A stretch of DNA of 64,000 nt from Lachnospiraceae bacterium. GTDB taxonomy: Bacteria; Bacillota; Clostridia; Lachnospirales; Lachnospiraceae. Made by a program: the position numbers and the translations under genes. This document shows, piece after piece, positions 1-64,000 of the stretch. The notes beneath the pieces are model-generated. The model searched no databases. It saw only the letters and a list, made by a program, of their open reading frames with translations, and was not told the DNA's origin. Every line of letters begins with the position of its first letter. Position 1 is the stretch's first letter. The DNA lies in contig CAJTEM010000020.1 in the NCBI GenBank assembly GCA_910575255.1, positions 1-64,000 of the forward strand. Direction: 5' to 3'.

Positions 1-106
1 AAGGACTTCTAAATCTCTGCAAAGTCAAAATCCGCAGACCCTTTTCGATGGCTGCTCTCCCCGTTTCCCTGACTGTGTTTCGCGATTTCTTAACTTACTG
101 ACATTG
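1..106. repeat. Right half of a large intergenic palindromic element (cut by window edge)
   Basis: The sequence opens inside an element of the dispersed palindrome family described in the findings. Visible parts are the inner arm (aaggacttctaaat), the tgcaaagtc box, the outer arm ending in gctgctctcccc, and the terminal box TTAACTTACTGACATTG at 90-106, which recurs nearly unchanged near 63680. The left half lies outside the window. No coding sequence is seen here. Confidence 0.75.
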
Positions 107-117
107 TTTCACGGGGT

Positions 118-232
118 GTTCCGAAAGGTACGCTCTGGAAAAAGGGTTTCCAGGCATCCTGCAAACGCAATCTGGGAAACCCTTTTTCCAGAGCTGGTAT
201 TTATTAGACCCGAAAGCGTACCCTCCGGAACC
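118..232. repeat. Shortened palindromic element, subfamily 2
   Basis: Nested inverted repeat. The outer arms are gttccgaaaggtacgct and agcgtaccctccggaac. The inner arms are ctctggaaaaagggtttccag and its complement near 180-212. The loop retains catcctgcaaacgcaa, a box found in the full-length copy near 63310. It looks like an internal deletion product of the 53042 and 63139 type, lacking the central motif and middle arms. Confidence 0.7.
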
Positions 233-350
233 TCACGCTATCCGGTGAAAAGTAACGAAAAAGCAGTAAATTCCATATATTTATACAAAAAACCAATTGA
301 TAAAAATTTGTCGTTGTGAGATAATGTCCACGTAAGCAATGAGCAGTGCG

Positions 351-413
351 AAAAAGGACAGAAGCAAAATTTCGTTGTGCTCGCACATAAGAAATTTTGC
401 TTCTGTCCTTTTT
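351..413. terminator. Long perfect hairpin with A/T-rich ends
   Basis: A 23-base arm at 351-373 (aaaaaggacagaagcaaaat and on) pairs exactly with 391-413, leaving a 17-base loop. Runs of A on one side and T on the other would make it a bidirectional terminator if transcribed. No gene lies close on the left inside the window, so what it terminates is unknown. Confidence 0.55.
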
Positions 414-428
414 CATAGGGCGAAGCCC

Positions 429-807
429 GTGAGCGAACTGGAGCGCAGCGGAAGTGAGCGCCACTGCGGGGTCCCCCCTCGCCCAAAGCAATGGAGGCGC
501 AAAGCCCCGTGAGCGAACTGGAGCGCAGCGGAAGTGAGCGCCACTGCGGGGTCCCCCTCGCTCAAAGCAATGGAGGCGCAAAGCCCCGTGAGCGAACTGG
601 AGCGCAGCGGAAGTGAGCGCCACTGCGGGGTCCCCCCCGCCCAAAGCAATGGAGGCGCAAAGCCCCGTGAGCGAACTGGAGCGCAGCGGAAGTGAGCGCC
701 ACTGCGGGGTCCCCCCCCGCCCAAAGCAATGGAGGCGCAAAGCCCCGTGAGCGAACTGGAGCGCAGCGGAAGTGAGCGCCACTGCGGGGTCCCCCCCTCG
801 CCCAAAT
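429..807. repeat. Five-copy tandem repeat, 79-80 bp unit
   Basis: Five head-to-tail units begin with gtgagcgaactggagcgcag at about 429, 509, 588, 667 and 747. Copies are almost identical. They differ mainly in a run of C after gcggggt (about 6, 5, 7, 8 and 7 bases), a sign of slippage. Reading frames run through the array on both strands only because the unit lacks stops, so they are not taken as genes. The unit contains gagcgcagcg, reminiscent of the central motif of the dispersed palindromes. Confidence 0.9.
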
Positions 808-841
808 TATCGGCAGGTGGCGAGGCCTCCGGCGAGCCTGC

Positions 842-903
842 TACAACCGCCCCCTCCTCTCACTGCCCAACCAACCAAACCACACACATCTACATTTTCA
901 CTA
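842..903 (+). other. G-poor leader ahead of the hydrogenase operon
   Basis: Between the tandem repeat and the first hydrogenase-operon gene lies about 60 bases almost without G on the plus strand, rich in C, A and T. Such a stretch cannot fold well, and it ends directly before the ribosome site gggagg. It may be an unstructured 5' leader. No clear promoter is visible in it. Confidence 0.35.
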
Positions 904-919
904 TTGGGAGGAACAAGTC

Positions 920-1159
920 ATGAAAGTATCAATCTGTATCGGAAGCGCATGCCATTTAAGAGGATCCAGGGAGATCATCCAGAAGCTGCAAACTCTGGTA
1001 AAAGCCAACAACGTCGCAGACAAGGTTGATTTAAACGGAGCTTTCTGCAGCGGCAACTGTGTCAATGGTGTCTGTGTAACCATAGACGGAGAGCTATTCT
1101 CCCTCTCACCGGAAACCACGGAAGAATTCTTCAACAAAGAAATCATGGGGAGGCTGTAA
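920..1159 (+). CDS. Small thioredoxin-fold [2Fe-2S] ferredoxin-like protein
   Basis: A 79-residue protein with cysteines at about 6, 11, 43 and 47, the C-x4-C ... C-x3-C pattern of thioredoxin-like [2Fe-2S] domains (NuoE/HydC C-terminal type). It resembles that domain alone, without the N-terminal helical part, so it is a stand-alone electron carrier. A strong GGGAGG site precedes the ATG. The stop is two bases from the next start, so it is the first gene of an operon with the two hydrogenases and the phosphatase. Inference: it passes electrons to or from the PAS hydrogenase that follows. Its direct redox partner cannot be read from sequence. Confidence 0.8.
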   Translation: MKVSICIGSACHLRGSREIIQKLQTLVKANNVADKVDLNGAFCSGNCVNGVCVTIDGELFSLSPETTEEFFNKEIMGRL

Positions 1160-1161
1160 CT

Positions 1162-2892
1162 ATGGCAGCGATTATTGACTTCAAAGCAACCAAATGCCGC
1201 CATTGCTACAAATGTGTCCGCAACTGCGAAGTGAAAGCCATCATGGTAAAAGACGGACGTGCCGAGATCATGCCAGAGAACTGTGTTTTATGCGGTCGCT
1301 GCCTCCAGATATGTCCTCAGTCTGCAAAGACCTTGATCAGCGATCTGGGAAAGGTAAAGAGCTTTCTGGTCAGAGGCGAGAAGGTGGTGGTATCCATAGC
1401 GCCGGCCTATATGGGTCTGTTAAAATACCGCACCATTGGTCAGGTTCGTTCCGCTCTGTTAAAGCTGGGCTTTGCCGATGTCCGGGAGACCTCAGAGGGA
1501 GCTGCTTTGGTAACGGCAGAATATGCCAGGCTGCTGGAAGAGCATAAGATGGAGAATATTATCACCACCTGCTGTCCCAGCGTCAACGACCTGATTGAAA
1601 AATACTATCCGCAGCTCATATCCTGTATGGCACCGGTGGTTTCACCCATGATTGCTCACGGCAAACTGTTGAAAGATGAACTTGGAAAGGATGTAAAGGT
1701 GGTCTTTCTTGGACCGTGTATTGCCAAAAAGGAAGAAGCTCAGGATGAGCGCCATAAAGACTGTATAGACGCGGTGCTGAATTTTAACGATATCAACCGC
1801 TGGCTGGAGGACGAAGAGATCAGCATTGAGGATTGTGAAGATATGCCTTTTGCAAAGGATCCGAGGATCAACCGTCTGTACCCTGTCAGCAATGGCGTGA
1901 TCAGTTCCGTGGTAGCTACCCAGAATCAGGCGGATCCTTACCGGAAGTTCTATATTCACGGTGAGAAGAATTGCATGGAGCTGTGCGACAGCATGGTCCG
2001 CGGCGAGATCAGCGGCTGCTTTATTGAGATGAATATGTGTTACGGGGGATGCATTCAGGGTCCGACCGTCAACGATAAGTCCATATCCCGTTTCAAGGTA
2101 AAGCTGGATATGGAGGAGGCGATTCCCCGGGAGGCAGTTCCCGGCGAAGAGACGGAGCCGGTTCTGAAAACGATTGCCATGCAGAAGATATTCCGGGATC
2201 GCTCCCCGAAAGATCCGATTCCCACAGAAGCACAGATCCGCGATATCCTTTCCAAGACCGGCAAGAACAGGCCTGAGGATGAGTTGAACTGCGGCGCCTG
2301 CGGATATCCGACCTGCCGGGAGAAGGCGATCGCCGTATTCCAGAAAAAGGCAGAGCTCAATATGTGTATTCCGTTCATGTATGAACAGTCGGAGTCTCTG
2401 TCCAATCTGGTCATGGAGACCTCACCTAATATGGTGCTGCTGGTTAATGATGAGATGAAGATTCTGGAATATTCCGCAGTCGGTGAGAAATATTTTGGCA
2501 AGACCCGCTCAGAGGCGCTGAAGATGTATTTGTATGAGTTTATTGACCCGGTCGATTTCCAGTGGGTATTTGACACTCATCAGAATATTCATGGTAAGAA
2601 GGTAAGCTATCCGGAGTATCATCTGGATACCCTTCAGAGCATTGTATACATAGAGAAGGAAAATGCCGTGCTGGCTACCTTTATTGATATCACACAGCAG
2701 GAGGAGCAGGCACGTGCGGAATATGAGAAGAAGCTTGATACCATCGACCTGGCGCAGCGAGTCATTCATAAACAGATGATGGTGGCGCAGGAGATTGCGG
2801 GACTTCTGGGCGAGACGACAGCAGAAACCAAGACCACACTTACGAAGCTTTGCCATTCTCTGCTGGAGGACGGCGACAACGGAGGTGTGTAA
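1162..2892 (+). CDS. PAS-domain [FeFe] hydrogenase, sensory (group C) type
   Basis: A 576-residue protein. Two [4Fe-4S] motifs lie at the N-terminus (C12/15/18/22 and C41/44/47/51). The H-cluster domain follows with TTCCPS (C137, C138), GPCIAKKEE (C186) and EMNMCYGGC (C293, C297). Next is a CGACGYPTC iron-sulfur motif (377-385) and a PAS domain at roughly 410-515. This order matches group C sensory hydrogenases (HydS), thought to sense H2 rather than turn it over fast. Both cysteines of the TSCCP-like motif are kept, including the one used for proton transfer in catalytic enzymes and lost in some sensory ones. The phosphatase gene follows without a gap, which fits a signalling role. The signalling function is inferred from architecture and context. 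Confidence 0.85.
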   Translation: MAAIIDFKATKCRHCYKCVRNCEVKAIMVKDGRAEIMPENCVLCGRCLQICPQSAKTLISDLGKVKSFLVRGEKVVVSIAPAYMGLLKYRTIGQVRSALLKLGFADVRETSEGAALVTAEYARLLEEHKMENIITTCCPSVNDLIEKYYPQLISCMAPVVSPMIAHGKLLKDELGKDVKVVFLGPCIAKKEEAQDERHKDCIDAVLNFNDINRWLEDEEISIEDCEDMPFAKDPRINRLYPVSNGVISSVVATQNQADPYRKFYIHGEKNCMELCDSMVRGEISGCFIEMNMCYGGCIQGPTVNDKSISRFKVKLDMEEAIPREAVPGEETEPVLKTIAMQKIFRDRSPKDPIPTEAQIRDILSKTGKNRPEDELNCGACGYPTCREKAIAVFQKKAELNMCIPFMYEQSESLSNLVMETSPNMVLLVNDEMKILEYSAVGEKYFGKTRSEALKMYLYEFIDPVDFQWVFDTHQNIHGKKVSYPEYHLDTLQSIVYIEKENAVLATFIDITQQEEQARAEYEKKLDTIDLAQRVIHKQMMVAQEIAGLLGETTAETKTTLTKLCHSLLEDGDNGGV

Positions 2893-4074
2893 ATGGGAGT
2901 TACCGTAGATGTTGCATATAAAAGTCTGAATAAGTTTACCGAGATTTTATGCGGGGACAAGGTCGAGATCCTTAAGACGGCAGACTCGAACATCATGATC
3001 CTTGCAGACGGCATGGGCAGCGGCGTGAAGGCCAATATTCTTGCCACCCTGACTTCAAAGATTCTGGGAACCATGTTCTTAAACGGCGCCACCCTGGAAG
3101 AATGCGTGGAGACCATAGTAGAGACTCTGCCGATCTGTCAGGTGCGTCAGGTGGCCTATGCTACATTCAGTATTCTTCAGGTATTTCATAACGGTGACGC
3201 TTATCTGGTGGAATTTGATAATCCCGGATGCATCTTTATCCGGAACGGTAGGCTGATGAAGATTCCGGAGAATATCCGGGAAGTGAAGGGAAAGAAAATC
3301 AATGAATACCGTTTCCAGGTCCAAAAAGGAGATGCTCTGCTGCTGATGAGCGACGGTACCATCCATGCCGGTGTGGGACGGCTGCTGAATTTCGGATGGG
3401 TGTGGGAAGACATTGCAGATTATGCGGTAAAACAGTATTCCCTGACCATATCTGCCATGCGGCTGGCGTCTGCAGTATGCCAGGCCTGCGATGAGCTGTA
3501 TGAGTATCGTCCCGGTGACGATACTACGGTTGCCTGTATGCGGATCATCAGTTCCAAGAGTGTTCATCTGATGACAGGTCCGGCCCAGGATGCTTCCCGG
3601 GATAATGAGATGGTCCGCAGCTGGATGGGCGGCGATGATGATACCAGGAGGATTGTCTGCGGCGGCACCAGTGCCACGATCGTATCACGGGTTCTGAACA
3701 AGAGTCTGGATGTATCCATGGATTATGTAGATCCGGAGATCCCCCCGATTGCGTATATGGATGGGATTGATCTGGTGACCGAAGGGGTATTGACCCTGAA
3801 TCGCGTGCTGCAGCTTTTAAAGCGTTATGTAAAAAAGGAGACCATATCAGAAGAGTTCTTTCTGGAGCTGGATAAACCGAACGGAGCGTCCATGGTGGCG
3901 AAGATGTTGATTGAAGACTGTACGGAGCTGCATATGTATGTGGGAAAGGCTATCAACAGTGCGTACCAGAACCCCGGTCTGCCCTTTGATCTGGGTATCC
4001 GGCAGAATCTGGTGGAGCAGTTGAAGAACACCGTGGAGGAGATGGGAAAGCCGGTCACAGTGACTTACTACTAA
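2893..4074 (+). CDS. PP2C/SpoIIE-family serine/threonine phosphatase
   Basis: A 393-residue protein with the metal-binding DGMGSG motif near residue 38 and a second DGTIHAG motif near 154, both typical of SpoIIE/RsbU-type PP2C phosphatases. The C-terminal part (about 240-393) matches no domain I recognise. The ATG directly follows the stop of the PAS hydrogenase, so the two are translationally coupled. A phosphatase beside a PAS-bearing [FeFe] hydrogenase is a recurrent arrangement in clostridia. It is taken to relay the hydrogen or redox signal by dephosphorylating an unknown partner. No membrane segment is visible. Confidence 0.82.
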   Translation: MGVTVDVAYKSLNKFTEILCGDKVEILKTADSNIMILADGMGSGVKANILATLTSKILGTMFLNGATLEECVETIVETLPICQVRQVAYATFSILQVFHNGDAYLVEFDNPGCIFIRNGRLMKIPENIREVKGKKINEYRFQVQKGDALLLMSDGTIHAGVGRLLNFGWVWEDIADYAVKQYSLTISAMRLASAVCQACDELYEYRPGDDTTVACMRIISSKSVHLMTGPAQDASRDNEMVRSWMGGDDDTRRIVCGGTSATIVSRVLNKSLDVSMDYVDPEIPPIAYMDGIDLVTEGVLTLNRVLQLLKRYVKKETISEEFFLELDKPNGASMVAKMLIEDCTELHMYVGKAINSAYQNPGLPFDLGIRQNLVEQLKNTVEEMGKPVTVTYY

Positions 4075-4110
4075 ACAGAGAATCACAGGAGATGAGGAGG
4101 TTAAAAACTC

Positions 4111-5562
4111 ATGGTAACAAATGATGCAACAATCTTAAGAATCAAGCATGATATCCTTCGCGAGGTGGCAAGACTGGCATGGGAAGGAACCCTGGATGAG
4201 AAGCGGGAGGAGCTTCCCTATCAGATGTTTCCGGGACCTCAGGCACAGTTCAGGTGCTGTATCTATAAAGAGCGGGAGATAACCAGACAGAGGATCCGTC
4301 TGGCTGAGGGGAAATGCCCGACAGGAATGAATTCCATGAATGTAGTGCAGGTCATTAAGGCCGCCTGTGAGGAGTGTCCGATCGCATCGTATGTGGTTAC
4401 GGATAACTGCCGGAACTGCATGGGAAAGGCGTGTCAGAATTCCTGTAACTTTGGCGCGATTACCATCGGTGACAGCCGTGCCCATATCGATCCGGGCAAG
4501 TGCAAGGAGTGTGGAAAGTGTGCCCAGGCCTGTCCCTACAGTGCGATCGCTCATCTGGAGCGGCCCTGTAAAAAGGTATGTCCCGTAGATGCCATTACCT
4601 ATGACGAATACGGAATCTGCGTCATTGACGAGAAGAAATGTATCCAGTGTGGTGCCTGCATCCATAGCTGTCCGTTCGGAGCTATCGGAACCAAGACCTT
4701 TATGGTGGACGTAATCCGTCTGATTAATGCCGGAAAACGTGTGGTTGCCATGGTTGCGCCGGCAACAGAGGGACAGTTCGGGCCGGATATTACCATGGCA
4801 AGCTGGAGAACGGCACTCAAGAAGATTGGTTTTGCCGATATGATAGAGGTGGGCTTAGGCGGGGATCTGACGGCGGCTGCCGAGGCGGCGGAATGGGCAG
4901 AAGCGTATAAGGAGGGCAAGAAGATGACTACCTCCTGCTGCCCTGCATTTGTCAATATGATCAAGCAGCATTTTCCGATGCTTTTGGACAATATGTCTAC
5001 CACGGTTTCTCCCATGTGCGGTGTCTCCCGGATGCTCAAGGAGCGTGATCCGGAGACAATTACGGTCTTTATCGGTCCGTGTATTGCCAAGAAGAGCGAG
5101 ACTCTGGATCTGAACATTACGGGAAATGCCGACTATGCCATGACCTTTGGAGAGATCCGTGCCATGATGCGGGCGAAAGGAGTGGAGCTGGAGCCGGAGG
5201 AGAATACCTATCAGGACAGCTCTGTGTTCGGCAAGCGTTTCGGCAATTCGGGCGGCGTAACAGCAGCAGTGGAGCAGTGCTTTAAAGAGATGAATGAGGA
5301 CATCAGCCCCAATGTGATGAAGTGCAACGGCGCCGCAGAGTGTAAAAAAGCCCTGCTTCTGATGAAAGTGGGCAAGCTGCCGGCTGATTTTGTGGAAGGA
5401 ATGGTATGTGTGGGCGGCTGCGTGGGCGGCCCCAGCAAGCATAAGACAGAGTCAGAGGCAAAGAAGGCCAGAGATCTTTTGATCGGGCAGGCGGACGGCA
5501 GAGAGGTTCACGAGAATCTGAAGAATCTCGGAGCAGATCAGGTGGCCATGCACCGGCATTAA
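4111..5562 (+). CDS. [FeFe] hydrogenase, group B type
   Basis: A 483-residue iron-only hydrogenase. Cysteine-rich [4Fe-4S] motifs fill residues 85-190, including CRNCMGKACQNSC, CKECGKCAQACP and CIQCGACIHSCP. The H-cluster domain shows TTSCCPAF, IGPCIAKKSE and EGMVCVGGCVGGP, so all H-cluster cysteine ligands and the proton-transfer cysteine are present. There is no PAS domain. The N-terminal ferredoxin arrangement fits the group B/CpIII class. It lies 36 bases behind the phosphatase with its own AGGAGG site, so it is probably the last gene of the operon. Likely role: ferredoxin-linked H2 production or uptake in the cytoplasm, perhaps under control of the sensory pair upstream. Confidence 0.85.
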   Translation: MVTNDATILRIKHDILREVARLAWEGTLDEKREELPYQMFPGPQAQFRCCIYKEREITRQRIRLAEGKCPTGMNSMNVVQVIKAACEECPIASYVVTDNCRNCMGKACQNSCNFGAITIGDSRAHIDPGKCKECGKCAQACPYSAIAHLERPCKKVCPVDAITYDEYGICVIDEKKCIQCGACIHSCPFGAIGTKTFMVDVIRLINAGKRVVAMVAPATEGQFGPDITMASWRTALKKIGFADMIEVGLGGDLTAAAEAAEWAEAYKEGKKMTTSCCPAFVNMIKQHFPMLLDNMSTTVSPMCGVSRMLKERDPETITVFIGPCIAKKSETLDLNITGNADYAMTFGEIRAMMRAKGVELEPEENTYQDSSVFGKRFGNSGGVTAAVEQCFKEMNEDISPNVMKCNGAAECKKALLLMKVGKLPADFVEGMVCVGGCVGGPSKHKTESEAKKARDLLIGQADGREVHENLKNLGADQVAMHRH

Positions 5563-5735
5563 ACCAGATCAGGGAAATGGATACAGTCCGGTTTTGCGAA
5601 GAATGATAGTTTGCAGAGCCGGGCTGATTTTACAGGTGGGGATACGGGACGGTTGTTGGAAAAGCGTTATTTGCGCGAGCAATGAGCCAAGTGCCGTGCC
5701 TGCATTCGCAAGAATCATATAAGGAGGGACAGAGT

Positions 5736-7697
5736 ATGTCTGTCGTAAAGCCAGAGCTGAGCTGGCTGGACGATCCGGAGGTGTTCCGGGTCAATGTCCT
5801 GCCGGCACATTCGGATCATCGTTTTTATGAAACAGAAGAGGATTTTGAGGAGAAGAGAGATTCTCTGTATCAGTCCCTGAACGGGGAGTGGCAGTTCTGC
5901 TGGTCAGAGAATGCGGCCTGTCGCCCGTCGGATTTTTACAGAGAGGATTTTGACGCGGCAGGTTTTGGGACGATTCCGGTTCCCTGTCACATCGAGCTGG
6001 CAGGTTATGACCGGATCCATTATATCAATACCATGTATCCCTGGGAAGCACATCTATACCGCAGACCGGCGTATTCTCTGGAGGAGATGGGAGCGCAGCC
6101 GGGGCAGTTTTCCGAGGCAAAATACAATCCGGTCGGTTCCTATCGCCGGTTTTTTAATCTGGAAAAGGGTCTTTGGGGGAAACGTGTCTGTATCTCCTTT
6201 GAGGGAGTGGAACAGGCGATGTATGTATGGTTGAACGGGCAGTTTGTCGGGTATGCGGAGGATAGCTTTACCCCTTCGGATTTTGACCTGACGCCCTATA
6301 TCCGGGAGCAGGGGAATGTGCTTGCGGTAGAGGTCCACAAGCGCTCCACGGCAGCGTATCTGGAGGATCAGGATTTTTTCCGGTTTTCCGGTATTTTCCG
6401 GAATGTAGGCCTGTATGCCAAGCCAGAGGTGCATGTGGAGGATCTCTGGGCCAGACCCGTGCTTCATGAGGACGGATGCAGCGGTGAGCTGGGGTTGGAA
6501 TTAAAGCTTTCGTCAGATGACGGCAGAGCAGCAACGGATGCTTTGCGGAATCCGGAAGCTTTGGCACAGACATTTTCGGCAACAGGTTGCCAGATCTCGG
6601 TGACTCTGAGAGACGCAGAAGGAAAGACAGTTGTGGAGAAGCAGATCCCCTTTGCAGAATCGATTACCATGCAGCCGGAATTGCTCCCGGCAGTACAGGT
6701 TTGGGAGCATGAACATCCGTATCTGTACCGTCTGGAGATCCGCCTGCTGTCCGGCGAAGGCCGGCTTATCGAGCTGGTGCCTTATGAGATTGGCTTTCGG
6801 AGGATTGCCGTAGAGGACGGCGTAATCAGACTGAACGGAAAGCGGCTGATCCTGAACGGAGTAAACCGTCACGAATGGAACGCACGTTCCGGGCGGGTGA
6901 GCAATGTGGAGGATATGCTTGCGGATCTGGCGTGCTTTCATGAGAACCATATCAACAGTGTACGCACCTGCCATTATCCGAACCAGATTCCCTGGTATGG
7001 ACTGTGCGACCGGGAAGGAATCTATGTGATGTCCGAGACGAATCTGGAGTCTCATGGATCCTGGCAGAAAAAAGGTGAGGTAGAACCCAGCTGGAACGTG
7101 CCGGGAAGCATTCCTCAGTGGAGAGAGGCTGTTCTGGATCGGATGCGGACGAATTTTGAGACCTTTAAGAATCATGTGTCAATTCTGTTCTGGTCTTTGG
7201 GCAATGAATCCTTTGCGGGAGATAACATTCAGGCCATGCAGGAATACGTGAAGGAAAAACAGGACGGCCGGCTGGTGCATTATGAAGGCGTATTTCATAA
7301 TCGTGCCTATGAGGCCGGGATTTCTGATGTGGAAAGTCAGATGTATGCACCGCCAATGAAGGTGAAAGAATATCTGGAAACGGATGGGAAAAAACCTTTT
7401 ATTCTCTGTGAATATATGCATGATATGGGCAATTCTCTGGGAGGAATGCTTTCTTATATGGAGCTGCTGGATCAGTATGAGAATTATCAGGGTGGTTTTA
7501 TCTGGGATTTTATTGATCAGGCGCTTTGGGTTCGGGATGAGGTGACCGGAAGAGAGGTGCTTCGCTATGGCGGTGATTTTGACGACCGGCCTTCAGACTA
7601 TGAGTTTTCCGGTAACGGGATTTTATTTGCAGACCGGACGCCAAAGCCGGCGATGCAGGAGGTGAGATATTACTATGGGGACTATCAGAAGAAATGA
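5736..7697 (+). CDS. lacL: Beta-galactosidase large subunit, glycoside hydrolase family 2
   Basis: A 653-residue protein holding the sugar-binding, beta-sandwich and TIM-barrel domains of LacZ-type enzymes. The acid/base Glu is in FWSLGNESF (E491) and the nucleophile Glu in ILCEYMHDMGNS (E559). The start at 5736 is chosen for the AAGGAGG 8-14 bases upstream; an in-frame ATG at 5682 has no such site. The protein lacks the C-terminal small-chain domain, which is supplied by the next gene in another frame with a 23-base overlap. The same split and overlap define the LacL/LacM heterodimers of lactobacilli. It hydrolyses lactose or other beta-galactosides in the cytoplasm; no transporter or regulator is adjacent. 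Confidence 0.85.
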   Translation: MSVVKPELSWLDDPEVFRVNVLPAHSDHRFYETEEDFEEKRDSLYQSLNGEWQFCWSENAACRPSDFYREDFDAAGFGTIPVPCHIELAGYDRIHYINTMYPWEAHLYRRPAYSLEEMGAQPGQFSEAKYNPVGSYRRFFNLEKGLWGKRVCISFEGVEQAMYVWLNGQFVGYAEDSFTPSDFDLTPYIREQGNVLAVEVHKRSTAAYLEDQDFFRFSGIFRNVGLYAKPEVHVEDLWARPVLHEDGCSGELGLELKLSSDDGRAATDALRNPEALAQTFSATGCQISVTLRDAEGKTVVEKQIPFAESITMQPELLPAVQVWEHEHPYLYRLEIRLLSGEGRLIELVPYEIGFRRIAVEDGVIRLNGKRLILNGVNRHEWNARSGRVSNVEDMLADLACFHENHINSVRTCHYPNQIPWYGLCDREGIYVMSETNLESHGSWQKKGEVEPSWNVPGSIPQWREAVLDRMRTNFETFKNHVSILFWSLGNESFAGDNIQAMQEYVKEKQDGRLVHYEGVFHNRAYEAGISDVESQMYAPPMKVKEYLETDGKKPFILCEYMHDMGNSLGGMLSYMELLDQYENYQGGFIWDFIDQALWVRDEVTGREVLRYGGDFDDRPSDYEFSGNGILFADRTPKPAMQEVRYYYGDYQKK

Positions 7698-8664
7698 CCA
7701 GGAACAGGCTGACAGCCTGAAAATAATATTTGGCGATGTGGTTCTGGGAGTGCGGGGAGAAGGATTTGAGTATCTGTTTTCCTACCCGATCGGCGGTATG
7801 GAATCGCTGGTGGTGAATGGCCGGGAGTGGCTGTACCGTGCTCCGAAACCGACCTTTTGGCGTGCCACTACGGATAATGACCGGGGATGCGGCTTTTCTC
7901 GGAGATCGGCCATGTGGATGGGGACGGATATGTTTATGGAGACCAGAGCAATCCGGGTCTGGGTGGATGGAAGTGAGCTTACCGGGTTTATGGCTCCGGG
8001 CAATAACCGTTTTGCAGGAGAGGTGACGGCGGAAGAGATCAAGGTATGCTTTACCTATGTCACGGCAACTGTGCCAGAGACAGAGGTGGAGGCCGCTTAT
8101 ACGGTAGGTAAAAGCGGGAGAATCCAGGTTGACGTGCACTATTACGGAAAAAAGGGCCTGCCGCAGCTGCCGGTATTCGGAATGCGCTTTCTTATGCCGA
8201 CAAAAGCAGATGGATATCGTTATACGGGTCTGTCAGGGGAGACTTATCCGGATCGGATGGCAGGCGGTATCAAAGGTGACTGGGAGGTGGAGGGACTGCC
8301 GGTGACGCCGTATCTGGTACCGCAGGACTGCGGGATGCATATGGACACCGAACGGCTCACGGTGTGTCGTTCCTCGGTGCTGGCGAATGAGAACAGAAAG
8401 CAGGAAGTATTTTCTCTTACTTTTGAGAAGAACGGAAAGCCGTTTGCTTTTTCCTGCCTGCCGTATACAGCAGAGGAACTGGAGAATGCCACGCATCAGG
8501 AGGAGCTGCCTCCTGCAAGAAGGACAGTGGTCTGTATCCTGGGAGCTGTTCGCGGGGTGGGAGGAATCGACAGCTGGGGAAGCGATGTGGAACCGGCATG
8601 GCATATAGACGCAGAGCAGGATATTGAATATTCCTTCCTGATCCTTCCGGATTCCCGGAAGTGA
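7675..8664 (+). CDS. lacM: Beta-galactosidase small subunit
   Basis: A 329-residue protein corresponding to the C-terminal domain of LacZ (Bgal_small_N), with the signature RAPKPTFWRATTDNDRG near residues 55-70, where LacZ has residues completing the active site. Its own ribosome site (gcaggaggtgag) lies inside the lacL reading frame, and the ATG precedes the lacL stop by 23 bases. That argues for a real second gene rather than a sequencing frameshift, and the length matches LacM of LacLM enzymes (about 320 residues). It should assemble with the upstream product. A single ancestral lacZ broken by a +1 shift is the alternative. Confidence 0.82.
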   Translation: MGTIRRNDQEQADSLKIIFGDVVLGVRGEGFEYLFSYPIGGMESLVVNGREWLYRAPKPTFWRATTDNDRGCGFSRRSAMWMGTDMFMETRAIRVWVDGSELTGFMAPGNNRFAGEVTAEEIKVCFTYVTATVPETEVEAAYTVGKSGRIQVDVHYYGKKGLPQLPVFGMRFLMPTKADGYRYTGLSGETYPDRMAGGIKGDWEVEGLPVTPYLVPQDCGMHMDTERLTVCRSSVLANENRKQEVFSLTFEKNGKPFAFSCLPYTAEELENATHQEELPPARRTVVCILGAVRGVGGIDSWGSDVEPAWHIDAEQDIEYSFLILPDSRK

Positions 8665-8814
8665 GCCATTACAGGGATCGTCAGGAACAAGCTTTGCCAG
8701 AATCAGCTATTGTCCATGATGGACAATCACGGAGTACTGGCGGAAAATCAACTGCAAAGATGGATGCAAGGGAGTTTCCGAGAGTGTTCCACTAAGAAAA
8801 GGGGAATTTCAATT

Positions 8815-10020
8815 ATGAAATATGATTTTATTTCGATCATAGACCGCCGGGGGAAGGATGCCCTGGCTGTGGACGGACTGGGAGGAGGAGGTTCCGCACC
8901 GGATGCACCGAAGGAAGGTTTTGATGCGATTCCTATGTGGGTGGCGGATATGAATTTTCCCGTGCTGCCGGCGATCCAGGAGGCAATCACGGAGCGGGTG
9001 AAGCATCCGGCATTCGGTTACTTTCAACCGGCTGACGCTTACTTTGACGCGATTATTGACTGGCAGAGGAAGCGCAACGGGGTGACCGGCCTGACCCGGG
9101 AGAGCATCGGATATGAGAACGGTGTGTTAGGCGGCCTGGTATCAGTCCTGGAGGCATTTTCTGCACCAGGAGATGCGGTGCTGCTTCACAGCCCGACCTA
9201 TATTGGATTTACAGGCAGTATTTCCAATAGCGGAAGAAGAATTGTCCACAGCCCGCTGAAACTGGATGAGTCGGGGGTGTGGAGGATGGATTACGCGGAT
9301 ATGGACGCGAAGATCAGGGAAAATAAGATCCATGTGGCAGTGTTTTGCAATCCCTTTAATCCCTGCGGGCGCGTGTGGGAGAGAGAAGAGCTGGAGCAGG
9401 CCATGGAGGTTTACCGGGCCAATGACTGTGTAGTGATTTCCGATGAGATCTGGTCGGATATCATTCTGAAGGGTAACCGGCACATTCCGCTGCAGTCGGT
9501 CAGCGAGGATGCAAGGAACCGTACCATTGCCTTGTATGCCCCGTCCAAGACGTTTAATCTGGCTGGTCTGATCGGAGCTTATCACATTATCTATAATTCT
9601 TATCTTCGGGAACGGGTAGAGGCGCAGAGCAGCAAGTCTCATTATAATTCCATGAATGTCCTGAGTATGCATGCCCTGATCGGGGCCTATGGTGTCAGCG
9701 GGCATGAGTGGGTGGACGAGCTTTGTGAGGTGATTACAGGAAATGCAGATTATGCCTGTGAGTTTATCCGGGAGCATTTCCCCGGGGTTCAGGTGGCAAA
9801 GCCTCAGGGAACGTACATGCTGTTTTTGGACTGTACGGAGTGGCTGAGGGCTCATGACCGGACCATCGACGAGCTGGAGAAAGCCGGCTGGGATGTCGGC
9901 GTGGCCTGGCAGGACGGCCGGATGTTTCACGGGCCCAATGCGATTCGTATGAATCTGGCATTGCCGCTCTCCCGGGTGAAGGAGGCTCTGAAGCGGCTGG
10001 AGGATTATGTATTCTGCTGA
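8815..10020 (+). CDS. MalY/PatB-type PLP-dependent cystathionine beta-lyase/aminotransferase
   Basis: A 401-residue fold-type I PLP enzyme. The PLP lysine is K245 in APSKTFNLAG, the N-terminus carries the MWVADMNFP signature of the MalY/PatB branch, and FCNPFNPCGRVW is the usual phosphate/substrate loop. The frame is open 35 codons further upstream, but the ATG at 8815 is preceded by aaaagggg and begins at the family's usual N-terminus. Expected reaction: C-S lysis of cystathionine or cysteine to pyruvate, ammonia and a thiol. The gene stands alone between lacM and the tyrS T-box. Which substrate it prefers cannot be told. Confidence 0.82.
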   Translation: MKYDFISIIDRRGKDALAVDGLGGGGSAPDAPKEGFDAIPMWVADMNFPVLPAIQEAITERVKHPAFGYFQPADAYFDAIIDWQRKRNGVTGLTRESIGYENGVLGGLVSVLEAFSAPGDAVLLHSPTYIGFTGSISNSGRRIVHSPLKLDESGVWRMDYADMDAKIRENKIHVAVFCNPFNPCGRVWEREELEQAMEVYRANDCVVISDEIWSDIILKGNRHIPLQSVSEDARNRTIALYAPSKTFNLAGLIGAYHIIYNSYLRERVEAQSSKSHYNSMNVLSMHALIGAYGVSGHEWVDELCEVITGNADYACEFIREHFPGVQVAKPQGTYMLFLDCTEWLRAHDRTIDELEKAGWDVGVAWQDGRMFHGPNAIRMNLALPLSRVKEALKRLEDYVFC

Positions 10021-10042
10021 GCATCTGGCCGCAAAATATGCC

Positions 10043-10071
10043 TTGACAAATCCAGGCTTTCCATATATAAT
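10043..10071 (+). promoter_or_regulatory. Promoter of the tyrS T-box transcript
   Basis: TTGACA at 10043-10048 and TATAAT at 10066-10071 are separated by 17 bases, a perfect consensus sigma-A promoter. Transcription would start near 10078, just ahead of the T-box leader. Confidence 0.88.
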
Positions 10072-10094
10072 CACCCCTATCAGTGAAGGAGTAC

Positions 10095-10425
10095 TCTGAA
10101 GAAGCATAACAATCAAACAGAAGACTGCGATGAAAAGAAGAAGTAGCGATCCAGGATCCCCCACACAGAAAGCAGCCGGCGGATGAGAGGCGCGTGGGCG
10201 GCGGAGCGTGAATACATCTTTGAGCTTCACACCGAACGAAGGGAGTCCCGGACAGGGAAGACTTTTCAGTAGACTGTGACGGTAAACCGGCACCCGTTAT
10301 CGTGCCAGAGCATCCGCGTGCCGGGTGCTTGCTGAGGTAGGCGGTGAGAGCCGTTTATGAAAAAAGGTGGTAACACGGGCATATGCCTCGTCCTTTGGTA
10401 GAGATACGAAGGGATGAGGCTTTTT
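10095..10425 (+). promoter_or_regulatory. T-box riboswitch (tyrosine) controlling tyrS
   Basis: The leader carries the T-box core AAGGTGGTAACACGG at 10364-10378, whose TGGT can pair with the ACCA end of uncharged tRNA. It is followed by a terminator hairpin (10385-10395 with 10409-10420) and a T run at 10421-10425. The specifier codon is most likely TAC (Tyr) at 10213-10215, in the usual gaaTAC setting of the stem I loop. This agrees with the gene downstream. Known logic: uncharged tRNA-Tyr stabilises the antiterminator and lets transcription reach tyrS. The 5' edge of stem I is approximate. Confidence 0.9.
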
Positions 10426-10499
10426 GTTATCAGAAAAAGTTTTGCGGGACAGCACAGCTTTTGTAAAAAGTAAGGAAGGATGAAGGAGGAAAACAGATC

Positions 10500-11726
10500 A
10501 TGAATTGCTATGAGGAGCTGGTTGCCAGAGGATTGATTGCCCAGGTGACCAATGAGGAAGAAATCAGGAAAATGGTGAATGCGGGGAAGGCCACTTTTTA
10601 TATCGGCTTTGATCCTACAGCAGACAGCCTGCACGTCGGGCATTTTATGGCGTTGTGTCTGATGAAGCGCCTGCAGATGGCTGGCAATAAGCCGATTGCC
10701 CTGATTGGAGGCGGTACAGGAATGGTGGGGGATCCCTCGGGGCGGACGGATATGCGCCAGATGATGACACCGGAGATCATTACCCATAATTGTGAATGCT
10801 TTAAGAAGCAAATGAGCCGTTTTATTGATTTTGGAGATGGCAAGGCTCTGATGGTAAACAATGCTGACTGGCTGCTGAAATTAAATTATGTCGAGCTTCT
10901 GCGTGAGGTGGGAGCCTGCTTTTCCGTCAATAACATGCTGCGTGCGGAATGCTATAAGCAGCGGATGGAAAAGGGGCTGAGCTTTCTGGAGTTCAACTAC
11001 ATGATCATGCAGAGCTATGATTTTTATATGCTGTTTCAGAATTATGGCTGCAATATGCAGTTCGGAGGAGATGACCAGTGGAGCAATATGCTGGGCGGCA
11101 CAGAGCTGATCCGCCGCAAGTTGGGCAAGGATGCCCATGCCATGACGATTACGCTACTGTTGAATTCCGAGGGTAAGAAGATGGGGAAAACTCAGTCAGG
11201 CGCAGTCTGGCTGGATCCGAATAAAACCTCTCCGTTTGATTTTTATCAGTACTGGCGGAATGTGGCAGATGCTGATGTACTCAAATGTTTGCGGATGCTG
11301 ACCTTCTTACCGATCGAGCAGATCGATGAGATGGATCACTGGGAGGGAAGCCAGCTGAACAGGGCCAAGGAGATCCTGGCTTATGAGCTGACGAAGCTGG
11401 TGCATGGCGAGGAAGAGGCGGAGAAAGCGCAGACAGCGGCGAAGGCACTGTTTGGCGGTCAGGGAAGCCTGGATCATATGCCTTCGTACTGTCTGAAGGA
11501 AGAGGATTTCACGGATAACAGAATTGATATTCTGGCAGTGCTGCAGAAGTCAGGACTGGCAGCATCCCGCTCTGAGGCCCGGAGAAATGTAGAGCAGGGC
11601 GGAGTCTCTGTCAATGGGACTCAGGTGAAGGATATTAAGGCATCTTATGGAAAGGAGGATTTTGCCGGAGACGGTATGATGGTGAAACGCGGCAAGAAGA
11701 ACTTTATGAAAGTGACCGCGGAATAG
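10500..11726 (+). CDS. tyrS: Tyrosyl-tRNA synthetase
   Basis: A 408-residue class I synthetase with the HIGH-type motif HVGH (45-48), the KMSKS-type motif KMGKT (227-231) and a C-terminal S4 RNA-binding domain (about 345-405). The length is normal for bacterial TyrRS. GGAGG lies just ahead of the ATG. It charges tRNA-Tyr in the cytoplasm and is controlled by the T-box upstream. It ends convergently with the ferritin gene. Confidence 0.95.
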   Translation: MNCYEELVARGLIAQVTNEEEIRKMVNAGKATFYIGFDPTADSLHVGHFMALCLMKRLQMAGNKPIALIGGGTGMVGDPSGRTDMRQMMTPEIITHNCECFKKQMSRFIDFGDGKALMVNNADWLLKLNYVELLREVGACFSVNNMLRAECYKQRMEKGLSFLEFNYMIMQSYDFYMLFQNYGCNMQFGGDDQWSNMLGGTELIRRKLGKDAHAMTITLLLNSEGKKMGKTQSGAVWLDPNKTSPFDFYQYWRNVADADVLKCLRMLTFLPIEQIDEMDHWEGSQLNRAKEILAYELTKLVHGEEEAEKAQTAAKALFGGQGSLDHMPSYCLKEEDFTDNRIDILAVLQKSGLAASRSEARRNVEQGGVSVNGTQVKDIKASYGKEDFAGDGMMVKRGKKNFMKVTAE

Positions 11727-11752
11727 AAGGCCTGAAAAGGCCAGGAAGAAAG

Positions 11753-11790
11753 AAAAGGCAGCCGGCTCTCTGGAAGCAGACTGTCTTTTT
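11753..11790 (+). terminator. Terminator of tyrS
   Basis: The arms aaaaggcag (11753-11761) and ctgtctttt (11781-11789) pair with one wobble and run into a T stretch. The hairpin lies between the convergent tyrS and ferritin genes and may serve the plus strand only. Confidence 0.5.
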
Positions 11791-11805
11791 ATAGTAAAAG
11801 ATGGA

Positions 11806-12318
11806 TTACAGAACCAGGGAAGGAGCAGAATATACCCGGCCGGCCAGCTCGCCGTCCAGCATATAGAGAGCCCGCGGATCAGAGCCGAACAGATCGAACT
11901 TCTTGATCAGTCCTTCTGCATTGGTCTCCTCCTCCCCCTGCTCCTTGACAAACCAGTCGAGAAACTGCATGGTGCGGAAGTCCTTTACGGCATTGGCGGC
12001 ATCATAGATGGTATGAATCAGGCTGGTTACATACTGCTCATGCTCATAACCGGCATGCAGCGGTTCCGAAAAGGCATGGAATTCCTTGTCCGGCTTATCA
12101 ATGGCGTCTAGAGTCACCTTGCAGCCGTTGTTCTGCAGATACTGCATGAAAAGCATGGCATGATCCCGTTCCTCCCGGGCCTGTACCTGATACCAGTTGG
12201 AAAAACCGTTCAGCCCTTGGTCAGCATAGTAATTGGAAAAATCCAGATACAGATAGGCAGAATAGAACTCTTTGTTGATTTGTACATTCAATAGCTCAGC
12301 TACTTTTGCGTCTAGCAT
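11806..12318 (-). CDS. Ferritin (bacterial FtnA type)
   Basis: A 170-residue ferritin of normal length. The ferroxidase residues E17, E50 and H53 sit in the expected helices (NKEFYSAYLY and REERDH), and an EQGEEE segment near 125-130 supplies the later ligands. It stores iron as ferric mineral in a 24-mer cage in the cytoplasm. The ATG has a good gaggagga site. The gene is probably a single unit; a TATGATAAT-like box lies about 35 bases upstream on the minus strand. It is unrelated in function to its neighbours. Confidence 0.9.
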   Translation of the reverse strand: MLDAKVAELLNVQINKEFYSAYLYLDFSNYYADQGLNGFSNWYQVQAREERDHAMLFMQYLQNNGCKVTLDAIDKPDKEFHAFSEPLHAGYEHEQYVTSLIHTIYDAANAVKDFRTMQFLDWFVKEQGEEETNAEGLIKKFDLFGSDPRALYMLDGELAGRVYSAPSLVL

Positions 12319-12427
12319 TTGATTATCCTCCTCATTTGGGTATTTCTGGCATTATCATAGCATTGTTTTGAGAAAATGTCACGAGGTTCTTATATTTTTT
12401 CACGGGGTGGGGGACGGAATTGCCGAT

Positions 12428-13651
12428 TCAAATTCCTGTTCTGCCTGTCTTTATGACCTCCCGGGCCACAGCAGCCGTTTCGCGGGCAATCTCCAGCTCC
12501 TCGTTGGTTCGGACTACCAGGACATTGACCCGGGAGGTGCCGTCAGAGATACGAAAGGCCTCGCCCTGTTCCCGGTTTCTTACTTCATCGATGGTGATTC
12601 CCAGAAATTCCAGGTATTCACAGATCTCCTGGCGGATATCGGAATCATTCTCCCCTACTCCTGCCGTAAATACAATATTGTCAACGCCGTTCATGGCAGC
12701 TGCATAGCTTCCCACATATTTGGCAACCCGATAGGCAAAGATCTCCCTTGCCAGAGCGGCTTTGTCATTATATTTGATTTCTGCATCCTTCAGCTCACGG
12801 AAGTCGCTGGAAAGATTCTTGGAGATTCCCAGAACGCCGGATTCCTGATTCAGAATTGCCATAATCTGCGGGAAATCGAGGTTTTCTTTTTTGATGAGGA
12901 ATTCCAGTGCGCCGGGATCTACGTCGCCGCAGCGGGTTCCCATGACCAGGCCTTCCAGGGGAGTGAAGCCCATGGAATTGTCGATGACCCTGCCGTATTT
13001 TACGGCACTGATGCTGGCTCCGTTGCCCAGATGACAGACAATGGTCTTTACCTGCCGGGGGTCCTGTCCCAGGAATTCGGCCGCCCTTTGTGATACGTAT
13101 TTGTGGCTGATTCCATGAAAACCATAACGGCGGACCTTGTATTTTTCATAATACCGGTAAGGCAGTCCATATAAAAAGGCCTTTGGTTCCATGGTCTGAT
13201 TGAAGGCTGTGTCAAAAACTCCGACCATCAAAGTATCCGGCATCAGACGCCGGCAGGCATCGACACCGACCAGATTGGCAGGATTGTGCAGAGGAGCCAA
13301 GTCATTGCATTCAGTCATGGCATGAATGACCTCGTCGGTAATCACCACAGAGCCGGTAAATTTCTCCCCTCCGTGAACCAGACGGTGTCCGATGACATCA
13401 ATCTCCTGGAAGTCCTTAAGAACGCCGCGTTTGGGATCTACCAGCATGTCCAGAAGCGTATGAACGGCTTGCGTGTGATTGTCCATGACAATCGGCTCCT
13501 TGAGAGAGATGCCGCTGGCAGCGCGGTAGGTGAAGCTTCCATCGATGCCGATTCGTTCACAGAGTCCCTTGGCCAGTACCTGTTCGCTTTCCGAATCAAT
13601 GATCTGGAACTTTAAAGAGGAGCTTCCACTGTTGATGACCAGTATTTTCAT
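12428..13651 (-). CDS. ackA: Acetate kinase
   Basis: A 407-residue protein beginning with the family signature LVINSGSSSLKFQ and containing GHRLVHGGE, the GVFDTAFNQTM substrate segment and CHLGNGASISA. It converts acetyl-phosphate and ADP to acetate and ATP, the main ATP-yielding step of anaerobic fermentation. The usual partner pta is not adjacent, so the two are unlinked here or pta is elsewhere. Its own promoter is visible just upstream. The 3' end lies about 110 bases from the ferritin start on the same strand. Confidence 0.95.
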   Translation of the reverse strand: MKILVINSGSSSLKFQIIDSESEQVLAKGLCERIGIDGSFTYRAASGISLKEPIVMDNHTQAVHTLLDMLVDPKRGVLKDFQEIDVIGHRLVHGGEKFTGSVVITDEVIHAMTECNDLAPLHNPANLVGVDACRRLMPDTLMVGVFDTAFNQTMEPKAFLYGLPYRYYEKYKVRRYGFHGISHKYVSQRAAEFLGQDPRQVKTIVCHLGNGASISAVKYGRVIDNSMGFTPLEGLVMGTRCGDVDPGALEFLIKKENLDFPQIMAILNQESGVLGISKNLSSDFRELKDAEIKYNDKAALAREIFAYRVAKYVGSYAAAMNGVDNIVFTAGVGENDSDIRQEICEYLEFLGITIDEVRNREQGEAFRISDGTSRVNVLVVRTNEELEIARETAAVAREVIKTGRTGI

Positions 13652-13695
13652 TGTTGACCTTCTTCCTTGATTAAGATGATTTGTAGTTTTTTCCT

Positions 13696-13724
13696 ATTTT
13701 AGCATAGGAGAAGACAGGTTTCAA
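13696..13724 (-). promoter_or_regulatory. ackA promoter
   Basis: On the minus strand TTGAAA (13719-13724) and TAAAAT (13696-13701) are separated by 17 bases, with an extended TGn just before the -10. The spacing to the ackA ATG leaves a leader of about 40 bases with a gaagaagg ribosome site. Confidence 0.75.
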
Positions 13725-13804
13725 TTCGTTTCTGCAGGAGTAAATCCATTGCAATTTATAGCGATAATCACGGCGATTGAGCGTTTCCGGGACATATTCT
13801 TTAC

Positions 13805-13996
13805 ATGGTAAAAATTGATCTTATCACGAAGGAGCGGCCGGATATTATGAGAATGCTGCTTCTGGCAGCATTCTCGCGCTTTTTTGTTATGGGAGCTACG
13901 CTGGTGGGACTTCTGTTTATAATTCGGGCTGTGCTTGCGGCAATCGGGATCTGTATGATTCCGGCAGGCGCTGTATTTCTTTTCCGTCCGGCGTGA
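13805..13996 (+). CDS. Possible small hydrophobic peptide (doubtful)
   Basis: A 63-codon frame in the 434-bp gap between ackA and pdaA. After about 15 polar residues it encodes a mostly hydrophobic stretch that could span the membrane. GAAGGAG lies at 13828, 19 bases ahead of a second in-frame ATG at 13847. The frame is overlapped by a strong terminator-like hairpin, which speaks against a real gene. I do not recognise the product; the rest of the gap shows nothing else. Confidence 0.2.
   Translation: MVKIDLITKERPDIMRMLLLAAFSRFFVMGATLVGLLFIIRAVLAAIGICMIPAGAVFLFRPA
13849..13885 (+). terminator. Strong intrinsic terminator without an obvious upstream gene
   Basis: An 11-bp perfect stem, gagaatgctgc (13849-13859) with gcagcattctc (13865-13875), has a five-base loop and a following TTTTTT at 13880-13885. 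It is oriented for plus-strand transcription, yet no plus-strand gene ends upstream. It could end a small RNA or act as an attenuator for the doubtful small ORF. Confidence 0.65.
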
Positions 13997-14084
13997 TTGT
14001 CAGATATGCTTTGATTGGGGAAATTATGGTTTATACATCCGCTGTTACGATGTGTGCCCGTCCGGTTGGACAGATGGAATCTTT

Positions 14085-14921
14085 TTAAAGCTCTGATTTG
14101 CTGACAAGCTCTGTGAGAGGACGGAATTGATAGCCCATTTCCTCCCAGCGGGTGAGCAGTTCATCGAGGATTTCTGCATTGGTCCGTGAGGTACTGTGCA
14201 GCAATACAATGGCGCCGGGATGAATGCGGCCAAGGAGCTTTTGAAAGGCCTCCTCGTGACTGGGTTGCTTATCCTCGTACCAGTCTACATATGCCAGACT
14301 CCAGAAAAAGGTGTGGTATCCGAGATCTCTGGCCATACAAAGGTTGGATTCGCTGTATTTTCCCTGAGGCGGCCGATAGAACCGCTGCATGCTCTGTCCG
14401 GTAATCTGCTGATAGAGATCCTCCAGAGAACGGAGCTCCTGGGAGAAGGTTTCCTCTGTGGAGATTCTGGACATGTCCGGGTGATGGAAGGTATGGTTCC
14501 CCACCGTGTGACCTTCGGCTGCCATGCGCCGGACCAGATCCGGGCTGGTATTCAGATAATTGCCGACCAGAAAGAAGGTGGCAGGAACCTGATGTTTTTT
14601 CAGGGCATCCAGAATAGCCGGGGTATTGCCGTTTTCATAGCCGGCATCAAAGGTCAGATAAAGTACCTTTTCGCTGGTATCGGCGGTATAGTGGGCGTTG
14701 AACTGTTTTAAATACTCGGACGAGGCATTTCCTACCGGGGGCTGTCCTTCCTGCTGAAAGCTTAAGCCCCAGTTGCCGTCGGCTGAGGCCGGGATGGCGG
14801 CAGGCGACGGAGCGGTAATATAGCCAAGCCAGTTTCCGAAGATAAAGGAGAGCAGAAACAAAAACAGGATTTTAGCTGCCGGTTTGCAGTAGAGGCGGTG
14901 ATGATGGTGATGATGTTTCAT
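14085..14921 (-). CDS. pdaA: PdaA-like polysaccharide deacetylase with natural N-terminal His6
   Basis: A 278-residue NodB-fold deacetylase. An N-terminal membrane anchor (about 17-37) precedes the catalytic domain with LTFDAGYENG (D92), GNHTFHHPD (H143 and H147), RPPQGKYS, WSLAYVDW and LLHS. The FDAGYENG, WS-A-VDW and LLHS signatures are those of PdaA, which makes muramic delta-lactam in the spore cortex by removing the acetyl group from N-acetylmuramic acid. Translation begins MKHHHHHHR, a genuine run of six histidines encoded by mixed CAT/CAC codons. The gene is monocistronic. Function is inferred from family similarity and implies a sporulating host. Confidence 0.85.
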   Translation of the reverse strand: MKHHHHHHRLYCKPAAKILFLFLLSFIFGNWLGYITAPSPAAIPASADGNWGLSFQQEGQPPVGNASSEYLKQFNAHYTADTSEKVLYLTFDAGYENGNTPAILDALKKHQVPATFFLVGNYLNTSPDLVRRMAAEGHTVGNHTFHHPDMSRISTEETFSQELRSLEDLYQQITGQSMQRFYRPPQGKYSESNLCMARDLGYHTFFWSLAYVDWYEDKQPSHEEAFQKLLGRIHPGAIVLLHSTSRTNAEILDELLTRWEEMGYQFRPLTELVSKSEL

Positions 14922-15034
14922 GAGATTACCTGAGGTTTATGTTGTTGCTATTATGTATACGGGGATGGGAGGGGATTCATGCAGGGAAAGTAAGGCTCGA
15001 AACGCAGTTATTGCATTTTCGGGTCTTTTTATTA

Positions 15035-15053
15035 TTCCGTAAGTGATAGGAAC
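15035..15053. repeat. Direct repeat copy 1 (TTCCGTAAGTGATAGGAAC)
   Basis: A 19-base sequence repeated exactly at 16173-16191. The ends (TTCC/GGAA) are themselves inverted. The pair brackets 1.1 kb of repeats and broken genes and may mark insertion or recombination sites. Confidence 0.7.
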
Positions 15054-15362
15054 CAATGGCATTTAGTTAAGTTTTACCGAGAGATACGCCTTGGAAAAAG
15101 GAGCGGAAAGAGGCCGAAAATAGTCTGATGATTTTTCCGGTTTCGGGATCAAGAATTCCTAAAATCCCTGATTTTTGCTAAGTTCGAAACGAAGATCCAC
15201 AAACTCGCTTCGCTCAGACAGTGTGGATTTTCGTTTCAACGCAAAACTCAGAAATTTAAGGACTTCTAAATCCCGGCAAAGTCAAAATTGTCAGACTATT
15301 TTCGGCCTCTTGCCGCTCCTTTTTCCAAGGCTGAATTTCTCTCTGTCTAAACTAAATGACAT
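15054..15362. repeat. Large intergenic palindromic element, most complete ends
   Basis: The outer arms from 15088 (gccttggaaaaaggagcgg) pair with 15331 and inwards. The middle arms and central motif (ctcgcttcgctcagacag) lie near 15210-15230. Both ends still carry the terminal box, caatggcatttagttaag at left and aaactaaatgacatg at right. It lies between pdaA and a stretch of gene remnants and contains no supported gene. Confidence 0.85.
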
Positions 15363-15429
15363 GAGGATTGCGGGAGCACAAAGTGCGGAGCAATCCGGTA
15401 TCAGAGGGGTCAAAAGGTCTTTTGACCCC
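15361..15429. repeat. Second dispersed repeat (R2), copy 1 with terminator hairpin
   Basis: It starts atgaggattgcggga and has a short stem ggattgc/gcaatcc, then a hairpin ggggtcaaaag (15406-15416) with cttttgacccc (15419-15429). The first 56 bases match 21346-21401 with one difference. It abuts the terminal box of the palindromic element. Confidence 0.8.
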
Positions 15430-15684
15430 AACATCATGACATTGTGGATGAATAGATGCCGAGAATTTGAGAATGTTATCAAAAATACTTGTATCAGAGA
15501 ATTCCTTCTTATGTTAGTAGAAAAACTGAATAGATAACAATCGCAAAATTAGGTATAATTATCTAGAAAATAGAGAAAAAACAAATAAAATATAGGAATA
15601 TTCTACGATATTTGGAAGCAGCCGCATCCTTGTTGAAGAATATAGTGGGCAATATAACTAAAAAACAGGAGGTAAAAGACTTTT

Positions 15685-15900
15685 GTGGGAATAGCGATTG
15701 TACCTGTTTTACAATGCACTCAACTGGAAGAAGCTCCTTATAGCAGATGGATTTTCCAATATCCGGATACAGGAGAATAGGTAAGGCTTTGTTTTGGCTT
15801 TTGTGTATTAAAAACGGAAGATGAAATCATACTGGTGGACTGTAGAGCTGCCAATGACAAGGAATTAGCAGCGATGAACGGAAATATTATCTCTTTGGCA
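15685..15900 (+). pseudogene. Remnant of an MBL-fold hydrolase N-terminus, interrupted by a stop
   Basis: An AGGAGG site precedes a GTG at 15685. The frame reads through a plausible N-terminus to PDTGE, meets TAG at 15778-15780, then continues in the same frame to LKTEDEIILVDCRAAND, the strand-turn that in metallo-beta-lactamase-fold enzymes reads ILVDTG. The HxHxDH zinc motif is never reached, because the sequence passes into another remnant near 15900. It is a degraded gene fragment; the exact subfamily is not clear. Confidence 0.5.
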
Positions 15901-15904
15901 GATA

Positions 15905-16108
15905 ATGAAAGAAGCTTTGAGATTGAAAGGCTCTCCTGCAAAAGTAAAGAGGACATACACACCTGTCCGAAACAAGCAGGGCATCAAGCTGGCAGAGGGA
16001 ACGGGAATCGATTCGGCAAAGAAGCTGATTGCGGTTGTGATCGGAAACGGAGTGGAGGCAGAAGCCAAAAAGGCAATTTCCCATGGTGCGGACGTCCAGC
16101 ATCTTTAA
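15905..16108 (+). pseudogene. Fragment resembling electron-transfer flavoprotein alpha subunit
   Basis: The stretch translating to AVVIGNGVEAEAKKAISHG followed by AD matches the conserved AVVIGN...A(K)KAI..GAD segment of EtfA. A stop follows within a few residues, and NPAF is found in the next frame (near 16110). Only a small part of EtfA is present and it is fused out of context to the preceding remnant, so it cannot be functional. Confidence 0.5.
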
Positions 16109-16172
16109 ATCCGGCTTTTCCAGCACAATATATCAGGTTTTAGAAAATTTCAAAAGATGTAAACTGGTGCTG

Positions 16173-16191
16173 TTCCGTAAGTGATAGGAAC
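16173..16191. repeat. Direct repeat copy 2 (TTCCGTAAGTGATAGGAAC)
   Basis: An exact second copy of the 19-base sequence at 15035-15053. It lies between the EtfA-like fragment and the promoter region of the Fic gene, where a weak TTGGAT (16247-16252) and TATACT (16271-16276) pair is seen. Confidence 0.7.
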
Positions 16192-16327
16192 ATTATTTTT
16201 GCTTCTTTATTCCTTCGGCAAAAATGTTTTTTTAAGATAAGTGTAATTGGATTTATTGCCGATAATATGTTATACTATAAAGCAGATTCGTGTAAGGATT
16301 GACTTGACTGACAGCGGAGGAGGGCGG

Positions 16328-17215
16328 ATGAGAAATCTCTCAGTTCATGAAATAGCGAAAAAATGGAAGATATCGGAAAGGAGCGTAAGAAATTATTGTG
16401 GCCAGGGACGTGTAAATGGAGCATTTCTTACCGGAAAAACATGGAATATACCCGAAGATGCTGAAAAACCGGAACGTTCTAATAAAAGGAAGGCTCAGCT
16501 GTCTTTACTGGATATTTTGCAGGATCAAAAATCAGGCAAATATCCGGGAGGGATTTATCATAAAACGCAGATTGACCTGACCTATAATTCAAATCATATG
16601 GAAGGCAGCCGTCTAACCCATGACCAGACCAGATATATTTTTGAAACCAATACCATTGGCGTGGAAAATGAAGTGCTTAATGTGGATGACGTAATTGAGA
16701 CAGCAAATCATTTCCGATGTATTGACAGGATCATTGATCATGCAAAATCTGTTTTGACAGAGAAGTTCATTAAGGAGCTTCATCTGACTTTGAAAAGCGG
16801 AACCAGCGATTCCAGAAAAGAATGGTTTGCGGTGGGAGATTATAAGAAACTGCCAAATGAAGTAGGGGGTGTGGAAACTGCGCTTCCGGAAGAAGTTGCC
16901 TGTAAGATGAAAAGATTACTGACAGAGTATAACGCTAAAGAAGAAAAAACTTTAGAGGATATTCTGGACTTCCATGTAAAGTTTGAAAGAATTCACCCAT
17001 TCCAGGACGGGAATGGCCGTGTGGGCAGATTGATTATGTTTAAGGAATGTCTGAAATATAATATTGTCCCGTTTATAATTGAGGACAATCTGAAACTGTT
17101 CTACTATCGGGGACTGAAAGAGTGGGAAAACGAAAAGGGCTATCTGACGGATACCTGCCTGACAGCACAGGATAAGTATAAGGCGTATTTGGACTATTTC
17201 AGAATTGGATATTAA
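16328..17215 (+). CDS. Fic-domain protein with N-terminal helix-turn-helix
   Basis: A 295-residue protein. Residues 1-50 resemble a helix-turn-helix of the excisionase/MerR-like kind (EIAKKWKISERSVRNYCGQGRV). The Fic core carries the full active motif HPFQDGNGRVGR starting at H223. An inhibitory motif S-x3-E-G is present (S88 to E92-G93), marking class II Fic enzymes held off by their own N-terminal helix. Fic proteins transfer AMP or other nucleotide parts from NTPs to target proteins. The start at 16328 is chosen for the GGAGGAGG site; the frame opens 27 codons earlier. No antitoxin gene is adjacent, as expected when the inhibitory helix is built in. Repeats and remnants surround it, suggesting an accessory gene. 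Confidence 0.85.
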   Translation: MRNLSVHEIAKKWKISERSVRNYCGQGRVNGAFLTGKTWNIPEDAEKPERSNKRKAQLSLLDILQDQKSGKYPGGIYHKTQIDLTYNSNHMEGSRLTHDQTRYIFETNTIGVENEVLNVDDVIETANHFRCIDRIIDHAKSVLTEKFIKELHLTLKSGTSDSRKEWFAVGDYKKLPNEVGGVETALPEEVACKMKRLLTEYNAKEEKTLEDILDFHVKFERIHPFQDGNGRVGRLIMFKECLKYNIVPFIIEDNLKLFYYRGLKEWENEKGYLTDTCLTAQDKYKAYLDYFRIGY

Positions 17216-17246
17216 AAGTTCATTCCCCAAAATAAAATGCGGAGCA

Positions 17247-17286
17247 ATCCGTGGTATCACAGGTGTCAAAATGCTTTTTGACACCT
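17247..17286. repeat. Second dispersed repeat (R2), divergent copy
   Basis: It keeps tgcggagcaatcc and the following hairpin, here aggtgtcaaaa (17261-17271) with ttttgacacct (17276-17286). Compared with copy 1, both arms have changed together (ggggtc/gacccc to ggtgtc/gacacc). It sits right after the Fic gene and may terminate it. The remaining bases to 17513 show no other feature. Confidence 0.65.
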
Positions 17287-17512
17287 ATATCTGTTATGCT
17301 GCGAAACAAACAAAGAAATAGCGGGAGAACGCGGAGATAATAAGCGATACAGAAATAGGGCTTCAGGAACTGTAAGAAAGTTGTCATACTCTTTACGGGG
17401 AAAATATGGTATGATCAGGGAAACAAAAGGTAACAGTTCAAGAGTTATCTGAACTGTTACAACAAAAGAGGGATATCTCAGGAGTAAATAATAAAGAACA
17501 GGAGATTCATTC

Positions 17513-18760
17513 ATGAGAAACCGTAAGAGTTTGCTGGCAATCGGCCTCAGTATAGGGATGGTAGGCAACCTGATCTGGTTTTGCCTGCCGGCTTATGCAG
17601 ATGTCACAGTGCCGCCGCACCCATCGGCGCAGGAGAATGGCGGCATGTTGCCGGGGCAGGCGCTGCCCGGAGGGCTGCCGGGAACAGGAACAGGTGCGAT
17701 TGCCGTAGGAAACGGACAGCCGGGAAGCGGGACGGTGACGGCAGGCAGCGGACAGAAGGGACAGGGGCCGGGAGGCGCACCGGCGGTTTCTGACTCGCCG
17801 GTATCCGTGGGTCCGGGAAGCGGTCAAAACATGCCTGGAGACCCGAAGGACGGGCAGCAGCCTGCAGGCACGGTAAGCGGGCAGCAGTCTACAGAGGCAG
17901 GAGCCGGGCAACAGCCGGCAGACGGCAATGCAAAGGGGCAGCAGGCAGCGCCAAACCAGCCAGTGCAGACACAATTGCAGGAGCCGGAGATCGCAGCCGA
18001 AGGAGCGGTGCTGATCGATGGTGCGACAGGGAAGATATTGTATGGGAAAAATGCGGATCAGCAGTTCTATCCGGCCAGCATTACGAAGATCATGACAGCT
18101 TTGCTGGTATTAGAGCGCTGCGCACTGAATGATATGGTTACTTTTTCCGCCGGTGCGACGACGAATCTGGAATCCGGCGCAGTGTCGCTGGATATCACGG
18201 AGGGAGACCGGCTGACAGTGGAGCAGAGCCTTCACGGTCTGCTGATGAAATCGGCAAATGAGATCGGCAACGGGCTGGCAGAGCATGTGGCAGGGAGTGT
18301 CTCGGACTTTGCAGAGCTGATGAATGCCAGGGCAAGGGAGCTCGGATGCACGAATACCCATTTTGTCAATCCTCATGGGCTGAATCATTCTTCCCATAAG
18401 ACGACGCCCCATGATATGGCTCTGATTATGCGGGCAGCACTGCAGAACAAGGATTTCCGGCGGATTGATACGACGCTTACCTATGATTTTCCGGCCACTC
18501 AGAAAGCATCGGCCAGAACCATCACCATGGGCCATAAGATGATGTATCCTTCCGATTCCCGGTATTATGAGGGAATTATCGGGGGAAAGACCGGTTACAC
18601 CTCACTGGCAGGCAATACGCTGGTAACCGGAGCGGAGAGAAACGGGGTACAGCTGATTGCGGTGATTATGAAGTCAAAGCAGACGCATTATACGGATACC
18701 AAAGCGTTGTTGGATTACGGCTTTTCCAATTATCAGACTTTGATGGGGAATCAGGGATAG
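17513..18760 (+). CDS. D-alanyl-D-alanine carboxypeptidase (peptidase S11, low-molecular-weight PBP)
   Basis: A 415-residue protein. A signal peptide (about 1-29, ending AYADV) is followed by a 120-residue Gly/Gln/Pro/Ser-rich linker built from imperfect G-Q-Q repeats. The S11 domain then shows the SxxK motif (S189, K192), SAN (S247-N249) and KTG (359-361), so all active-site motifs are present. It trims the terminal D-Ala from peptidoglycan pentapeptides outside the cell. The long linker between signal and catalytic domain is unusual and probably lets the enzyme reach into the wall. The usual C-terminal beta domain and amphipathic anchor are absent or very short. It is likely monocistronic. 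Confidence 0.88.
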   Translation: MRNRKSLLAIGLSIGMVGNLIWFCLPAYADVTVPPHPSAQENGGMLPGQALPGGLPGTGTGAIAVGNGQPGSGTVTAGSGQKGQGPGGAPAVSDSPVSVGPGSGQNMPGDPKDGQQPAGTVSGQQSTEAGAGQQPADGNAKGQQAAPNQPVQTQLQEPEIAAEGAVLIDGATGKILYGKNADQQFYPASITKIMTALLVLERCALNDMVTFSAGATTNLESGAVSLDITEGDRLTVEQSLHGLLMKSANEIGNGLAEHVAGSVSDFAELMNARARELGCTNTHFVNPHGLNHSSHKTTPHDMALIMRAALQNKDFRRIDTTLTYDFPATQKASARTITMGHKMMYPSDSRYYEGIIGGKTGYTSLAGNTLVTGAERNGVQLIAVIMKSKQTHYTDTKALLDYGFSNYQTLMGNQG

Positions 18761-18775
18761 TAGGGAAGACAGCTG

Positions 18776-18811
18776 CTGACGCAGCCGCGCCTTGGCGCGG
18801 GTGTGCGTCAG
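18776..18811 (+). terminator. GC-rich hairpin after the carboxypeptidase gene
   Basis: ctgacgca and tgcgtcag enclose an inner ccgcgcc/ggcgcgg stem. A short T stretch follows only later (near 18822). It is a plausible terminator between the carboxypeptidase and the TetR regulator. Confidence 0.5.
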
Positions 18812-18863
18812 GACGCAGACCTTTTATCAGGATTAGGTTTGGAATATCGGAGGAAGGAAAGCC

Positions 18864-19448
18864 ATGGCCAAGAAGAATGCCCGCAACACCCGCAGCAGAA
18901 TTGTAAATGCAGCATGGAAGTTATTTTATGAGCAGGGGTATGAGGATACCACAGTGGAAGAGATTATCGAAGTGTCCCATACCTCCAAGGGTTCCTTTTA
19001 TCATTATTTTGACGGCAAGGATGCACTGCTCGGCACTTTAAGTTCACTGTTTGACGAGAAATATCAGGAGCTTTCCCTGCAGATGGATCCGGAATCAGAT
19101 GCTATGGAAAAGCTGTTGTTTTTAAACAGTGAACTGTTTGCCATGATTGAGAACCGTGTTTCGGTAGAGCTTTTGGCACGGCTTTTGTCGACGCAGCTGG
19201 TGACCAATGGGGAAAAGCATCTCCTTGACAGAAACCGTACCTATTACAAGCTGCTCAGAAAGATCATCAGCGAAGGGGTAGAAGCAGGAGAACTGAACGG
19301 CCAATCCAGCGTCAGCGAGATGGTGAAAATCTATGCCATGAGCGAGAGGGCGCTGATGTATGACTGGTGCCTGTGCGGCGGAGAATATTCCCTGCGTCAG
19401 TACAGCGCTGCCGTTTTGCCGTCATTTCTGAGCAGTTTTTTGCCCTGA
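18864..19448 (+). CDS. TetR/AcrR-family transcriptional regulator
   Basis: A 194-residue protein with an N-terminal TetR helix-turn-helix: RIVNAAWKLFYEQGYEDTTV, then EIIEVSHTSKGSFYHYFDGKDALL (about 13-57). The C-terminal ligand domain has no recognisable signature. It has a GGAGG site and its own start after the hairpin at 18776. It ends six bases from the stop of the convergent symporter gene. Its target is unknown; neither neighbour is divergent from it, so local autoregulation only is suggested. Confidence 0.85.
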   Translation: MAKKNARNTRSRIVNAAWKLFYEQGYEDTTVEEIIEVSHTSKGSFYHYFDGKDALLGTLSSLFDEKYQELSLQMDPESDAMEKLLFLNSELFAMIENRVSVELLARLLSTQLVTNGEKHLLDRNRTYYKLLRKIISEGVEAGELNGQSSVSEMVKIYAMSERALMYDWCLCGGEYSLRQYSAAVLPSFLSSFLP

Positions 19449-19453
19449 GAGGG

Positions 19454-20986
19454 TTATTTTCCCACTTCTTCAAATTCTTTTACAATCTCTTCCGACGGCG
19501 CTTTGGTTGCCAGAGAGACGAGTACGATTGCTGCCAGAGCCAGCAGAAATGCAGGAAGCAGCTCGTAGATATTCCAGGCGCCGCCCAGTGGCTTCACCAG
19601 ATATTTCCACACAAAGACCATGATACCGCCGGTGAACATACCGGCCAGGGCTCCCTGGAAATTGCTGCGTTTCCAGAAAAGAGCTGTCAGGACTACCGGT
19701 CCAAAGGAGGCCCCAAAGCCCGCCCAGGCAAAGGATACGATGTTGAATACGGAGCTGCCGGGATCCCAGGCCAGTACCAAGCTTACCAGAGCGATAGCGG
19801 CAACGGTTACACGCGCGGCCAGCATGGAAGCCTTTTCGGAGAGCCGGATCTTAAAAAAGTCCTGCATCAGATTCTGAGAAACTCCGGAAGCTGCCGTCAA
19901 AAGCTGGGAATCTGCCGTAGACATGGTACAGGCCAGAATGCCGGCCAGCACGACACCAGCCACTATGGATGCCAGGAAGCCATATTGTCCCAAAAGTCCG
20001 GCCAGCCGAATAATCGTGGTTTCCGATTCTGCACTGGAAGCAAACAAGGGGATTCTTCCGGCAATGGATGCCCCATATCCGATGATTCCGATCAGGATAG
20101 CTACGAACATGGAGATCACCACCCAGACCGAAGCGATCCGGCGGGATACCCGGATCTCCTTTTCCTCACGGATTGCCATAAACCGCAGAAGAATATGCGG
20201 CATTCCGAAATATCCAAGTCCCCAGGCGCACATGGAAAGCATATTCAAGGTTCCATAAGGAACCGCTGTATTGGATGCCCGGTCATGAAGATATACCAGG
20301 CTCAGATAACCGTCCAGGGAACGGGCGTTATCGGCTACAGCCTGCCATCCGCCGGCAACCCGGACACCAAAGAATACGATGACAATCAAGGCAAGAGTCA
20401 TAACAATGCTCTGAATCAGATCCGTGGTGGACACTGCCAGAAAACCGCCCATGACCGTATAGCCGACGATCACCAGCGCCCCTAAAAGCATGGCCAGATG
20501 ATAGTCCACGCCAAACAGGCTGGAAAACAGAGTGCCAACGGCTTTAAACCCGGACGCCGTGTAGGGAATAAAAAAGATCAGAATGATAATGGCAGCAATA
20601 CACATGAGAATATTCCGGTCATCCCGGTAACGCCGCGAAAAAAAGTCCGGGATGGTGATGGCGCCGCAGGCCATGGAATAGCGCCGCAGTCTTTTGGCAA
20701 CAATCAGCCAGTTGAGATAAGTGCCGGCTGCCAGCCCGATCGCGGTCCAGCCGGCGTCTGCGATTCCCGACAGATAGGCGACACCCGGAAGCCCCATGAG
20801 CAGCCAGCTGCTCATGTCCGATGCCTCCGCGCTCATCGCTGCCACCAGCGGCCCCAGCTTCCGGTTGCCCAGATAAAAGCCTTCTGCAGAGCTGTCACTG
20901 TTTTTGCTGAAATAGTAGCCGATATAGACCATCAAAATCAGATATGCCGCAATGGCAAGAAGAATTCCTATTTGTCCTGTATTCAT
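19454..20986 (-). CDS. putP: Sodium:solute symporter, PutP-like (proline)
   Basis: A 510-residue membrane protein of the SSS family with about 13 hydrophobic segments. The N-terminal GFYLGNRKLGPLVAAMSAEA, the SDMSSWLLMGLPG motif and the later AWAGFGASFGPVVL match PutP-type Na+/proline symporters. The length is typical. It would import proline (or a related solute) with Na+, useful for Stickland-type fermentation or osmotic balance. The gene is monocistronic with an aggagga ribosome site. The upstream 300 bases up to 21340 are A/T-rich with no clear promoter that I can name. The substrate is inferred from family only. Confidence 0.85.
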   Translation of the reverse strand: MNTGQIGILLAIAAYLILMVYIGYYFSKNSDSSAEGFYLGNRKLGPLVAAMSAEASDMSSWLLMGLPGVAYLSGIADAGWTAIGLAAGTYLNWLIVAKRLRRYSMACGAITIPDFFSRRYRDDRNILMCIAAIIILIFFIPYTASGFKAVGTLFSSLFGVDYHLAMLLGALVIVGYTVMGGFLAVSTTDLIQSIVMTLALIVIVFFGVRVAGGWQAVADNARSLDGYLSLVYLHDRASNTAVPYGTLNMLSMCAWGLGYFGMPHILLRFMAIREEKEIRVSRRIASVWVVISMFVAILIGIIGYGASIAGRIPLFASSAESETTIIRLAGLLGQYGFLASIVAGVVLAGILACTMSTADSQLLTAASGVSQNLMQDFFKIRLSEKASMLAARVTVAAIALVSLVLAWDPGSSVFNIVSFAWAGFGASFGPVVLTALFWKRSNFQGALAGMFTGGIMVFVWKYLVKPLGGAWNIYELLPAFLLALAAIVLVSLATKAPSEEIVKEFEEVGK

Positions 20987-21345
20987 AATTGTCCTCCTCT
21001 TAAAATGACGTCATGTTTTCCTGCTTGTGATCCGGGGCATCCCAATCCGATGGAAGCGAAGCAGCCCTCCCCGGCGAAACACAGAATGGGCACATTATAG
21101 CACGACAAAAAATAGAACGCAATACAGAACAAATTATAGACTAAATACCGTACTATTATATTTAAAACTATAAAAAATCAAGTAAACACAAGAAAAAAGC
21201 ACAATACTAAAAACATAATAGTATTAAACGGTTATTGGAATAGAATTGTATTTGTTTTCGTACATGGGTTACTGTTTTAAGGGCGGGCTGTTTCCGGATC
21301 CGGTAGCCACCAGTCCCTAATGCAAGTATCCTGTGTATCAATGTT

Positions 21346-21401
21346 ATGAGGATTGCGGGAACACAAAGTGCGGAGCAATCCGGTATCAGAGGGGTCAAAA
21401 G
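21346..21401. repeat. Second dispersed repeat (R2), copy 2, truncated
   Basis: It matches 15361-15416 at 55 of 56 bases. It then breaks off inside the hairpin (ggggtcaaaag followed by acctatg instead of the second arm) and runs directly into a coding fragment at 21399. Confidence 0.8.
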
Positions 21402-21500
21402 ACCTATGAATTGTTTTCAAAGCAGGCAGAGAAAACACCGGACTATTTAGCGCTGGTTTTCCGGGATAAGAAGATTACTTACCGGCAGCTAATTTCCCAT
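21402..21500 (+). pseudogene. Fragment of an NRPS adenylation (AMP-binding) domain
   Basis: In frame, about 30 codons read YELFSKQAEKTPDYLALVF followed by RDKKITYRQL. This is the conserved start of nonribosomal peptide synthetase adenylation domains (F..QA..TPD..A..F.D..LTY.EL). Nothing of the domain follows. It joins the truncated R2 repeat at its left end, suggesting that recombination left a piece of a lost NRPS gene. The rest of the gap to 21550 has no other recognisable feature. Confidence 0.6.
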
Positions 21501-21549
21501 AAAATCACCACCTGCTTTCAAATAGCATATTGTTTTTGAAGCCATTCAG

Positions 21550-21723
21550 TCAGAAAATACCGGTATAGGTAAGACTATTTAGAAGTCCCTCCCAGGCGTC
21601 AGGATGCTTAACAAAATAATACGGACACTCCTTGCCTGTCACATCATAGTGACGGTTTGTCAGCCTTCTGCCGTGTTTTTTTCGCCTTGCTCTGACGGAT
21701 GCCTGGCACTCCCGTACCGTCAC
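21550..21723 (-). CDS. Possible 57-residue basic protein coupled to the ABC permease
   Basis: A GTG at 21723 overlaps the TGA of the permease-propeller gene (GTGA), and the frame stays open for 57 codons. The product has a very basic stretch (RARRKKHGRRL) and then a KECPYYFVKHPDAWEGLL segment. I do not recognise it. The codon pattern and the coupled start are mildly in favour of a gene; the small size and the A/T-rich repeat-like sequence at its end argue against. It could be a chance frame. Confidence 0.3.
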   Translation of the reverse strand: MTVRECQASVRARRKKHGRRLTNRHYDVTGKECPYYFVKHPDAWEGLLNSLTYTGIF

Positions 21724-23720
21724 GGCTCAAAAATCACCTCCTTCCCGTCCGATTTTAGAATCATGGCAACTTTCTCTCCGTCATAATCAACAGACAGGGC
21801 CGGGTCATTTGAAATCTTCAGACTGTGGGCGCCGTCCCTGCCGCACAGATAAACGCAGTCGTGATCCATGCGGTTGATAAAGTACAGCCCCTGCCCGGTC
21901 AGGCAGAAGCCGGAAGCAACAACATTCCGAAAGGGTCTTGCTTTGTGGGTCCTGGTGTCATACGCTGTCAGCAGAGAATCTTCGTTGATGAAGTAGATTG
22001 TCCGTCCGTCAAAAGCGATATTTCCTTTCGTGGGGATGTCCAGCATTTGAGTTCGCTGAATCGTCCTGTCCACTTCCGTAATCCCATCATTCGTAATGAA
22101 AAAGAGGCTGTCGTTGTTCAGGAAAAAGCCATAGCAGTATTGCAGAAACATCCAGGTATCCCCCACGGTATAGTCAATTCCCAGCAGAGAGCGTCCGCTG
22201 TCCGTTATTTTCTCGAAAATAACCTGTTCCTCAAGGGTTTCTGTATCAAGCCGGACGATGGACACCTGAGTAGCTGTGCTGTTGTAGCTGCCGACCCGAT
22301 CCACATACTGTTCTGTGCGGGAGGCCATATAATAAATGTACGGGGCATCCATATAGACGGCTTTGACGGATTCCCCATCCGAAAAGGCCCCGAACAGCGG
22401 AGAGAGGGCCAAATCCGTCAAAGCGCCGGTTGTCCGGTTTTCCAGAGTGTATGTCCGCGTCTGGTCATCGTAGATCACACTGTAAGTTTCCGACACGCTT
22501 TGGGAAGATGAATTGAATATCCCGTTTGCGGATTCTGTGACAGAGCAGCCGGACAACGGGAGCAGCACCAGCAGGCAGAGCGCGGCAACCCTGCAGCCTC
22601 TGACGGGTTTTCTTCCAGACTGCCAGCAGTTTGTGTTTTGCCGCAGGACCCACCATACCATGAGGGCGCAGCACACAGCAGACAGGCCAAGCAGGGCCAG
22701 AAGCTCCTGGGAGGAACGCTCCGAAAAAGTCACGATGGGTTCTCTTGTCAACGAATCCTCCACAGAGGAAGCCCCCTCCAGAAAGCCGGTTGCCAGCATG
22801 AACGGCAGGGGCAGCGGCAGGCGATAGCAAATCTGCCTGGACAAGCCGATGTAGGGAATCAAGGTAGATGCCACCCCGATCACCACCGTCAAAGCATATT
22901 TCTTCACCAAAACAGAGGTAAAAAGCAGCAAGGCGGCAAGATACACCGAGCCAAAGCAGCGCAGGAAGGTCAAAATCAGATACGCGGCCAGCAGGGAGAT
23001 ATTTTTGGTACTGCCCCCGAAACCGGCGATACTCTGAACAGGGTACTCCCCGTGGGGCAGGCCATATTTTATTCCGAAGAAAGCAAAGCGAACCAGGGCC
23101 AGCCCTCCGCAGAAAGCAAACACGGCGCAGAGGGTTATCACGACTTTGCTTCTGGCACTCTCGCGGCTCTGGGGCGCCGTCCGCAAAAGCGCGTCCATCT
23201 GGCAGCTATACTCCGGGCAAAAAACCGTAGCTGCCAGAATCAAAATGACAAGGAACAGCGGGAAGTCCAGCGTTTGGGCGGAAAACAGCCCCGCCCAGCC
23301 GTTTGTTTTCAGAAAGTAACGATTGCCGGTGTTCTCGCAGATATATAAATATTGCTGATACGCGGCTTCAAAGCCATGCTCATGGGCCAACACAGTGCCC
23401 GTCTCTGCGATCTGCCGCTCATACTGTTTGGCTGTGATCTGGCCGCTGTAATAGCTTTCCTGGGACCCGGAGCGGATACTGCGGGCCTCCGTGATGGCCT
23501 GGGCCTCCTGCTCCAGCCAAGCGGCTTTTTCCTCTGTGTACGCCCCGTCCAGCCGTTCCAGATACCACTCGTATTCCTCACGGTATTCTTCCATCGCGCT
23601 GTTCTGCGGTCTGTCGGCTGCAGCCAGCCAAACTGTGCTGACCAGGAGCGCGGCCAGGATATAGCATAGGCCACGCTGGTAAATCATCAGTTTTTTCCAT
23701 TCATAAGAGAAAACACTCAT
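21720..23720 (-). CDS. ABC-2-type permease fused to an extracytoplasmic beta-propeller-like domain
   Basis: A 666-residue protein from a single uninterrupted frame. Residues 1-360 are a permease: one N-terminal membrane segment (17-35), a large outer loop (38-150), then several more segments to about 358. After a basic turn (RKPVRGCR), residues 378-392 form a hydrophobic stretch ending in LPLSGC, exactly like a lipoprotein signal. Residues 393-666 are repeated blades with tyrosine-rich motifs (IYYMASRT, LFFITNDG, IYFINED, LYFINRMD), like DUF5050-type propellers. A transporter part and a sensor/binding part thus appear joined. The start at 23720 overlaps the upstream permease stop by four bases; an upstream extension has no ribosome site. 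Substrate unknown; inferred to be a peptide or envelope-active compound. Confidence 0.7.
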   Translation of the reverse strand: MSVFSYEWKKLMIYQRGLCYILAALLVSTVWLAAADRPQNSAMEEYREEYEWYLERLDGAYTEEKAAWLEQEAQAITEARSIRSGSQESYYSGQITAKQYERQIAETGTVLAHEHGFEAAYQQYLYICENTGNRYFLKTNGWAGLFSAQTLDFPLFLVILILAATVFCPEYSCQMDALLRTAPQSRESARSKVVITLCAVFAFCGGLALVRFAFFGIKYGLPHGEYPVQSIAGFGGSTKNISLLAAYLILTFLRCFGSVYLAALLLFTSVLVKKYALTVVIGVASTLIPYIGLSRQICYRLPLPLPFMLATGFLEGASSVEDSLTREPIVTFSERSSQELLALLGLSAVCCALMVWWVLRQNTNCWQSGRKPVRGCRVAALCLLVLLPLSGCSVTESANGIFNSSSQSVSETYSVIYDDQTRTYTLENRTTGALTDLALSPLFGAFSDGESVKAVYMDAPYIYYMASRTEQYVDRVGSYNSTATQVSIVRLDTETLEEQVIFEKITDSGRSLLGIDYTVGDTWMFLQYCYGFFLNNDSLFFITNDGITEVDRTIQRTQMLDIPTKGNIAFDGRTIYFINEDSLLTAYDTRTHKARPFRNVVASGFCLTGQGLYFINRMDHDCVYLCGRDGAHSLKISNDPALSVDYDGEKVAMILKSDGKEVIFEP

Positions 23721-24937
23721 TTTGCCCTCCGAACACAGCGGTGATAGTTTTCCGCTGACAGAAAATAGATTGCAGCTGCAAGCACAAGGCCCGCGATCAG
23801 AGCAAAGCATATTGCGGCCTGCCAGGTCAGGATAGGGAATCCGCCCAGGTTTACAAACTCCGTTTTGCCCAGGAGAACACGGTTTGTCAGCAGAGAATAA
23901 GGGTTCAGCACCTTTGGCCAGACGAAATTGGAGTAGGCGCGGGCGGCTCCGCTGACGGTCAGCGCCATACAGAGGGACAAACCCATGACAAAGGGGAGCA
24001 GGGCATTTTTCCAGAACATCGAAACCAACAGCCAAAGCATCCCGATCGCCCATGTGCCGGCGCATTTCAGTGCCGCAGACAGGAGCACATACTGGAAAAT
24101 GCTGATATTGACGGAGCTTTCAGCAAAGTTCGGAATTGCGAATACCGGCAGGGCCAGCCCTTCAAAGGTCTGAAAGGAGGCTGCAAAACCAATCAGGTCA
24201 AGGAGAGAAAACCACAGCGATATCAAGAGCAGAAACAGGGTGGCTGCAAGGATTTTCGCCAGGGCTGTTTTTCTGCCGCCGCCCGGACTTACCAGCAGCA
24301 GCATGTCCATCTGCGTCTCCTTCTCGCTCACAAAGGTTCCGATGATCCCATAGAGACAGAGCAGGAGGGTCAGGACAATGGAAAAATCATAGTTCAGATA
24401 GTAATTGCACATTTCCCGGTAGGAAAAGGCGGGGATAATGCGGCCGGCATAAAGGTTATAGATCGCGCCGCTCTTCCTCTGCTGGTAGACTGCTCCCCGT
24501 TCCCCATAGAGCGAGGCGTTTTGCCGCGCTCTGTTTGCCACTTGCTCTGACCGGCCGCTGTACTCATAGAAATACTGCATAGGCTGCACAAAATACCTGT
24601 CCAGCAGATTCCTGTCGCTATACAGGTTCCCGGTCATCGTGTTGGGGTCATCGGTGGCTGTGCTTGCGGTCATATCCGATGTGGCCTCCACAAGAGGCAC
24701 ATACACAGCAAGCAGCCGTTCCACCTTCTCCGGGGTGATTTCCCCCTGGTATTCCTCATAGAGCTGCCAATGGTGCGTGTGCCAGCTCCGCTCTCCGTTC
24801 CCGTCTGTCAGATAGGAGTAGGATTTGTATTCGCCATAGATTTTGAACAGGCTGGCAAGGCTGAACACCACAAAGAGCGCCAGAATGGAGCGTTTCCGGA
24901 ACTGCTTGATAAACTCATACCGTATCAGACGTATCAT
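23717..24937 (-). CDS. ABC-2-type transporter permease
   Basis: A 406-residue membrane protein. It has an N-terminal segment (about 18-35), an outer loop of some 150 residues with no clear motif, then about six membrane segments between 180 and 400, the ABC-2 layout. A FVSEKETQMDMLLLVSPGGG turn after the second membrane segment is the usual coupling region in such permeases. The start at 24937 lies inside the end of the ATPase gene (23-base overlap), and the stop overlaps the next permease by four bases, so ATPase and both permeases are translated together. The two permeases are similar in plan and probably form a heterodimer. Confidence 0.78.
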   Translation of the reverse strand: MIRLIRYEFIKQFRKRSILALFVVFSLASLFKIYGEYKSYSYLTDGNGERSWHTHHWQLYEEYQGEITPEKVERLLAVYVPLVEATSDMTASTATDDPNTMTGNLYSDRNLLDRYFVQPMQYFYEYSGRSEQVANRARQNASLYGERGAVYQQRKSGAIYNLYAGRIIPAFSYREMCNYYLNYDFSIVLTLLLCLYGIIGTFVSEKETQMDMLLLVSPGGGRKTALAKILAATLFLLLISLWFSLLDLIGFAASFQTFEGLALPVFAIPNFAESSVNISIFQYVLLSAALKCAGTWAIGMLWLLVSMFWKNALLPFVMGLSLCMALTVSGAARAYSNFVWPKVLNPYSLLTNRVLLGKTEFVNLGGFPILTWQAAICFALIAGLVLAAAIYFLSAENYHRCVRRAK

Positions 24938-25802
24938 AGCGCGCCCCCCTGCAATAGTACAAGAATACATCCTCCAGGTTGGGCCGGACAGGCTGTGCGG
25001 CCTTGACCAGGCATCCATCTTTAACAATGCGGAGGGTAAACTGTCCGTCCTCCTGCTTCATGTTGCTGACACAGTACATATCGGTCAGCAGCGCGGCATC
25101 CTTGGCTCCGGCGGTTACATTCCACACCTTGCCCTCAATGCTCTGCTCCAGCGCGGCGGGTGTTCCCTGCATGAGAAGCGTCCCCTGTTTCAGCAGCAGG
25201 ATTTCCCGCGCAATGCACTCAACATCGGAAACGATGTGGGTTGCCAGCAGGATCGTCCGGTCCTGGGCGAACCGGGAGATAAGATTGCGAAACCGTATCC
25301 TCTCGCTGGGGTCAAGACCGGCGGTAGGCTCGTCCAGAATCAAAATTTTGGGGTCGGACAGCATGGCCTGCACGATGCCGACGCGCTGGCGCATACCGCC
25401 GGAGAGCGCGCCGATTTTCTTGCCCCGTGCGTCCGTCAGATTTACCGTGGCAAGCAGCTCCGAAACCCGGTCTTGCGCTTCATGGGTGGGAATGTCTTTC
25501 AGCGCACACATATAGAGCAGAAAATCCTTGACGGTAAAATCCCGATAGAAGACAGGGTACTGCGGCATATAGCCGATCTGGGACAGGAACGCTTTGCCCA
25601 GCGTCCTCACATCCTGACCGTCCAGCCGGATCGTGCCGCTGTCCCCGCGCAGAATGCCTACAAAGGTATTGATAAGCGTGGTTTTTCCGGCCCCGTTTTC
25701 ACCCAGCAGGCCGTACACGCCCTCGCCCAATGTGGCGGTAAAGTTTTTCAGCGCATACTTTTTCTTGTATTGCTTCGATACGCTTTCAAATGTGATCTCC
25801 AT
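24915..25802 (-). CDS. ABC transporter ATP-binding protein
   Basis: A 295-residue ATPase with Walker A GENGAGKTT (about 35-43), the Q-loop near YMPQYPVF, signature LSGGMRQR, Walker B ILILDEPTAGLDP and the switch His in ATHIVSD. The roughly 80-residue C-terminal extension is typical of ATPases serving ABC-2 exporters. The start at 25802 is one base from the lipoprotein stop; an upstream in-frame start lies inside that gene and lacks a ribosome site. It drives the two permeases downstream. Context with a two-component system suggests a resistance or detoxification exporter. Confidence 0.88.
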   Translation of the reverse strand: MEITFESVSKQYKKKYALKNFTATLGEGVYGLLGENGAGKTTLINTFVGILRGDSGTIRLDGQDVRTLGKAFLSQIGYMPQYPVFYRDFTVKDFLLYMCALKDIPTHEAQDRVSELLATVNLTDARGKKIGALSGGMRQRVGIVQAMLSDPKILILDEPTAGLDPSERIRFRNLISRFAQDRTILLATHIVSDVECIAREILLLKQGTLLMQGTPAALEQSIEGKVWNVTAGAKDAALLTDMYCVSNMKQEDGQFTLRIVKDGCLVKAAQPVRPNLEDVFLYYCRGARYDTSDTV

Positions 25803-25803
25803 G

Positions 25804-26982
25804 TTACGCTCCAAACTCAAATGTAGATACCAGCGTATCAATTTCGCTGATGCTGCCTCCAAGAACGACTACGGCGGTTTTGGCTCCGTCTAAAAGGTAA
25901 ATCCTGGGGATGCGGTAGAAATATGTGGGGTCGGAGTTCTCAATCACTTTGGTGGCAACCAATTTGCCGGAGGCCACGTCATAGACGCGAACGGTCAGAC
26001 TGCTGCCCAGAACGGCGGTAGCGACATAGTTTCCCTGCTCCGAGCCGTACACGCCGTCTTTGCCTTCACCGCTGGCAGAGAAGGAAAGCGTATTGGCGCT
26101 GCCCGTTGTCCGGTCGATCCAAAGCAGCGTACCGTTGGCCTGGGTAAAGATCTGCGGGAAAAATAACCGGCTGACGCTGCTCTGCATTTCTTCCATTTCA
26201 TAGTCGGACGGTTTTGTGAGCTTCAGACCGCTGCCATCCAAGGCGATGCTCCCGTGGATGGAAAAGCCTTCCTCGCCATCTGCCGCAGGAATCGAGTTAC
26301 CGCTGCCAAAAAACACGATCTGGCTGTTATCCTGGGCAAAGGCAGCGCCGTTCAGCATGGAAATACTGATGCCGGCTGTCCCGGCGTTTTGGGCCACGTC
26401 CAGGAGGGTAGTCAGGCTCTCGCTTCCCAGGTCATACAGATACAGCCCGCCCATAGCGGCAAACGCCAGTTTCTTTCCGTCTGTGGAGGCCGCTACGCCC
26501 CCCGTTTCGCTGATAACAAAATCTCCCTGCAAAAGCTCATCCACCGCGATCTCCTTGTTCAGAGAAAGTGAGCTGTCGTAGATGTACGCCATCATACCGC
26601 TGTCGCCCATGCCGGACAGAACGTAGCCCCCGTCAATGGCCTGGGCTTCAAAGTCGTGCAGGGGCGCTTCTGCGGTGGCCAGCACCGAGGAAGTCCTTGT
26701 GTCGTAGAGGTACAGCTTGTCCGCCAGCACGAAAAGCGTTCCGTTCCCGGCATAGGCGCAGCTCTGGAGCTTGCCGCCAAACAGGGCAGGATCGAAGGTG
26801 CAGGATGTACCAGCCTGGGAAATGGGCTGGTTCTGCTGTCCGTCAGAGGGCGGGACAGCGGCCACGGATATATAGGAGGGGACGTTTCCCGAAACCGAAG
26901 GAGCCGGGGAATCCGTCTTGCTGCAGGCGGACAACGCCAGGGTAAAAAGCAGCACAAGTGTCATGCAGAATGTCTTTTTCAT
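25804..26982 (-). CDS. Lipoprotein with beta-propeller-like repeats
   Basis: A 392-residue protein with a type II signal ending LALSAC (C20 lipidated), then a proline/serine linker and a repeat region. Blades show patterns such as TLFVLADKLYLYDTRT, KKLAFAAMGGLYLYDLGS and SQIVFFGSGN, typical of a WD40/TolB-like propeller on the outer face of the membrane. It lies directly between the other lipoprotein and the ATPase, with gaps of one or two bases. Inference: it binds or senses the exported compound, or helps the permease-fused propeller of the same operon. No catalytic motif is seen. Confidence 0.72.
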   Translation of the reverse strand: MKKTFCMTLVLLFTLALSACSKTDSPAPSVSGNVPSYISVAAVPPSDGQQNQPISQAGTSCTFDPALFGGKLQSCAYAGNGTLFVLADKLYLYDTRTSSVLATAEAPLHDFEAQAIDGGYVLSGMGDSGMMAYIYDSSLSLNKEIAVDELLQGDFVISETGGVAASTDGKKLAFAAMGGLYLYDLGSESLTTLLDVAQNAGTAGISISMLNGAAFAQDNSQIVFFGSGNSIPAADGEEGFSIHGSIALDGSGLKLTKPSDYEMEEMQSSVSRLFFPQIFTQANGTLLWIDRTTGSANTLSFSASGEGKDGVYGSEQGNYVATAVLGSSLTVRVYDVASGKLVATKVIENSDPTYFYRIPRIYLLDGAKTAVVVLGGSISEIDTLVSTFEFGA

Positions 26983-26984
26983 GT

Positions 26985-28019
26985 TCAGTTCTCCTTATAC
27001 AATAAAATAGAATTGGTCTTGAAGAACGGGTCGGAGGTCCCGTCCCGGGGGACGGCCACACAGTAAAAGGTGTGAAACTGCCCCAGCTTGTCCGGGTCGA
27101 TCACGGTTTCAAGTTCCATGACGCCGCCTTTGCTCAATGTAATGGAGCGGCAGGTGTTTTCGTCAAGTTTCACCGGCTGATGATCCAGGAAAAAAGCGAT
27201 GCTGTAACTTGTTCCGGCTGTGCCGCACATGGCAAATCGCAGGGTAACGGGAGCGGAGACACGCAGGTTGTCATAGGTGATGCCGCCGTCGCAGGAAAAT
27301 GTATAATAGATCCCGCTGTCCAGCGTGTCCATGCTCACACCGTCCCAGCCGTATTTGGAAAGCTCGTTTTCCAAATACGGCGCTGTGACCTTTTCCTCCC
27401 GCACTTCGCTTTGTGAAAAGATTTCCCGGACAGGCGGAAGGTCTGAATGGGCGGCGGGCGCATCCACATTGAACTGCAATTCAACACGGGAATCCAGCGT
27501 TTTATGATACCAGCCATAGCTGGAGGTGGATTCCATATCCGGCTGGAAGTCCGGGTTGGTGATGCTCACCACGGTCAGGGCCAGCACATCGCCGGTGCTG
27601 CCGGTCACAGGCTCAAAGAGGAAGGAAAAGCTCTGATCCTCCTTTGCGGGAAAGCTGTGACAATACTCATACTCCGCTGTGGTATCGTTCACCTTGTAGG
27701 GCTGTGGCCGGCCGTCCAGAAACAGGAGAAATCCAACGGTATCCATCTTGCCGGTGAGGGAAAACCGGTAGTCCAGCCGAAACTCGCCGCCGTCATAAAA
27801 GAAGGGCAGACGTTCCCCGCTCTCGGAGAAATCAGCCGAAGCAACTTCGTGGGTGAGCATTGCCAGAAATCCGGTATCCTCCTCTGCCGCCTCAAACGGG
27901 TTTGCGGCAACATCCTGTGACGGCGGGGGTGTACTGTCTGGAATGGCATAGTTCCCGCAGGCGGCGAGGGATAAAAGTGCGCCGGACATCAGGGGAACGG
28001 CGATCAATCGTTTTCGCAT
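26985..28019 (-). CDS. Lipoprotein, predicted beta-rich, unknown function
   Basis: A 344-residue protein with a type II signal ending SLAAC (C21). The remainder alternates short hydrophobic strands and looks like two or more beta-sandwich domains; I recognise no family. The start at 28019 is chosen for the aaggagg site and correct signal; the frame runs 14 codons further. It is the first gene of the operon of two lipoproteins, ATPase and two permeases. The shared direct-repeat operator lies just upstream, so expression is probably under the response regulator encoded at 29410. Role in sensing or protecting the membrane is inference. Confidence 0.7.
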   Translation of the reverse strand: MRKRLIAVPLMSGALLSLAACGNYAIPDSTPPPSQDVAANPFEAAEEDTGFLAMLTHEVASADFSESGERLPFFYDGGEFRLDYRFSLTGKMDTVGFLLFLDGRPQPYKVNDTTAEYEYCHSFPAKEDQSFSFLFEPVTGSTGDVLALTVVSITNPDFQPDMESTSSYGWYHKTLDSRVELQFNVDAPAAHSDLPPVREIFSQSEVREEKVTAPYLENELSKYGWDGVSMDTLDSGIYYTFSCDGGITYDNLRVSAPVTLRFAMCGTAGTSYSIAFFLDHQPVKLDENTCRSITLSKGGVMELETVIDPDKLGQFHTFYCVAVPRDGTSDPFFKTNSILLYKEN

Positions 28020-28047
28020 ACATGGCCTCCTTTGCTTTGATGGGTCG

Positions 28048-28080
28048 AGTATAACGGGCAAAGGTCAAAATTCGGTCAAG
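28048..28080 (-). promoter_or_regulatory. Operator-promoter of the lipoprotein-ABC operon
   Basis: On the minus strand CTTGAC at 28080-28075 is followed 11 bases later by a second TTGAC, and TATACT (28053-28048) lies 21 bases after CTTGAC. No proper -35 is present at 17 bases; the direct repeat takes its place, as in OmpR-family activated promoters. The same layout occurs before the response-regulator gene. Confidence 0.75.
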
Positions 28081-28088
28081 AAATTCAA

Positions 28089-28116
28089 AATGCCGCCCAG
28101 GCTTTTTGGGCGGCAT
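28089..28116 (-). terminator. Terminator after the two-component operon
   Basis: atgccgccc (28090-28098) pairs with gggcggcat (28108-28116). On the minus strand the stem is followed by TTTTGAATTT. It separates the histidine kinase gene from the lipoprotein operon and supports two transcripts. Confidence 0.6.
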
Positions 28117-28135
28117 CCGGGAGGGATTATTTTTA

Positions 28136-29422
28136 TCATATGGATTGCTCAATTTTGATAGATGCTTTCACGCAGGCCCCATGGGGCGGTCGGTTTGACA
28201 GTTCTATGGTTCCCCCATGCTTCTGGCACAGTACCCGGCTCACTGCCAGCCCCAGCCCTAAGTGCTGGCCGGAGGTATCCTCGGAGTAAAACAGGGCGGT
28301 CTTCTTTTTCAGCAGCTTGTCGGAAAAACCCGGCCCGTCATCGGTCACGGCGGCCGACAGGATTCCATGCTCCAGACAAAAAGTAAGTCCAATTTCCCGC
28401 TCTGCAAAACGGAGGGCATTGGAGATCAGATTCTCCAGAACGCGGTACAACAGCTCCCCGTCAAGAAAGGCTCTCCCCTTCGGCACATGGAGGTCACAGG
28501 AAAAATGCACCTTGGTATTCTGAAACAGGATAGATAGAGAATCCGCCATGTGCTGTAAAAAATCAGGAAGCTCTACCTCTCTGCGGTGGACCTCTGTTTC
28601 TTCGATAGCGCCCAGGTCGCGCATGGTATCGGTATAGCGGCCCATGCGCTCTGCGGTAATGCCGAGATTAGAGAGCGCCTTTTCCAGTTTTTCCTCCGTC
28701 AAGGTTCCGCTCTGGTTGTTCTCCTGCAAATATTCCACATAGCCGGTCATAATGGCGATAGGGTTACGCAGATCGTGGGCCACAGATGCCTGCAATGCGC
28801 GGCGTTCCTCCAACATACTCCACATCTGACGGTTATTCTCATACAAGGTCTGCCGCATTTTCTCAAAGGCAGTACAAAGCTGGCCCAATTCATCCTGCCC
28901 ATTAAAAATGATCTGAAAGTTCAGATCCCGATCCCCAATGTGGGCGGTGGCATCCATCAGGACAGTGATCGGCGGCTCCAGTACCTTGTGATAAAACCAC
29001 CATGCGCACAGAGTAATTCCAATCACAGCAAACAGGAACGGCAGCAGCACCATACAAATTTGCGAAATGCGGTAGGCTGTTCCCGCTTTAGGGGAAAGCA
29101 TGGAGTAGCTGGATTCAATACGCTCTATCATGTAGCTCGTCTGTCCCTGGCTCCCGCTGTGTTCCTGGTCGTCCGCTACCAGTTGGCCGAATGGCTCTGG
29201 CGGGCCATCAAGAACATACCTCATCTTTGCCTCTGTGATTGTACCATCCGGGGCAGTTGTCTGCTGCGTCAGCCAGACCTCATTGAAATCGGGGAGAATA
29301 TGCTTTTGGAAACGATAACAGCCGAAAATCGCAAGGCCGCTGCACAAGAACACGATCAGCATTGTCATCGCCACGGTTTTCATGAAGGAGCGTTTCAGTG
29401 ATTGTCTCTTTACTTTCTCCAT
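28136..29422 (-). CDS. Sensor histidine kinase
   Basis: A 428-residue membrane kinase. Membrane segments at about 18-36 and 121-143 flank an outer domain of about 85 residues without a known fold. A HAMP linker follows (about 145-200), then the H-box AHDLRNP with H216, the N-box NLISNALRFAE, the G1 box DDGPGFS and the G2 box GLGLAVS. The start at 29422 overlaps the response-regulator stop by 13 bases. It should autophosphorylate in response to an envelope signal and pass the phosphate to D52 of its partner. The ligand is unknown. Confidence 0.88.
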   Translation of the reverse strand: MEKVKRQSLKRSFMKTVAMTMLIVFLCSGLAIFGCYRFQKHILPDFNEVWLTQQTTAPDGTITEAKMRYVLDGPPEPFGQLVADDQEHSGSQGQTSYMIERIESSYSMLSPKAGTAYRISQICMVLLPFLFAVIGITLCAWWFYHKVLEPPITVLMDATAHIGDRDLNFQIIFNGQDELGQLCTAFEKMRQTLYENNRQMWSMLEERRALQASVAHDLRNPIAIMTGYVEYLQENNQSGTLTEEKLEKALSNLGITAERMGRYTDTMRDLGAIEETEVHRREVELPDFLQHMADSLSILFQNTKVHFSCDLHVPKGRAFLDGELLYRVLENLISNALRFAEREIGLTFCLEHGILSAAVTDDGPGFSDKLLKKKTALFYSEDTSGQHLGLGLAVSRVLCQKHGGTIELSNRPPHGACVKASIKIEQSI

Positions 29423-30084
29423 CGGTAGCCCATCCCCCAAACTGTTTCGATGTACTCGTTTCCGCTGGCCTGCATGAGCTTTGCGCGGATTTTGCGGATA
29501 TGCTCTTTGATTACGTTGCTGTCACCCTCCGCGTTATAGCCCCATACCGCCTCATAGATACGCTCTTTGTCAAAGACCTGATTGGGGTTAGAGGACAGAA
29601 ATTCGATAATGTCAAATTCCCTCCTGGAAAAGGAAAGCTCCTGCTCGTTCCAAAATACTTTTCTGCCAGAGAGATTGATAATCAGCCCCTGGGAGGTCAC
29701 GACCTCCGGCGGGCGGTTATTTCGTTCGTCCCGGCGCAGATGGGCCTCAATGCGGGCAAGCAATTCCTGCAAGCCGAAAGGCTTGGTGATATAGTCGTCC
29801 CCTCCGGCCCGCAGGCCGTTGACCTTATCCTGCTCTGTGATCCGCGCCGTCAGGAACAGGATAGGACAGACGATATGATTCCGAATGACCTTGCACAGCT
29901 CCAGCCCATCCATCCCCGGCATATTGATGTCCAGCAGAATGAGATTTGGCTTTGTATTCAGCTTCGCCAGGGCTTCATCGCTGCTGTTGGCTGTGGAAAC
30001 CGTATATCCGTGATCCTGCAAATGGGTGGAAAGCAATTCGGTCAGGATAGGTTCATCATCCACGATCAAAATTCTGTATGCCAT
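29410..30084 (-). CDS. OmpR/PhoB-family response regulator
   Basis: A 224-residue regulator. The receiver domain (1-115) has acidic DD at 9-10, phosphorylation site D52 in ILLDINMPG and the conserved K of YITKPF. The C-terminal winged helix (about 130-224) has SRREFDIIEFL and the RKIRAKL recognition region. The start at 30084 has GGAGGT upstream; a longer frame of nine codons has none. It is the first gene of a two-gene operon with the kinase. A direct-repeat operator lies upstream, matched before the lipoprotein-ABC operon, so it probably activates both. Confidence 0.9.
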   Translation of the reverse strand: MAYRILIVDDEPILTELLSTHLQDHGYTVSTANSSDEALAKLNTKPNLILLDINMPGMDGLELCKVIRNHIVCPILFLTARITEQDKVNGLRAGGDDYITKPFGLQELLARIEAHLRRDERNNRPPEVVTSQGLIINLSGRKVFWNEQELSFSRREFDIIEFLSSNPNQVFDKERIYEAVWGYNAEGDSNVIKEHIRKIRAKLMQASGNEYIETVWGMGYRWRK

Positions 30085-30106
30085 ACGAACACCTCCAGTC
30101 TTTTTC

Positions 30107-30139
30107 ATCATATGGGGAAAAAGTCAAATTTCCGTCAAG
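30107..30139 (-). promoter_or_regulatory. Operator-promoter of the two-component operon
   Basis: On the minus strand CTTGAC (30139-30134) is followed 11 bases later by TTTGAC, and TATGAT (30112-30107) begins 21 bases after CTTGAC. Sequence and spacing copy the site at 28048-28080, pointing to autoregulation by the encoded response regulator. Confidence 0.75.
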
Positions 30140-30277
30140 TATTATGGGGCTTTCTGTTTTCATAACAAAATGATTGTCACACACGACTGCAAACCGAAGC
30201 ATTTCAATAAGGTGTATTATACTTCTTTTATTCGCATGGCACAAGGATACAAGTTCTTGTATATTTGGGTGTAATGT

Positions 30278-30410
30278 TCAAACAGTAACAGAGGACAGCG
30301 CCCGTAAGTCGCTGTCCTTCAGTTCCTTTGTTGCTCCGGCCCGCTTTGTCAACTCCGGCATTATCCGCCCAAGCCGCTGGTGCGCTCCATATATGATGCC
30401 TCCGTTTCAT
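30278..30410 (-). pseudogene. Short coding remnant at the island edge
   Basis: On the minus strand about 42 codons, ending at 30278, read GGIIYGAHQRLGRIMPELTK and then RAGATKELKDSDLRALSSV. The composition is that of a real protein C-terminus, but a stop lies a few codons upstream of this stretch and no start is usable. I do not recognise the family. It marks the right border of the two-component/ABC island. The stretch 30410-30640 shows nothing further. Confidence 0.4.
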
Positions 30411-30639
30411 GTCAGCTTTGTCGGAGGTAACAGAGATGCTGTGTCCTGCGTGTGACGTCATTCTTTATGAGAGGGTGGCATTCGATATATTTGTCACGGA
30501 AAGTATTTTGAAACAGTTATATTGATAATTACTGTTCAGTGAAAATCAATGAACCAGATTGTATTTGCAGGATGTTTTTCCCGGAACTGATATCTGCCAG
30601 CCTCGAAGAAACCATTTACATGAAACAATATCAATGAGG

Positions 30640-30930
30640 AGGAAACGAGAAAAGCAGCCAGGAAACAGGGGAGAGAAGCCACCGGAACTGGTCTGCAGAT
30701 TTTGACTTTGCAGAGATTTAGAAGTCCTTAAATCCCTGAATTTTGCGTAGAAACGGAAATCCACACTGTCTGAGCGAAGCGAGTTTGTGGATTTCCGTTT
30801 CGCTTTTAGCAAAATCCAGGGATTTTAGGAATTCTTAATCTCGAAACCGGAAAAATCCGCAGACCAGTTCCGGTGGCTTCTCTCCCCTGTTTCCTGGCGT
30901 ACCTTCTGGTAAAAGCAAACTAAATGATAT
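30640..30930. repeat. Large intergenic palindromic element
   Basis: The outer arms ccaggaaacaggggagagaa (from 30659) and its complement (to 30897) pair perfectly for about 45 bases. The middle arm gaagtccttaaat is at 30721 and gattttaggaattctt near 30820-30838. The central motif ctgtctgagcgaagcgag is near 30766-30783. The right end keeps ggcgtaccttctgg and caaactaaatga. It lies between the island border and the CxxC protein gene. Confidence 0.85.
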
Positions 30931-31072
30931 TGGGATAGCAAATGTAGATTTTTTTGCTCCCCCGCTTCCTTTTCCTCCGAATTTATAGTATACTAAATCA
31001 TAATCGCAAAAGCACACCCCGCTGACAGGTATTTTTGCAGGCCGGGGACATGGATGAAGGACAGGAAATACC

Positions 31073-31843
31073 ATGAAGGAAAAGCTGTATACCATTGAAT
31101 TGAACGATGCACTGAAGGCTGAGGACGAGTGTATGTTTTGCTGGCTGGAGCGGAAGCTGGAGCAGGAGAATCTGGAATTTGTACTGGGAGCCTCTTACAT
31201 GGAAGATGATATCCGGGCCGAGACGAGCCGGAAAGGCTTTTGCAGGCATCATATCAAGATGATGTATGATTACGGCAACAACCTGGGAAATGCATGGATT
31301 TTGAAATCCCGCCTGGAGTATCTGAATCAGGAGCTGAAGAAACAGATGGCTCATTATACACCGGGAAAAAGCGCCGGTTTTCTGGAACGGCTGAAAAGGC
31401 CGGAGTCACCAGCAGCTGCAGGAAGATCGGCAGCTGAGGCCTGGCTTCGTTCCCAGGAGGATCACTGCTATGTGTGCGGCCGGATGCGGGAGATCTATGA
31501 GCGGATGCTGGACACTTTCCTTTATATGCTGCGCAGTGATGCGGGGTTTCGCGAACGGCTGCTGGAGTCAAAGGGGTTTTGCCTGCGTCATTTTGCAGAT
31601 GTACTGCAGGTCTGCGAAGAGAATCTGAAGCCTCAGGAGAAGCAGGAATGGATTCCAAGGCTTGGAGATCTGATGATCCGGAATCTGGACCGGGTGCAGG
31701 AGGATATTAACTGGCTGATTGAAAAATACGATTACCGGAACAAGGATGCAGACTGGCGTCAATCCCAGGATGCCGTGCAGAGGACCATGCAGAAGACAGC
31801 TGGCGGTTATCCCGCGGATCCGGTGTTCCGGTGCCGGAAGTAA
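31073..31843 (+). CDS. Protein with duplicated CxxC / GFCxxH units (DUF6062-like)
   Basis: A 256-residue soluble protein. It contains two similar units, each a CxxC followed some 45 residues later by GFC-x2-H: CMFC (17-20) with GFCRHH (about 46-51), and CYVC (about 128-131) with GFCLRHF (about 165-171). The pattern suggests two zinc or iron sites in an all-helical fold, and it matches what I know as DUF6062, a family of unknown function in Firmicutes. The start has an aggaaatacc leader that is a weak ribosome site. The rubrerythrin gene follows 110 bases later, perhaps hinting at redox or metal handling. No function is claimed. Confidence 0.65.
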   Translation: MKEKLYTIELNDALKAEDECMFCWLERKLEQENLEFVLGASYMEDDIRAETSRKGFCRHHIKMMYDYGNNLGNAWILKSRLEYLNQELKKQMAHYTPGKSAGFLERLKRPESPAAAGRSAAEAWLRSQEDHCYVCGRMREIYERMLDTFLYMLRSDAGFRERLLESKGFCLRHFADVLQVCEENLKPQEKQEWIPRLGDLMIRNLDRVQEDINWLIEKYDYRNKDADWRQSQDAVQRTMQKTAGGYPADPVFRCRK

Positions 31844-31952
31844 GGGCATAAGGAGTACAGAAGGGATTTTCTTTCAGGGCCGGTATATTTTCGTTAAGAG
31901 CAGAGATACTAATGGAGAATCGAAATATATTCCCTGTAAAAGGAGATTTTCC

Positions 31953-32546
31953 ATGATTGATTTTAAGAGCAGTGAGACAGCAAAGAATCTGATGCGGGCA
32001 TTCGCAGGAGAGAGCCAGGCGAGGAACCGCTATACTATCGCGGCTGATGCGGCAAAGAAGCAGGGGCTTTTCGTGATCCAGTCGGTATTTCTGTTTACGG
32101 CGGGTCAGGAGCAGGCGCATGCTCAGATTTTCTATGATTATCTGAAGGATCTGAGAGGGCAGAATATCCGGATTGACGGGGCATACCCGGTTGATCAGTA
32201 TGACAGCAGTCTGGATCTGTTAAAAGCAGCCAGGCATAACGAATACGAGGAATTCCAGGATGTTTATCAAAGCTTTGGCAAGACGGCGCAGGAAGAGGGG
32301 TTTGACCGGATTGCCGGATCCTTTTTCCAGATTGCGGAGATCGAGAAAGTGCATGGGGACCGGTTCCAGCTTTTTGCGGACTATCTGGAGCGGAATCAGC
32401 TGTTTGTGTCAGAGGTGGAGACGGGCTGGATGTGTTTAAACTGCGGTTTTGTGTTCCGGGGAACCAAAGCGCCTGCCACCTGCCCGGTATGCCGTCATGA
32501 ACAGGGATATTTTGTGCGTCTGGAGCTGGCGCCCTATATCCAATAG
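31953..32546 (+). CDS. Rubrerythrin
   Basis: A 197-residue protein. The N-terminal ferritin-like four-helix domain contains the diiron ligands in AGESQARNRY, AGQEQAHA, NEYEEF and AEIEKVHGDRF. The C-terminal rubredoxin-like domain has CLNCG and CPVC (about 160-180). It acts as NADH/rubredoxin-linked peroxidase protecting anaerobes from hydrogen peroxide. The start at 31953 follows AAAGGAG; the frame is open far upstream without a site. A terminator-like hairpin follows the stop. Confidence 0.93.
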   Translation: MIDFKSSETAKNLMRAFAGESQARNRYTIAADAAKKQGLFVIQSVFLFTAGQEQAHAQIFYDYLKDLRGQNIRIDGAYPVDQYDSSLDLLKAARHNEYEEFQDVYQSFGKTAQEEGFDRIAGSFFQIAEIEKVHGDRFQLFADYLERNQLFVSEVETGWMCLNCGFVFRGTKAPATCPVCRHEQGYFVRLELAPYIQ

Positions 32547-32593
32547 GACCGGATCAATCTGCACAAAAGCCGGGAAGGCCTTAGTTCAGCCGT

Positions 32594-32624
32594 AAAGGGG
32601 CAGGCAGTGCGTCCTGCTCCTTTT
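32594..32624 (+). terminator. Terminator after rubrerythrin
   Basis: aaaggggcagg (32594-32604) pairs with cctgctccttt (one wobble) and ends in TTTT. It separates rubrerythrin from the HAD-phosphoesterase genes. Confidence 0.65.
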
Positions 32625-32729
32625 GCGGGTAAATCCGCCTTGCAGAATGATGGTATATTCGGCGCTGTTAGTTCAGGGATGAACATGTCAGCATACGGAA
32701 GAACAGAGACAGGAGAGATAATACATATT

Positions 32730-33392
32730 ATGAAGAACGGGAAAATTCGGGGAGTGATATTTGACCAGGATGGCCTGCTGTTTGATACGGAGCGGCTGTC
32801 AGTGAAAGCCTGGAACCTGGCAGGAGATGATCTGGGCTTTTATCTGGAGGAGTCTTTTTTATGTACGATCCGCGGAGCGAATGCACAGGACTCGGCAAGA
32901 AGATTTCAGGAGGTATTTGGGGATGCCTATGATTTTAAAAAGCTGAGGGCCAGAAAGCAGGAGCATTTTATGCGGATTTTGCGGGAGCAGGAGATACCGG
33001 TGAAAAAGGGGGCAAGGGAGCTTTTGGCGTATTTGCGGGAGCAGGGCTGTAAGGTGGCTCTGGCTACGGCAAGCACGCGGGAATATTCGTCAGAGAATCT
33101 GCGCCTGGCCGGGCTGAGCGAATATTTTCAGCAGATGATTACCGGGGATATGGTGCAGGAGGCCAAGCCGAATCCGGAGATTTTCTTGAGGGCGGCAAAA
33201 GCGCTGGGGGAAGAGCCCGGGCATTGCCTGGTGCTTGAGGACAGCTTAAATGGGATAGAGGCTGGTATCCGGGGCGGTTTTGTGACAGTTATGGTGCCGG
33301 ATCTGACACAGGCGGATGAAGAGCTTTGCCGGCGGGTAGATCGGGTATGCAGCTCTCTGCTGGAAGTAAGAGACTGGCTGATGGAGGAATGA
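32730..33392 (+). CDS. HAD-superfamily phosphatase / beta-phosphoglucomutase-like
   Basis: A 220-residue HAD hydrolase of subfamily I. Motif I is FDQDGLLFDTE, with Asp nucleophile and general acid, motif II lies in ALATASTREY, motif III is the lysine in AKPNPEIF and motif IV is VLEDSLNGIEAG. A helical cap lies between motifs I and II, as in phosphoglycolate phosphatase and beta-phosphoglucomutase. The start at 32730 follows aggaga; an upstream ATG at 32685 is possible. Substrate cannot be told; a sugar phosphate is likely. The next gene starts three bases after its stop. Confidence 0.82.
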   Translation: MKNGKIRGVIFDQDGLLFDTERLSVKAWNLAGDDLGFYLEESFLCTIRGANAQDSARRFQEVFGDAYDFKKLRARKQEHFMRILREQEIPVKKGARELLAYLREQGCKVALATASTREYSSENLRLAGLSEYFQQMITGDMVQEAKPNPEIFLRAAKALGEEPGHCLVLEDSLNGIEAGIRGGFVTVMVPDLTQADEELCRRVDRVCSSLLEVRDWLMEE

Positions 33393-33395
33393 TTT

Positions 33396-34259
33396 TTGAA
33401 AAGAGAGATAAAATCGGCCGCTCTGCTGGCGGCTTTGGCGGCAGGCGGGCTTTTGCGTTCCCAATATGAGCGGGAGCATTTCGTGGTGGAGGAGACCCGT
33501 CTGTATTCTCCGAAGCTGAGACAGGACAGAACACTGGTGTTTCTCACAGATCTGCATGATAAGGAATTCGGGGAGGCGAATGTCCGGCTTTTCGATGCAG
33601 TGGCAGCAGTCAGGCCGGACGGGATCCTGATCGGGGGCGATACTATGGTGGTGAAGCCGGGACGGGCCAGTCTGGAGAGCACAAAGACCTTGCTGGCCGG
33701 ACTGGCTGCAATCTGCCCGGTTTATTACGGCAACGGCAATCATGAGCAGCGATTACGGAGAGAGCGGGATACTTACGGGGGCCTGTACCGGGATTTCCGG
33801 CGGCTTTTAAAGCGATACGGGGTGAAGTATCTGTCGGATTCTTCGGCAGAGCTGGGGGAGGATATCCGCATCAGTGGTCTGGATATTGCCGAAAAATATT
33901 ACCGGGACTTCACACCGGAGAGCATGCGGAAAAGTTATGTAAGAAAGCATCTGGGGCGTGCCAGCCGGGAGCGGTATCAGATTCTTCTGGCGCATTCCCC
34001 GTTGTTTTTTCAGGCTTATAAAAACTGGGGAGCGGATCTGACCCTGGCCGGACATTTTCACGGCGGAACGATCCGGATTCCGTGGCTTGGCGGGGTGATG
34101 ACACCGCAGTATCAGTTTTTTATGCCTTGTTGCGCGGGAACGTTTGAGCAGGAGGGGAGATATCTGATCGTCGGGCGTGGTCTGGGGACACATTCGGTCA
34201 ATATCCGTTTTTGCAATAAGCCGCAGGTGGTAGTATTGAGATTAACCAACAGAGAATAA
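33396..34259 (+). CDS. Membrane-anchored metallophosphoesterase (YkuE/YaeI type)
   Basis: A 287-residue calcineurin-like phosphoesterase. A short N-terminal hydrophobic stretch (7-20) is followed by metal-binding motifs LTDLHDKEFG, IGGDTM, YGNGNHE, LLAHSP and GHFHGG, all intact. This set is typical of YkuE/YaeI/LpxH-like enzymes acting on lipid-linked phosphates. It starts with TTG, with ggaggaatgat overlapping the HAD stop, so it is translationally coupled. The PAP2 gene 18 bases downstream also suggests lipid phosphate metabolism. Substrate is inferred only. Confidence 0.82.
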   Translation: MKREIKSAALLAALAAGGLLRSQYEREHFVVEETRLYSPKLRQDRTLVFLTDLHDKEFGEANVRLFDAVAAVRPDGILIGGDTMVVKPGRASLESTKTLLAGLAAICPVYYGNGNHEQRLRRERDTYGGLYRDFRRLLKRYGVKYLSDSSAELGEDIRISGLDIAEKYYRDFTPESMRKSYVRKHLGRASRERYQILLAHSPLFFQAYKNWGADLTLAGHFHGGTIRIPWLGGVMTPQYQFFMPCCAGTFEQEGRYLIVGRGLGTHSVNIRFCNKPQVVVLRLTNRE

Positions 34260-34277
34260 CAGGACGGAAAGATTAAG

Positions 34278-34982
34278 ATGAATTGGATGTATGATATACT
34301 GGAGATAAAGGGCGTATACCGCAGAAGGAGAATTCGTGAATGGCTGGCCGGACATCGGTATTGTCAGGCACTGTGGTATCTGGCCTTCTTTTTGCCGGCT
34401 TTTTTCCTTACAGAGCGGATGGTGACACCAAAATATATCATTTCCTGCCCCCTGGATGCGGCGATCCCGTTTCATGAAACATTTATTGTGCTGTATTTAT
34501 TCTGGTTTGTGCTTCTGCCGGCCTCATGGCTGTATACTGCGGTTGTCAGCAAGGAGGATTTTCAGGATCTCTGTCTGATCATGTTCGGTGGTATGACAGT
34601 GGCGATCATCTCGTACTGGCTGTGGCCGAACGGAGTGGATCTGAGGCCGGGAATCGTGGGAGACGGAATCTGCGGCCGGCTGGTCAGCTGGATCCATGCC
34701 ATGGATACTCCGGGCAATGTGTGTCCGTCAATCCATGTATCTTCTTCGCTGTCCGTGGCAGTGGTGGCCTGCCGTTCCCGTGCATGGAAGGGGAAAATAT
34801 GGCAAAAGCTGGGAGTGTGCCTGGCAGTATGCGGGATTTGCCTGTCTACCATGTTTTTGAAGCAGCATTCGGTCGTGGATGTGTTCTGCGGCGCCCTGGT
34901 GACTGCTTTACTGGCGGTGCCGGTATACGGTCTGCCCTGGCGGAGATGGCTGCGGGGAAGCCGGATGGAGTTTTTCCTGTGA
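34278..34982 (+). CDS. PAP2-superfamily membrane phosphatase
   Basis: A 234-residue protein with about six membrane segments. The PAP2 motifs C2 and C3 appear as PSIHVSSS (about 152-159) and LKQHSVVDVFCG (about 194-205), giving the catalytic histidines; the KxxxxxxRP motif is not clearly kept. Such enzymes dephosphorylate phosphatidate, undecaprenyl pyrophosphate or similar lipids at the membrane. It follows the metallophosphoesterase and precedes scpA, probably in one transcript. Specificity is unknown, and the altered first motif lowers certainty about activity. Confidence 0.75.
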   Translation: MNWMYDILEIKGVYRRRRIREWLAGHRYCQALWYLAFFLPAFFLTERMVTPKYIISCPLDAAIPFHETFIVLYLFWFVLLPASWLYTAVVSKEDFQDLCLIMFGGMTVAIISYWLWPNGVDLRPGIVGDGICGRLVSWIHAMDTPGNVCPSIHVSSSLSVAVVACRSRAWKGKIWQKLGVCLAVCGICLSTMFLKQHSVVDVFCGALVTALLAVPVYGLPWRRWLRGSRMEFFL

Positions 34983-35027
34983 AGGCACTGCAGGATGGAA
35001 AGGAAAGGGCGGCAGGAGCAACAGAAG

Positions 35028-35822
35028 ATGGCGATTTCATATAAACTGGAGAAATTTGAGGGTCCGCTGGACCTGCTTTTACATTTGATCGATAAGAACA
35101 AAGTAGATATCTATGATATACCGATCGTGGAGATCACCCGTCAGTATCTGGACTACGTCAGCCACATGGAGCGCGAGGATTTAAATGTAGTCAGTGATTT
35201 TCTGGTAATGGCTGCTACCCTGCTGGATATCAAGTCGCGGATGCTGCTTCCGGCGGAGGTGAATGAAGAAGGCGAGGAGGAAGACCCGCGGGCAGAGCTG
35301 GTGGCGCGGCTGCTGGAATATAAGCGCTACAAGCTGATGGCTCAGGAGCTTCTGGATATGGAGGAGGATGCGCAAGGGGTACTTTTTAAGCAGCCCTCCA
35401 TACCGAAAGAGGTGGCGAAATATGAGCCGCCGGTGAATCTGGATGAGCTGCTTGACGGACTGACTCTGGCGAAGCTGAAGCGTATCTTTGAATCGGTGAT
35501 GAAACGGCAGCAGGATAAAGTGGATCCGATCCGCAGCACCTTTGGTACGATCCGCAAGGAACCGGTGAGTCTGGAGGCACGGATTCTGGATGTGATGCGG
35601 TATGCCAGAATGCGCCGCAGATTCAGCTTCCGGCAGCTGCTTGAACGGCAGGGAGATAAGCTGGAGATTGTGGTCACATTCCTGGCAGTCCTGGAACTGA
35701 TGAAGATTGGCAAGATCCATCTGGAACAGGAGAATATCTTTGATGATATGGAGATCGAGACATTGGAAGAGGAGGGCGACGAGACAGAGCTGGAGCTGGA
35801 TCTGTCCGGGCTGGAAGGATAG
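35028..35822 (+). CDS. scpA: Segregation and condensation protein A (kleisin)
   Basis: A 264-residue kleisin. The N-terminal FEGPLDLLLHLIDKNKVDIYDI is the ScpA signature that binds the SMC neck. The middle is acidic and the C-terminal winged helix ends in ELDLSGLEG. It bridges the SMC dimer and works with ScpB in chromosome organisation and segregation. An ATG at 35028 gives the usual N-terminus; an in-frame ATG 11 codons earlier has no ribosome site. scpB follows 67 bases later. Confidence 0.93.
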   Translation: MAISYKLEKFEGPLDLLLHLIDKNKVDIYDIPIVEITRQYLDYVSHMEREDLNVVSDFLVMAATLLDIKSRMLLPAEVNEEGEEEDPRAELVARLLEYKRYKLMAQELLDMEEDAQGVLFKQPSIPKEVAKYEPPVNLDELLDGLTLAKLKRIFESVMKRQQDKVDPIRSTFGTIRKEPVSLEARILDVMRYARMRRRFSFRQLLERQGDKLEIVVTFLAVLELMKIGKIHLEQENIFDDMEIETLEEEGDETELELDLSGLEG

Positions 35823-35889
35823 CCTTATGATATTGGCCTGTGGGCAGTAACAGGGAGAGAAGGTCAAAAAAGAAGAAAGGGTGACGGAT

Positions 35890-36711
35890 ATGGGAAACCC
35901 GTTTGATGACGAGGAGGAGTTTGATCTTGCCGCTGTGGAGGCGCGTCATGCAGAGATGGAGGCAGAGGCCCGTCTGGAGGCGGAGGCAGAGCAGCGGCAA
36001 AGGTGGGAGGAAGCAAAGAAAGCCGACGAGGCGAAAGAGGCAAAAGATGCAGAAGAAACGGATCTGACAAGAGGCAGTTATCCGGAGAGTGACTGGGAGG
36101 CAATCCTTGAGGCAGTATTGTTTACCATGGGCAATTCCGTGGGACTTGGTCAGCTGGCGATTGCCATCGGACAGAGCGAGAAGGTGGCAAGACGGGTGGT
36201 GGAGAATCTGCAGAGACGCTATGAGCAGGAGAACCGGGGAATGCAGATTCTTGAGCTGGAGGATGCTTTTCAGATGAGCACGAAGGCAAGATTCTATGAG
36301 AATCTGATCCGGGTGGCATCGGCGCCGAAAAAACACGTGCTGACAGAGGTAATGCTGGAAACGCTGTCGATTATTGCCTACAAACAGCCAGTGACGAAGC
36401 TGGAGATATCCAAGATCCGGGGCGTGTCCTCTGACCATGCGGTCAACCGTCTGGTGGAGTATGATCTGGTAGGAGAGGTGGGACGCCTTGACGCACCGGG
36501 AAGGCCAGCCCTGTTTGCAACCACGGAGGAATTTCTGCGGCGGTTTGGGATTGGAGCCATGGCGGATCTTCCCAGCATGAATCCGGAGCAGGAGGAGGAG
36601 ATCCTTCAGGCCGTGGAGGAGGAGCTGCAGCTGAAGCTGAATGAGCAGGGGGAGATACTGGAAGCGGAGGGGATGATTCAGCCTACGGCGGATCCCTCTG
36701 CTGAGCAGTGA
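35890..36711 (+). CDS. scpB: Segregation and condensation protein B
   Basis: A 273-residue protein whose ScpB core of two winged helices begins near residue 60 (EAILEAVLFTMGN) and includes ETLSIIAYKQPVTK and IRGVSSDHAVNRL. The first 60 residues are an unusual Glu/Ala/Lys-rich, likely helical extension not found in short ScpB proteins; the Glu-rich C-terminus is typical. An alternative GTG start lies three codons earlier. It partners ScpA and SMC in chromosome segregation. Confidence 0.9.
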   Translation: MGNPFDDEEEFDLAAVEARHAEMEAEARLEAEAEQRQRWEEAKKADEAKEAKDAEETDLTRGSYPESDWEAILEAVLFTMGNSVGLGQLAIAIGQSEKVARRVVENLQRRYEQENRGMQILELEDAFQMSTKARFYENLIRVASAPKKHVLTEVMLETLSIIAYKQPVTKLEISKIRGVSSDHAVNRLVEYDLVGEVGRLDAPGRPALFATTEEFLRRFGIGAMADLPSMNPEQEEEILQAVEEELQLKLNEQGEILEAEGMIQPTADPSAEQ

Positions 36712-36741
36712 TGCGTCAGCATAGGATAAACGGGTTTTTCC

Positions 36742-36811
36742 TTGACTAGATTTTGATAACATGGTACTATTTGTTCATGACAGAGGCAGAGGAAAGACGG
36801 CTCTGTCATGA
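36742..36811 (+). promoter_or_regulatory. dut promoter with leader hairpin
   Basis: TTGACT (36742-36747) and TACTAT (36765-36770) are 17 bases apart. An 11-bp perfect stem follows directly, tcatgacagag (36775-36785) with ctctgtcatga (36801-36811), without a T run. It starts almost at the expected first transcribed base, so it may protect the 5' end of the mRNA or serve as a binding site. Confidence 0.6.
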
Positions 36812-36866
36812 AAGGATAAGAGAGTGCACCTTGGGAGCGTTCTTGGAGACAAAGGAGGCAAAAGCG

Positions 36867-37301
36867 ATGCCAAAGATCCGGATCCGATATTGGAATGAAC
36901 GGATGGCGAGATTGAATTATATAGACGGCAAGTCAGACTGGATCGATTTGCGTGCTGCCGAAGATGTGACATTGAAAGCAGGGGAGTTCCGGTTGATTCC
37001 GCTGGGAATTTCCATGGAGCTTCCGGCTGGCTATGAGGCCCATGTGGTTCCTCGAAGCAGCACATATAAGAATTTTGGGATCATTCAGACGAATCATATG
37101 GGTGTGATTGATGAGAGCTATTGCGGAGATCAGGATCAATGGTTTTTTCCGGCCTATGCATTGCGGGATACTCAGATACGGGAGGGAGACCGGATCTGTC
37201 AGTTCCGGATCATGGAGCATCAGCCGGAGATCCGGTTTGAAGAGGTGAAGAGTCTGGGACACGAGGACCGGGGCGGAATCGGAAGTACCGGCAGAAAGTG
37301 A
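36867..37301 (+). CDS. dut: dUTP diphosphatase (trimeric dUTPase)
   Basis: A 144-residue protein. The dUTPase motifs are visible: [41 protein letters not shown] and C-terminal [10 protein letters not shown]. It hydrolyses dUTP to dUMP and pyrophosphate, keeping uracil out of DNA. The start at 36867 follows AAAGGAGG; the frame runs upstream through the leader hairpin but without a site. The TPR protein gene follows after nine bases with a GTG start, so they are probably co-transcribed. Confidence 0.93.
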
Positions 37302-37310
37302 TGGAGAATT

Positions 37311-38399
37311 GTGAACGATTACGGAAGATATAAGGAACGGAGCAAAAAGAGCAGTCCGCGGCGGATGGCGGCAGGACAAAGCCAGAGGCAGGATCCTGCC
37401 ATGCGTAACCGGAGCGCTTCTTCTACGGAACGAAGGGGGACAGGAAGCGGCAGACGCAGTTCCTCCGCCCGGTATGAGAATATGCGGCAGGAGGGATCTT
37501 ACCGAGGCGGCGATCGGCAATCCGGCAGAAGGATGATGGAAGATGAGCGTGCACGGATGCGGAGACGTGCGAAGAAGAGAAAACGTCGGCGTCAGAGAAG
37601 GATCGTGCTGGGAGTGATCTCTCTGGCAGTGCTTTTTCTGGTGGGTTGGGCTGTTTATGGCTTTTTGAATCATCGTCGGGAGACGAAAAAGCAGGAATTT
37701 TTAAAAGCAGGAATTGAAAAGCTGGAACAGGAAAGCTATGAGGAAGCTATTTCCCGGCTGGACGAAGCGCTTCAGTGGTCAAAAGGCAAAGTGGGGGAAT
37801 TTGAAACGACTGTGCTTTTGTACCGGGCAGAGGCGGAATTCCGGCTGGAGGATTACAGTGCGGCACAGAATACGTATCAGATTCTCTGTGATACCGATGC
37901 GGAGAATACGGAATATAAAAAGGGTGTCGCTTACTGTATGGTAAAGAAGGGCGAATATAATGAAGCGCTGGCTTTAGGGGTGATCGACGGTTATGTCTGT
38001 AACCTGAAGGCGGTAGAGCAGATGAATGCCGGCGAATACGATGTGGCTCTGGAGTGGATTGAGAAAGGCAAGGCCGCCGGGGATTCCCCGCAGGATTTGA
38101 TGTTTAATGAAGCGGTGGCATGGGAGAACAAAGGAGATTTCGCTAAAGCACTGGAGCTTTTTGAGGCGTATGCGGCACAGTACGGAACGGATGAAAATGT
38201 AGAACATGAGCTGACTTTTCTGAGAAGCCGGCAGGGCAGCACATCAGCGGATGCAGAAGCTATTGACAGCAGTGGGGCGGAAGGTGAAATCGGGCAGGAT
38301 AACATGGATGCCACAGAGGACCCTGGCAGCAGTGAGACATCAGGCGCAGAGGAAAGCAGTACGGATCCCGAGACGTCCAAGGCCGCTGAAGCGGCTTAG
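37311..38399 (+). CDS. Membrane-anchored tetratricopeptide-repeat protein
   Basis: A 362-residue protein with a GTG start. Residues 1-100 are Arg/Lys/Ser/Gly-rich and disordered, ending in a KKRKRRRQRR cluster. One membrane segment follows (about 100-120) with the charge pattern placing the rest outside. TPR-like units (about 130-300) such as EQESYEEAISRLDEAL and KALELFEAYAAQYG are visible, and the tail is Ser/Glu/Thr-rich. A basic inner tail plus external TPR suggests a scaffold, perhaps for division or wall proteins. No family is assigned. Confidence 0.7.
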   Translation: MNDYGRYKERSKKSSPRRMAAGQSQRQDPAMRNRSASSTERRGTGSGRRSSSARYENMRQEGSYRGGDRQSGRRMMEDERARMRRRAKKRKRRRQRRIVLGVISLAVLFLVGWAVYGFLNHRRETKKQEFLKAGIEKLEQESYEEAISRLDEALQWSKGKVGEFETTVLLYRAEAEFRLEDYSAAQNTYQILCDTDAENTEYKKGVAYCMVKKGEYNEALALGVIDGYVCNLKAVEQMNAGEYDVALEWIEKGKAAGDSPQDLMFNEAVAWENKGDFAKALELFEAYAAQYGTDENVEHELTFLRSRQGSTSADAEAIDSSGAEGEIGQDNMDATEDPGSSETSGAEESSTDPETSKAAEAA

Positions 38400-38461
38400 A
38401 AAAGAGGGATGAGCAACGAGAGAAAAGGATCCAAGGGAGTGAAAGATCGACAGGAGTGAAA

Positions 38462-39748
38462 ATGGCAGAATTGATTGAAATAGGATCTGTGGAGGAACGG
38501 GTGATCCTGATTGCGGCAGATGTGGGGGACGGAAGTGATGCCGCCGCCTCCCTGAAGGAACTGGAGGAGCTGGTGGATACGGCAGGCGCCATGACCGTAG
38601 ACAAGATCATTCAGAACAGGGAGAATATCCATCCTGGCACTTATCTGGGGAAGGGGAAGCTGGATGAAGTAAAGGAACGTCTCTGGGAGCTGAATGCCAC
38701 GGGAGTGGTATGCGATGACGAGCTTTCTCCGGCACAGTTGCGCAACCTGGAGGATGTGCTGGATACGAAGGTTATGGATCGCACGATGGTGATTCTGGAC
38801 ATTTTTGCTGCACGAGCCAGTACCAGTGAAGGAAAGATACAGGTAGAGCTTGCGCAGCTGAAATACCGGGCGGCACGTCTGGTAGGTCTGCGCAATTCAC
38901 TGTCTCGTCTTGGCGGCGGTATCGGAACCCGGGGGCCGGGTGAGAAGAAGCTGGAGATGGATCGACGCCTGATTCATGAGCGGATCGGACAGCTTAAGTC
39001 AGAGCTGGCAGAGGTCAGACGCCACCGGGAGGTACAGAGGAAGCAGAGAGAGCGTGCGCATACCCCGGTAGCTGCTATCGTAGGCTATACGAATGCAGGA
39101 AAATCCACGCTGCTGAATCGTCTTACAGGAGCCGGAATTTTGGCGGAGGATAAGCTTTTTGCCACTCTGGACCCGACTACCCGGGTTTTAGATCTGGAAA
39201 GCGGTCAGAAGATCCTACTGACCGATACGGTAGGTTTTATCCGTAAACTTCCGCATCATCTGGTAGAGGCGTTTAAAAGCACTCTGGAGGAGGCAAAATA
39301 CAGTGATATAATTCTGCATGTGGCAGACAGCTCCAATCCGCAGATGGATATGCAGATGCATGTGGTCTATGAAACTCTGCGGGAGCTGGGAGTCAATGGG
39401 AAAACCGTGGTAACGGTATTCAATAAGATGGATCAGGTGAGAGAGGAACAGTTTCCCCGGGACTTGCATTCCGATTATCAGGTGCGGATCTCGGCAAAGA
39501 CCGGTCAGGGGCTTTCTGATCTTTTGAACACTCTGGAATTGATTCTGAGAAATCAGAATATTTATCTGGAGCGGGTATTTTCCTATCAGGAAGCAGGGAA
39601 GATTCAGCAGATCCGAAGGTATGGCGAGCTTTTGGAGGAGGAGTACCGGGAAGATGGAATCGCGGTCAGGGCCTATGTGCCGGCAGAGCTGTTTGCGGGA
39701 TTACAGTCAGGGACAGGGGAGGAAAAACAAGATGGATTGGGAACGTAA
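38462..39748 (+). CDS. hflX: GTPase HflX
   Basis: A 428-residue GTPase. The HflX N-terminal domain (including GTYLGKGKLDE and RLGGGIGTRGPGEKKLE) is followed by the G domain: G1 GYTNAGKST, G3 DTVGFI, G4 NKMD and a C-terminal domain. It binds ribosomes and can rescue or split stalled 70S particles. The ATG at 38462 has AGGAG upstream; a GTG six bases earlier is an alternative. A small membrane-protein gene overlaps its end. Confidence 0.93.
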   Translation: MAELIEIGSVEERVILIAADVGDGSDAAASLKELEELVDTAGAMTVDKIIQNRENIHPGTYLGKGKLDEVKERLWELNATGVVCDDELSPAQLRNLEDVLDTKVMDRTMVILDIFAARASTSEGKIQVELAQLKYRAARLVGLRNSLSRLGGGIGTRGPGEKKLEMDRRLIHERIGQLKSELAEVRRHREVQRKQRERAHTPVAAIVGYTNAGKSTLLNRLTGAGILAEDKLFATLDPTTRVLDLESGQKILLTDTVGFIRKLPHHLVEAFKSTLEEAKYSDIILHVADSSNPQMDMQMHVVYETLRELGVNGKTVVTVFNKMDQVREEQFPRDLHSDYQVRISAKTGQGLSDLLNTLELILRNQNIYLERVFSYQEAGKIQQIRRYGELLEEEYREDGIAVRAYVPAELFAGLQSGTGEEKQDGLGT

Positions 39749-40145
39749 AATGACGATGGATTCTGTCCGGTATTTTGTGCTGGGTGTTGCGATTGTGATA
39801 CTCCTGGCAATTATTCTGTTCAATCCAATCGAGATACCGAATTATGACCACTGGTTTGTGGAGATCCAGGTGGTGGAAAAAGAAGTAAAGGAAATTAACG
39901 GGGATAAGGTTTATCTGCTTCATTGTGAAGACAGCGAGGGAAAACAGGATATTTATGAGATTGCCAAAGAAGCAATCGGAGAACGATTCGAGGAACCAGG
40001 CGTATTTCGGGAGATCAAAACCGGTAAATATTACAAATTCCAGATCGGAAAGGCAGAAGAATTCGGAGCTTATTATCCCTGTGTATGCGGGGCAGTGAAG
40101 CTGATTGAAGGATTCAGTGAGACAACAGCAGGCCAGAATCACTGA
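39732..40145 (+). CDS. Small membrane-anchored protein, unknown function
   Basis: A 137-residue protein. A single membrane segment (about 12-30) is followed by about 105 residues outside, of beta-rich character (VEIQVVEKEVKEINGDKVYLL, KYYKFQIGKAEEFG), with a CVCG near the end. The start overlaps the hflX stop by 17 bases and has GGGGAGG upstream, so it is translationally coupled to hflX. I do not recognise a family; it might be a small periplasmic OB-fold-like domain. Confidence 0.6.
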   Translation: MDWERKMTMDSVRYFVLGVAIVILLAIILFNPIEIPNYDHWFVEIQVVEKEVKEINGDKVYLLHCEDSEGKQDIYEIAKEAIGERFEEPGVFREIKTGKYYKFQIGKAEEFGAYYPCVCGAVKLIEGFSETTAGQNH

Positions 40146-40164
40146 ATATATTGGAGAATGTGAG

Positions 40165-40195
40165 AAAAAAGCCGGAGTCAATTACTGACTCCGGC
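40165..40195 (-). terminator. Terminator overlapping the stop codon of the GntR gene
   Basis: gccggagtca (40171-40180) pairs with tgactccggc (40186-40195) around a five-base loop. On the minus strand TTTTTT follows at 40170-40165. The stop codon of the regulator (40178-40180) lies within the stem. It can also stop transcripts coming from the convergent hflX side. Confidence 0.8.
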
Positions 40196-40888
40196 AATAT
40201 GGTTCAGCATATTCGTCATCGCCTCTTCAGGACTCTGATTGCGTATGGCATCCAGAATGGCCTGATGCATAAAAATCATCTGTTCCAATGTTCCGGAAAG
40301 GGCGGAAATATTCGAGAGAGCTTCCTGAGTCTCGATCTCGCAGGACTCGGCAATGGCAGCCATGGCAGTAATCATCAAAGGATTGTGGGTATAGGCTGCC
40401 ACAGTCTCATGGAAACTTCGGTCAAGAGAAGAAATCAGCTCGAAACGGTTGTCCTGCTTTGCGGCAATCAGCTGGTTCTGGATCAGCTGCAGCTGGCCGC
40501 ATTCCTTGGACGTTGCCCGTTCAGCTGCCAGAGCGGCAGTCTGTCCCTCCAGCATCAGACGGAATTCCAGAAAATTCTCCTGACTGGCGCCATGGATAAC
40601 AGCCTTTAGAGGAGTTGCCTCCAGGATGACAGAATAGCTGTTGACTACCGTACCTCGTTTGGTACGAGTCACATAACCGGATAATTCCAGTCCTTTGTAG
40701 GCTTCGCGGATTGTACTTCTGCCAATCGACAGCTGTTCACAAAGCACGGTCTCGTTGGGAAAAACATATCCTTCAGGAAGTTCTCCGCTTTGAATCAGTT
40801 GACTGATTTTTTCGTATATCATGTCAGACATATTCTTTTGCGGACGTAAATTCAATAGATCCTGTAATTGGTTCATTGGATTGGGCAT
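40178..40888 (-). CDS. GntR-family regulator, FadR subfamily
   Basis: A 236-residue protein. The N-terminal winged helix (about 20-90) shows the GntR signature LPEGYVFPNETVLCEQLSIG and then RSTIREAYKGLE. The C-terminal helical FCD domain (about 100-230) holds Asp and His residues that bind metal and a carboxylate ligand. A start four codons later is possible. Upstream on the minus strand lie a short palindromic element and a quite A/T-rich stretch. No target gene is adjacent or divergent, so the ligand and regulon are unknown. Confidence 0.87.
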   Translation of the reverse strand: MPNPMNQLQDLLNLRPQKNMSDMIYEKISQLIQSGELPEGYVFPNETVLCEQLSIGRSTIREAYKGLELSGYVTRTKRGTVVNSYSVILEATPLKAVIHGASQENFLEFRLMLEGQTAALAAERATSKECGQLQLIQNQLIAAKQDNRFELISSLDRSFHETVAAYTHNPLMITAMAAIAESCEIETQEALSNISALSGTLEQMIFMHQAILDAIRNQSPEEAMTNMLNHIAGVSN

Positions 40889-40949
40889 GAGACAGATCCC
40901 CCTCTTTGTGTGTTGTCATACAAATTCCATTATAATATGGAAATATCTG

Positions 40950-41075
40950 GTTGTCAAATACCTTTGCTATTTAGTTGGGAGAAGGGATATTCAGCGTGAA
41001 AACAAGGGGAGATCCGTAGTGGCTCTCCCCTTGTTTTCATACGTACCTTTTGCTAAAACTTAACCAAATAACATG
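40950..41075. repeat. Minimal palindromic element
   Basis: The ends are those of the dispersed palindromes (ctatttagttggg left; cgtaccttttgctaaaac and ttaaccaaataacat right). Between them lies only one 16-bp stem, tgaaaacaaggggaga (40997-41012) with its complement (41024-41039). The middle arms and central motif are absent. The left flank gggatattcagcgtg is shared with the element at 48110. Confidence 0.75.
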
Positions 41076-41159
41076 GATTCTTGAGTTATCTATCTGTTGT
41101 CCGTATATCTGTTGTCATACAAGGTGTAATTTGATGCTAAAAATTCTCTGTCATTTCCC

Positions 41160-42434
41160 TTATCCATACAATTCTCCGATACCAGACACAGCCACATAGA
41201 TATGAGATATTTTGTACCAGGTCGCAAAATCAATTACTCCGGTCTGAGGAAGGCCAAAAACTGATTGGAAGGTTCGTACTGCTCTTGCGGTTGCCGGACC
41301 ATAAATGCCGTCAGGAGTAATTCCGGGAATAGCAGAATAGACGGTGGAGATTGCGTCCAGCTGTTCTTGTACCTGACGGACCTTTTGACCGGAAGAACCC
41401 AAATCCAGGTTATAGCCGGGCCAGGAAGCAGGGATTCCGGAGATTTCTTCCGCAGTGTTGATGTACATATTATCCCCATAAAAATTGCGGATAATTTCGA
41501 TCGGGCTGTATCCCTGTTCTCCCAGATCGCAGGAGCCCCATTGGGTCATCCAGCCCCGGTGCAGACACTGAACCTGCCTGCCGTCACAATATTGTGTCAG
41601 AATCGGCTGACGGACATCCGGCCGAGACAGATAATTATCAAATATTTCGTCTACAATGACAGAAATGCTTTCATAAATATTCCTGCCATAGATCCATTTA
41701 TGATCAAAAGCAGTGGAAGAGGTGATGGTAAAATCATACCCACGGTTCCGATAGTGTTCCGTGTAAACACGATTCATGGTAAAGCTCATGATGGCAAGTA
41801 CATTGGCCGTGATCGTAGACTGCGGCCAGGTGGCATAGATCTCACTGGAAGCGACATTTTTGATATAATCCCGATAAGGAACATAATAGTTTTTGGCAGT
41901 GGAATCCGTGGGGACCCCGTCATGGACTACGATGGTCTGAGGTACGACTACCCGGCTGAGAACGATTTCCCCGCTTTCCCCTACCGGCTGAATCTCCGGC
42001 TCAGCAATTTTAGGAGGGTAATTGCCATAAAGGGTATGATCCGGAATCACAATCGGATTTTCCACTGGCTCCGGGTCTGTTTCCGGCTCAAGACGTACCG
42101 GCTGGATGGCAGTAATCGTCGGGAGGATTTCTGTGCCGGAAATATAGGCTGTTTGAAAGCCCGGGGCTGAAATCTGCAGATTATATTCAGAATAGGGTTG
42201 CTGATCCTGTGGCTGCAGGCTGTAATCCAGAGGCGGTGCAGAAAGCGAAATTTGTTCTGTCTGTCCAGAATTGTCGGTGCTGACACTTTCGATGGTTTTT
42301 TCTGGTTCTCCGGCATATGAAATCGAGACGGTAGCATTTTTTATGGGAAAATTATTTTCGATATTGACGACATTTACCTGCAGAAACCCCTGGGCAGGAG
42401 TATCCGTTTCCATAGCTGAAATATTTTTTTTCAT
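41160..42434 (-). CDS. SpoIID-like protein with C-terminal peptidoglycan-binding domain
   Basis: A 424-residue protein without an evident signal peptide. Residues 15-110 look like a beta-sandwich of the carboxypeptidase-regulatory type (LQVNVVNIENNFPIKNATVSISY). Residues 185-290 resemble the SpoIID/LytB lytic-transglycosylase fold: NVASSEIYATWPQSTITANV is like the VxxEMPxSWPxEALKAQAVAAR signature with the catalytic Glu, then AFDHKWIYGRN. Residues 345-412 are a PG-binding-1 domain (LGSSGQKVRQVQEQLDAI, DGIYGPATARAVRTFQS). It may process spore or cell-wall glycan. It is a single gene; absence of an export signal fits expression inside the sporulating cell, but this is inference. Confidence 0.7.
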   Translation of the reverse strand: MKKNISAMETDTPAQGFLQVNVVNIENNFPIKNATVSISYAGEPEKTIESVSTDNSGQTEQISLSAPPLDYSLQPQDQQPYSEYNLQISAPGFQTAYISGTEILPTITAIQPVRLEPETDPEPVENPIVIPDHTLYGNYPPKIAEPEIQPVGESGEIVLSRVVVPQTIVVHDGVPTDSTAKNYYVPYRDYIKNVASSEIYATWPQSTITANVLAIMSFTMNRVYTEHYRNRGYDFTITSSTAFDHKWIYGRNIYESISVIVDEIFDNYLSRPDVRQPILTQYCDGRQVQCLHRGWMTQWGSCDLGEQGYSPIEIIRNFYGDNMYINTAEEISGIPASWPGYNLDLGSSGQKVRQVQEQLDAISTVYSAIPGITPDGIYGPATARAVRTFQSVFGLPQTGVIDFATWYKISHIYVAVSGIGELYG

Positions 42435-42494
42435 GAAGACCTCGACAGGGAATGGTTATAGAATATATATGTGCCGGCAGAGGAGAAAATGACA

Positions 42495-42545
42495 TCGGGC
42501 TTGCGGTTCTCCCCTTGTTCCAAGGCGTACCTTCTGGAACTTCAC
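42495..42545. repeat. Remnant of a palindromic element end
   Basis: gcggttctccccttgttcc then aaggcgtaccttctggaac matches the right outer arm and end box of the dispersed palindromes. The other arm is missing. It lies between the SpoIID-like gene and the carAB promoter. Confidence 0.6.
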
Positions 42546-42574
42546 CCCTTAAAAAAAGAATTTCTAATTACCGC

Positions 42575-42603
42575 TTGCAATACAGAAGGAAATCATGTAT
42601 AAT
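42575..42603 (+). promoter_or_regulatory. carAB promoter
   Basis: TTGCAA (42575-42580) and TATAAT (42598-42603) are 17 bases apart. The transcript would have a leader of about 165 bases before carA. That leader contains short GC-rich inverted repeats (near 42640-42720) but no motif that I can assign to PyrR or another known control element. Confidence 0.7.
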
Positions 42604-42773
42604 TTTATCAATTTGGGCAAAAATCCGGCTTTCGTATCCCGGCGCCCTTCTAGGGAGAAGGTAATACTGCCTCCTGCGCACTATATGACACAGGAACAGC
42701 CGCGGCAAGGCAGGTGATCGCTTGTTTCGGCAATCCTCATGACAATGGATAAAGAAAGGACTGATTCCCACTT

Positions 42774-43919
42774 ATGAAAGCATTTCTCATATTGGAGGAT
42801 GGAACCGTATTCTGCGGCAGCAGTATCGGATCCGAAAGAGAAGTTATCAGTGAAATCGTATTTAACACATCCATGACCGGTTATCTGGAAGTCCTTACCG
42901 ATCCCTCGTACGCGGGGCAGGCGGTAGTGATGACCTATCCTCTGATCGGCAACTACGGCATCTGCATGGAGGATATGGAATCCGACAGACCCTGGCCCGA
43001 TGGTTTTATTGTCCGTGAACTATCCCGAATCCCCAGCAATTTCCGAAGCGGGGGCAGCCTTCAGTATTTCTTGGAAACCTATGACATTCCCGGTATCAGT
43101 GGTATTGATACAAGAGCCCTCACCAAAATTTTAAGAGAAAAAGGCACCATGAACGGCATGATTACGACTCATGTCTATGAAGATTATGCAGAACCGATCG
43201 CACGGATGAAGGAATATCGGGTGGCCGGTGTGGTAAAAGCGACATCCTGCGGGGAACCATATGTTCTGGAGCCGTCGGATCCCAATAAAGAGTCGGTATC
43301 CGTGCGCACGGCAAAAAGGACAAAAAGCATACAAAAGCGTGCCGGGGAGGGCAAGCGGGTGGCACTCCTTGATCTGGGAGCCAAGAAGAATATTGCCCGT
43401 GCTCTGACGGAGCGGGGGTGTCAGGTAACTGTGTATCCTTGTGATACCCCGGCGGAAAAGATTCTGGCAGCAGAACCAGATGGAATCATGCTGTCGAATG
43501 GGCCCGGGGATCCCAAGGAGAATACCGGGATCATCCGTGAGATACGAAAGCTTTACGAAGCTGAGGTTCCGGTTTTTGCCATTTGCCTGGGACATCAGCT
43601 TATGGCGCTGGCTGCCGGGGCGGATACCTATAAGCTGAAATACGGACATCGGGGAGGGAATCATCCGGTGAAGGATCTGGCGACCGGGCGGGTGTACATA
43701 TCCTCCCAGAACCATGGCTATGCCGTGGATCCCGGAAGCCTGGATCCGCAGGTAGCAGTTCCGGCATTTGTCAATGTCAATGACGGCACGAATGAGGGAC
43801 TGCAATACAAGAACAAGAATATTTTTACGGTACAGTTCCATCCGGAGGCCTGTCCGGGTCCTCAGGATTCCGGCTATCTGTTTGACCGGTTTATTGCAAT
43901 GATGGGAGGGAATCAATAA
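42774..43919 (+). CDS. carA: Carbamoyl-phosphate synthase small subunit
   Basis: A 381-residue protein. The N-terminal CPSase domain (FNTSMTGYLEVLTDPSYAGQ) is followed by a class I glutamine amidotransferase with the nucleophile C271 in VFAICLGHQ and the HPEA histidine/glutamate pair near the end. A charged insert lies near 185-200 (TAKRTKSIQKR). It supplies ammonia from glutamine to CarB, for arginine and pyrimidine synthesis. Its stop overlaps the carB ATG by one base. Confidence 0.95.
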   Translation: MKAFLILEDGTVFCGSSIGSEREVISEIVFNTSMTGYLEVLTDPSYAGQAVVMTYPLIGNYGICMEDMESDRPWPDGFIVRELSRIPSNFRSGGSLQYFLETYDIPGISGIDTRALTKILREKGTMNGMITTHVYEDYAEPIARMKEYRVAGVVKATSCGEPYVLEPSDPNKESVSVRTAKRTKSIQKRAGEGKRVALLDLGAKKNIARALTERGCQVTVYPCDTPAEKILAAEPDGIMLSNGPGDPKENTGIIREIRKLYEAEVPVFAICLGHQLMALAAGADTYKLKYGHRGGNHPVKDLATGRVYISSQNHGYAVDPGSLDPQVAVPAFVNVNDGTNEGLQYKNKNIFTVQFHPEACPGPQDSGYLFDRFIAMMGGNQ

Positions 43920-46900
43920 TGCCAAAGAATCCGGATATTAAGAAGGTGCTGGTGCTTGGCTCCGGGCCGATTGTCATCGGTCAGGCGGCAGAGTTTGACT
44001 ATGCAGGTACGCAGGCGTGCCGTTCCCTCAAAGAGGAAGGCATCGAGGTGGTGCTGCTAAACTCTAATCCGGCCACCATAATGACAGATAAGGATATTGC
44101 AGATCGGGTATATATCGAGCCGCTGACGGTCGAGGTGGTGGAACAGCTGATCCGTAAGGAACATCCGGACAGTATCCTGCCGACTTTGGGTGGTCAGGCA
44201 GGACTGAATCTGGCAATGGAGCTGGAGGAATCCGGCTTTTTAAAGAGAAATGAGGTGCGTCTGATCGGAACCACGGCTCTGACCATCAAAAAGGCCGAGG
44301 ATCGGGAGCTGTTTAAGGAAACCATGGAAAAAATCGGGGAGCCGGTGGCACCGTCAGATATTGTGGAAAATGTAGAGGACGGGCTGCGGATCGCCGCCGG
44401 GATCGGTTATCCGGTCGTGCTGCGTCCGGCCTACACACTGGGAGGAAGCGGCGGCGGTATCGCGCAGAATCCGGAGCAGTGCAGGGAGATCCTGGAAAAC
44501 GGGCTGCGTCTCTCCCGCGTGGGCCAGGTTCTGGTGGAGCGCTGCATCGCCGGCTGGAAGGAAATCGAGTATGAGGTGATGCGGGACACTGCAGGCAATG
44601 TCATTACGGTCTGCAATATGGAAAATATCGATCCGGTAGGGGTCCATACCGGCGACAGCATCGTGGTGGCACCTTCCCAGACACTGGGAGATAAGGAGTA
44701 TCAGATGCTGAGGACCTCAGCGCTGAATATCATTGCGGAACTGGGAATTACCGGCGGCTGTAATGTGCAGTATGCACTGAATCCGGACAGCTTTGAATAT
44801 TGTGTGATTGAGGTGAATCCGAGAGTCAGCCGTTCCTCGGCGCTGGCCTCAAAGGCAACCGGCTATCCGATTGCCAAGGTTGCGGCGAAGATTGCGCTGG
44901 GTTACACCCTGGATGAGATCAAAAACGCAGTGACAAAGAAGACCTGTGCCTGTTTTGAACCGATGCTGGATTATTGTGTGGTGAAGATGCCCCGGCTGCC
45001 GTTCGATAAATTTCTCAGTGCCAAACGGACACTGGGTACGCAGATGAAGGCAACCGGCGAGGTGATGAGCATCTGCACCAGCTTTGAGGGCGCGTTGATG
45101 AAGGCGATCCGTTCGCTGGAGCAGCATACAGACAGTCTGCTTTCCTATGATTTCGGCGGGCTGGATGAGAAAGGGCTGAGAAAACAGCTCGAAAAGGTGG
45201 ACGATCGGCGGATCTGGGTGATTGCCGAAGCGCTGCGGCGCGGATTTTCCTATGATGAGATTCACGAGATCACAAGGATTGATCCCTGGTTTATCGATAA
45301 GCTGGCAGTGCTGGTGGAAATGGAGCAGGCGCTGAAGGCCGGACCACTGACGGAAGAGCTTCTGCGGGAAGCCAAGCGTCTGGAGTTTCCGGATGAGGCG
45401 ATATCCCGGCTGACGAAAGTGCCGGCAGCTGAAGTGACGGATATGCGCTGCCGCGCAAATATAAGGGCAGCTTATAAGATGGTGGATACCTGTGCGGCGG
45501 AATTCGCGGCAGAGACTCCCTATTATTATTCGTGTTTTGACGGAGTCAGTGAGGTGGAACCCAGTCATGAGAAAAAGAAGGTGCTGGTTCTGGGCTCTGG
45601 CCCGATCCGCATCGGACAGGGAATCGAGTTTGATTTCTGCTGCGTCCACAGCACCTGGGCATTTGCCAGAGAGGGCTATGAGACCATTATTATCAATAAC
45701 AATCCGGAAACGGTAAGCACGGATTTTGATATTGCGGATAAGCTGTATTTTGAGCCCCTGACACCAGAGGATGTGCAGTCTATTGTGGATGTGGAGAAGC
45801 CGGACGGTGCAGTGGTGCAGTTTGGCGGGCAGACGGCGATCAAGCTGACGGAATCGTTGATGAAAATGGGCGTGCCGATTCTGGGGACAGCAGCCGAGGA
45901 TGTGGATGCTGCTGAGGATCGTGAATTATTTGACCGCATTCTGGAGCAGTGCCAGATTCCGAGGCCGGCAGGACAGACGGTATTCACTGCAGAGGAAGCG
46001 AAAAAGGCCGCCGGTGAGCTGGGCTATCCGGTACTGGTGCGCCCCTCCTATGTGCTGGGCGGTCAGGGAATGCAGATTTGCATCAATGACCATGATGTGG
46101 ATGAGTTTATCGGCATTATCAATCAGATTGCTCAGGATCATCCGATCCTGGTAGATAAATATATTGTGGGCAAAGAGATTGAGGTAGACGCGGTCTGTGA
46201 CGGGAAAGATGTTCTGATTCCCGGCATTATGGAACACATTGAGCGGACAGGCGTGCACTCCGGCGACAGCATTTCCGTATACCCGGCGCCCAGCATCTCC
46301 CCAATGATTGAGGCAAAGCTGGTGGATTATACGGAAAAGCTGGCAAGGGCTCTGCATGTGAAGGGAATGATTAACATCCAGTTCATCGTGGCAGGGGAGG
46401 AGGTCTATATCATCGAAGTGAATCCCCGGTCATCGCGGACGGTTCCTTATATCAGCAAGGTGACAGGGATCCCCATCGTACCTCTGGCCACTCAGGTAAT
46501 CTGCGGCCATACCTTAAGGGAGCTGGGATATCAGCCGGGCCTGCAGAGAAAGTCCGAGTATATCGCCATTAAGATGCCGGTGTTTTCCTTTGAGAAAATC
46601 CGCGGCGCGGATATCAGCCTGGGGCCGGAGATGAAGTCTACCGGTGAGTGCCTGGGAATCGCAAGGACCTTTAACGAGGCGCTTTATAAGGCCTTTGAGG
46701 GCGCAGGAATCAAGCTGCCGAGACATAAAAACATGGTGATTACGGTGCGCAAATCCGAACATGAGGCAGTGGTGGAGATTGCCCGCCGGTTCCAGAATGT
46801 GGGGTATAAGATTTTTGCGACCAGAGGAACAGCAAAGGCGTTGAATGACCATGGGGTGAAGGCGCTCACCGTGCGCAAGCTGGAGCAGGAGTCTCCCAAT

Positions 46901-47122
46901 ATCCTGGATCTGATTCTGGGTCATGAGATTGACTTGGTGATTGACATTCCACGGCAGGGCGCTGAGCGGAGCCGCGATGGGTTTGTGATCCGCAGAAATG
47001 CCATCGAAACGGGAGTCCATGTCCTGACCAGCCTGGATACGGCAGGAGCGCTGGCAACCAGCCTGGAGAACCGGGCAAAGGAGCTGACACTGATTGACAT
47101 TGCAGAGGTAAAGAGCCGATAG
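43919..47122 (+). CDS. carB: Carbamoyl-phosphate synthase large subunit
   Basis: A 1067-residue protein, the full family length. It consists of two homologous ATP-grasp halves: VLVLGSGPIVIGQAAEFDYA at the start and VLVLGSGPIRIGQGIEFDF near residue 557, each with R-P-(A/S)-Y-x-LGG(S/Q)G. The C-terminal allosteric MGS-like domain starts near 935. It makes carbamoyl phosphate from bicarbonate, ammonia and two ATP. It is co-translated with carA. An ABC ATPase gene follows after 13 bases. Confidence 0.96.
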   Translation: MPKNPDIKKVLVLGSGPIVIGQAAEFDYAGTQACRSLKEEGIEVVLLNSNPATIMTDKDIADRVYIEPLTVEVVEQLIRKEHPDSILPTLGGQAGLNLAMELEESGFLKRNEVRLIGTTALTIKKAEDRELFKETMEKIGEPVAPSDIVENVEDGLRIAAGIGYPVVLRPAYTLGGSGGGIAQNPEQCREILENGLRLSRVGQVLVERCIAGWKEIEYEVMRDTAGNVITVCNMENIDPVGVHTGDSIVVAPSQTLGDKEYQMLRTSALNIIAELGITGGCNVQYALNPDSFEYCVIEVNPRVSRSSALASKATGYPIAKVAAKIALGYTLDEIKNAVTKKTCACFEPMLDYCVVKMPRLPFDKFLSAKRTLGTQMKATGEVMSICTSFEGALMKAIRSLEQHTDSLLSYDFGGLDEKGLRKQLEKVDDRRIWVIAEALRRGFSYDEIHEITRIDPWFIDKLAVLVEMEQALKAGPLTEELLREAKRLEFPDEAISRLTKVPAAEVTDMRCRANIRAAYKMVDTCAAEFAAETPYYYSCFDGVSEVEPSHEKKKVLVLGSGPIRIGQGIEFDFCCVHSTWAFAREGYETIIINNNPETVSTDFDIADKLYFEPLTPEDVQSIVDVEKPDGAVVQFGGQTAIKLTESLMKMGVPILGTAAEDVDAAEDRELFDRILEQCQIPRPAGQTVFTAEEAKKAAGELGYPVLVRPSYVLGGQGMQICINDHDVDEFIGIINQIAQDHPILVDKYIVGKEIEVDAVCDGKDVLIPGIMEHIERTGVHSGDSISVYPAPSISPMIEAKLVDYTEKLARALHVKGMINIQFIVAGEEVYIIEVNPRSSRTVPYISKVTGIPIVPLATQVICGHTLRELGYQPGLQRKSEYIAIKMPVFSFEKIRGADISLGPEMKSTGECLGIARTFNEALYKAFEGAGIKLPRHKNMVITVRKSEHEAVVEIARRFQNVGYKIFATRGTAKALNDHGVKALTVRKLEQESPNILDLILGHEIDLVIDIPRQGAERSRDGFVIRRNAIETGVHVLTSLDTAGALATSLENRAKELTLIDIAEVKSR

Positions 47123-47135
47123 GGAGGAAGATTCC

Positions 47136-47807
47136 ATGCTGGAAGTAACCAATCTGTGCAAGTCTTACAAATCTCACAGGGTTCTGGATGATATATCGCT
47201 GACCGCAGGGCCGGGAGAATGCGTGGGGATTGTGGGAAGCAATGGGTGCGGAAAAACAACACTTTTGTCAATTCTGGCAGGAGCAGTCCGGGCAGACCGG
47301 GGAAGCATCTGCTTTCATGGACGGGAAGCAGTGGGGCATGCGAAAGTGTTTTATGAGGAGGCAGCCTACGTGCCTCAGGAAAACCCTCTGATCGGGGAGC
47401 TGACAGTGAAGGACAACCTGTCCTTGTGGTATCGGGGCAGCCGGATGCGGATGGAGGAGGATCTGCAGTCCGGCGCAGCCGCCATGCTTGGAATCCGGGA
47501 AATGCTGAAAAAGCCGGTGTCCACGCTGTCCGGCGGGATGAAAAAGAGGCTGAGCATTGCCTGTGCCCTGTCGAACCACGCCTCTGTGCTGATCATGGAC
47601 GAACCGGGAGCCGCGCTGGATCTGGAATGCAAGGCGGATATCCGCAGATATCTCGGAGAATACAAAAAGAATGGGGGGACGATCCTTCTGACCTCCCATG
47701 AGCTTCCTGAGCTTTCCCTGTGCACAACGATGTATGTACTGAAAGACGGGAGGCTGCGCCGGGTGGAGACCGGGCTGGGAGAGGAAGAGATGATTGCGGC
47801 GTTTTAG
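47136..47807 (+). CDS. ABC transporter ATP-binding protein without an adjacent permease
   Basis: A 223-residue ATPase with Walker A GSNGCGKTT (34-42), Q-loop YVPQENP, signature LSGGMKKRLS, Walker B VLIMDEPGAALDLE and switch His in LTSHELPE. The gene has a GGGAGG site 13 bases behind carB but has no link to that pathway. Two palindromic elements follow, then a zinc-ribbon membrane protein and two ABC-2 permeases. I infer that these belong together and were separated by insertion of the elements. Confidence 0.85.
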   Translation: MLEVTNLCKSYKSHRVLDDISLTAGPGECVGIVGSNGCGKTTLLSILAGAVRADRGSICFHGREAVGHAKVFYEEAAYVPQENPLIGELTVKDNLSLWYRGSRMRMEEDLQSGAAAMLGIREMLKKPVSTLSGGMKKRLSIACALSNHASVLIMDEPGAALDLECKADIRRYLGEYKKNGGTILLTSHELPELSLCTTMYVLKDGRLRRVETGLGEEEMIAAF

Positions 47808-47845
47808 AGGTGCTTTACTCTGTGCTTTCTTGGGGAATGGGGTTC

Positions 47846-48072
47846 CGGGGGGGGGGGGGGGGCAGTCTGTCGGGGATTTTTTCCGGTTTCGGGGTTAAGA
47901 GGCCCTAAAGTTTCTGAATTTTGCTAAAAGCAAAACGAAAATACCCAAACTCGCTGCGCTCAGACAGTGGGTATTTTCGTTTTAACGCAAAATCCAGAAA
48001 CTTAAGGGCCTCTAAACCCCTGCAAAGTCAAAAATCCCCGACAGACTGCCCCGGCCCCCTCCCTTCCTCCAG
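47846..48072. repeat. Large intergenic palindromic element with a G16 tract
   Basis: The arms ggcagtctgtcggggattt (47861-47879) and aaatccccgacagactgcc (48034-48052) frame middle arms (gaggccctaaagtttctg/cagaaacttaagggcctc) and the central motif ctcgctgcgctcagacag near 47951-47968. Just outside the left arm is a run of 16 G (47847-47862), opposite a C-rich stretch at 48050-48068. It lies between the orphan ATPase and the next element. Confidence 0.85.
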
Positions 48073-48109
48073 GGCTGAGCACTACCGATGGCCTCTTATT
48101 TGAAGCTGT

Positions 48110-48410
48110 CATGTGATTGTCAGTAGTCTGGGAAAAGGGGATATTCAGCCTGGGAATCAGGGGAGAACCGCAGCCGGAAATGGTCTGCGGATTTTGACTT
48201 TGCAGAGATTTAGAAGTCCTTAGATTTCTGAGTTTTGCGTTGAAACGGAAATCCACACTGTTTGAGCGCAGCGAGTTTGTGGATTTCCGTTTCGCTTTTA
48301 GCAAAAATCAGAAATTTTAGGAATTCTTAATCTCGAAACCGGAAAAATCCGCAGACCATTTCCGGCTGCGGTTCTCCCCTGATTCCCAGGCGTACCCTTT
48401 GGGATAGCTT
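48110..48410. repeat. Large intergenic palindromic element, adjacent copy
   Basis: The outer arms cctgggaatcaggggagaac (from 48149) and complement (to 48390) pair for about 45 bases. The middle arms gaagtccttagatttctgag and ctcagaaat-type complement follow, with central motif ctgtttgagcgcagcgag near 48256-48273. The orientation is opposite to the preceding copy, so two elements lie nearly back to back. The gap to 48581 has a TATAAT at 48503 likely serving the next gene, with no clear -35. Confidence 0.85.
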
Positions 48411-48580
48411 TTTTGACTGGCACTGGCCGTGAAAAGTATCCTTTCAGGGAACTTGTAAGGATGCCGGAAAAAAATGCAATGGTAAAATGGGAAAAAGTAT
48501 AGTATAATGGGCTTTATGCTAGTCGGAAGAAAATACCATGGGCCAGAGAGTGCGGCAACAGGCAGACGGGAGGAAAGATT

Positions 48581-50545
48581 ATGAAGTGCAGCTATTGTGG
48601 AAATGAATTACAGGAGCAGGATTTGGTATGCTCTTTTTGCGGAAAGCCGGTGGAGGAATCCAAAGAGGCAGAGGAAGGCAAAGAGAGTCTGACAGAGGAG
48701 AAGGCGGAAGGAACGGCTGAGTCTAAGGAAGATGCCAGTGATGAAGAGAAGAAAACTATTGTGGAAGAAGCCGGAGTGGAGAAAGCCGATGCAGGCTCTG
48801 ACTGGCAGAGTCCGGGGGAGAAAGAGCCGGAGGGAGGAGATCCTGGGACAGCTTCTGTGGGAGAGGCGTCTTTGGAACCGCCGAAAAAGAAGAACGGCGC
48901 AAAGCTTGCCGTGATTGCGGCGGCAGCTGCGGCTGTGGTGGGAATCGGAGCTTTTGCGGCCGTGAAGATGATGGAAAAGGATCCGAAGGAGGTTGTCATT
49001 GCGGCCTTTGAGAACATCTATACAGAAGACCAGGTGGATCCGTTAGAGGAGCTGTTCGGGCTGTCAGAGTTTGGGCAGTATACAGCGGCTGACAGCCAGC
49101 AGGTAACGACAGAGCTGGTACTGGAGAACTGCTCCGAGGAGGCTGTCAACCGGCTGGCCGGCGGTGGGATCCGCACGGATGTCCGCTTTGACAATGAGAA
49201 TCAGAAGGGTTCTTTGGATCTGGCAATCTTATTTAACAATATGGATTTGGCGAAATTGAATCTCTATTATGGGGATCGGATGATCATGGCCGCGGTTCCG
49301 GAGCTGAGCAGTAAGGTGTTTACGCTGGATGTGGGAGAAGGGCTGGCGGACCGTCTGAAGAATTCTCCGACACTGGGGCCGGTTCTGGAGGATTCCGATG
49401 TCGATGTGGAGGAGCTGGCGGACTTTTATGAGGAGTATATGGCCTGGATCCAGGCAAAGCTGGAGGATGGGACCTCTTCGGATCCTTACGGACTGAAGGA
49501 TGTGTGGAAGCGTTATCAGGAAGGCAGTCAGGCGCAGGAGAATTTTAAGGCGGCCCTGACCGTGGAAAAGGCCGGGAAGGGGAACTTCCAGATGGATGGC
49601 AAGGAGGTATCCTGCAAGGGATACCAGGTGCATGTGAGTAAGGATTCTCTGATTTCGTTTCTGCGGACCTCGGCAGACTTCTTTCTGGAGGATGAAGAAC
49701 TGAAGGAGAATTTCCTGGAAAATCTGCGGATCAGCCTGCGTCTGACCGAGATTATCGGCGGTACGGATGCCACAGAGGCTTTGGGCGGTCTGTCTGCAGA
49801 GGAGCAGCTTAACGAGGGCTATGAGCAGGTAAGACAGTCCGTGGATGAAGCTATTGACACCCTGGACGAGGCTCTGGGGGATGTTGAGATGCTGGTACAT
49901 GTGGATCCGAAAGGGCGTCTGGCTTCTGTGGAGGGAAATACTTCTGTGAAGGCCAGAGGAGAGGTCATAGCTGTGGACTTCTCTCTGGCGCTGCAGGGCG
50001 GAAGCTACCTGACCCAGAATGCGCAGGCCAAGGTGGTGCTTGCCGGGGACGGAGAGAATTTCACTATGGAGCTGCTGAAGCAGGGAACCTATGACCAGAA
50101 GAGCCTGACCGGAGATATTGCCCTGGATTTGTACGGAGATGGTGACGGGGAACATATAGGACTGATGTTTGGCGGCACGTATGATGCAGAGAGCGGGGAC
50201 TTTTCCCTGCGGGCAGAGGGATCATCGGCTGAGGAGAAGGTACTGGGACTGTCAGCAGCGGGGGTTGTCAGTGAGTTGGAGAAAGGTTCTGTCCTGCATG
50301 TGGATATGGATGAGATCCGGGTGGATGTACCGAGCTCGGAAGTTCTTAATATCGCAACCGGGGATGTCTACGTCACATTCAGCGGGGAATATGACCTGCG
50401 GCCGCTTTCCGGTGAGGTAACGGAACCTGAGGGTGAGAAGCTGGATATCGTGGCGGCCACTGAGGAAGACTGGCAACAGGTTATGATGGAAGCCTATCTG
50501 GGAATTATGGATATTGCCAGCCAGCTGGGTTCGGTGATGAATTAA
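48581..50545 (+). CDS. Zinc-ribbon membrane protein with large extracellular domain
   Basis: A 654-residue protein. The N-terminal zinc ribbon CSYCG ... CSFCG (3-21) is followed by an acidic Glu/Lys-rich linker (25-100), one membrane segment (about 108-130), and then about 520 residues outside. This large part alternates strand-like and acidic stretches (LLKQGTYDQKSLTGDIALD), typical of the lipid-binding-like zinc-ribbon proteins of Firmicutes with unknown function. The strong GGGAGGAAAG site fits high expression. It precedes two ABC permeases with a 20-base gap, which suggests it is a partner or extracellular accessory of that transporter. No catalytic motif is seen. Confidence 0.7.
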   Translation: MKCSYCGNELQEQDLVCSFCGKPVEESKEAEEGKESLTEEKAEGTAESKEDASDEEKKTIVEEAGVEKADAGSDWQSPGEKEPEGGDPGTASVGEASLEPPKKKNGAKLAVIAAAAAAVVGIGAFAAVKMMEKDPKEVVIAAFENIYTEDQVDPLEELFGLSEFGQYTAADSQQVTTELVLENCSEEAVNRLAGGGIRTDVRFDNENQKGSLDLAILFNNMDLAKLNLYYGDRMIMAAVPELSSKVFTLDVGEGLADRLKNSPTLGPVLEDSDVDVEELADFYEEYMAWIQAKLEDGTSSDPYGLKDVWKRYQEGSQAQENFKAALTVEKAGKGNFQMDGKEVSCKGYQVHVSKDSLISFLRTSADFFLEDEELKENFLENLRISLRLTEIIGGTDATEALGGLSAEEQLNEGYEQVRQSVDEAIDTLDEALGDVEMLVHVDPKGRLASVEGNTSVKARGEVIAVDFSLALQGGSYLTQNAQAKVVLAGDGENFTMELLKQGTYDQKSLTGDIALDLYGDGDGEHIGLMFGGTYDAESGDFSLRAEGSSAEEKVLGLSAAGVVSELEKGSVLHVDMDEIRVDVPSSEVLNIATGDVYVTFSGEYDLRPLSGEVTEPEGEKLDIVAATEEDWQQVMMEAYLGIMDIASQLGSVMN

Positions 50546-50565
50546 AGAAATCGGGGAACAGGGAT

Positions 50566-51873
50566 ATGTCGGTGTATCTGGTTTACTGGAAGCTGGAACT
50601 GAAAAGAGCATACCAGAGATTCCCACAGATGCTTGCGGGGGCAATCGCACTGCTGTTTCTGGCAGGGGCGATTGCCCTTTTGGCAGGGCGTGCTTTGTAT
50701 GGGGATGCGGCGGTAAGCCGGGTAACAGTCGGGGTGACGGTACCCGGGGATGCATTGTCCAGACAGATGGTTTCCATGATCAGCTCTCTGGACAGCGTGA
50801 AGAGCTTATGTGATTTTCAGTATCTGGAACGGGAAGAATGTCTTAAGGGACTGCAGGATGGCCGTCTGAATGCGGTAATGGATCTGCCGGAGGGTCTGAT
50901 TCAGGGGATCATGGAGGGGAGCAATCCTCCTGTAAGGGTTCTGCTGCCAAAGGATGCCTGGTTAGAAAGCCGGATCTTTAAAGAACTGACAGAGGCCGGA
51001 GCCGGGACCCTGGGAGCGTCCCAGGCGGGAATCTATGCGGGAAATGAGCTCTGCCTGCAATATGGCCTAGAGAGTGCGATTCCGAAGCTGGAGCAGGATT
51101 TGAATCAGATCTATCTGTCCTACAGTCTGCCGCGGGAGGATTATTTCCGTCACCTGCGGGTCAGTGCCACAGGGGATGTCGGGGTGCCGGTTTTCTACGG
51201 AATCAGTGCCTATGTCTTGCTTTTGCTGTTGCTTGCGATCCCGGTATCCGGGTATCTTTTGCCGTTTACTCCGGTCATGCGGCAGAAGCTGACACTGGCA
51301 GGAGCAGGAAATGCAGGCCGGGCCTGGGGCAGGATCGCGGGCCTGGGAAGCCTTTTCTTTGTGATGACGTTTTTGATGGGGGCGTTGATACAGGGATTGT
51401 GCCTTCTGTGGGATATATTGCCGGGGGAGCATTTCTCAGAGCTGTCCGAATTGCTGGGGACAGGGAAGGCGGCAAAGCTGTGCGAAATACAGACGACTGC
51501 CAGAGGAAGCGATATGGGCTTTGGCGCGGTTCTGTCATGGGCAGCCTCTGCGCTGACACTGCTTCTGGTATGTCTGGCGGCAGCTGCTCTGGCGGCACTG
51601 ATTTACCAGGCAGCAGGATCCCTTCTGGGCGGAATTATGCTGCTGTTTCTGACCGTGACGGCACAACATTTTCTGGCAGGAGGATTCCTGCCGGCGGTCT
51701 TTCTGCCGAAGACCCTGCAGCAGCTGGCGCCGGGGATGCCTTCAGCGGTTCTGATGGCAGGGGTGCAGATGGCACTGACAAAGGTATGGTCCCTGGCTGT
51801 AGTCGGAAGGCTGCTGGCATTGCTGCTTGTGTGTTTCCTGCTGACCGTGTTGTTTGAGAGGCGGGAAAGGTAA
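50566..51873 (+). CDS. ABC-2-type permease A
   Basis: A 435-residue membrane protein of the YhgE/ABC-2 plan: one N-terminal segment (about 20-45), an outer domain (50-205) in the pattern of ABC-2 exporters (VTVGVTVPGDALSRQMVSMI), then five or six segments (210-430). The cytoplasmic turn LPFTPVMRQKLTLAG lies where the ATPase would dock. It is 20 bases from the zinc-ribbon gene and followed after 46 bases by a second permease. The probable motor is the ATPase at 47136. Substrate unknown. Confidence 0.78.
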   Translation: MSVYLVYWKLELKRAYQRFPQMLAGAIALLFLAGAIALLAGRALYGDAAVSRVTVGVTVPGDALSRQMVSMISSLDSVKSLCDFQYLEREECLKGLQDGRLNAVMDLPEGLIQGIMEGSNPPVRVLLPKDAWLESRIFKELTEAGAGTLGASQAGIYAGNELCLQYGLESAIPKLEQDLNQIYLSYSLPREDYFRHLRVSATGDVGVPVFYGISAYVLLLLLLAIPVSGYLLPFTPVMRQKLTLAGAGNAGRAWGRIAGLGSLFFVMTFLMGALIQGLCLLWDILPGEHFSELSELLGTGKAAKLCEIQTTARGSDMGFGAVLSWAASALTLLLVCLAAAALAALIYQAAGSLLGGIMLLFLTVTAQHFLAGGFLPAVFLPKTLQQLAPGMPSAVLMAGVQMALTKVWSLAVVGRLLALLLVCFLLTVLFERRER

Positions 51874-51919
51874 TCAGAAGGAGGAGAAAAATGGCGAATG
51901 GCAAAGGAGATGGAGGATT

Positions 51920-53026
51920 GTGAGCAGAATCGGAATCTGGTTTTTTCTGTCTTGTAAGCGATATCTGCACCGGTGGTCGTTTCTGCTGATTCTTCTTTTA
52001 CTCCCGCTGGGAACCTTTCTGATCCGGGAGTCTCAGAAAGAGGAAGCGGCAGAGATCCGGATTGCGGTATGCGTGAAACAGGAGGATGCCTTTCGGGCAG
52101 GCTCCGAAGAGGAAAACGCAAAGGAAGGGTTTGAAAAGCAGCTTTTGGAGGCACTGATAAGCAGGAAGCCGGAGGAGGGACTGTTTCATTTTTATCGCTG
52201 TGAGAATGAGCAGCAGGTGAGGGATGAGGTGGCATCCCGGAGGGCAGAGTGCGGATATGTGATCCCGGCAGACTTAAAAAAGCAGCTTGACCGCAAAAAA
52301 TTCAAACGGTGCATCCGGGTTTATTCCGCCCCCTCCACCATCGCGGCACAGCTGTCCTCGGAAGTGGTCTTTGCTGCGATGATTGAGCTCTATGACCGGG
52401 AGCTGTTTGAGAAATACATGACGGAAATGCTGGATACGGCGGAAACCGGGGAAAAAGATAATAGCGGCGGGATCCTGGAAGCTTATGACAGATGGAAAGA
52501 GAATGGAAGTACCTTTCATTTTACCTATGAATCCGTTGATTGGCAGGGACAGACAGACGAAGAACTGCCCGCGGCGTCCGTCTTTCCGGTACGGGGTATC
52601 GTGGCAGTCTATCTGTTTGTGGTTGGCCTTTACAGTGCCGCGATCAGCCTGGCAGATGAAAGAAAGCATCTGTTTCTGGCAATCCCCTATGGCAGCCGGA
52701 CCGGGTGCCGCCTGGCAGCAATGGCAGCTCCGGTCTTTCTGGCAGGAATCTCCGGCCTGGCGGCGCTTGTGACCGGGAATACCGGCTGGCGGGGAATCTG
52801 CGAGCTTACGGCATTGGCTGGCTACGGCGCCGCAGTGGTAATATTTTCCTGGGCAGTGCGTCTGATCTGCCGGCGGGAAGCGCTGATCTGCTGCCTGATT
52901 CCTTTTTTCCTTGTGGGCAGCCTGGTATTTTGTCCGGTATTTTTAGATATCGGAAAATACATTCCGGAATTCCGGATTCTGGGAAAATTCTTCCTGCCGG
53001 GGTATTATCTGAAGCTTTTTGGATGA
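51920..53026 (+). CDS. ABC-2-type permease B
   Basis: A 368-residue membrane protein beginning with GTG behind GGAGATGGAGG; the frame is open 22 codons upstream but without such a site. It has one N-terminal segment (about 12-32), an outer domain (35-225) and about six segments at the C-terminus. The overall plan matches the preceding permease although the sequences are quite different, so the pair probably forms a heterodimer. No signature of a known substrate class is visible. It is the last gene of the cassette; a palindromic element begins 16 bases after the stop. Confidence 0.72.
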   Translation: MSRIGIWFFLSCKRYLHRWSFLLILLLLPLGTFLIRESQKEEAAEIRIAVCVKQEDAFRAGSEEENAKEGFEKQLLEALISRKPEEGLFHFYRCENEQQVRDEVASRRAECGYVIPADLKKQLDRKKFKRCIRVYSAPSTIAAQLSSEVVFAAMIELYDRELFEKYMTEMLDTAETGEKDNSGGILEAYDRWKENGSTFHFTYESVDWQGQTDEELPAASVFPVRGIVAVYLFVVGLYSAAISLADERKHLFLAIPYGSRTGCRLAAMAAPVFLAGISGLAALVTGNTGWRGICELTALAGYGAAVVIFSWAVRLICRREALICCLIPFFLVGSLVFCPVFLDIGKYIPEFRILGKFFLPGYYLKLFG

Positions 53027-53041
53027 GGAAGGCGATCCAAG

Positions 53042-53329
53042 AGGTACGCCTTGGAATAAGGGGGAGTGCGGCGGCTCTCAGCTCTGGAAAAAAGGTTCCC
53101 CGGATTGCGTTTGCAGGATGCCTAGAAACTCTTAGCTCGCAGGAATCTGCGTCAGGAGCAAAAATGCAGCTGTCTGAGCGCAGCGAGTTCTGCATTTTTG
53201 CTCCTGCCTTTAGCAGATTCCTGCAAGCTTAGAGTTTCTGCATCCGAAACCCGAGATCCGGGGAACCTTTTTTCCAGAGCTGAGAGCCGCCGCGCTCCCC
53301 CTTTTCCATGGCGTACCTTCTGAAAATAC
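53042..53329. repeat. Large intergenic palindromic element, subfamily 2
   Basis: The ends aggtacgccttgga and tccatggcgtacct enclose arms gggggagtgcggcggctctc and ctctggaaaaaaggttcccc with their complements. Boxes gcaggatgcctagaaactc and gagtttctgcatccgaaac follow, then the inner arm gcaaaaatgcagctgtctg and central motif gagcgcagcgag near 53176-53187. The middle arms differ fully from the 30640/48110 type while the layout is the same. It lies between the ABC cassette and the antiporter operon. Nothing else is seen up to 53416. Confidence 0.85.
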
Positions 53330-53415
53330 TTCAGCGAGGCATAAATTAACAGGATAGTAACTTGTATTTCCCAGGAAACGGAGTTATAATGTTTGGGAAA
53401 AAGGGGGACAGGCTC

Positions 53416-53895
53416 ATGTTTTTTGTGATATTTGCAGTGTGGCTGATTCTGAATGGCAAGATAACGGCAGAGATTTGCTTCTTCGGCATCGGAATATCAG
53501 CGGCGCTGCTTTTTTTTATGTGCCGTTTTATGGAATACAGCCTGAAAAAAGAGCTGCTGCTGTTTTATCTGACACCGCTTCTGGTCCGCTATTTCTGGGT
53601 GCTTGTGAAAGAGATTGTCAAGGCAAATATCTGCGTATTGCGGATCATTCTCTCACCGGAGCTGCAGCCGGAGCCGGCGTTTGTGTACTTTACTACCAGG
53701 CTAAGGAGCGGCATGGCGAAGCTTTTGCTGGCGAATTCTATTACCCTGACTCCGGGAACCATTACCATATCCGTAGAGAATGACCGTTTCTGCGTGCATT
53801 GCCTGGACAAGGAGCTGGCAGAGGGGATGGAGGAATCCGTGTTCGTGGATCTTCTGGAAGAGATGGAGGCAAAGGAGGCACAATGGAACTGCTGA
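53416..53895 (+). CDS. mrpE: Na+/H+ antiporter subunit E (MrpE/MnhE)
   Basis: A 159-residue membrane protein with two or three N-terminal segments and the MrpE signature (LVKEIVKANICVLRIILSPE, then LLANSITLTPGTITISV). The start at 53416 follows aaaaaggggg; 18 more upstream codons are open but lack a site. It is the first gene of a ten-gene operon for a Mrp/Mbh-type cation/proton antiporter. MrpE is an assembly/structural subunit. It overlaps the next gene by 13 bases. Confidence 0.88.
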   Translation: MFFVIFAVWLILNGKITAEICFFGIGISAALLFFMCRFMEYSLKKELLLFYLTPLLVRYFWVLVKEIVKANICVLRIILSPELQPEPAFVYFTTRLRSGMAKLLLANSITLTPGTITISVENDRFCVHCLDKELAEGMEESVFVDLLEEMEAKEAQWNC

Positions 53896-54287
53896 ATAAA
53901 GGTTGTGACTGGCTGCTGACCAGTGCGGTGATTGTACTGGCTGTGCTGATCATTGTGAGTCTGATACGTTCCGTGCGGGGGCCGCGGATTGCGGATCGGA
54001 TCATTGCCGTCAATATGATCGGAACCATGGTGATCCTGATCCTTGCCATTTTGTCCGTGTATCTGGAGGAAAGCTACCTGGTGGATGTGTGCCTGATCTA
54101 TGCGATGATCAGTTTTCTGGGCGTGGTGGTGCTCTGCAAAGTGTATACCGGGGTATATCTGCAGAAAAAGCAGATGCAGGCAGACCTAAACGCAGTAGAG
54201 GATAACTTGAGAAGACAGGAAAAACGCGATGACATGGCAGGCAGCGCGGCGCGTGCCGAAACGTTGAAAAAGGAGGAGCGCTTGTGA
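53883..54287 (+). CDS. mrpF: Antiporter subunit F (MrpF/MnhF)
   Basis: A 134-residue protein with three membrane segments and the MrpF motif IRSVRGPRIADRIIAVNMIG. The C-terminal 40 residues are a charged extension (QADLNAVEDNLRRQEKRDD) that goes beyond the usual 90-residue family length. AAAGGAGG precedes the ATG. Its stop overlaps the MrpG GTG (GTGA). Confidence 0.88.
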   Translation: MELLNKGCDWLLTSAVIVLAVLIIVSLIRSVRGPRIADRIIAVNMIGTMVILILAILSVYLEESYLVDVCLIYAMISFLGVVVLCKVYTGVYLQKKQMQADLNAVEDNLRRQEKRDDMAGSAARAETLKKEERL

Positions 54288-54640
54288 CTGGGGAATGGAT
54301 ACGTTTTGTGGCGGCGGCAGGTCTTTTGGTTCTGGGATTGATTTTTGAGATTCTGGCAGTGTTCGGGGTGAACCGTTTTCATCGGGCGCTGAACCGGATG
54401 CATGCGGCGGCTATGGGAGATACGCTGGGAATTCTGTTTGTACTGCTGGGGCTGATGGTGCTTCGGGGATTTTCCATGGATTCCCTGAAGCTGCTGACAG
54501 TGGTGGCATTTTTCTGGATTGCGTCGCCGGTGTCAGGTCATATGATCAGCCGATTGGAGGCGATGACGGATGAAAAGCTGGGCGAGATTATCGTGATTCA
54601 CAGGGAAAACGAAGAGCCGGAATCCAAAGGAAAGGAATGA
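54284..54640 (+). CDS. mrpG: Antiporter subunit G (MrpG/MnhG)
   Basis: A 118-residue protein starting with GTG and having three membrane segments. FGVNRFHRALNRMHAAAMGD is close to the MrpG signature (RFPDxYxRLHAxTKxxTLG), and VSGHMISR near residue 85 is also typical. It is coupled to both neighbours by four-base overlaps. Confidence 0.85.
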   Translation: MTGEWIRFVAAAGLLVLGLIFEILAVFGVNRFHRALNRMHAAAMGDTLGILFVLLGLMVLRGFSMDSLKLLTVVAFFWIASPVSGHMISRLEAMTDEKLGEIIVIHRENEEPESKGKE

Positions 54641-54912
54641 CGGAAATGAGATTTTTTGAGATGATATTGCTGCTGAGCCTGGTGGTTTGTGCCGTTTCCG
54701 TGGCATTTACCAGGGATTTGCTTACCTCAATCGTGATTTTTATGTCATACAGTCTGATTATGTGTGTCCTTTGGGTGCTGCTGCAGTCTCCGGATCTGGC
54801 AATTACGGAGGCAGCAGTAGGGGCGGGGGTCACCAGCATCCTGTTCTTTGTGACATTAAAGAAGATACGGGCAATCCGAAAGGAGGACGGGAATGAGCAG
54901 ACGAAGAGATGA
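54637..54912 (+). CDS. Antiporter subunit, MbhD/DUF4040 type
   Basis: A 91-residue protein with three membrane segments. VAFTRDLLTSIVIFMSYSLI and SPDLAITEAAVGAGVTSILF match the MbhD-like (DUF4040) domain found in membrane-bound hydrogenases and in the C-terminus of MrpA. Here it is a separate small gene, as in Mbh/Mbs-type clusters. It overlaps both neighbours. Confidence 0.85.
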   Translation: MTEMRFFEMILLLSLVVCAVSVAFTRDLLTSIVIFMSYSLIMCVLWVLLQSPDLAITEAAVGAGVTSILFFVTLKKIRAIRKEDGNEQTKR

Positions 54913-55930
54913 TTATGAAAGCAGCTGGTGGCGCAGGTTCAAAAGCTGGGTGGATGGTGAGACGGATCTGCTGGCGGAGGGGATGGAGATCCGGATACCG
55001 CAAGTGCCCGGGGACGGGAATGGGGAGACAAAGCAGCCCGGATCCCAGGCACGTCAGGCCGGGACGGATGGTGAGACAAGGCAGCTCGGATCCCAGGCAT
55101 ATCAGGCCGGGGCGGATGACGGAAAAGACCGGCCGCCGCATCTGTTTTATGAGAGCCGCGGTATCCGCTGGTTCCGCAGATTTTACCAGGTGATGTCGGT
55201 GCTTCTGTGCCTGAGTATTATTTTTGTGCTTTTATGGACCATAGCCTGTCTGCCGGCTATCGGAAATGCCGGAAATCCCGACAATAATGAGGTGTCTGCC
55301 CGTTATATCGAGAAAGGATTGCAGGAAACCGGCGCGGTTAACATTGTGACAGGAATGATTCTGGATTATCGGGCATTCGATACTTTTGGTGAGTCCTGTG
55401 TGCTTTTTATCGCCTCCTGCTGTGTGCTGGTGCTTCTGCGGATTGATGCCAAAGACGGGGATATCCAGACAAGAAAGCGTCTGGAAATGGCGGATGACAG
55501 GAGGTTTGAACCAAAGGAGGATATCATTCTCCAGAAATGTGCCTGTGTGCTGGTGCCGCTTATCCTGGTGTTCGGGATCTATATTGTGCTGAACGGGCAT
55601 CTTTCGCCAGGCGGAGGCTTTTCCGGAGGGGCGGTGCTGGGTTCGGGACTGATTCTTTATCTGAATGCCTTTGGTTTTCAGAAGACGGAACGTTTTTTTA
55701 CAGAGAAGATTTACCGGAGAATCACGCTGTGTGCGCTGACGTTTTACTGTATGGCGAAAAGCTATTCCTTTTTTACAGGCGCCAATCACCTCAAAAGCGG
55801 AATTCCCTTAGGAACGCCGGGGACGATTCTGAGCAGCGGCCTGATTCTGCCGCTGAATATCTGCGTGGGGCTGGTGGTGGCCTGCACCATGTATGCCTTT
55901 TATGCATTGTTCCGAAAAGGGGGAATGTAG
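54893..55930 (+). CDS. mrpB: Fused MbhE-like/MrpB antiporter subunit with duplicated hydrophilic insert
   Basis: A 345-residue protein. Residues 1-80 are hydrophilic and contain an imperfect tandem repeat of about 16 residues (GETKQPGSQARQAGTD, GETRQLGSQAYQAGAD). Residues 100-190 hold two membrane segments and the MbhE-like segment EVSARYIEKGLQETGAVNIV-TGMILDYRAFDTFGES. Residues 205-345 are MrpB proper (LNGHLSPGGGFSGGAVLGSG). In Mrp systems the E/B-type parts are separate or carried on MrpA, so this is a composite. It starts inside the previous gene behind AGGAGG. Confidence 0.82.
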   Translation: MSRRRDDYESSWWRRFKSWVDGETDLLAEGMEIRIPQVPGDGNGETKQPGSQARQAGTDGETRQLGSQAYQAGADDGKDRPPHLFYESRGIRWFRRFYQVMSVLLCLSIIFVLLWTIACLPAIGNAGNPDNNEVSARYIEKGLQETGAVNIVTGMILDYRAFDTFGESCVLFIASCCVLVLLRIDAKDGDIQTRKRLEMADDRRFEPKEDIILQKCACVLVPLILVFGIYIVLNGHLSPGGGFSGGAVLGSGLILYLNAFGFQKTERFFTEKIYRRITLCALTFYCMAKSYSFFTGANHLKSGIPLGTPGTILSSGLILPLNICVGLVVACTMYAFYALFRKGGM

Positions 55931-55931
55931 C

Positions 55932-56309
55932 ATGAATACACCGCTGTTTGTCAATATGGAGGAAACCGTGTCCATCATTCTGTTCGGAATCGGGTTCACA
56001 ATGCTGATGCTCCACCGGAACCTGATCAAAAAGATCCTGGGCATGAATATCATGGATACGGCCGTGTACCTGTTTCTGGCTGTGAAGGGTTATATCCGCG
56101 GACGGATGGTGCCGATCGTGGCGGACGGGATTCAGGATGTGTCCGCCTATATCAATCCGGTTCCCAGCGGCCTGGTTCTGACGGGAATCGTGGTCTCGGT
56201 GAGTACTACGGCGCTGATGCTGGCACTGACGATCCGGCTGTATGAACGTTACGGTTCGCTGGATCTGGATGAGATTCTCATGCGGGCAAAAGAGGAGGAG
56301 AGAGCATGA
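55932..56309 (+). CDS. mrpC: Antiporter subunit C (MrpC/MnhC, NuoK-like)
   Basis: A 125-residue protein with three membrane segments and NuoK-like features: FGIGFTMLMLHRNLIKKILGMN in the first half and VLTGIVVSVSTTALMLAL with a long helix. NuoK/MrpC has an essential glutamate in the second segment; the second segment here (IMDTAVYLFL) is less conserved. The stop overlaps the next gene's start. Confidence 0.85.
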   Translation: MNTPLFVNMEETVSIILFGIGFTMLMLHRNLIKKILGMNIMDTAVYLFLAVKGYIRGRMVPIVADGIQDVSAYINPVPSGLVLTGIVVSVSTTALMLALTIRLYERYGSLDLDEILMRAKEEERA

Positions 56310-57859
56310 GCCTGGTACAGAACTTTCCGTTTTTCTCCATTATCCTGGCCATGTTTTCGGGAATTCTTTCCTCTGTGCTGGACGGAAAAAAGGCGAGGAA
56401 TGTAAGCCTGGCAGCGATTGTTATGACCACGGTCATGTCTGCGGCAGTGCTGCATTTCTGTGTCAGGACCGGGCAGAGCTATACGTATATGATGGGACAT
56501 TTTCCGGCTCCCTGGGGCAATGAGATCCGGGCCGGGGTGCTGGAGGGACAGACGGCAGTTCTGTTTGGAGTGGTGATGTTTCTGGCTGTTGTGGGAGGGA
56601 TGGACCACACGGCCATGGATGTGGAGGAAAGCAAGCAGAATCTGTTTTACATTATGATTGATCTGATGCTGAGCTCGCTGCTGGCTCTGATCTATACCAA
56701 TGATCTGTTTACTGCCTATGTGTTTGTGGAGATCAATACCATCGCCGGGTGCGGACTGATTATGATCCGGCAGATCGGACGCAGCCTTTCCTCAGCAATC
56801 CGTTATATGATTATGAGCCAGTTGGGCTCGGGGCTTTTTCTGATCGGACTCAGCCTTTTGTATGATGTCACCGGACATCTCTTGATGAGTCCGGCAAAGG
56901 AAGCCGTGGCAGCAATCGAGGCAGCAGGGCTTTATGAGGTTCCGATGCTGGTGATTATGGCTGTGGTCAGCGTGGGACTGGCGATCAAAAGCGGGCTGTA
57001 TCCCTTCCATTACTGGATTCCGGATACTTATGGCTACGCCACCCCGACAGCAAGTGCGGTTCTGTCCGGGCTGGTGTCGAAGGGATATATTTTTCTGCTG
57101 ATCAAGATTTTCTACCGGGTGCTGGGAAGGGAGAATGTCATTGCAAGCCAGATTGTAAACGTATTGTTTGTGTTTGGACTGGCAGGAATGCTGATGGGCT
57201 CGGTTCATGCGATCCTGGAGCGGGATACCAGAAGAATGATCGCCTATTCGTCGGTGGCGCAGATCGGATATATCTATATGGGAATCGGTCTGGGGACGCA
57301 GGCTGGGATGGTGGCGGCGCTCTTCCACATGTTTACCCATTCAGCGACAAAGGCGCTTTTGTTCATCAGTGCGGTAGGGCTTTATGAGGTGTCCGGGGAT
57401 CGGAAGGATTTCCGGAGCCTGCAGGGTTCCGGGTATCGTAATCCACTGGCAGGGATCGGGTTTGCGGTCGGCTCTTTGTCCATGGTGGGCTTTCCCATGC
57501 TGTCCGGCTTTATCTCCAAACTGCTGTTTGCCACCTCGGCGCTCCAGAGTCCTCATAAAATGCTGCCGACAGTGATTGCTCTGGCGATCAGCACGATATT
57601 GAATGCCGTATATTTTCTGCGGCTGGTGATCACGCTTTACACGATACCGGAAGCAGAAAATGCTGCTGGCAAAGGAAACGATAAGCGGCAGAGAGTATTC
57701 GTGGCCGCGAAAGGTCAGGGGGAAGCGTCGGCGTTTCCAGCCAGTTCCCGAAAACTGCGGCTGGCAATTGTCAGTTTTATTCTGCTGAATCTGGTACTGG
57801 GACTCTGCTCTCAGCCGATTGTAAACCAAATCGGAAACGGTCTGACGATGTTTGAGTAG
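56306..57859 (+). CDS. Proton-translocating antiporter subunit (MrpD/NuoN-like), first of four
   Basis: A 517-residue membrane protein with about 14 segments of the Proton_antipo_M family. The TM5 glutamate is in AYVFVEINTIAGC and the TM7 lysine in VGLAIKSGLYPFHYWIPD; both are essential in this family and both are present. ATPTASAVLSGLVSKGY and AYSSVAQIGY are also typical. It overlaps the mrpC stop (ATGA). Confidence 0.88.
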   Translation: MSLVQNFPFFSIILAMFSGILSSVLDGKKARNVSLAAIVMTTVMSAAVLHFCVRTGQSYTYMMGHFPAPWGNEIRAGVLEGQTAVLFGVVMFLAVVGGMDHTAMDVEESKQNLFYIMIDLMLSSLLALIYTNDLFTAYVFVEINTIAGCGLIMIRQIGRSLSSAIRYMIMSQLGSGLFLIGLSLLYDVTGHLLMSPAKEAVAAIEAAGLYEVPMLVIMAVVSVGLAIKSGLYPFHYWIPDTYGYATPTASAVLSGLVSKGYIFLLIKIFYRVLGRENVIASQIVNVLFVFGLAGMLMGSVHAILERDTRRMIAYSSVAQIGYIYMGIGLGTQAGMVAALFHMFTHSATKALLFISAVGLYEVSGDRKDFRSLQGSGYRNPLAGIGFAVGSLSMVGFPMLSGFISKLLFATSALQSPHKMLPTVIALAISTILNAVYFLRLVITLYTIPEAENAAGKGNDKRQRVFVAAKGQGEASAFPASSRKLRLAIVSFILLNLVLGLCSQPIVNQIGNGLTMFE

Positions 57860-57870
57860 GAGAATCAATC

Positions 57871-59430
57871 ATGTATGCAATCGAAGAAAATATCATTTTG
57901 CTGCTGCCGGTCGTGTTGCCGACGGCAGTGGGGACAGCGATCCTTATGGTTCCGGGATTTGACAGGAACCGGGGGCGGATAATCGCTGCAGTGTTGGGAA
58001 CCCTTCTCGTGGAGGCAGCGCTGGCGGGGCTGGCTCTGGCAACCGGCGGCAGTCTGGTTTTGTGGCAGCTGACAGAGACCGTGGCTCTCAGCTTTCATGT
58101 GGATGGGATCAGCCGCCTGTTTGCTGCGCTTACCGTGGGAGTCTGGCTGCTGGTGGGAATTTATTCCGTATCCTATATGAAACAGGAAGAGGAGGAACGC
58201 CGGTTTTTCGGATTCTATCTGATTGTACTGGGAGTTCTGGTGGGGCTGGATTTTTCGGGAAACCTGATTACCTTGTATGTATTTTATGAGCTGATGACCC
58301 TGACCTCTCTGCCGCTGGTTCTTCATGAGCGGACCAAGGAGGCAGTGGCGGCAGGACTGAAATATCTGTTCTATTCGGTGGCCGGCGCATTTCTTGCCCT
58401 GTTCGGAATCTTTTTGCTGATGCAGATCTGCGGGAACCAGCCCTTTGTGCCGGGCGGCTTGATCGTACGCCTTCCCGGGGAGGGACTGGTGTCTTTCCAG
58501 GAGGGGATGGGGAGCGGTGGGACTCCGGTGAAAGAGGGGCTGTTTCTGGCTGCTGTTTTCTGCATGCTTGTGGGCTTTGGCGCCAAGGCAGGAATGTTTC
58601 CGCTTCATGGCTGGCTGCCCACGGCCCATCCGGTGGCTCCGGCGCCGGCCAGTGCAGTACTGTCCGGAGTTATCACGAAATCAGGGGTGCTGGCAGTGAT
58701 CCGGGTCGTTTATTTTGCGGTGGGGCCAAAGGTGCTTCGGGGAACCTGGGTACAGCAGGTGTGGATTCTTCTGACATTGCTCACGGTATTTATGGGTTCC
58801 ATGCTGGCATATAAGGAACCGGTGCTCAAGAAACGTCTGGCCTATTCCACGGTCAGCCAGGTTTCCTATGTTCTGTTTGGTCTGAGCATGCTGCAGAGTC
58901 AGGCATTTGTGGGAGCCTTGTCCCATGTGGTGTTCCATTCCCTGATCAAGAACGCCTTGTTTCTCTGTGCCGGCGCTGTTATTGTGATGACCGGGAAGAC
59001 GCGGGTAAGGGATATGAGGGGGCTGGGAGAGAAAATGCCGCTGCTGCTTGGCTGTTATACCGTGGCGGCTCTGGCTTTGGTGGGGATCCCACCGGCCAGC
59101 GGTTTTGTCAGCAAATGGTATCTGGCCGTAGGAGCGCTGGCTTCGGGAACGGGAGTCTGGGCCTGGCTGGGACCGGTGGTTCTGCTGGTGAGTGCGCTTT
59201 TGACGGCGGGATATCTGCTGCCGCTGACGATCCAGGGCTTTTTTCCGGGAACATACGGTAAGGAGGATGTGGATGCCGGGCAGGGGAAGGCCGGACCAGA
59301 GGCAAGGCAGGAACCGTCCGGGTGGATGATGGGCCCGATTCTCATTCTGACGGCAGGAGCGCTGCTGTTTGGCTGTTTTCCGGGCGCCTTGCTTGCTGCG
59401 CTTGAGACACTGGCCGGGGCAGTGCTGTAA
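57871..59430 (+). CDS. Proton-translocating antiporter subunit (MrpD-like), second of four
   Basis: A 519-residue Proton_antipo_M protein. YVFYELMTLTSLPLVLHE carries the TM5 glutamate, and GFGAKAGMFPLHGWLPTAHP the TM7 lysine followed by APAPASAVLSGVITKSG. It is longer at the C-terminus than the previous one, with a hydrophilic loop (YGKEDVDAGQGKAGPEARQ) before the last segment. It begins 12 bases after the preceding stop. It is likely a second proton channel of the complex. Confidence 0.87.
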   Translation: MYAIEENIILLLPVVLPTAVGTAILMVPGFDRNRGRIIAAVLGTLLVEAALAGLALATGGSLVLWQLTETVALSFHVDGISRLFAALTVGVWLLVGIYSVSYMKQEEEERRFFGFYLIVLGVLVGLDFSGNLITLYVFYELMTLTSLPLVLHERTKEAVAAGLKYLFYSVAGAFLALFGIFLLMQICGNQPFVPGGLIVRLPGEGLVSFQEGMGSGGTPVKEGLFLAAVFCMLVGFGAKAGMFPLHGWLPTAHPVAPAPASAVLSGVITKSGVLAVIRVVYFAVGPKVLRGTWVQQVWILLTLLTVFMGSMLAYKEPVLKKRLAYSTVSQVSYVLFGLSMLQSQAFVGALSHVVFHSLIKNALFLCAGAVIVMTGKTRVRDMRGLGEKMPLLLGCYTVAALALVGIPPASGFVSKWYLAVGALASGTGVWAWLGPVVLLVSALLTAGYLLPLTIQGFFPGTYGKEDVDAGQGKAGPEARQEPSGWMMGPILILTAGALLFGCFPGALLAALETLAGAVL

Positions 59431-59443
59431 CGGAGGGATGGTT

Positions 59444-61039
59444 ATGAAAGAAATACTTCTGGCAGTGCCGGTTTTGCTTCCGATTGCAGGAGGGGCAGGG
59501 ATGCTGGCCATGCATCTGGGTACCGGAGGAAAAAATGACGACCGGCGCCTGATGCTTTTGACCGCTGGATTGGTGGCGGTGAACAGTCTGGTGATTTTCT
59601 GGCTGCTGCGGTTTGGGACGGGAGCCGGCCTGGTGCTGTTTCGGTTGTTCGGGAATCTAACCGTGCGCTTTGAGCTGGATCCGATGGGGAGAGTATTTGC
59701 CGGCCTGATTGCCTTTTTGTGGCCGTTTGCAACACTGTATTCTTTTGAATATATGAAGCATGAGGAGAGGAAGCCGACGTTCTTTGCCTACTATGTGATG
59801 ACCTATGGGGTGACATCCGGGATCGCCCTGGCCGGGAATCTGGTGACCATGTATCTCTGTTATGAAATGCTGACTTTGGTGACCTTCCCGCTGGTGCTTT
59901 TTCCTATGACAAAAGAGGCCAAGAGGGCCAGCCGCCGGTATCTGTACTATTCCATCGGCGGGGCCGCGTTTGCTTTTATCGGGCTGGTGTTTGTGCTGAG
60001 CTTTTCCAGAACCGGAAATACAGATTTTATACCAGGAGGGGTGCTGAATCTGGAAGCGGGCAGAGCGCAGCGAAATCTGCTCCTTCTGGTATATGTGCTG
60101 GCGTTTTTCGGCTTTGGAGTCAAGGCGGCGCTTTTTCCGCTGCATGGCTGGCTTCCGAAAGCCACGGTGGCCCCGACACCGGTGACGGCGCTTCTGCATG
60201 CAGTGGCAGTGGTAAAATCCGGCGCCTTTGCTATTCTGCGTTTTACGTATTTCAGTTACGGGACGGAATTTTTGCGGGGAAGCTGGGCACAGGAGATCGT
60301 GATGGCCGCGACGTTGGCAACCATTGTTTTTGGCTCTACCATGGCAGTCCGGGAAATTCACTGGAAACGGCGCTTGGCCTACTCTACGGTCAGCAATCTT
60401 TCTTATATTCTGTTTGGAGCCGCAATGATGAGTCCTTTGGGACTGGCAGCTGCCCTCAGCCATCTGGCAGTACATGCCTTCATGAAAATCTGCTCCTTTT
60501 TCTGTGCCGGGGCAGTGATGCATCAGACGGGAAAGACTCAGGTGTATGAGCTGGATGGTCTGGGAAAGGAAATGCCTGTGACCTTTGCCTGTCTGACGGT
60601 GGCCAGCTTATCGCTGATGGGGATTCCGCTGTTTGGCGGCTTTATCAGCAAATGGAATCTGGTACAGGCAGCATTTGCCTGCGGCAGCAGAAGTGACGGA
60701 ATGATGTCGGAGAGTGCAATTGCCCTGCCGGCTGCTGCGGGAGCTGGGGTATGGCTGCCCTATGTGGGAGTGGCAGTTATCCTGTATTCGGCATTGATGA
60801 CCGGGATCTATATGCTGACCGTGCTGGTGCGGGCATATTTTCCCAAAGTGGCGGTTGGGGATACAGGAGGAGAGGAGGGCGGGAATTGCAGGAGCCAGGA
60901 GGGCAGGACAAAGTTTCGGGATCCTGGCTGGATGATGCTGACGCCTCTTCTGATTTTTGCGGCTGTGATTCTTGTCCTGGGACTGCATTCGGCTCCGCTT
61001 ATGCGTCTCTTGGCAGAGATAGGGGGTGAAGCGGGATGA
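59444..61039 (+). CDS. Proton-translocating antiporter subunit (MrpD-like), third of four
   Basis: A 531-residue Proton_antipo_M protein. The TM5 glutamate lies in YLCYEMLTLVTFPLVL and the TM7 lysine in FGVKAALFPLHGWLPKAT, which together with VAPTPVTALLHAVAVVKSG gives a full active set. Two in-frame ATGs lie at 59438 and 59444; the second has the better spacing to GGAGGG. Its stop overlaps the fourth subunit (ATGA). Confidence 0.87.
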   Translation: MKEILLAVPVLLPIAGGAGMLAMHLGTGGKNDDRRLMLLTAGLVAVNSLVIFWLLRFGTGAGLVLFRLFGNLTVRFELDPMGRVFAGLIAFLWPFATLYSFEYMKHEERKPTFFAYYVMTYGVTSGIALAGNLVTMYLCYEMLTLVTFPLVLFPMTKEAKRASRRYLYYSIGGAAFAFIGLVFVLSFSRTGNTDFIPGGVLNLEAGRAQRNLLLLVYVLAFFGFGVKAALFPLHGWLPKATVAPTPVTALLHAVAVVKSGAFAILRFTYFSYGTEFLRGSWAQEIVMAATLATIVFGSTMAVREIHWKRRLAYSTVSNLSYILFGAAMMSPLGLAAALSHLAVHAFMKICSFFCAGAVMHQTGKTQVYELDGLGKEMPVTFACLTVASLSLMGIPLFGGFISKWNLVQAAFACGSRSDGMMSESAIALPAAAGAGVWLPYVGVAVILYSALMTGIYMLTVLVRAYFPKVAVGDTGGEEGGNCRSQEGRTKFRDPGWMMLTPLLIFAAVILVLGLHSAPLMRLLAEIGGEAG

Positions 61040-63108
61040 ACCTTGGGGGAAGTTTAAGCATTCCGGGGCTGTGCGGGCATGGGCTGCATTTCCAGACAGA
61101 CGGATTCCGGCTGGTATACCTGGCAGTCGCGGTGCTGATGTGGAGCATCAGCGGGATCTTTTCACAGGAATATATGGCGCATTATGAAAAGCGGCGGCGG
61201 TACGATTGGTTCTTCTGGGCCACCTTTGTGGCTACGGCAGGAGTTTTTCTGTCTGCGGATTTTTTTACCACCTTTGTGTTTTTTGAGATCATGTCCTTTA
61301 CTTCTTATGTATGGGTGGCTTTTGATGAGAGGCCGGAAAGCCTGCGGGCAGCAGAGACGTACCTGACTGTGGCAGTGATCGGCGGCATGGTGATGCTGAT
61401 GGGGCTTTTTCTTCTGGAGGATCTGTGCAAAACGCTGAGGTTTGACGAGCTGGCAAAGGCAGCAAAGAGGGTTCCGCGAAGCCGGCTTTATGTGGCAGGC
61501 GGGCTTTTGCTGTTCGGATTCGGAGCCAAGGCGGGCTGCTTTCCGCTGCACATCTGGCTGCCCAAGGCACACCCGGTGGCTCCGGCGCCGGCCAGCGCCC
61601 TGCTGTCAGGAATTCTGACCAAGGCAGGGGTGTTCGGGATCATTGTGATTTCCTGCAGAATGTTTGGCGCAGACCAGCTTTGGGGTACGGGAATCGCCTG
61701 CCTGGGAACAGTTACCATGTTTTGGGGGGCTCTTTTAGCTCTGTTCTCTGTGAATCTGAAGCGTACCCTGGCATGCTCTTCGGTGTCCCAGATCGGATTC
61801 ATTGTCACCGGGATCGGCATAAGCTGCCTTTTGCGGGCAGCTGGCGAGAGCGGCGCTATGGCGGTGCGGGGAGCCTTTCTTCACATGATCAACCATTCCC
61901 TGTTTAAGCTGGTGCTGTTTCTGTGCGCTGCGGCAGTCTTTATGAACCTGCATCAGCTGGATCTGAATGATATCCGCGGCTTTGGCAGAAAAAAGCCGTT
62001 GCTTCTGTTTTGTTTTCTGATGGGAGCGCTGGGAATCGGCGGGATGCCGCTGTGGAGCGGATATGTGAGCAAGACCCTGCTGCATGAGAGCATTGTGGAA
62101 TATACTCAGGCGGCAGCGGCAGGACTGCCGGCCGCTTCTGCAGGCAGTGGGACGGAGGTGTCCGGCCGTGTGATTACGGGAATCCTTAACGTGACAGGTC
62201 ATGCGGCTTTCTGGCGGGCGGCAGAATGGATCTTTCTGGTCAGCGGCGGTATGACCGTGGCTTATATGCTGAAGCTGTTTGTCGCATTGTTTGTGGAGCG
62301 TCATCCGGACAGGCAGGAGGAATTTGATAATATGTCGTCCTGCTATATGAGGAGCGCAAGCAAGGCAGCACTTGTGCCGGCAGCGGCGCTTTTGCCCTTG
62401 CTGGGAATGACGGCCCATCAGAGCCTGGATCGGCTGGCGGATCTGGGACAGACGTTTTTCGGCCAGAGCGGACCGGCCCATCGGGTGGATTACTTTTCCT
62501 TCGGCAATCTGAAGGGCGGCCTGATCTCGATCGGTATCGGCATTATCCTGTACCTGACAATCGTCCGCGGCTGGATGATGAAAGGGGAAGTACGGCAGGA
62601 TCGGGAAAGCAACCAAACAGCGTCAGGAAACCGGTACTATCGGGACTGCTGGCCGGCCTGGCTGGATCTGGAGAATCTTTTGTACCGTCCCCTTATTCAG
62701 ACAGCTTTGCCGGGAATCTGCGGCGCGGCCTGCAGGTTCGTGGATCGTTACCTGGTTTCCTGTACCGTAACTGTATTTCTGGCATGTTCGTCCGTTCTCT
62801 GCCGTGCAATGGATCAGCTGACAGACGGGGCGATCCGTCTGGCCAGGGAAAGCACGCACAGCCAGCTTCCCCGGGCGTCAAGACAATCGAGGCCAGGCAC
62901 CGCACAGGCAGGAGGTTTTTTTGCTAAGCAGAAGAGAAGGTGTACAGAAAGAAAAGAACAGCTGGCAGAGCGCCTTCTCTGGCTGGAGAAGCGGATTCAA
63001 AAAAACGGCCGGCTGGTGGAGGAGAGCTTTTCCTTCGGGCTGATGCTGTTTGCCGTCGGGCTGTGCCTGACATTAGGGTATTTGCTGCTGGTATTCGTGC
63101 GGAACTGA
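61036..63108 (+). CDS. Large antiporter subunit (MrpA/NuoL-like), fourth of four
   Basis: A 690-residue protein. Residues 1-420 are a Proton_antipo_M module with FVFFEIMSFTSYVWVAF (TM5 Glu) and GFGAKAGCFPLHIWLPKAHP (TM7 Lys). Residues 420-690 form an extension with several more membrane segments and a basic stretch (FAKQKRRCTERKEQ), followed by a last segment. MrpA is similar but usually carries MbhD/E domains at its end; these are separate genes here. It is the last gene of the operon. Confidence 0.85.
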   Translation: MNLGGSLSIPGLCGHGLHFQTDGFRLVYLAVAVLMWSISGIFSQEYMAHYEKRRRYDWFFWATFVATAGVFLSADFFTTFVFFEIMSFTSYVWVAFDERPESLRAAETYLTVAVIGGMVMLMGLFLLEDLCKTLRFDELAKAAKRVPRSRLYVAGGLLLFGFGAKAGCFPLHIWLPKAHPVAPAPASALLSGILTKAGVFGIIVISCRMFGADQLWGTGIACLGTVTMFWGALLALFSVNLKRTLACSSVSQIGFIVTGIGISCLLRAAGESGAMAVRGAFLHMINHSLFKLVLFLCAAAVFMNLHQLDLNDIRGFGRKKPLLLFCFLMGALGIGGMPLWSGYVSKTLLHESIVEYTQAAAAGLPAASAGSGTEVSGRVITGILNVTGHAAFWRAAEWIFLVSGGMTVAYMLKLFVALFVERHPDRQEEFDNMSSCYMRSASKAALVPAAALLPLLGMTAHQSLDRLADLGQTFFGQSGPAHRVDYFSFGNLKGGLISIGIGIILYLTIVRGWMMKGEVRQDRESNQTASGNRYYRDCWPAWLDLENLLYRPLIQTALPGICGAACRFVDRYLVSCTVTVFLACSSVLCRAMDQLTDGAIRLARESTHSQLPRASRQSRPGTAQAGGFFAKQKRRCTERKEQLAERLLWLEKRIQKNGRLVEESFSFGLMLFAVGLCLTLGYLLLVFVRN

Positions 63109-63138
63109 AAAGGCTACGCTCCACGGAGTGGGGTTCCG

Positions 63139-63348
63139 AGAGGTACGCTCTGGAAAAAGGGTTCCCCGGCTTGCGGGTTTCGGATGCAGAAACTCTAAGC
63201 TTACAGAAATCTGCTAAAAGCAGGAGCAAAAATACAGAACTCGCTGCGCTCAGACAGCTGTATTTTTGCTCCTGACGCAGATTCCTGCGAGCTAAGAGTT
63301 TCTATGCATCCTGCAAACGCAAGCCGGGGAACCCTTTTTCCAGAGCTG
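63139..63348. repeat. Large intergenic palindromic element, subfamily 2
   Basis: gctctggaaaaagggttccc and its complement form the outer arm, then the boxes ttgcgggtttcggatgcag and ctatgcatcctgcaaacgc. The inner arm gcaaaaatacagaactcgct and its complement surround the central motif ctcgctgcgctcagacag near 63240-63257. It runs opposite to the 53042 copy. The left end has aggtacgct while the right end box is lost. Confidence 0.85.
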
Positions 63349-63399
63349 ATATTTGTCGGTGTCGGAAAAAATATTCTATGAAGCTTTTGGCTATCGGTC

Positions 63400-63690
63400 T
63401 CTGGTAATGCTTAGCCTTGTAGGAGGGGAGAAAAGCCGCTGGAACTGGTCTGCCGCTTTTGACTTTGCAGAGATTTAGAAGTCCTTAAATTTCTGAGTTT
63501 TGCGTTGAAACGAAAATCCGCTCTGTCTGAGCGAAGCGAGTTTGCGGATTTTCGTTTCGTATTTAGCAAAAATCAGAAGTTTTAGGAATTCTTAATCTTG
63601 AAACCGGAAAAAGCGGCAGACCAGTTCCAGCGGCTTTTCTCCCCTCCTACAAGGCGTACCTTTCGGTAAAATTAACTAACTGACATTGCT
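63400..63690. repeat. Large intergenic palindromic element
   Basis: The outer arms ccttgtaggaggggagaaaa (from 63415) and complement (to 63654) pair almost without fault. Middle arms gaagtccttaaatttctgag and gaagttttaggaattctt follow, and the central motif ctgtctgagcgaagcgag is near 63523-63540. The right end has ggcgtacctttcggtaaa then ttaactaactgacattg. It lies 50 bases beyond the preceding element and upstream of the PTS gene. Confidence 0.85.
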
Positions 63691-63743
63691 CATGAACAGT
63701 AAGCTAAAAGAGATTTGGCTGGCGAATGACGGAAAAATTAGTA

Positions 63744-63772
63744 TTGACAAAAGCCGGTTTTCCTTTTATACT
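63744..63772 (+). promoter_or_regulatory. Promoter of the PTS gene
   Basis: TTGACA (63744-63749) and TATACT (63767-63772) are separated by 17 bases, a near-consensus sigma-A promoter. The transcript would start just before the antiterminator site. Confidence 0.85.
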
Positions 63773-63780
63773 TTTAGCAG

Positions 63781-63866
63781 TGTGTTACTGATAAAGAAGT
63801 TCTGTCAGGCATAAACTACCCATAACGCGGCAAGCTTGTTGTGGAAAGGGGGGTTTATGTCTTTTT
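63781..63866 (+). promoter_or_regulatory. RAT antiterminator site overlapping a terminator (GlcT/LicT type)
   Basis: gtgttactgataaag ... tcaggcataaac at 63782-63816 resembles the ribonucleic antiterminator of GlcT/LicT-controlled PTS genes. Its 3' part, ggcataaac (63808-63816), can alternatively pair with gtttatgtc (63853-63861), followed by TTTTT at 63862-63866, forming a terminator. Known logic: a BglG-family antiterminator protein holds the first structure when sugar is present. The gene behind it starts as a PTS EIIC, which agrees. Confidence 0.7.
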
Positions 63867-63919
63867 GCCGTCTGTGGATAGTTCATGCCGCAAAATCTAA
63901 GGAAAGGTGGATATAAGAA

Positions 63920-64000
63920 ATGAAAGACAAGATTTTTGGTGTATTACAGCGGGTCGGACGTTCCTTTATGCTCCCGATCGCAATTCTCCCGGTAGCCGGA
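63920..64000 (+). CDS. PTS sugar transporter subunit EIIC, N-terminal fragment (cut by window)
   Basis: The first 27 codons read MKDKIFGVLQRVGRSFMLPI and then AILPVAG, typical of the N-terminus of EIIC in glucose/maltose/N-acetylglucosamine PTS permeases. aaaggtgg precedes the ATG. The rest lies beyond the window, so substrate class and attached EIIB/EIIA domains cannot be seen. The leader with a RAT-like site favours a glucose-type permease. Confidence 0.75.
   Translation, partial: MKDKIFGVLQRVGRSFMLPIAILPVAG

Follow-up and report, generated by a model that had tools for sequence, protein, structure and literature searches.

Large polar palindromes with a near-invariant tip and self-matching arms in a Lachnospiraceae genome: candidate DNA-hairpin transposable elements

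A Lachnospiraceae genome carries a family of discrete polar palindromes, 220-340 bp long, each with a conserved core that holds asymmetric internal loops and with a near-invariant tip. We favor, with moderate confidence, the reading that these are transposable elements of a non-autonomous kind, which function as DNA hairpins and resemble REPINs and MITEs. The constancy of the tip, taken together with arms that are specific to each copy and match themselves, points to a system that recognizes and copies folded DNA.

Elements in the window and across the genome

Within the window (the whole 64,000-nt stretch analyzed, which is contig C20 from its first base), we found seven tip matches with no more than two mismatches (six exact and one with a single mismatch), against 0.12 expected, and none of 100 shuffles reached seven. 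All seven palindromes named in the original prediction are present. It had treated them as one family; they do share the tip, but they fall into two subfamilies, A (the copies it placed at 15054, 30640, 47846, 48110, and 63400) and B (53042 and 63139). Tip matches and the A alignment place A-type elements at 15053-15366 on the minus strand (tip at 15204-15219), at 30626-30933 on the plus strand (tip at 30768-30783), and at 47816-48095 on the minus strand (tip at 47950-47965), the last with an outer right arm that ends up in a G/C homopolymer. This third element is the first of a divergent pair (47816-48409), completed by an A-type element on the plus strand at 48130-48409, whose tip (48260-48275) has one T for C; its DNA, the only copy folded, forms a single hairpin (-109 kcal/mol, z = -18.7). 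At 53043-53323 on the plus strand, a B core (tip at 53172-53187) lies within outer arms ending GGCGTACC. The second divergent pair (63142-63691) joins a B-type element on the minus strand at 63142-63354 (tip at 63240-63255), which begins 34 bp after the end of an antiporter gene (61036-63108), to an A-type element on the plus strand at 63395-63691 (tip at 63525-63540).

The four partial forms reported earlier (at 1, 118, 40950, and 42495) are also real when read by eye. They are an A-type fragment truncated by the contig start (1-105, minus strand), what is left of a B-type element without its tip and most of its core (about 118-202, minus strand), outer arms whose core was deleted or never present (about 40966-41075, plus strand), and a right-end fragment ending GGCGTACC (42502-42537, plus strand).

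The family is larger than first described, with 133 exact copies of the tip, GTYTGAGCGNAGCGAG, in the source genome and just 13 further sites when one mismatch is allowed. The central motif is conserved as predicted, but its variable base is N rather than A/C alone (A/C in 102 of the exact copies, G in 21, T in 10). A reversed-tip control gave 17 + 18 matches, 49 + 54 with one mismatch, and 4 + 4 with TT added; since the tip reads almost as its own mirror image, this control is not a clean one. Although d(GCGNAGC) is exceptionally stable, the fold tool gave the 12-nt tip alone no stability, as DNA or as RNA, and is uninformative here.

We aligned 95 copies (65 of subfamily A and 30 of B), drawn from the 102 A/C-type tips after omission of three at contig edges and of those that gave too little sequence or duplicated another copy. 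The 31 G/T-type tips lie outside this alignment. In A, the left side reads GACTTTGCAG..TAGAAGTCC..GCGTTGAAA and the right side TTTTAGC..TTAGGAATTCTT..CGAAACCGG, which bears out the layered plan and the fixed asymmetry that gives each copy a direction. The feet are CAGC/GCGTACC and the ends GTTAC/GTAAC; the latter lie further out in fuller copies than TTAACTAAATGACATTG, which had been taken as the outermost end. Five A copies contain nested short hairpins of two types.

Ends, target duplications, and mobility

The source genome has 87 instances of the terminal inverted repeat GTTACTKTTCAC against 0 for the control. Of 12 GTTAC..GTAAC end pairs, seven have an 8-bp duplication at 6/8 identity or better, and five have no clear one. 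Over these 12 pairs the identity of the 8-bp flanks is 62.5%, compared with 28.1% in shuffles (0 of 500 reach the observed value), and it is 33% and 34% at seven and nine bases. Half of the pairs (6/12) enclose a tip, four of these six with a duplication match of at least 7/8; the other six have no tip inside, and other interiors use the same ends. In a second genus (genome G046), all six A/C-type copies have an 8-bp duplication (matches of 8, 8, 6, 8, 7, and 8 of 8), and in four of the six, 19-20 of 20 end bases match.

Presence and absence differ among relatives; the distribution is sporadic, and some genomes have many copies. For example, the 3' end of the Mrp operon is followed by a B and an A element here and by an A copy in G212, and no tip was found within 400 nt past the Mrp-operon gene in 11 other relatives. 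Judged from these comparisons of sequence, the elements are mobile, and the 8-bp duplications and the differences among relatives uphold the earlier suggestion of non-autonomous mobile elements.

These features raise the possibility that a DDE insertion sequence has given rise to ordinary MITEs whose interior is a long palindrome by chance. Terminal inverted repeats, a target-site duplication of fixed length (8 bp), the lack of any gene inside, nested insertions, and the shared use of the ends by other interiors are all MITE-like, as is the 87% conservation of the outermost 60 nt between source-genome copies. What MITEs would not lead one to expect is arms that are copy-specific but self-matched (the outer arms in G046, and those from feet to tip in the source genome) and a conserved asymmetric core and tip, the tip being common to several phyla, where it and a hairpin recur on other flanks. 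In addition, a search with exact end patterns in the source genome and G046 revealed no transposase or parent insertion sequence between GTTAC ends. We therefore regard ordinary MITEs as an unlikely explanation. In the single kilobase-scale end pair that we examined as a candidate autonomous element (3.25 kb, L334), the genes inside look ordinary by eye.

Pairing of the arms

The arms covary beyond a tree-based null. With a test of our own that follows R-scape in abbreviated form (six null alignments), 13 of 38,226 column pairs were significant, and all 13 fall on the hairpin register. Across 31 outer-arm columns, chosen because their pairing was 70% or higher, Watson-Crick pairs make up 95.8% with a copy's own arm and 64.9% when arms are swapped between copies. 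Both results agree with the original proposal of selection or copying for structure.

The layer at which the arms match differs between genomes. In four G046 copies, complementarity across the outer 66 nt is 97-100% inside each copy and identity between copies is 74% (i.e., a 26% difference), whereas the core of the same copies is 94% identical between copies. In the six complete copies from the source genome, the outermost 60 nt show the opposite, matching at 68-77% within a copy and 87% between copies, and thus this outer layer gives no sign of arm resetting here; the covariation in the source genome sits between the feet and the tip.

Mismatches in family A comprise 60 G.T and 64 A.C cells (26 and 29 columns), with no G.T excess on either strand. 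Since G.T does not outnumber A.C in A, the pairing looks, on this sequence evidence, as if it were preserved in DNA rather than in RNA, and the idea that a structured RNA maintains the match between arms is not supported. Family B leans to G.T (19 versus 4 cells, 7 versus 3 columns), although this set is small. That lean, the proximity of the elements to gene 3' ends, and the further stem-loops seen by eye after the hairpin in some Proteobacteria are what could be said for a dispersed structured RNA or transcription terminator under selection at the transcript level. Against it, the hairpins match no Rfam model at threshold (a search of the window, of 15 loci with the model thresholds, and of 11 loci with E-values), two window hairpins giving chance-level matches far below threshold (mir-5583, E 0.14; Plastid-psbA-2, E 0.86), and 32 of the 55 copies between same-strand genes are oriented against those genes. 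Bidirectional terminators, another of the initial suggestions, are not supported, because terminator-like sites (a GC stem, then a T run) at the two window pairs scanned are not clearly above shuffles (3 versus a mean of 1.7, and 2 versus a mean of 1.4). Overall, we consider an RNA-level explanation very improbable. It should be noted that Flavo-1 and Clostridiales-1 RNAs (RF01705 and RF01699) adjoin some copies (L182 above threshold, window positions 15363-15396 below it); these are separate sequences, and the hairpins match neither.

Genomic setting and search for a partner enzyme

The 95 copies lie at a median distance of 75 nt from gene 3' ends and 164 nt from starts, and in 92 any overlap with a retained ORF is 100 nt or less. 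A single-strand mechanism would lead one to expect a strand bias, and this is weak in the source genome (58/95, p = 0.04; Wilcoxon p = 0.001), with none across taxa (56/97, p = 0.16). Elements also occur at contig breaks. Where same-strand copies lie 1.2-2 kb apart, the genes between them look ordinary.

All 18 pairs of tips less than 500 bp apart are divergent, which, together with the high copy number, recalls REP dimers as outlined in one study (PMC3733652). The elements could accordingly be giant REPINs, that is, inverted hairpin pairs recognized as single-stranded DNA and moved by a RAYT/TnpA-REP (HUH Y1) transposase; another report places Bacteroidetes Y1 subclass 2.6 between atypical structures that are also found as copies at other sites (PMC6006769). 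Like REPs, BIMEs, and REPINs, they are high-copy intergenic palindromes with polar hairpins, bulged stems, and inverted dimers. REPs, however, are described in the former source as 20-40 bp long and as carrying an unpaired tag, GTAG or CGTC (PMC3733652), whereas the elements here measure 220-340 bp, share a tip, end in GTTAC, have 8-bp duplications, and showed no GTAG foot by eye. Y1_Tnp was not found in G212 and G217, despite their 15 and 4 copies, yet it occurs in element-free genomes (e.g., G200 and G204), its counts do not track copy number in 24 genomes of the genus, and no Y1 family is among the 25 commonest of 212 Pfam families in 150 flanking ORFs. Moreover, 8-bp duplications are not a known product of Y1 transposition. 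Movement by such a transposase thus appears quite unlikely.

No other partner emerged. The 150 ORFs were taken from 163 that flank 95 hairpin loci, after near-identical ones were dropped, the number was capped at 150, and each was cut to 300 aa; the best recurrent family among the 25 commonest reached 3/150. All-versus-all BLAST of 1,696 ORFs near hairpins at 110 loci yielded no convincing recurrent neighbor gene: the largest cluster (21 loci) consists of overlapping ORFs and is, by eye, probably spurious, and the next has six loci. An IS1595 transposase occurs in one of the 24 genus genomes, not the source genome, and does not track copy number. Two ORFs beside single copies, which we take to be Rpn/PD-(D/E)XK-like and AAA-like, have no second case among 7,399 locus ORFs. 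No published account of these elements was found in the open-licence PMC literature; neither a lack of covariation nor a fully described family, either of which would have spoken against the original prediction, came to light. ERIC/IRU, NEMIS, bcr1, RUP, and Rickettsia palindromic elements are likewise structured repeats that lie between genes, about 100-200 bp long.

The tip in other phyla and viruses

In Proteobacteria and Bacteroidetes the tip sits on unrelated arms, and 90 of 125 stretches are stemmed, compared with 3.8 when arms are swapped. The GCGT and TTTAGC sides of the loop are present in just 20 and 14 of the 125. A scan of named genomes with an 18-mer gave at least 118 stretches, and taxon counts are lower bounds. 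Because the 18-mer was the search key, conservation of its bases across taxa is partly a product of the search, and only the arm test and the changed-tip controls are informative in this respect. In some Proteobacteria, more stem-loops follow the hairpin (by eye).

Viral contigs contain 70 A/C and 23 G/T stretches with the GNA tip (31 and 14 distinct contexts), versus 0 with the loop G changed, 0 with the loop A changed, and 3 with the tip scrambled. Most viral matches are stemless: 11 of the 70 A/C stretches have a stem under a 7-pair rule and 14 under an 8-pair rule. A stem is present in 3 of the 23 G/T stretches, a figure that rises to 15 when as many as five unpaired bases are tolerated; many of these 15 are near-identical prophages.

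Proposed mechanism and significance

If the elements are indeed transposable DNA hairpins, the strand with GCGNAGC would extrude or become exposed as single-stranded DNA and then fold. The folded strand would be recognized through its GNA mini-hairpin tip and the core bulges by an enzyme of the host or of a mobile element, acting in trans. One arm would be recopied from the other, during transposition or by prior hairpin-templated repair, and the arms would in this way be reset; insertion would be staggered by 8 bp, with gene 3' ends favored over starts. We propose that the core bulges remain asymmetric because copies that lose them cease to move. Tentatively, the elements could even represent a pan-bacterial class (Bacillota, Bacteroidota, and several Pseudomonadota and Desulfobacterota) in which the GNA tip, not the ends, is universal, each move uses one arm as the template for its partner (fold-back copying), and the enzyme system is an undescribed one.

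If the arms are reset on movement, the elements bear the trace of a single-stranded, template-directed stage of bacterial transposition, one that REP and MITE models are not known to include. The tip, in crossing phyla, offers a direct means of identifying its binding protein. Finally, the elements may cause rearrangements, and this possibility, their positions at contig breaks, and their many sites after genes suggest that they shape the genomes that carry them.

Copy number and anatomy of the elements

The copies claimed in the original prediction are present: the window has seven matches to GTCTGAGCG[A/C]AGCGAG, the near-invariant tip of the palindromes, versus 0.12 expected (up to two mismatches). 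The whole genome (5.14 Mb, 106 contigs, the window being on contig 20) has 102 copies of GTYTGAGCGMAGCGAG and 31 further copies whose variable tip base is G (21) or T (10), 133 exact tips in total. TT follows the tip in 133/133 (18-mer matches 64 + 69), and only 146 places in the genome lie within one mismatch of the tip. The reversed-pattern control is high (35 genome matches; 8 once TT is added) because the tip is almost a mirror sequence. d(GCGNAGC) is an unusually stable DNA mini-hairpin, and the tip preference fits this GNA triloop; the folding tool did not reproduce the stability of the d(GCGNAGC) tip. Folded as DNA, one window copy gives -109 kcal/mol (z -18.7).

The 95 distinct A/C-type copies fall into subfamilies A (65) and B (30). 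Homology ends, relative to the tip, at about -155/+175 in A and -95/+125 in B, and the elements are therefore discrete units. From the centre outward, the tip and inner stem are followed by an internal loop (GCGT vs TTTTAGC) and a stem, a second loop (TAGAA..TTA vs TTAG..TTCT), another loop (GACTTTGCA vs CGAAACCGG), a long outer arm and the feet (CAGC vs GCGTACC); fuller copies add CAATGTCA..TTAA and, outermost, GTTAC..GTAAC. Some B cores are enclosed by A-like outer arms (by eye). Five A copies carry inserts of 43 or 45 nt, themselves short hairpin elements (GCCTTAGCACGCAG..GCCAGTGGC..), at two fixed internal-loop positions: TTCTT^AATC (loci L047, L067, and L078) and TTT^AGC (L016 and L059).

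Arm covariation at the DNA level

Covariation between arms, also predicted originally, held up against a tree-based null. In the 65-row A alignment (38,226 column pairs; six alignments simulated on the FastTree tree with the same substitutions), 13 column pairs were significant against the null at E 0.05 or less; every one falls on the hairpin register, with pairing in 92-100% of copies. With the columns limited to those pairing in 70% of copies or more, A outer arms are Watson-Crick matched to their own partner in 95.8% of cases versus 64.9% with another copy's, and core columns in 94.5% versus 83.1%. If selection acted on a transcript, G.T mismatches (or A.C, with the other strand read) should predominate. 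Neither does so in the A arms, by cells (G.T vs A.C: outer 21 v 26, core 39 v 38) or by columns (26 v 29), and arm matching in A appears to be kept at the DNA level. The few B mismatches tilt to G.T over A.C (19 v 4 cells, 7 v 3 columns).

Coordinated arm change is seen in G046, a genome from another genus with its copies (269-289 bp) on one 6.9-Mb contig; it is 99% complete but falls outside the search filter for complete, clean genomes. In the four copies with GTTAC pairs, core identity between copies is 94.1% and that of the outer arms, left and right, only 74%, while outer arms within each copy are 97-100% complementary; the arms thus changed in step. Six complete copies in the genome of the window show the opposite in their outermost 60 nt, which match better between copies (87% identity) than within them (68-77%), so this layer has not been reset there.

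Ends, duplications, and mobility

The end sequence GTTACTKTTCAC has 87 genome matches versus 0 for the reversed control. For 12 end pairs separated by 100-420 bp, agreement between the two 8-base flanks is 62.5% versus 28.1% when shuffled (best of 500 shuffles, 50%); other flank lengths (4-7 and 9-12 bases) give 22-34%. At least 6 of 8 bases are duplicated at 7/12 pairs, with 5/12 below. A tip lies inside six of the 12 pairs, four of these with 7 or 8 of 8 bases duplicated, and the other six have different or tipless interiors; use of the ends therefore extends beyond the hairpin. Tipless 144-bp elements with GTTAC ends occur at L339 (275-419) and L045 (632-776), one with 7 of 8 bases duplicated and the other with 6 of 8. 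In G046, all six A/C-type copies have duplications (8, 8, 6, 8, 7, and 8 of 8; four found by script, two with decayed left ends placed by eye and then checked). The elements move, as had been suggested. At L335/L336, on one contig, two elements share the 8-base flank TGACCGGA, one having it on its left side and the other on its right, as expected for recombination between two copies.

Presence of the element at a given site also varies between related sequences. Downstream (3') of the antiporter gene (61036-63108), the window's genome has a B+A pair and G212 a separate A copy cut by the contig end; 11 other relatives have no tip within 400 nt of the gene's 3' end. In one prophage contig, related to phages of Mannheimia, the gap before the L gene measures 327 bp and includes a hairpin; the corresponding gap in Mannheimia phage phiMhaA1-BAA410 is 111 bp, with no tip. 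Distribution among relatives is patchy: tips occur in 10/24 genomes in the genus, 17/200 in the family, and 14/398 in the phylum (window's genome included), with two or more copies in 11/13 other tip-bearing genomes of the phylum set.

Pairing and gene context

Among 131 tips of the genome, 18 neighboring pairs lie within 500 bp, all divergent (-,+), against about 1.7 pairs of any kind expected by chance. G250 and G492, two compared genomes, also have divergent pairs. Among the 118 loci listed from named genomes, eight pairs are divergent, three convergent (one in Luteimonas), and four same-strand, so the divergent arrangement is not universal.

Gene calls were crude and ORF-based, and ORFs with over 35% of their length within an element were removed before overlaps were counted; on this basis any overlap with a retained ORF is 100 nt or less in 92/95 copies. 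By the same crude calls, copies lie closer to gene 3' ends (median 75 nt, n 77) than to starts (164 nt, n 91), and of 55 copies flanked by same-strand genes, 32 are oriented opposite to those genes and 23 alike. The window also contains tandem repeats with a unit of about 79 bp (..GAACTGGAGCGCAGCGGAAGTGAGCGCCACTGCGGGGTCCCC..; 426-795), with similar units in L336 near GAGCGAAGCGGAG, and sub-threshold matches to a T-box leader (10121-10398; 86.6 bits v 93) and Clostridiales-1 RNA (21253-21388; 32.4 v 48). The A copy at 15053-15366 adjoins a Clostridiales-1-like repeat.

Other phyla and viral contigs

At least 118 stretches in named genomes contain the tip, the hosts among the matches listed including Marinobacter, Variovorax, Ralstonia, Stenotrophomonas, Haemophilus, Parabacteroides, Sphingobacterium, Desulfobacula, and Desulfobulbaceae. 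Own arms pair at 6/7 or better in 90/125 distinct tips (111 loci) versus 3.8 with swapped arms (random places, 1.7%), and the 125 tips have 97 distinct left 8-mers. Loop sides GCGT and TTTAGC occur in just 20/125 and 14/125. A second stem-loop (e.g., GCTTACTTTC..GAAAGTAAGC) follows the big hairpin in several Proteobacteria and Bacteroidetes (by eye). In L182, two mutually inverted Flavo-1 RNA matches (3400-3483 and 4267-4350) flank a compound region containing one hairpin.

In viral contigs, the allowed tip forms matched 70 stretches in 31 distinct contexts and 23 stretches in 14; the scrambled pattern matched three, and loop-G or loop-A changes none. Most of these matches have no stem, and the counts therefore bear on sequence preference only. 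L213 and many similar viral contigs have GTTTGAGCGAAGCGAGTT in fixed sequence without arms.

Mechanism and classification

Searches of neighboring genes, for Y1_Tnp and IS1595 transposases across 24 genomes of the genus, and for end repeats gave no candidate partner enzyme; no transposase was seen between GTTAC ends located by exact patterns. At threshold, the hairpins of the window and of 26 source entries (three loci duplicated between lists) gave no Rfam match, and we found no description of the family in open-licence papers. The element may pass through a folded single-strand intermediate, which would be recognized at the tip and bulges; one arm would be recopied from the other, and insertion would use an 8-bp stagger. 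The element shares paired polar hairpins with REPINs and inserts in the manner of MITEs, yet it lacks the size and tag of REPs, as PMC3733652 describes them, and, unlike a MITE, has no known parent IS. It is therefore best treated as a variant rather than a standard REPIN or MITE.
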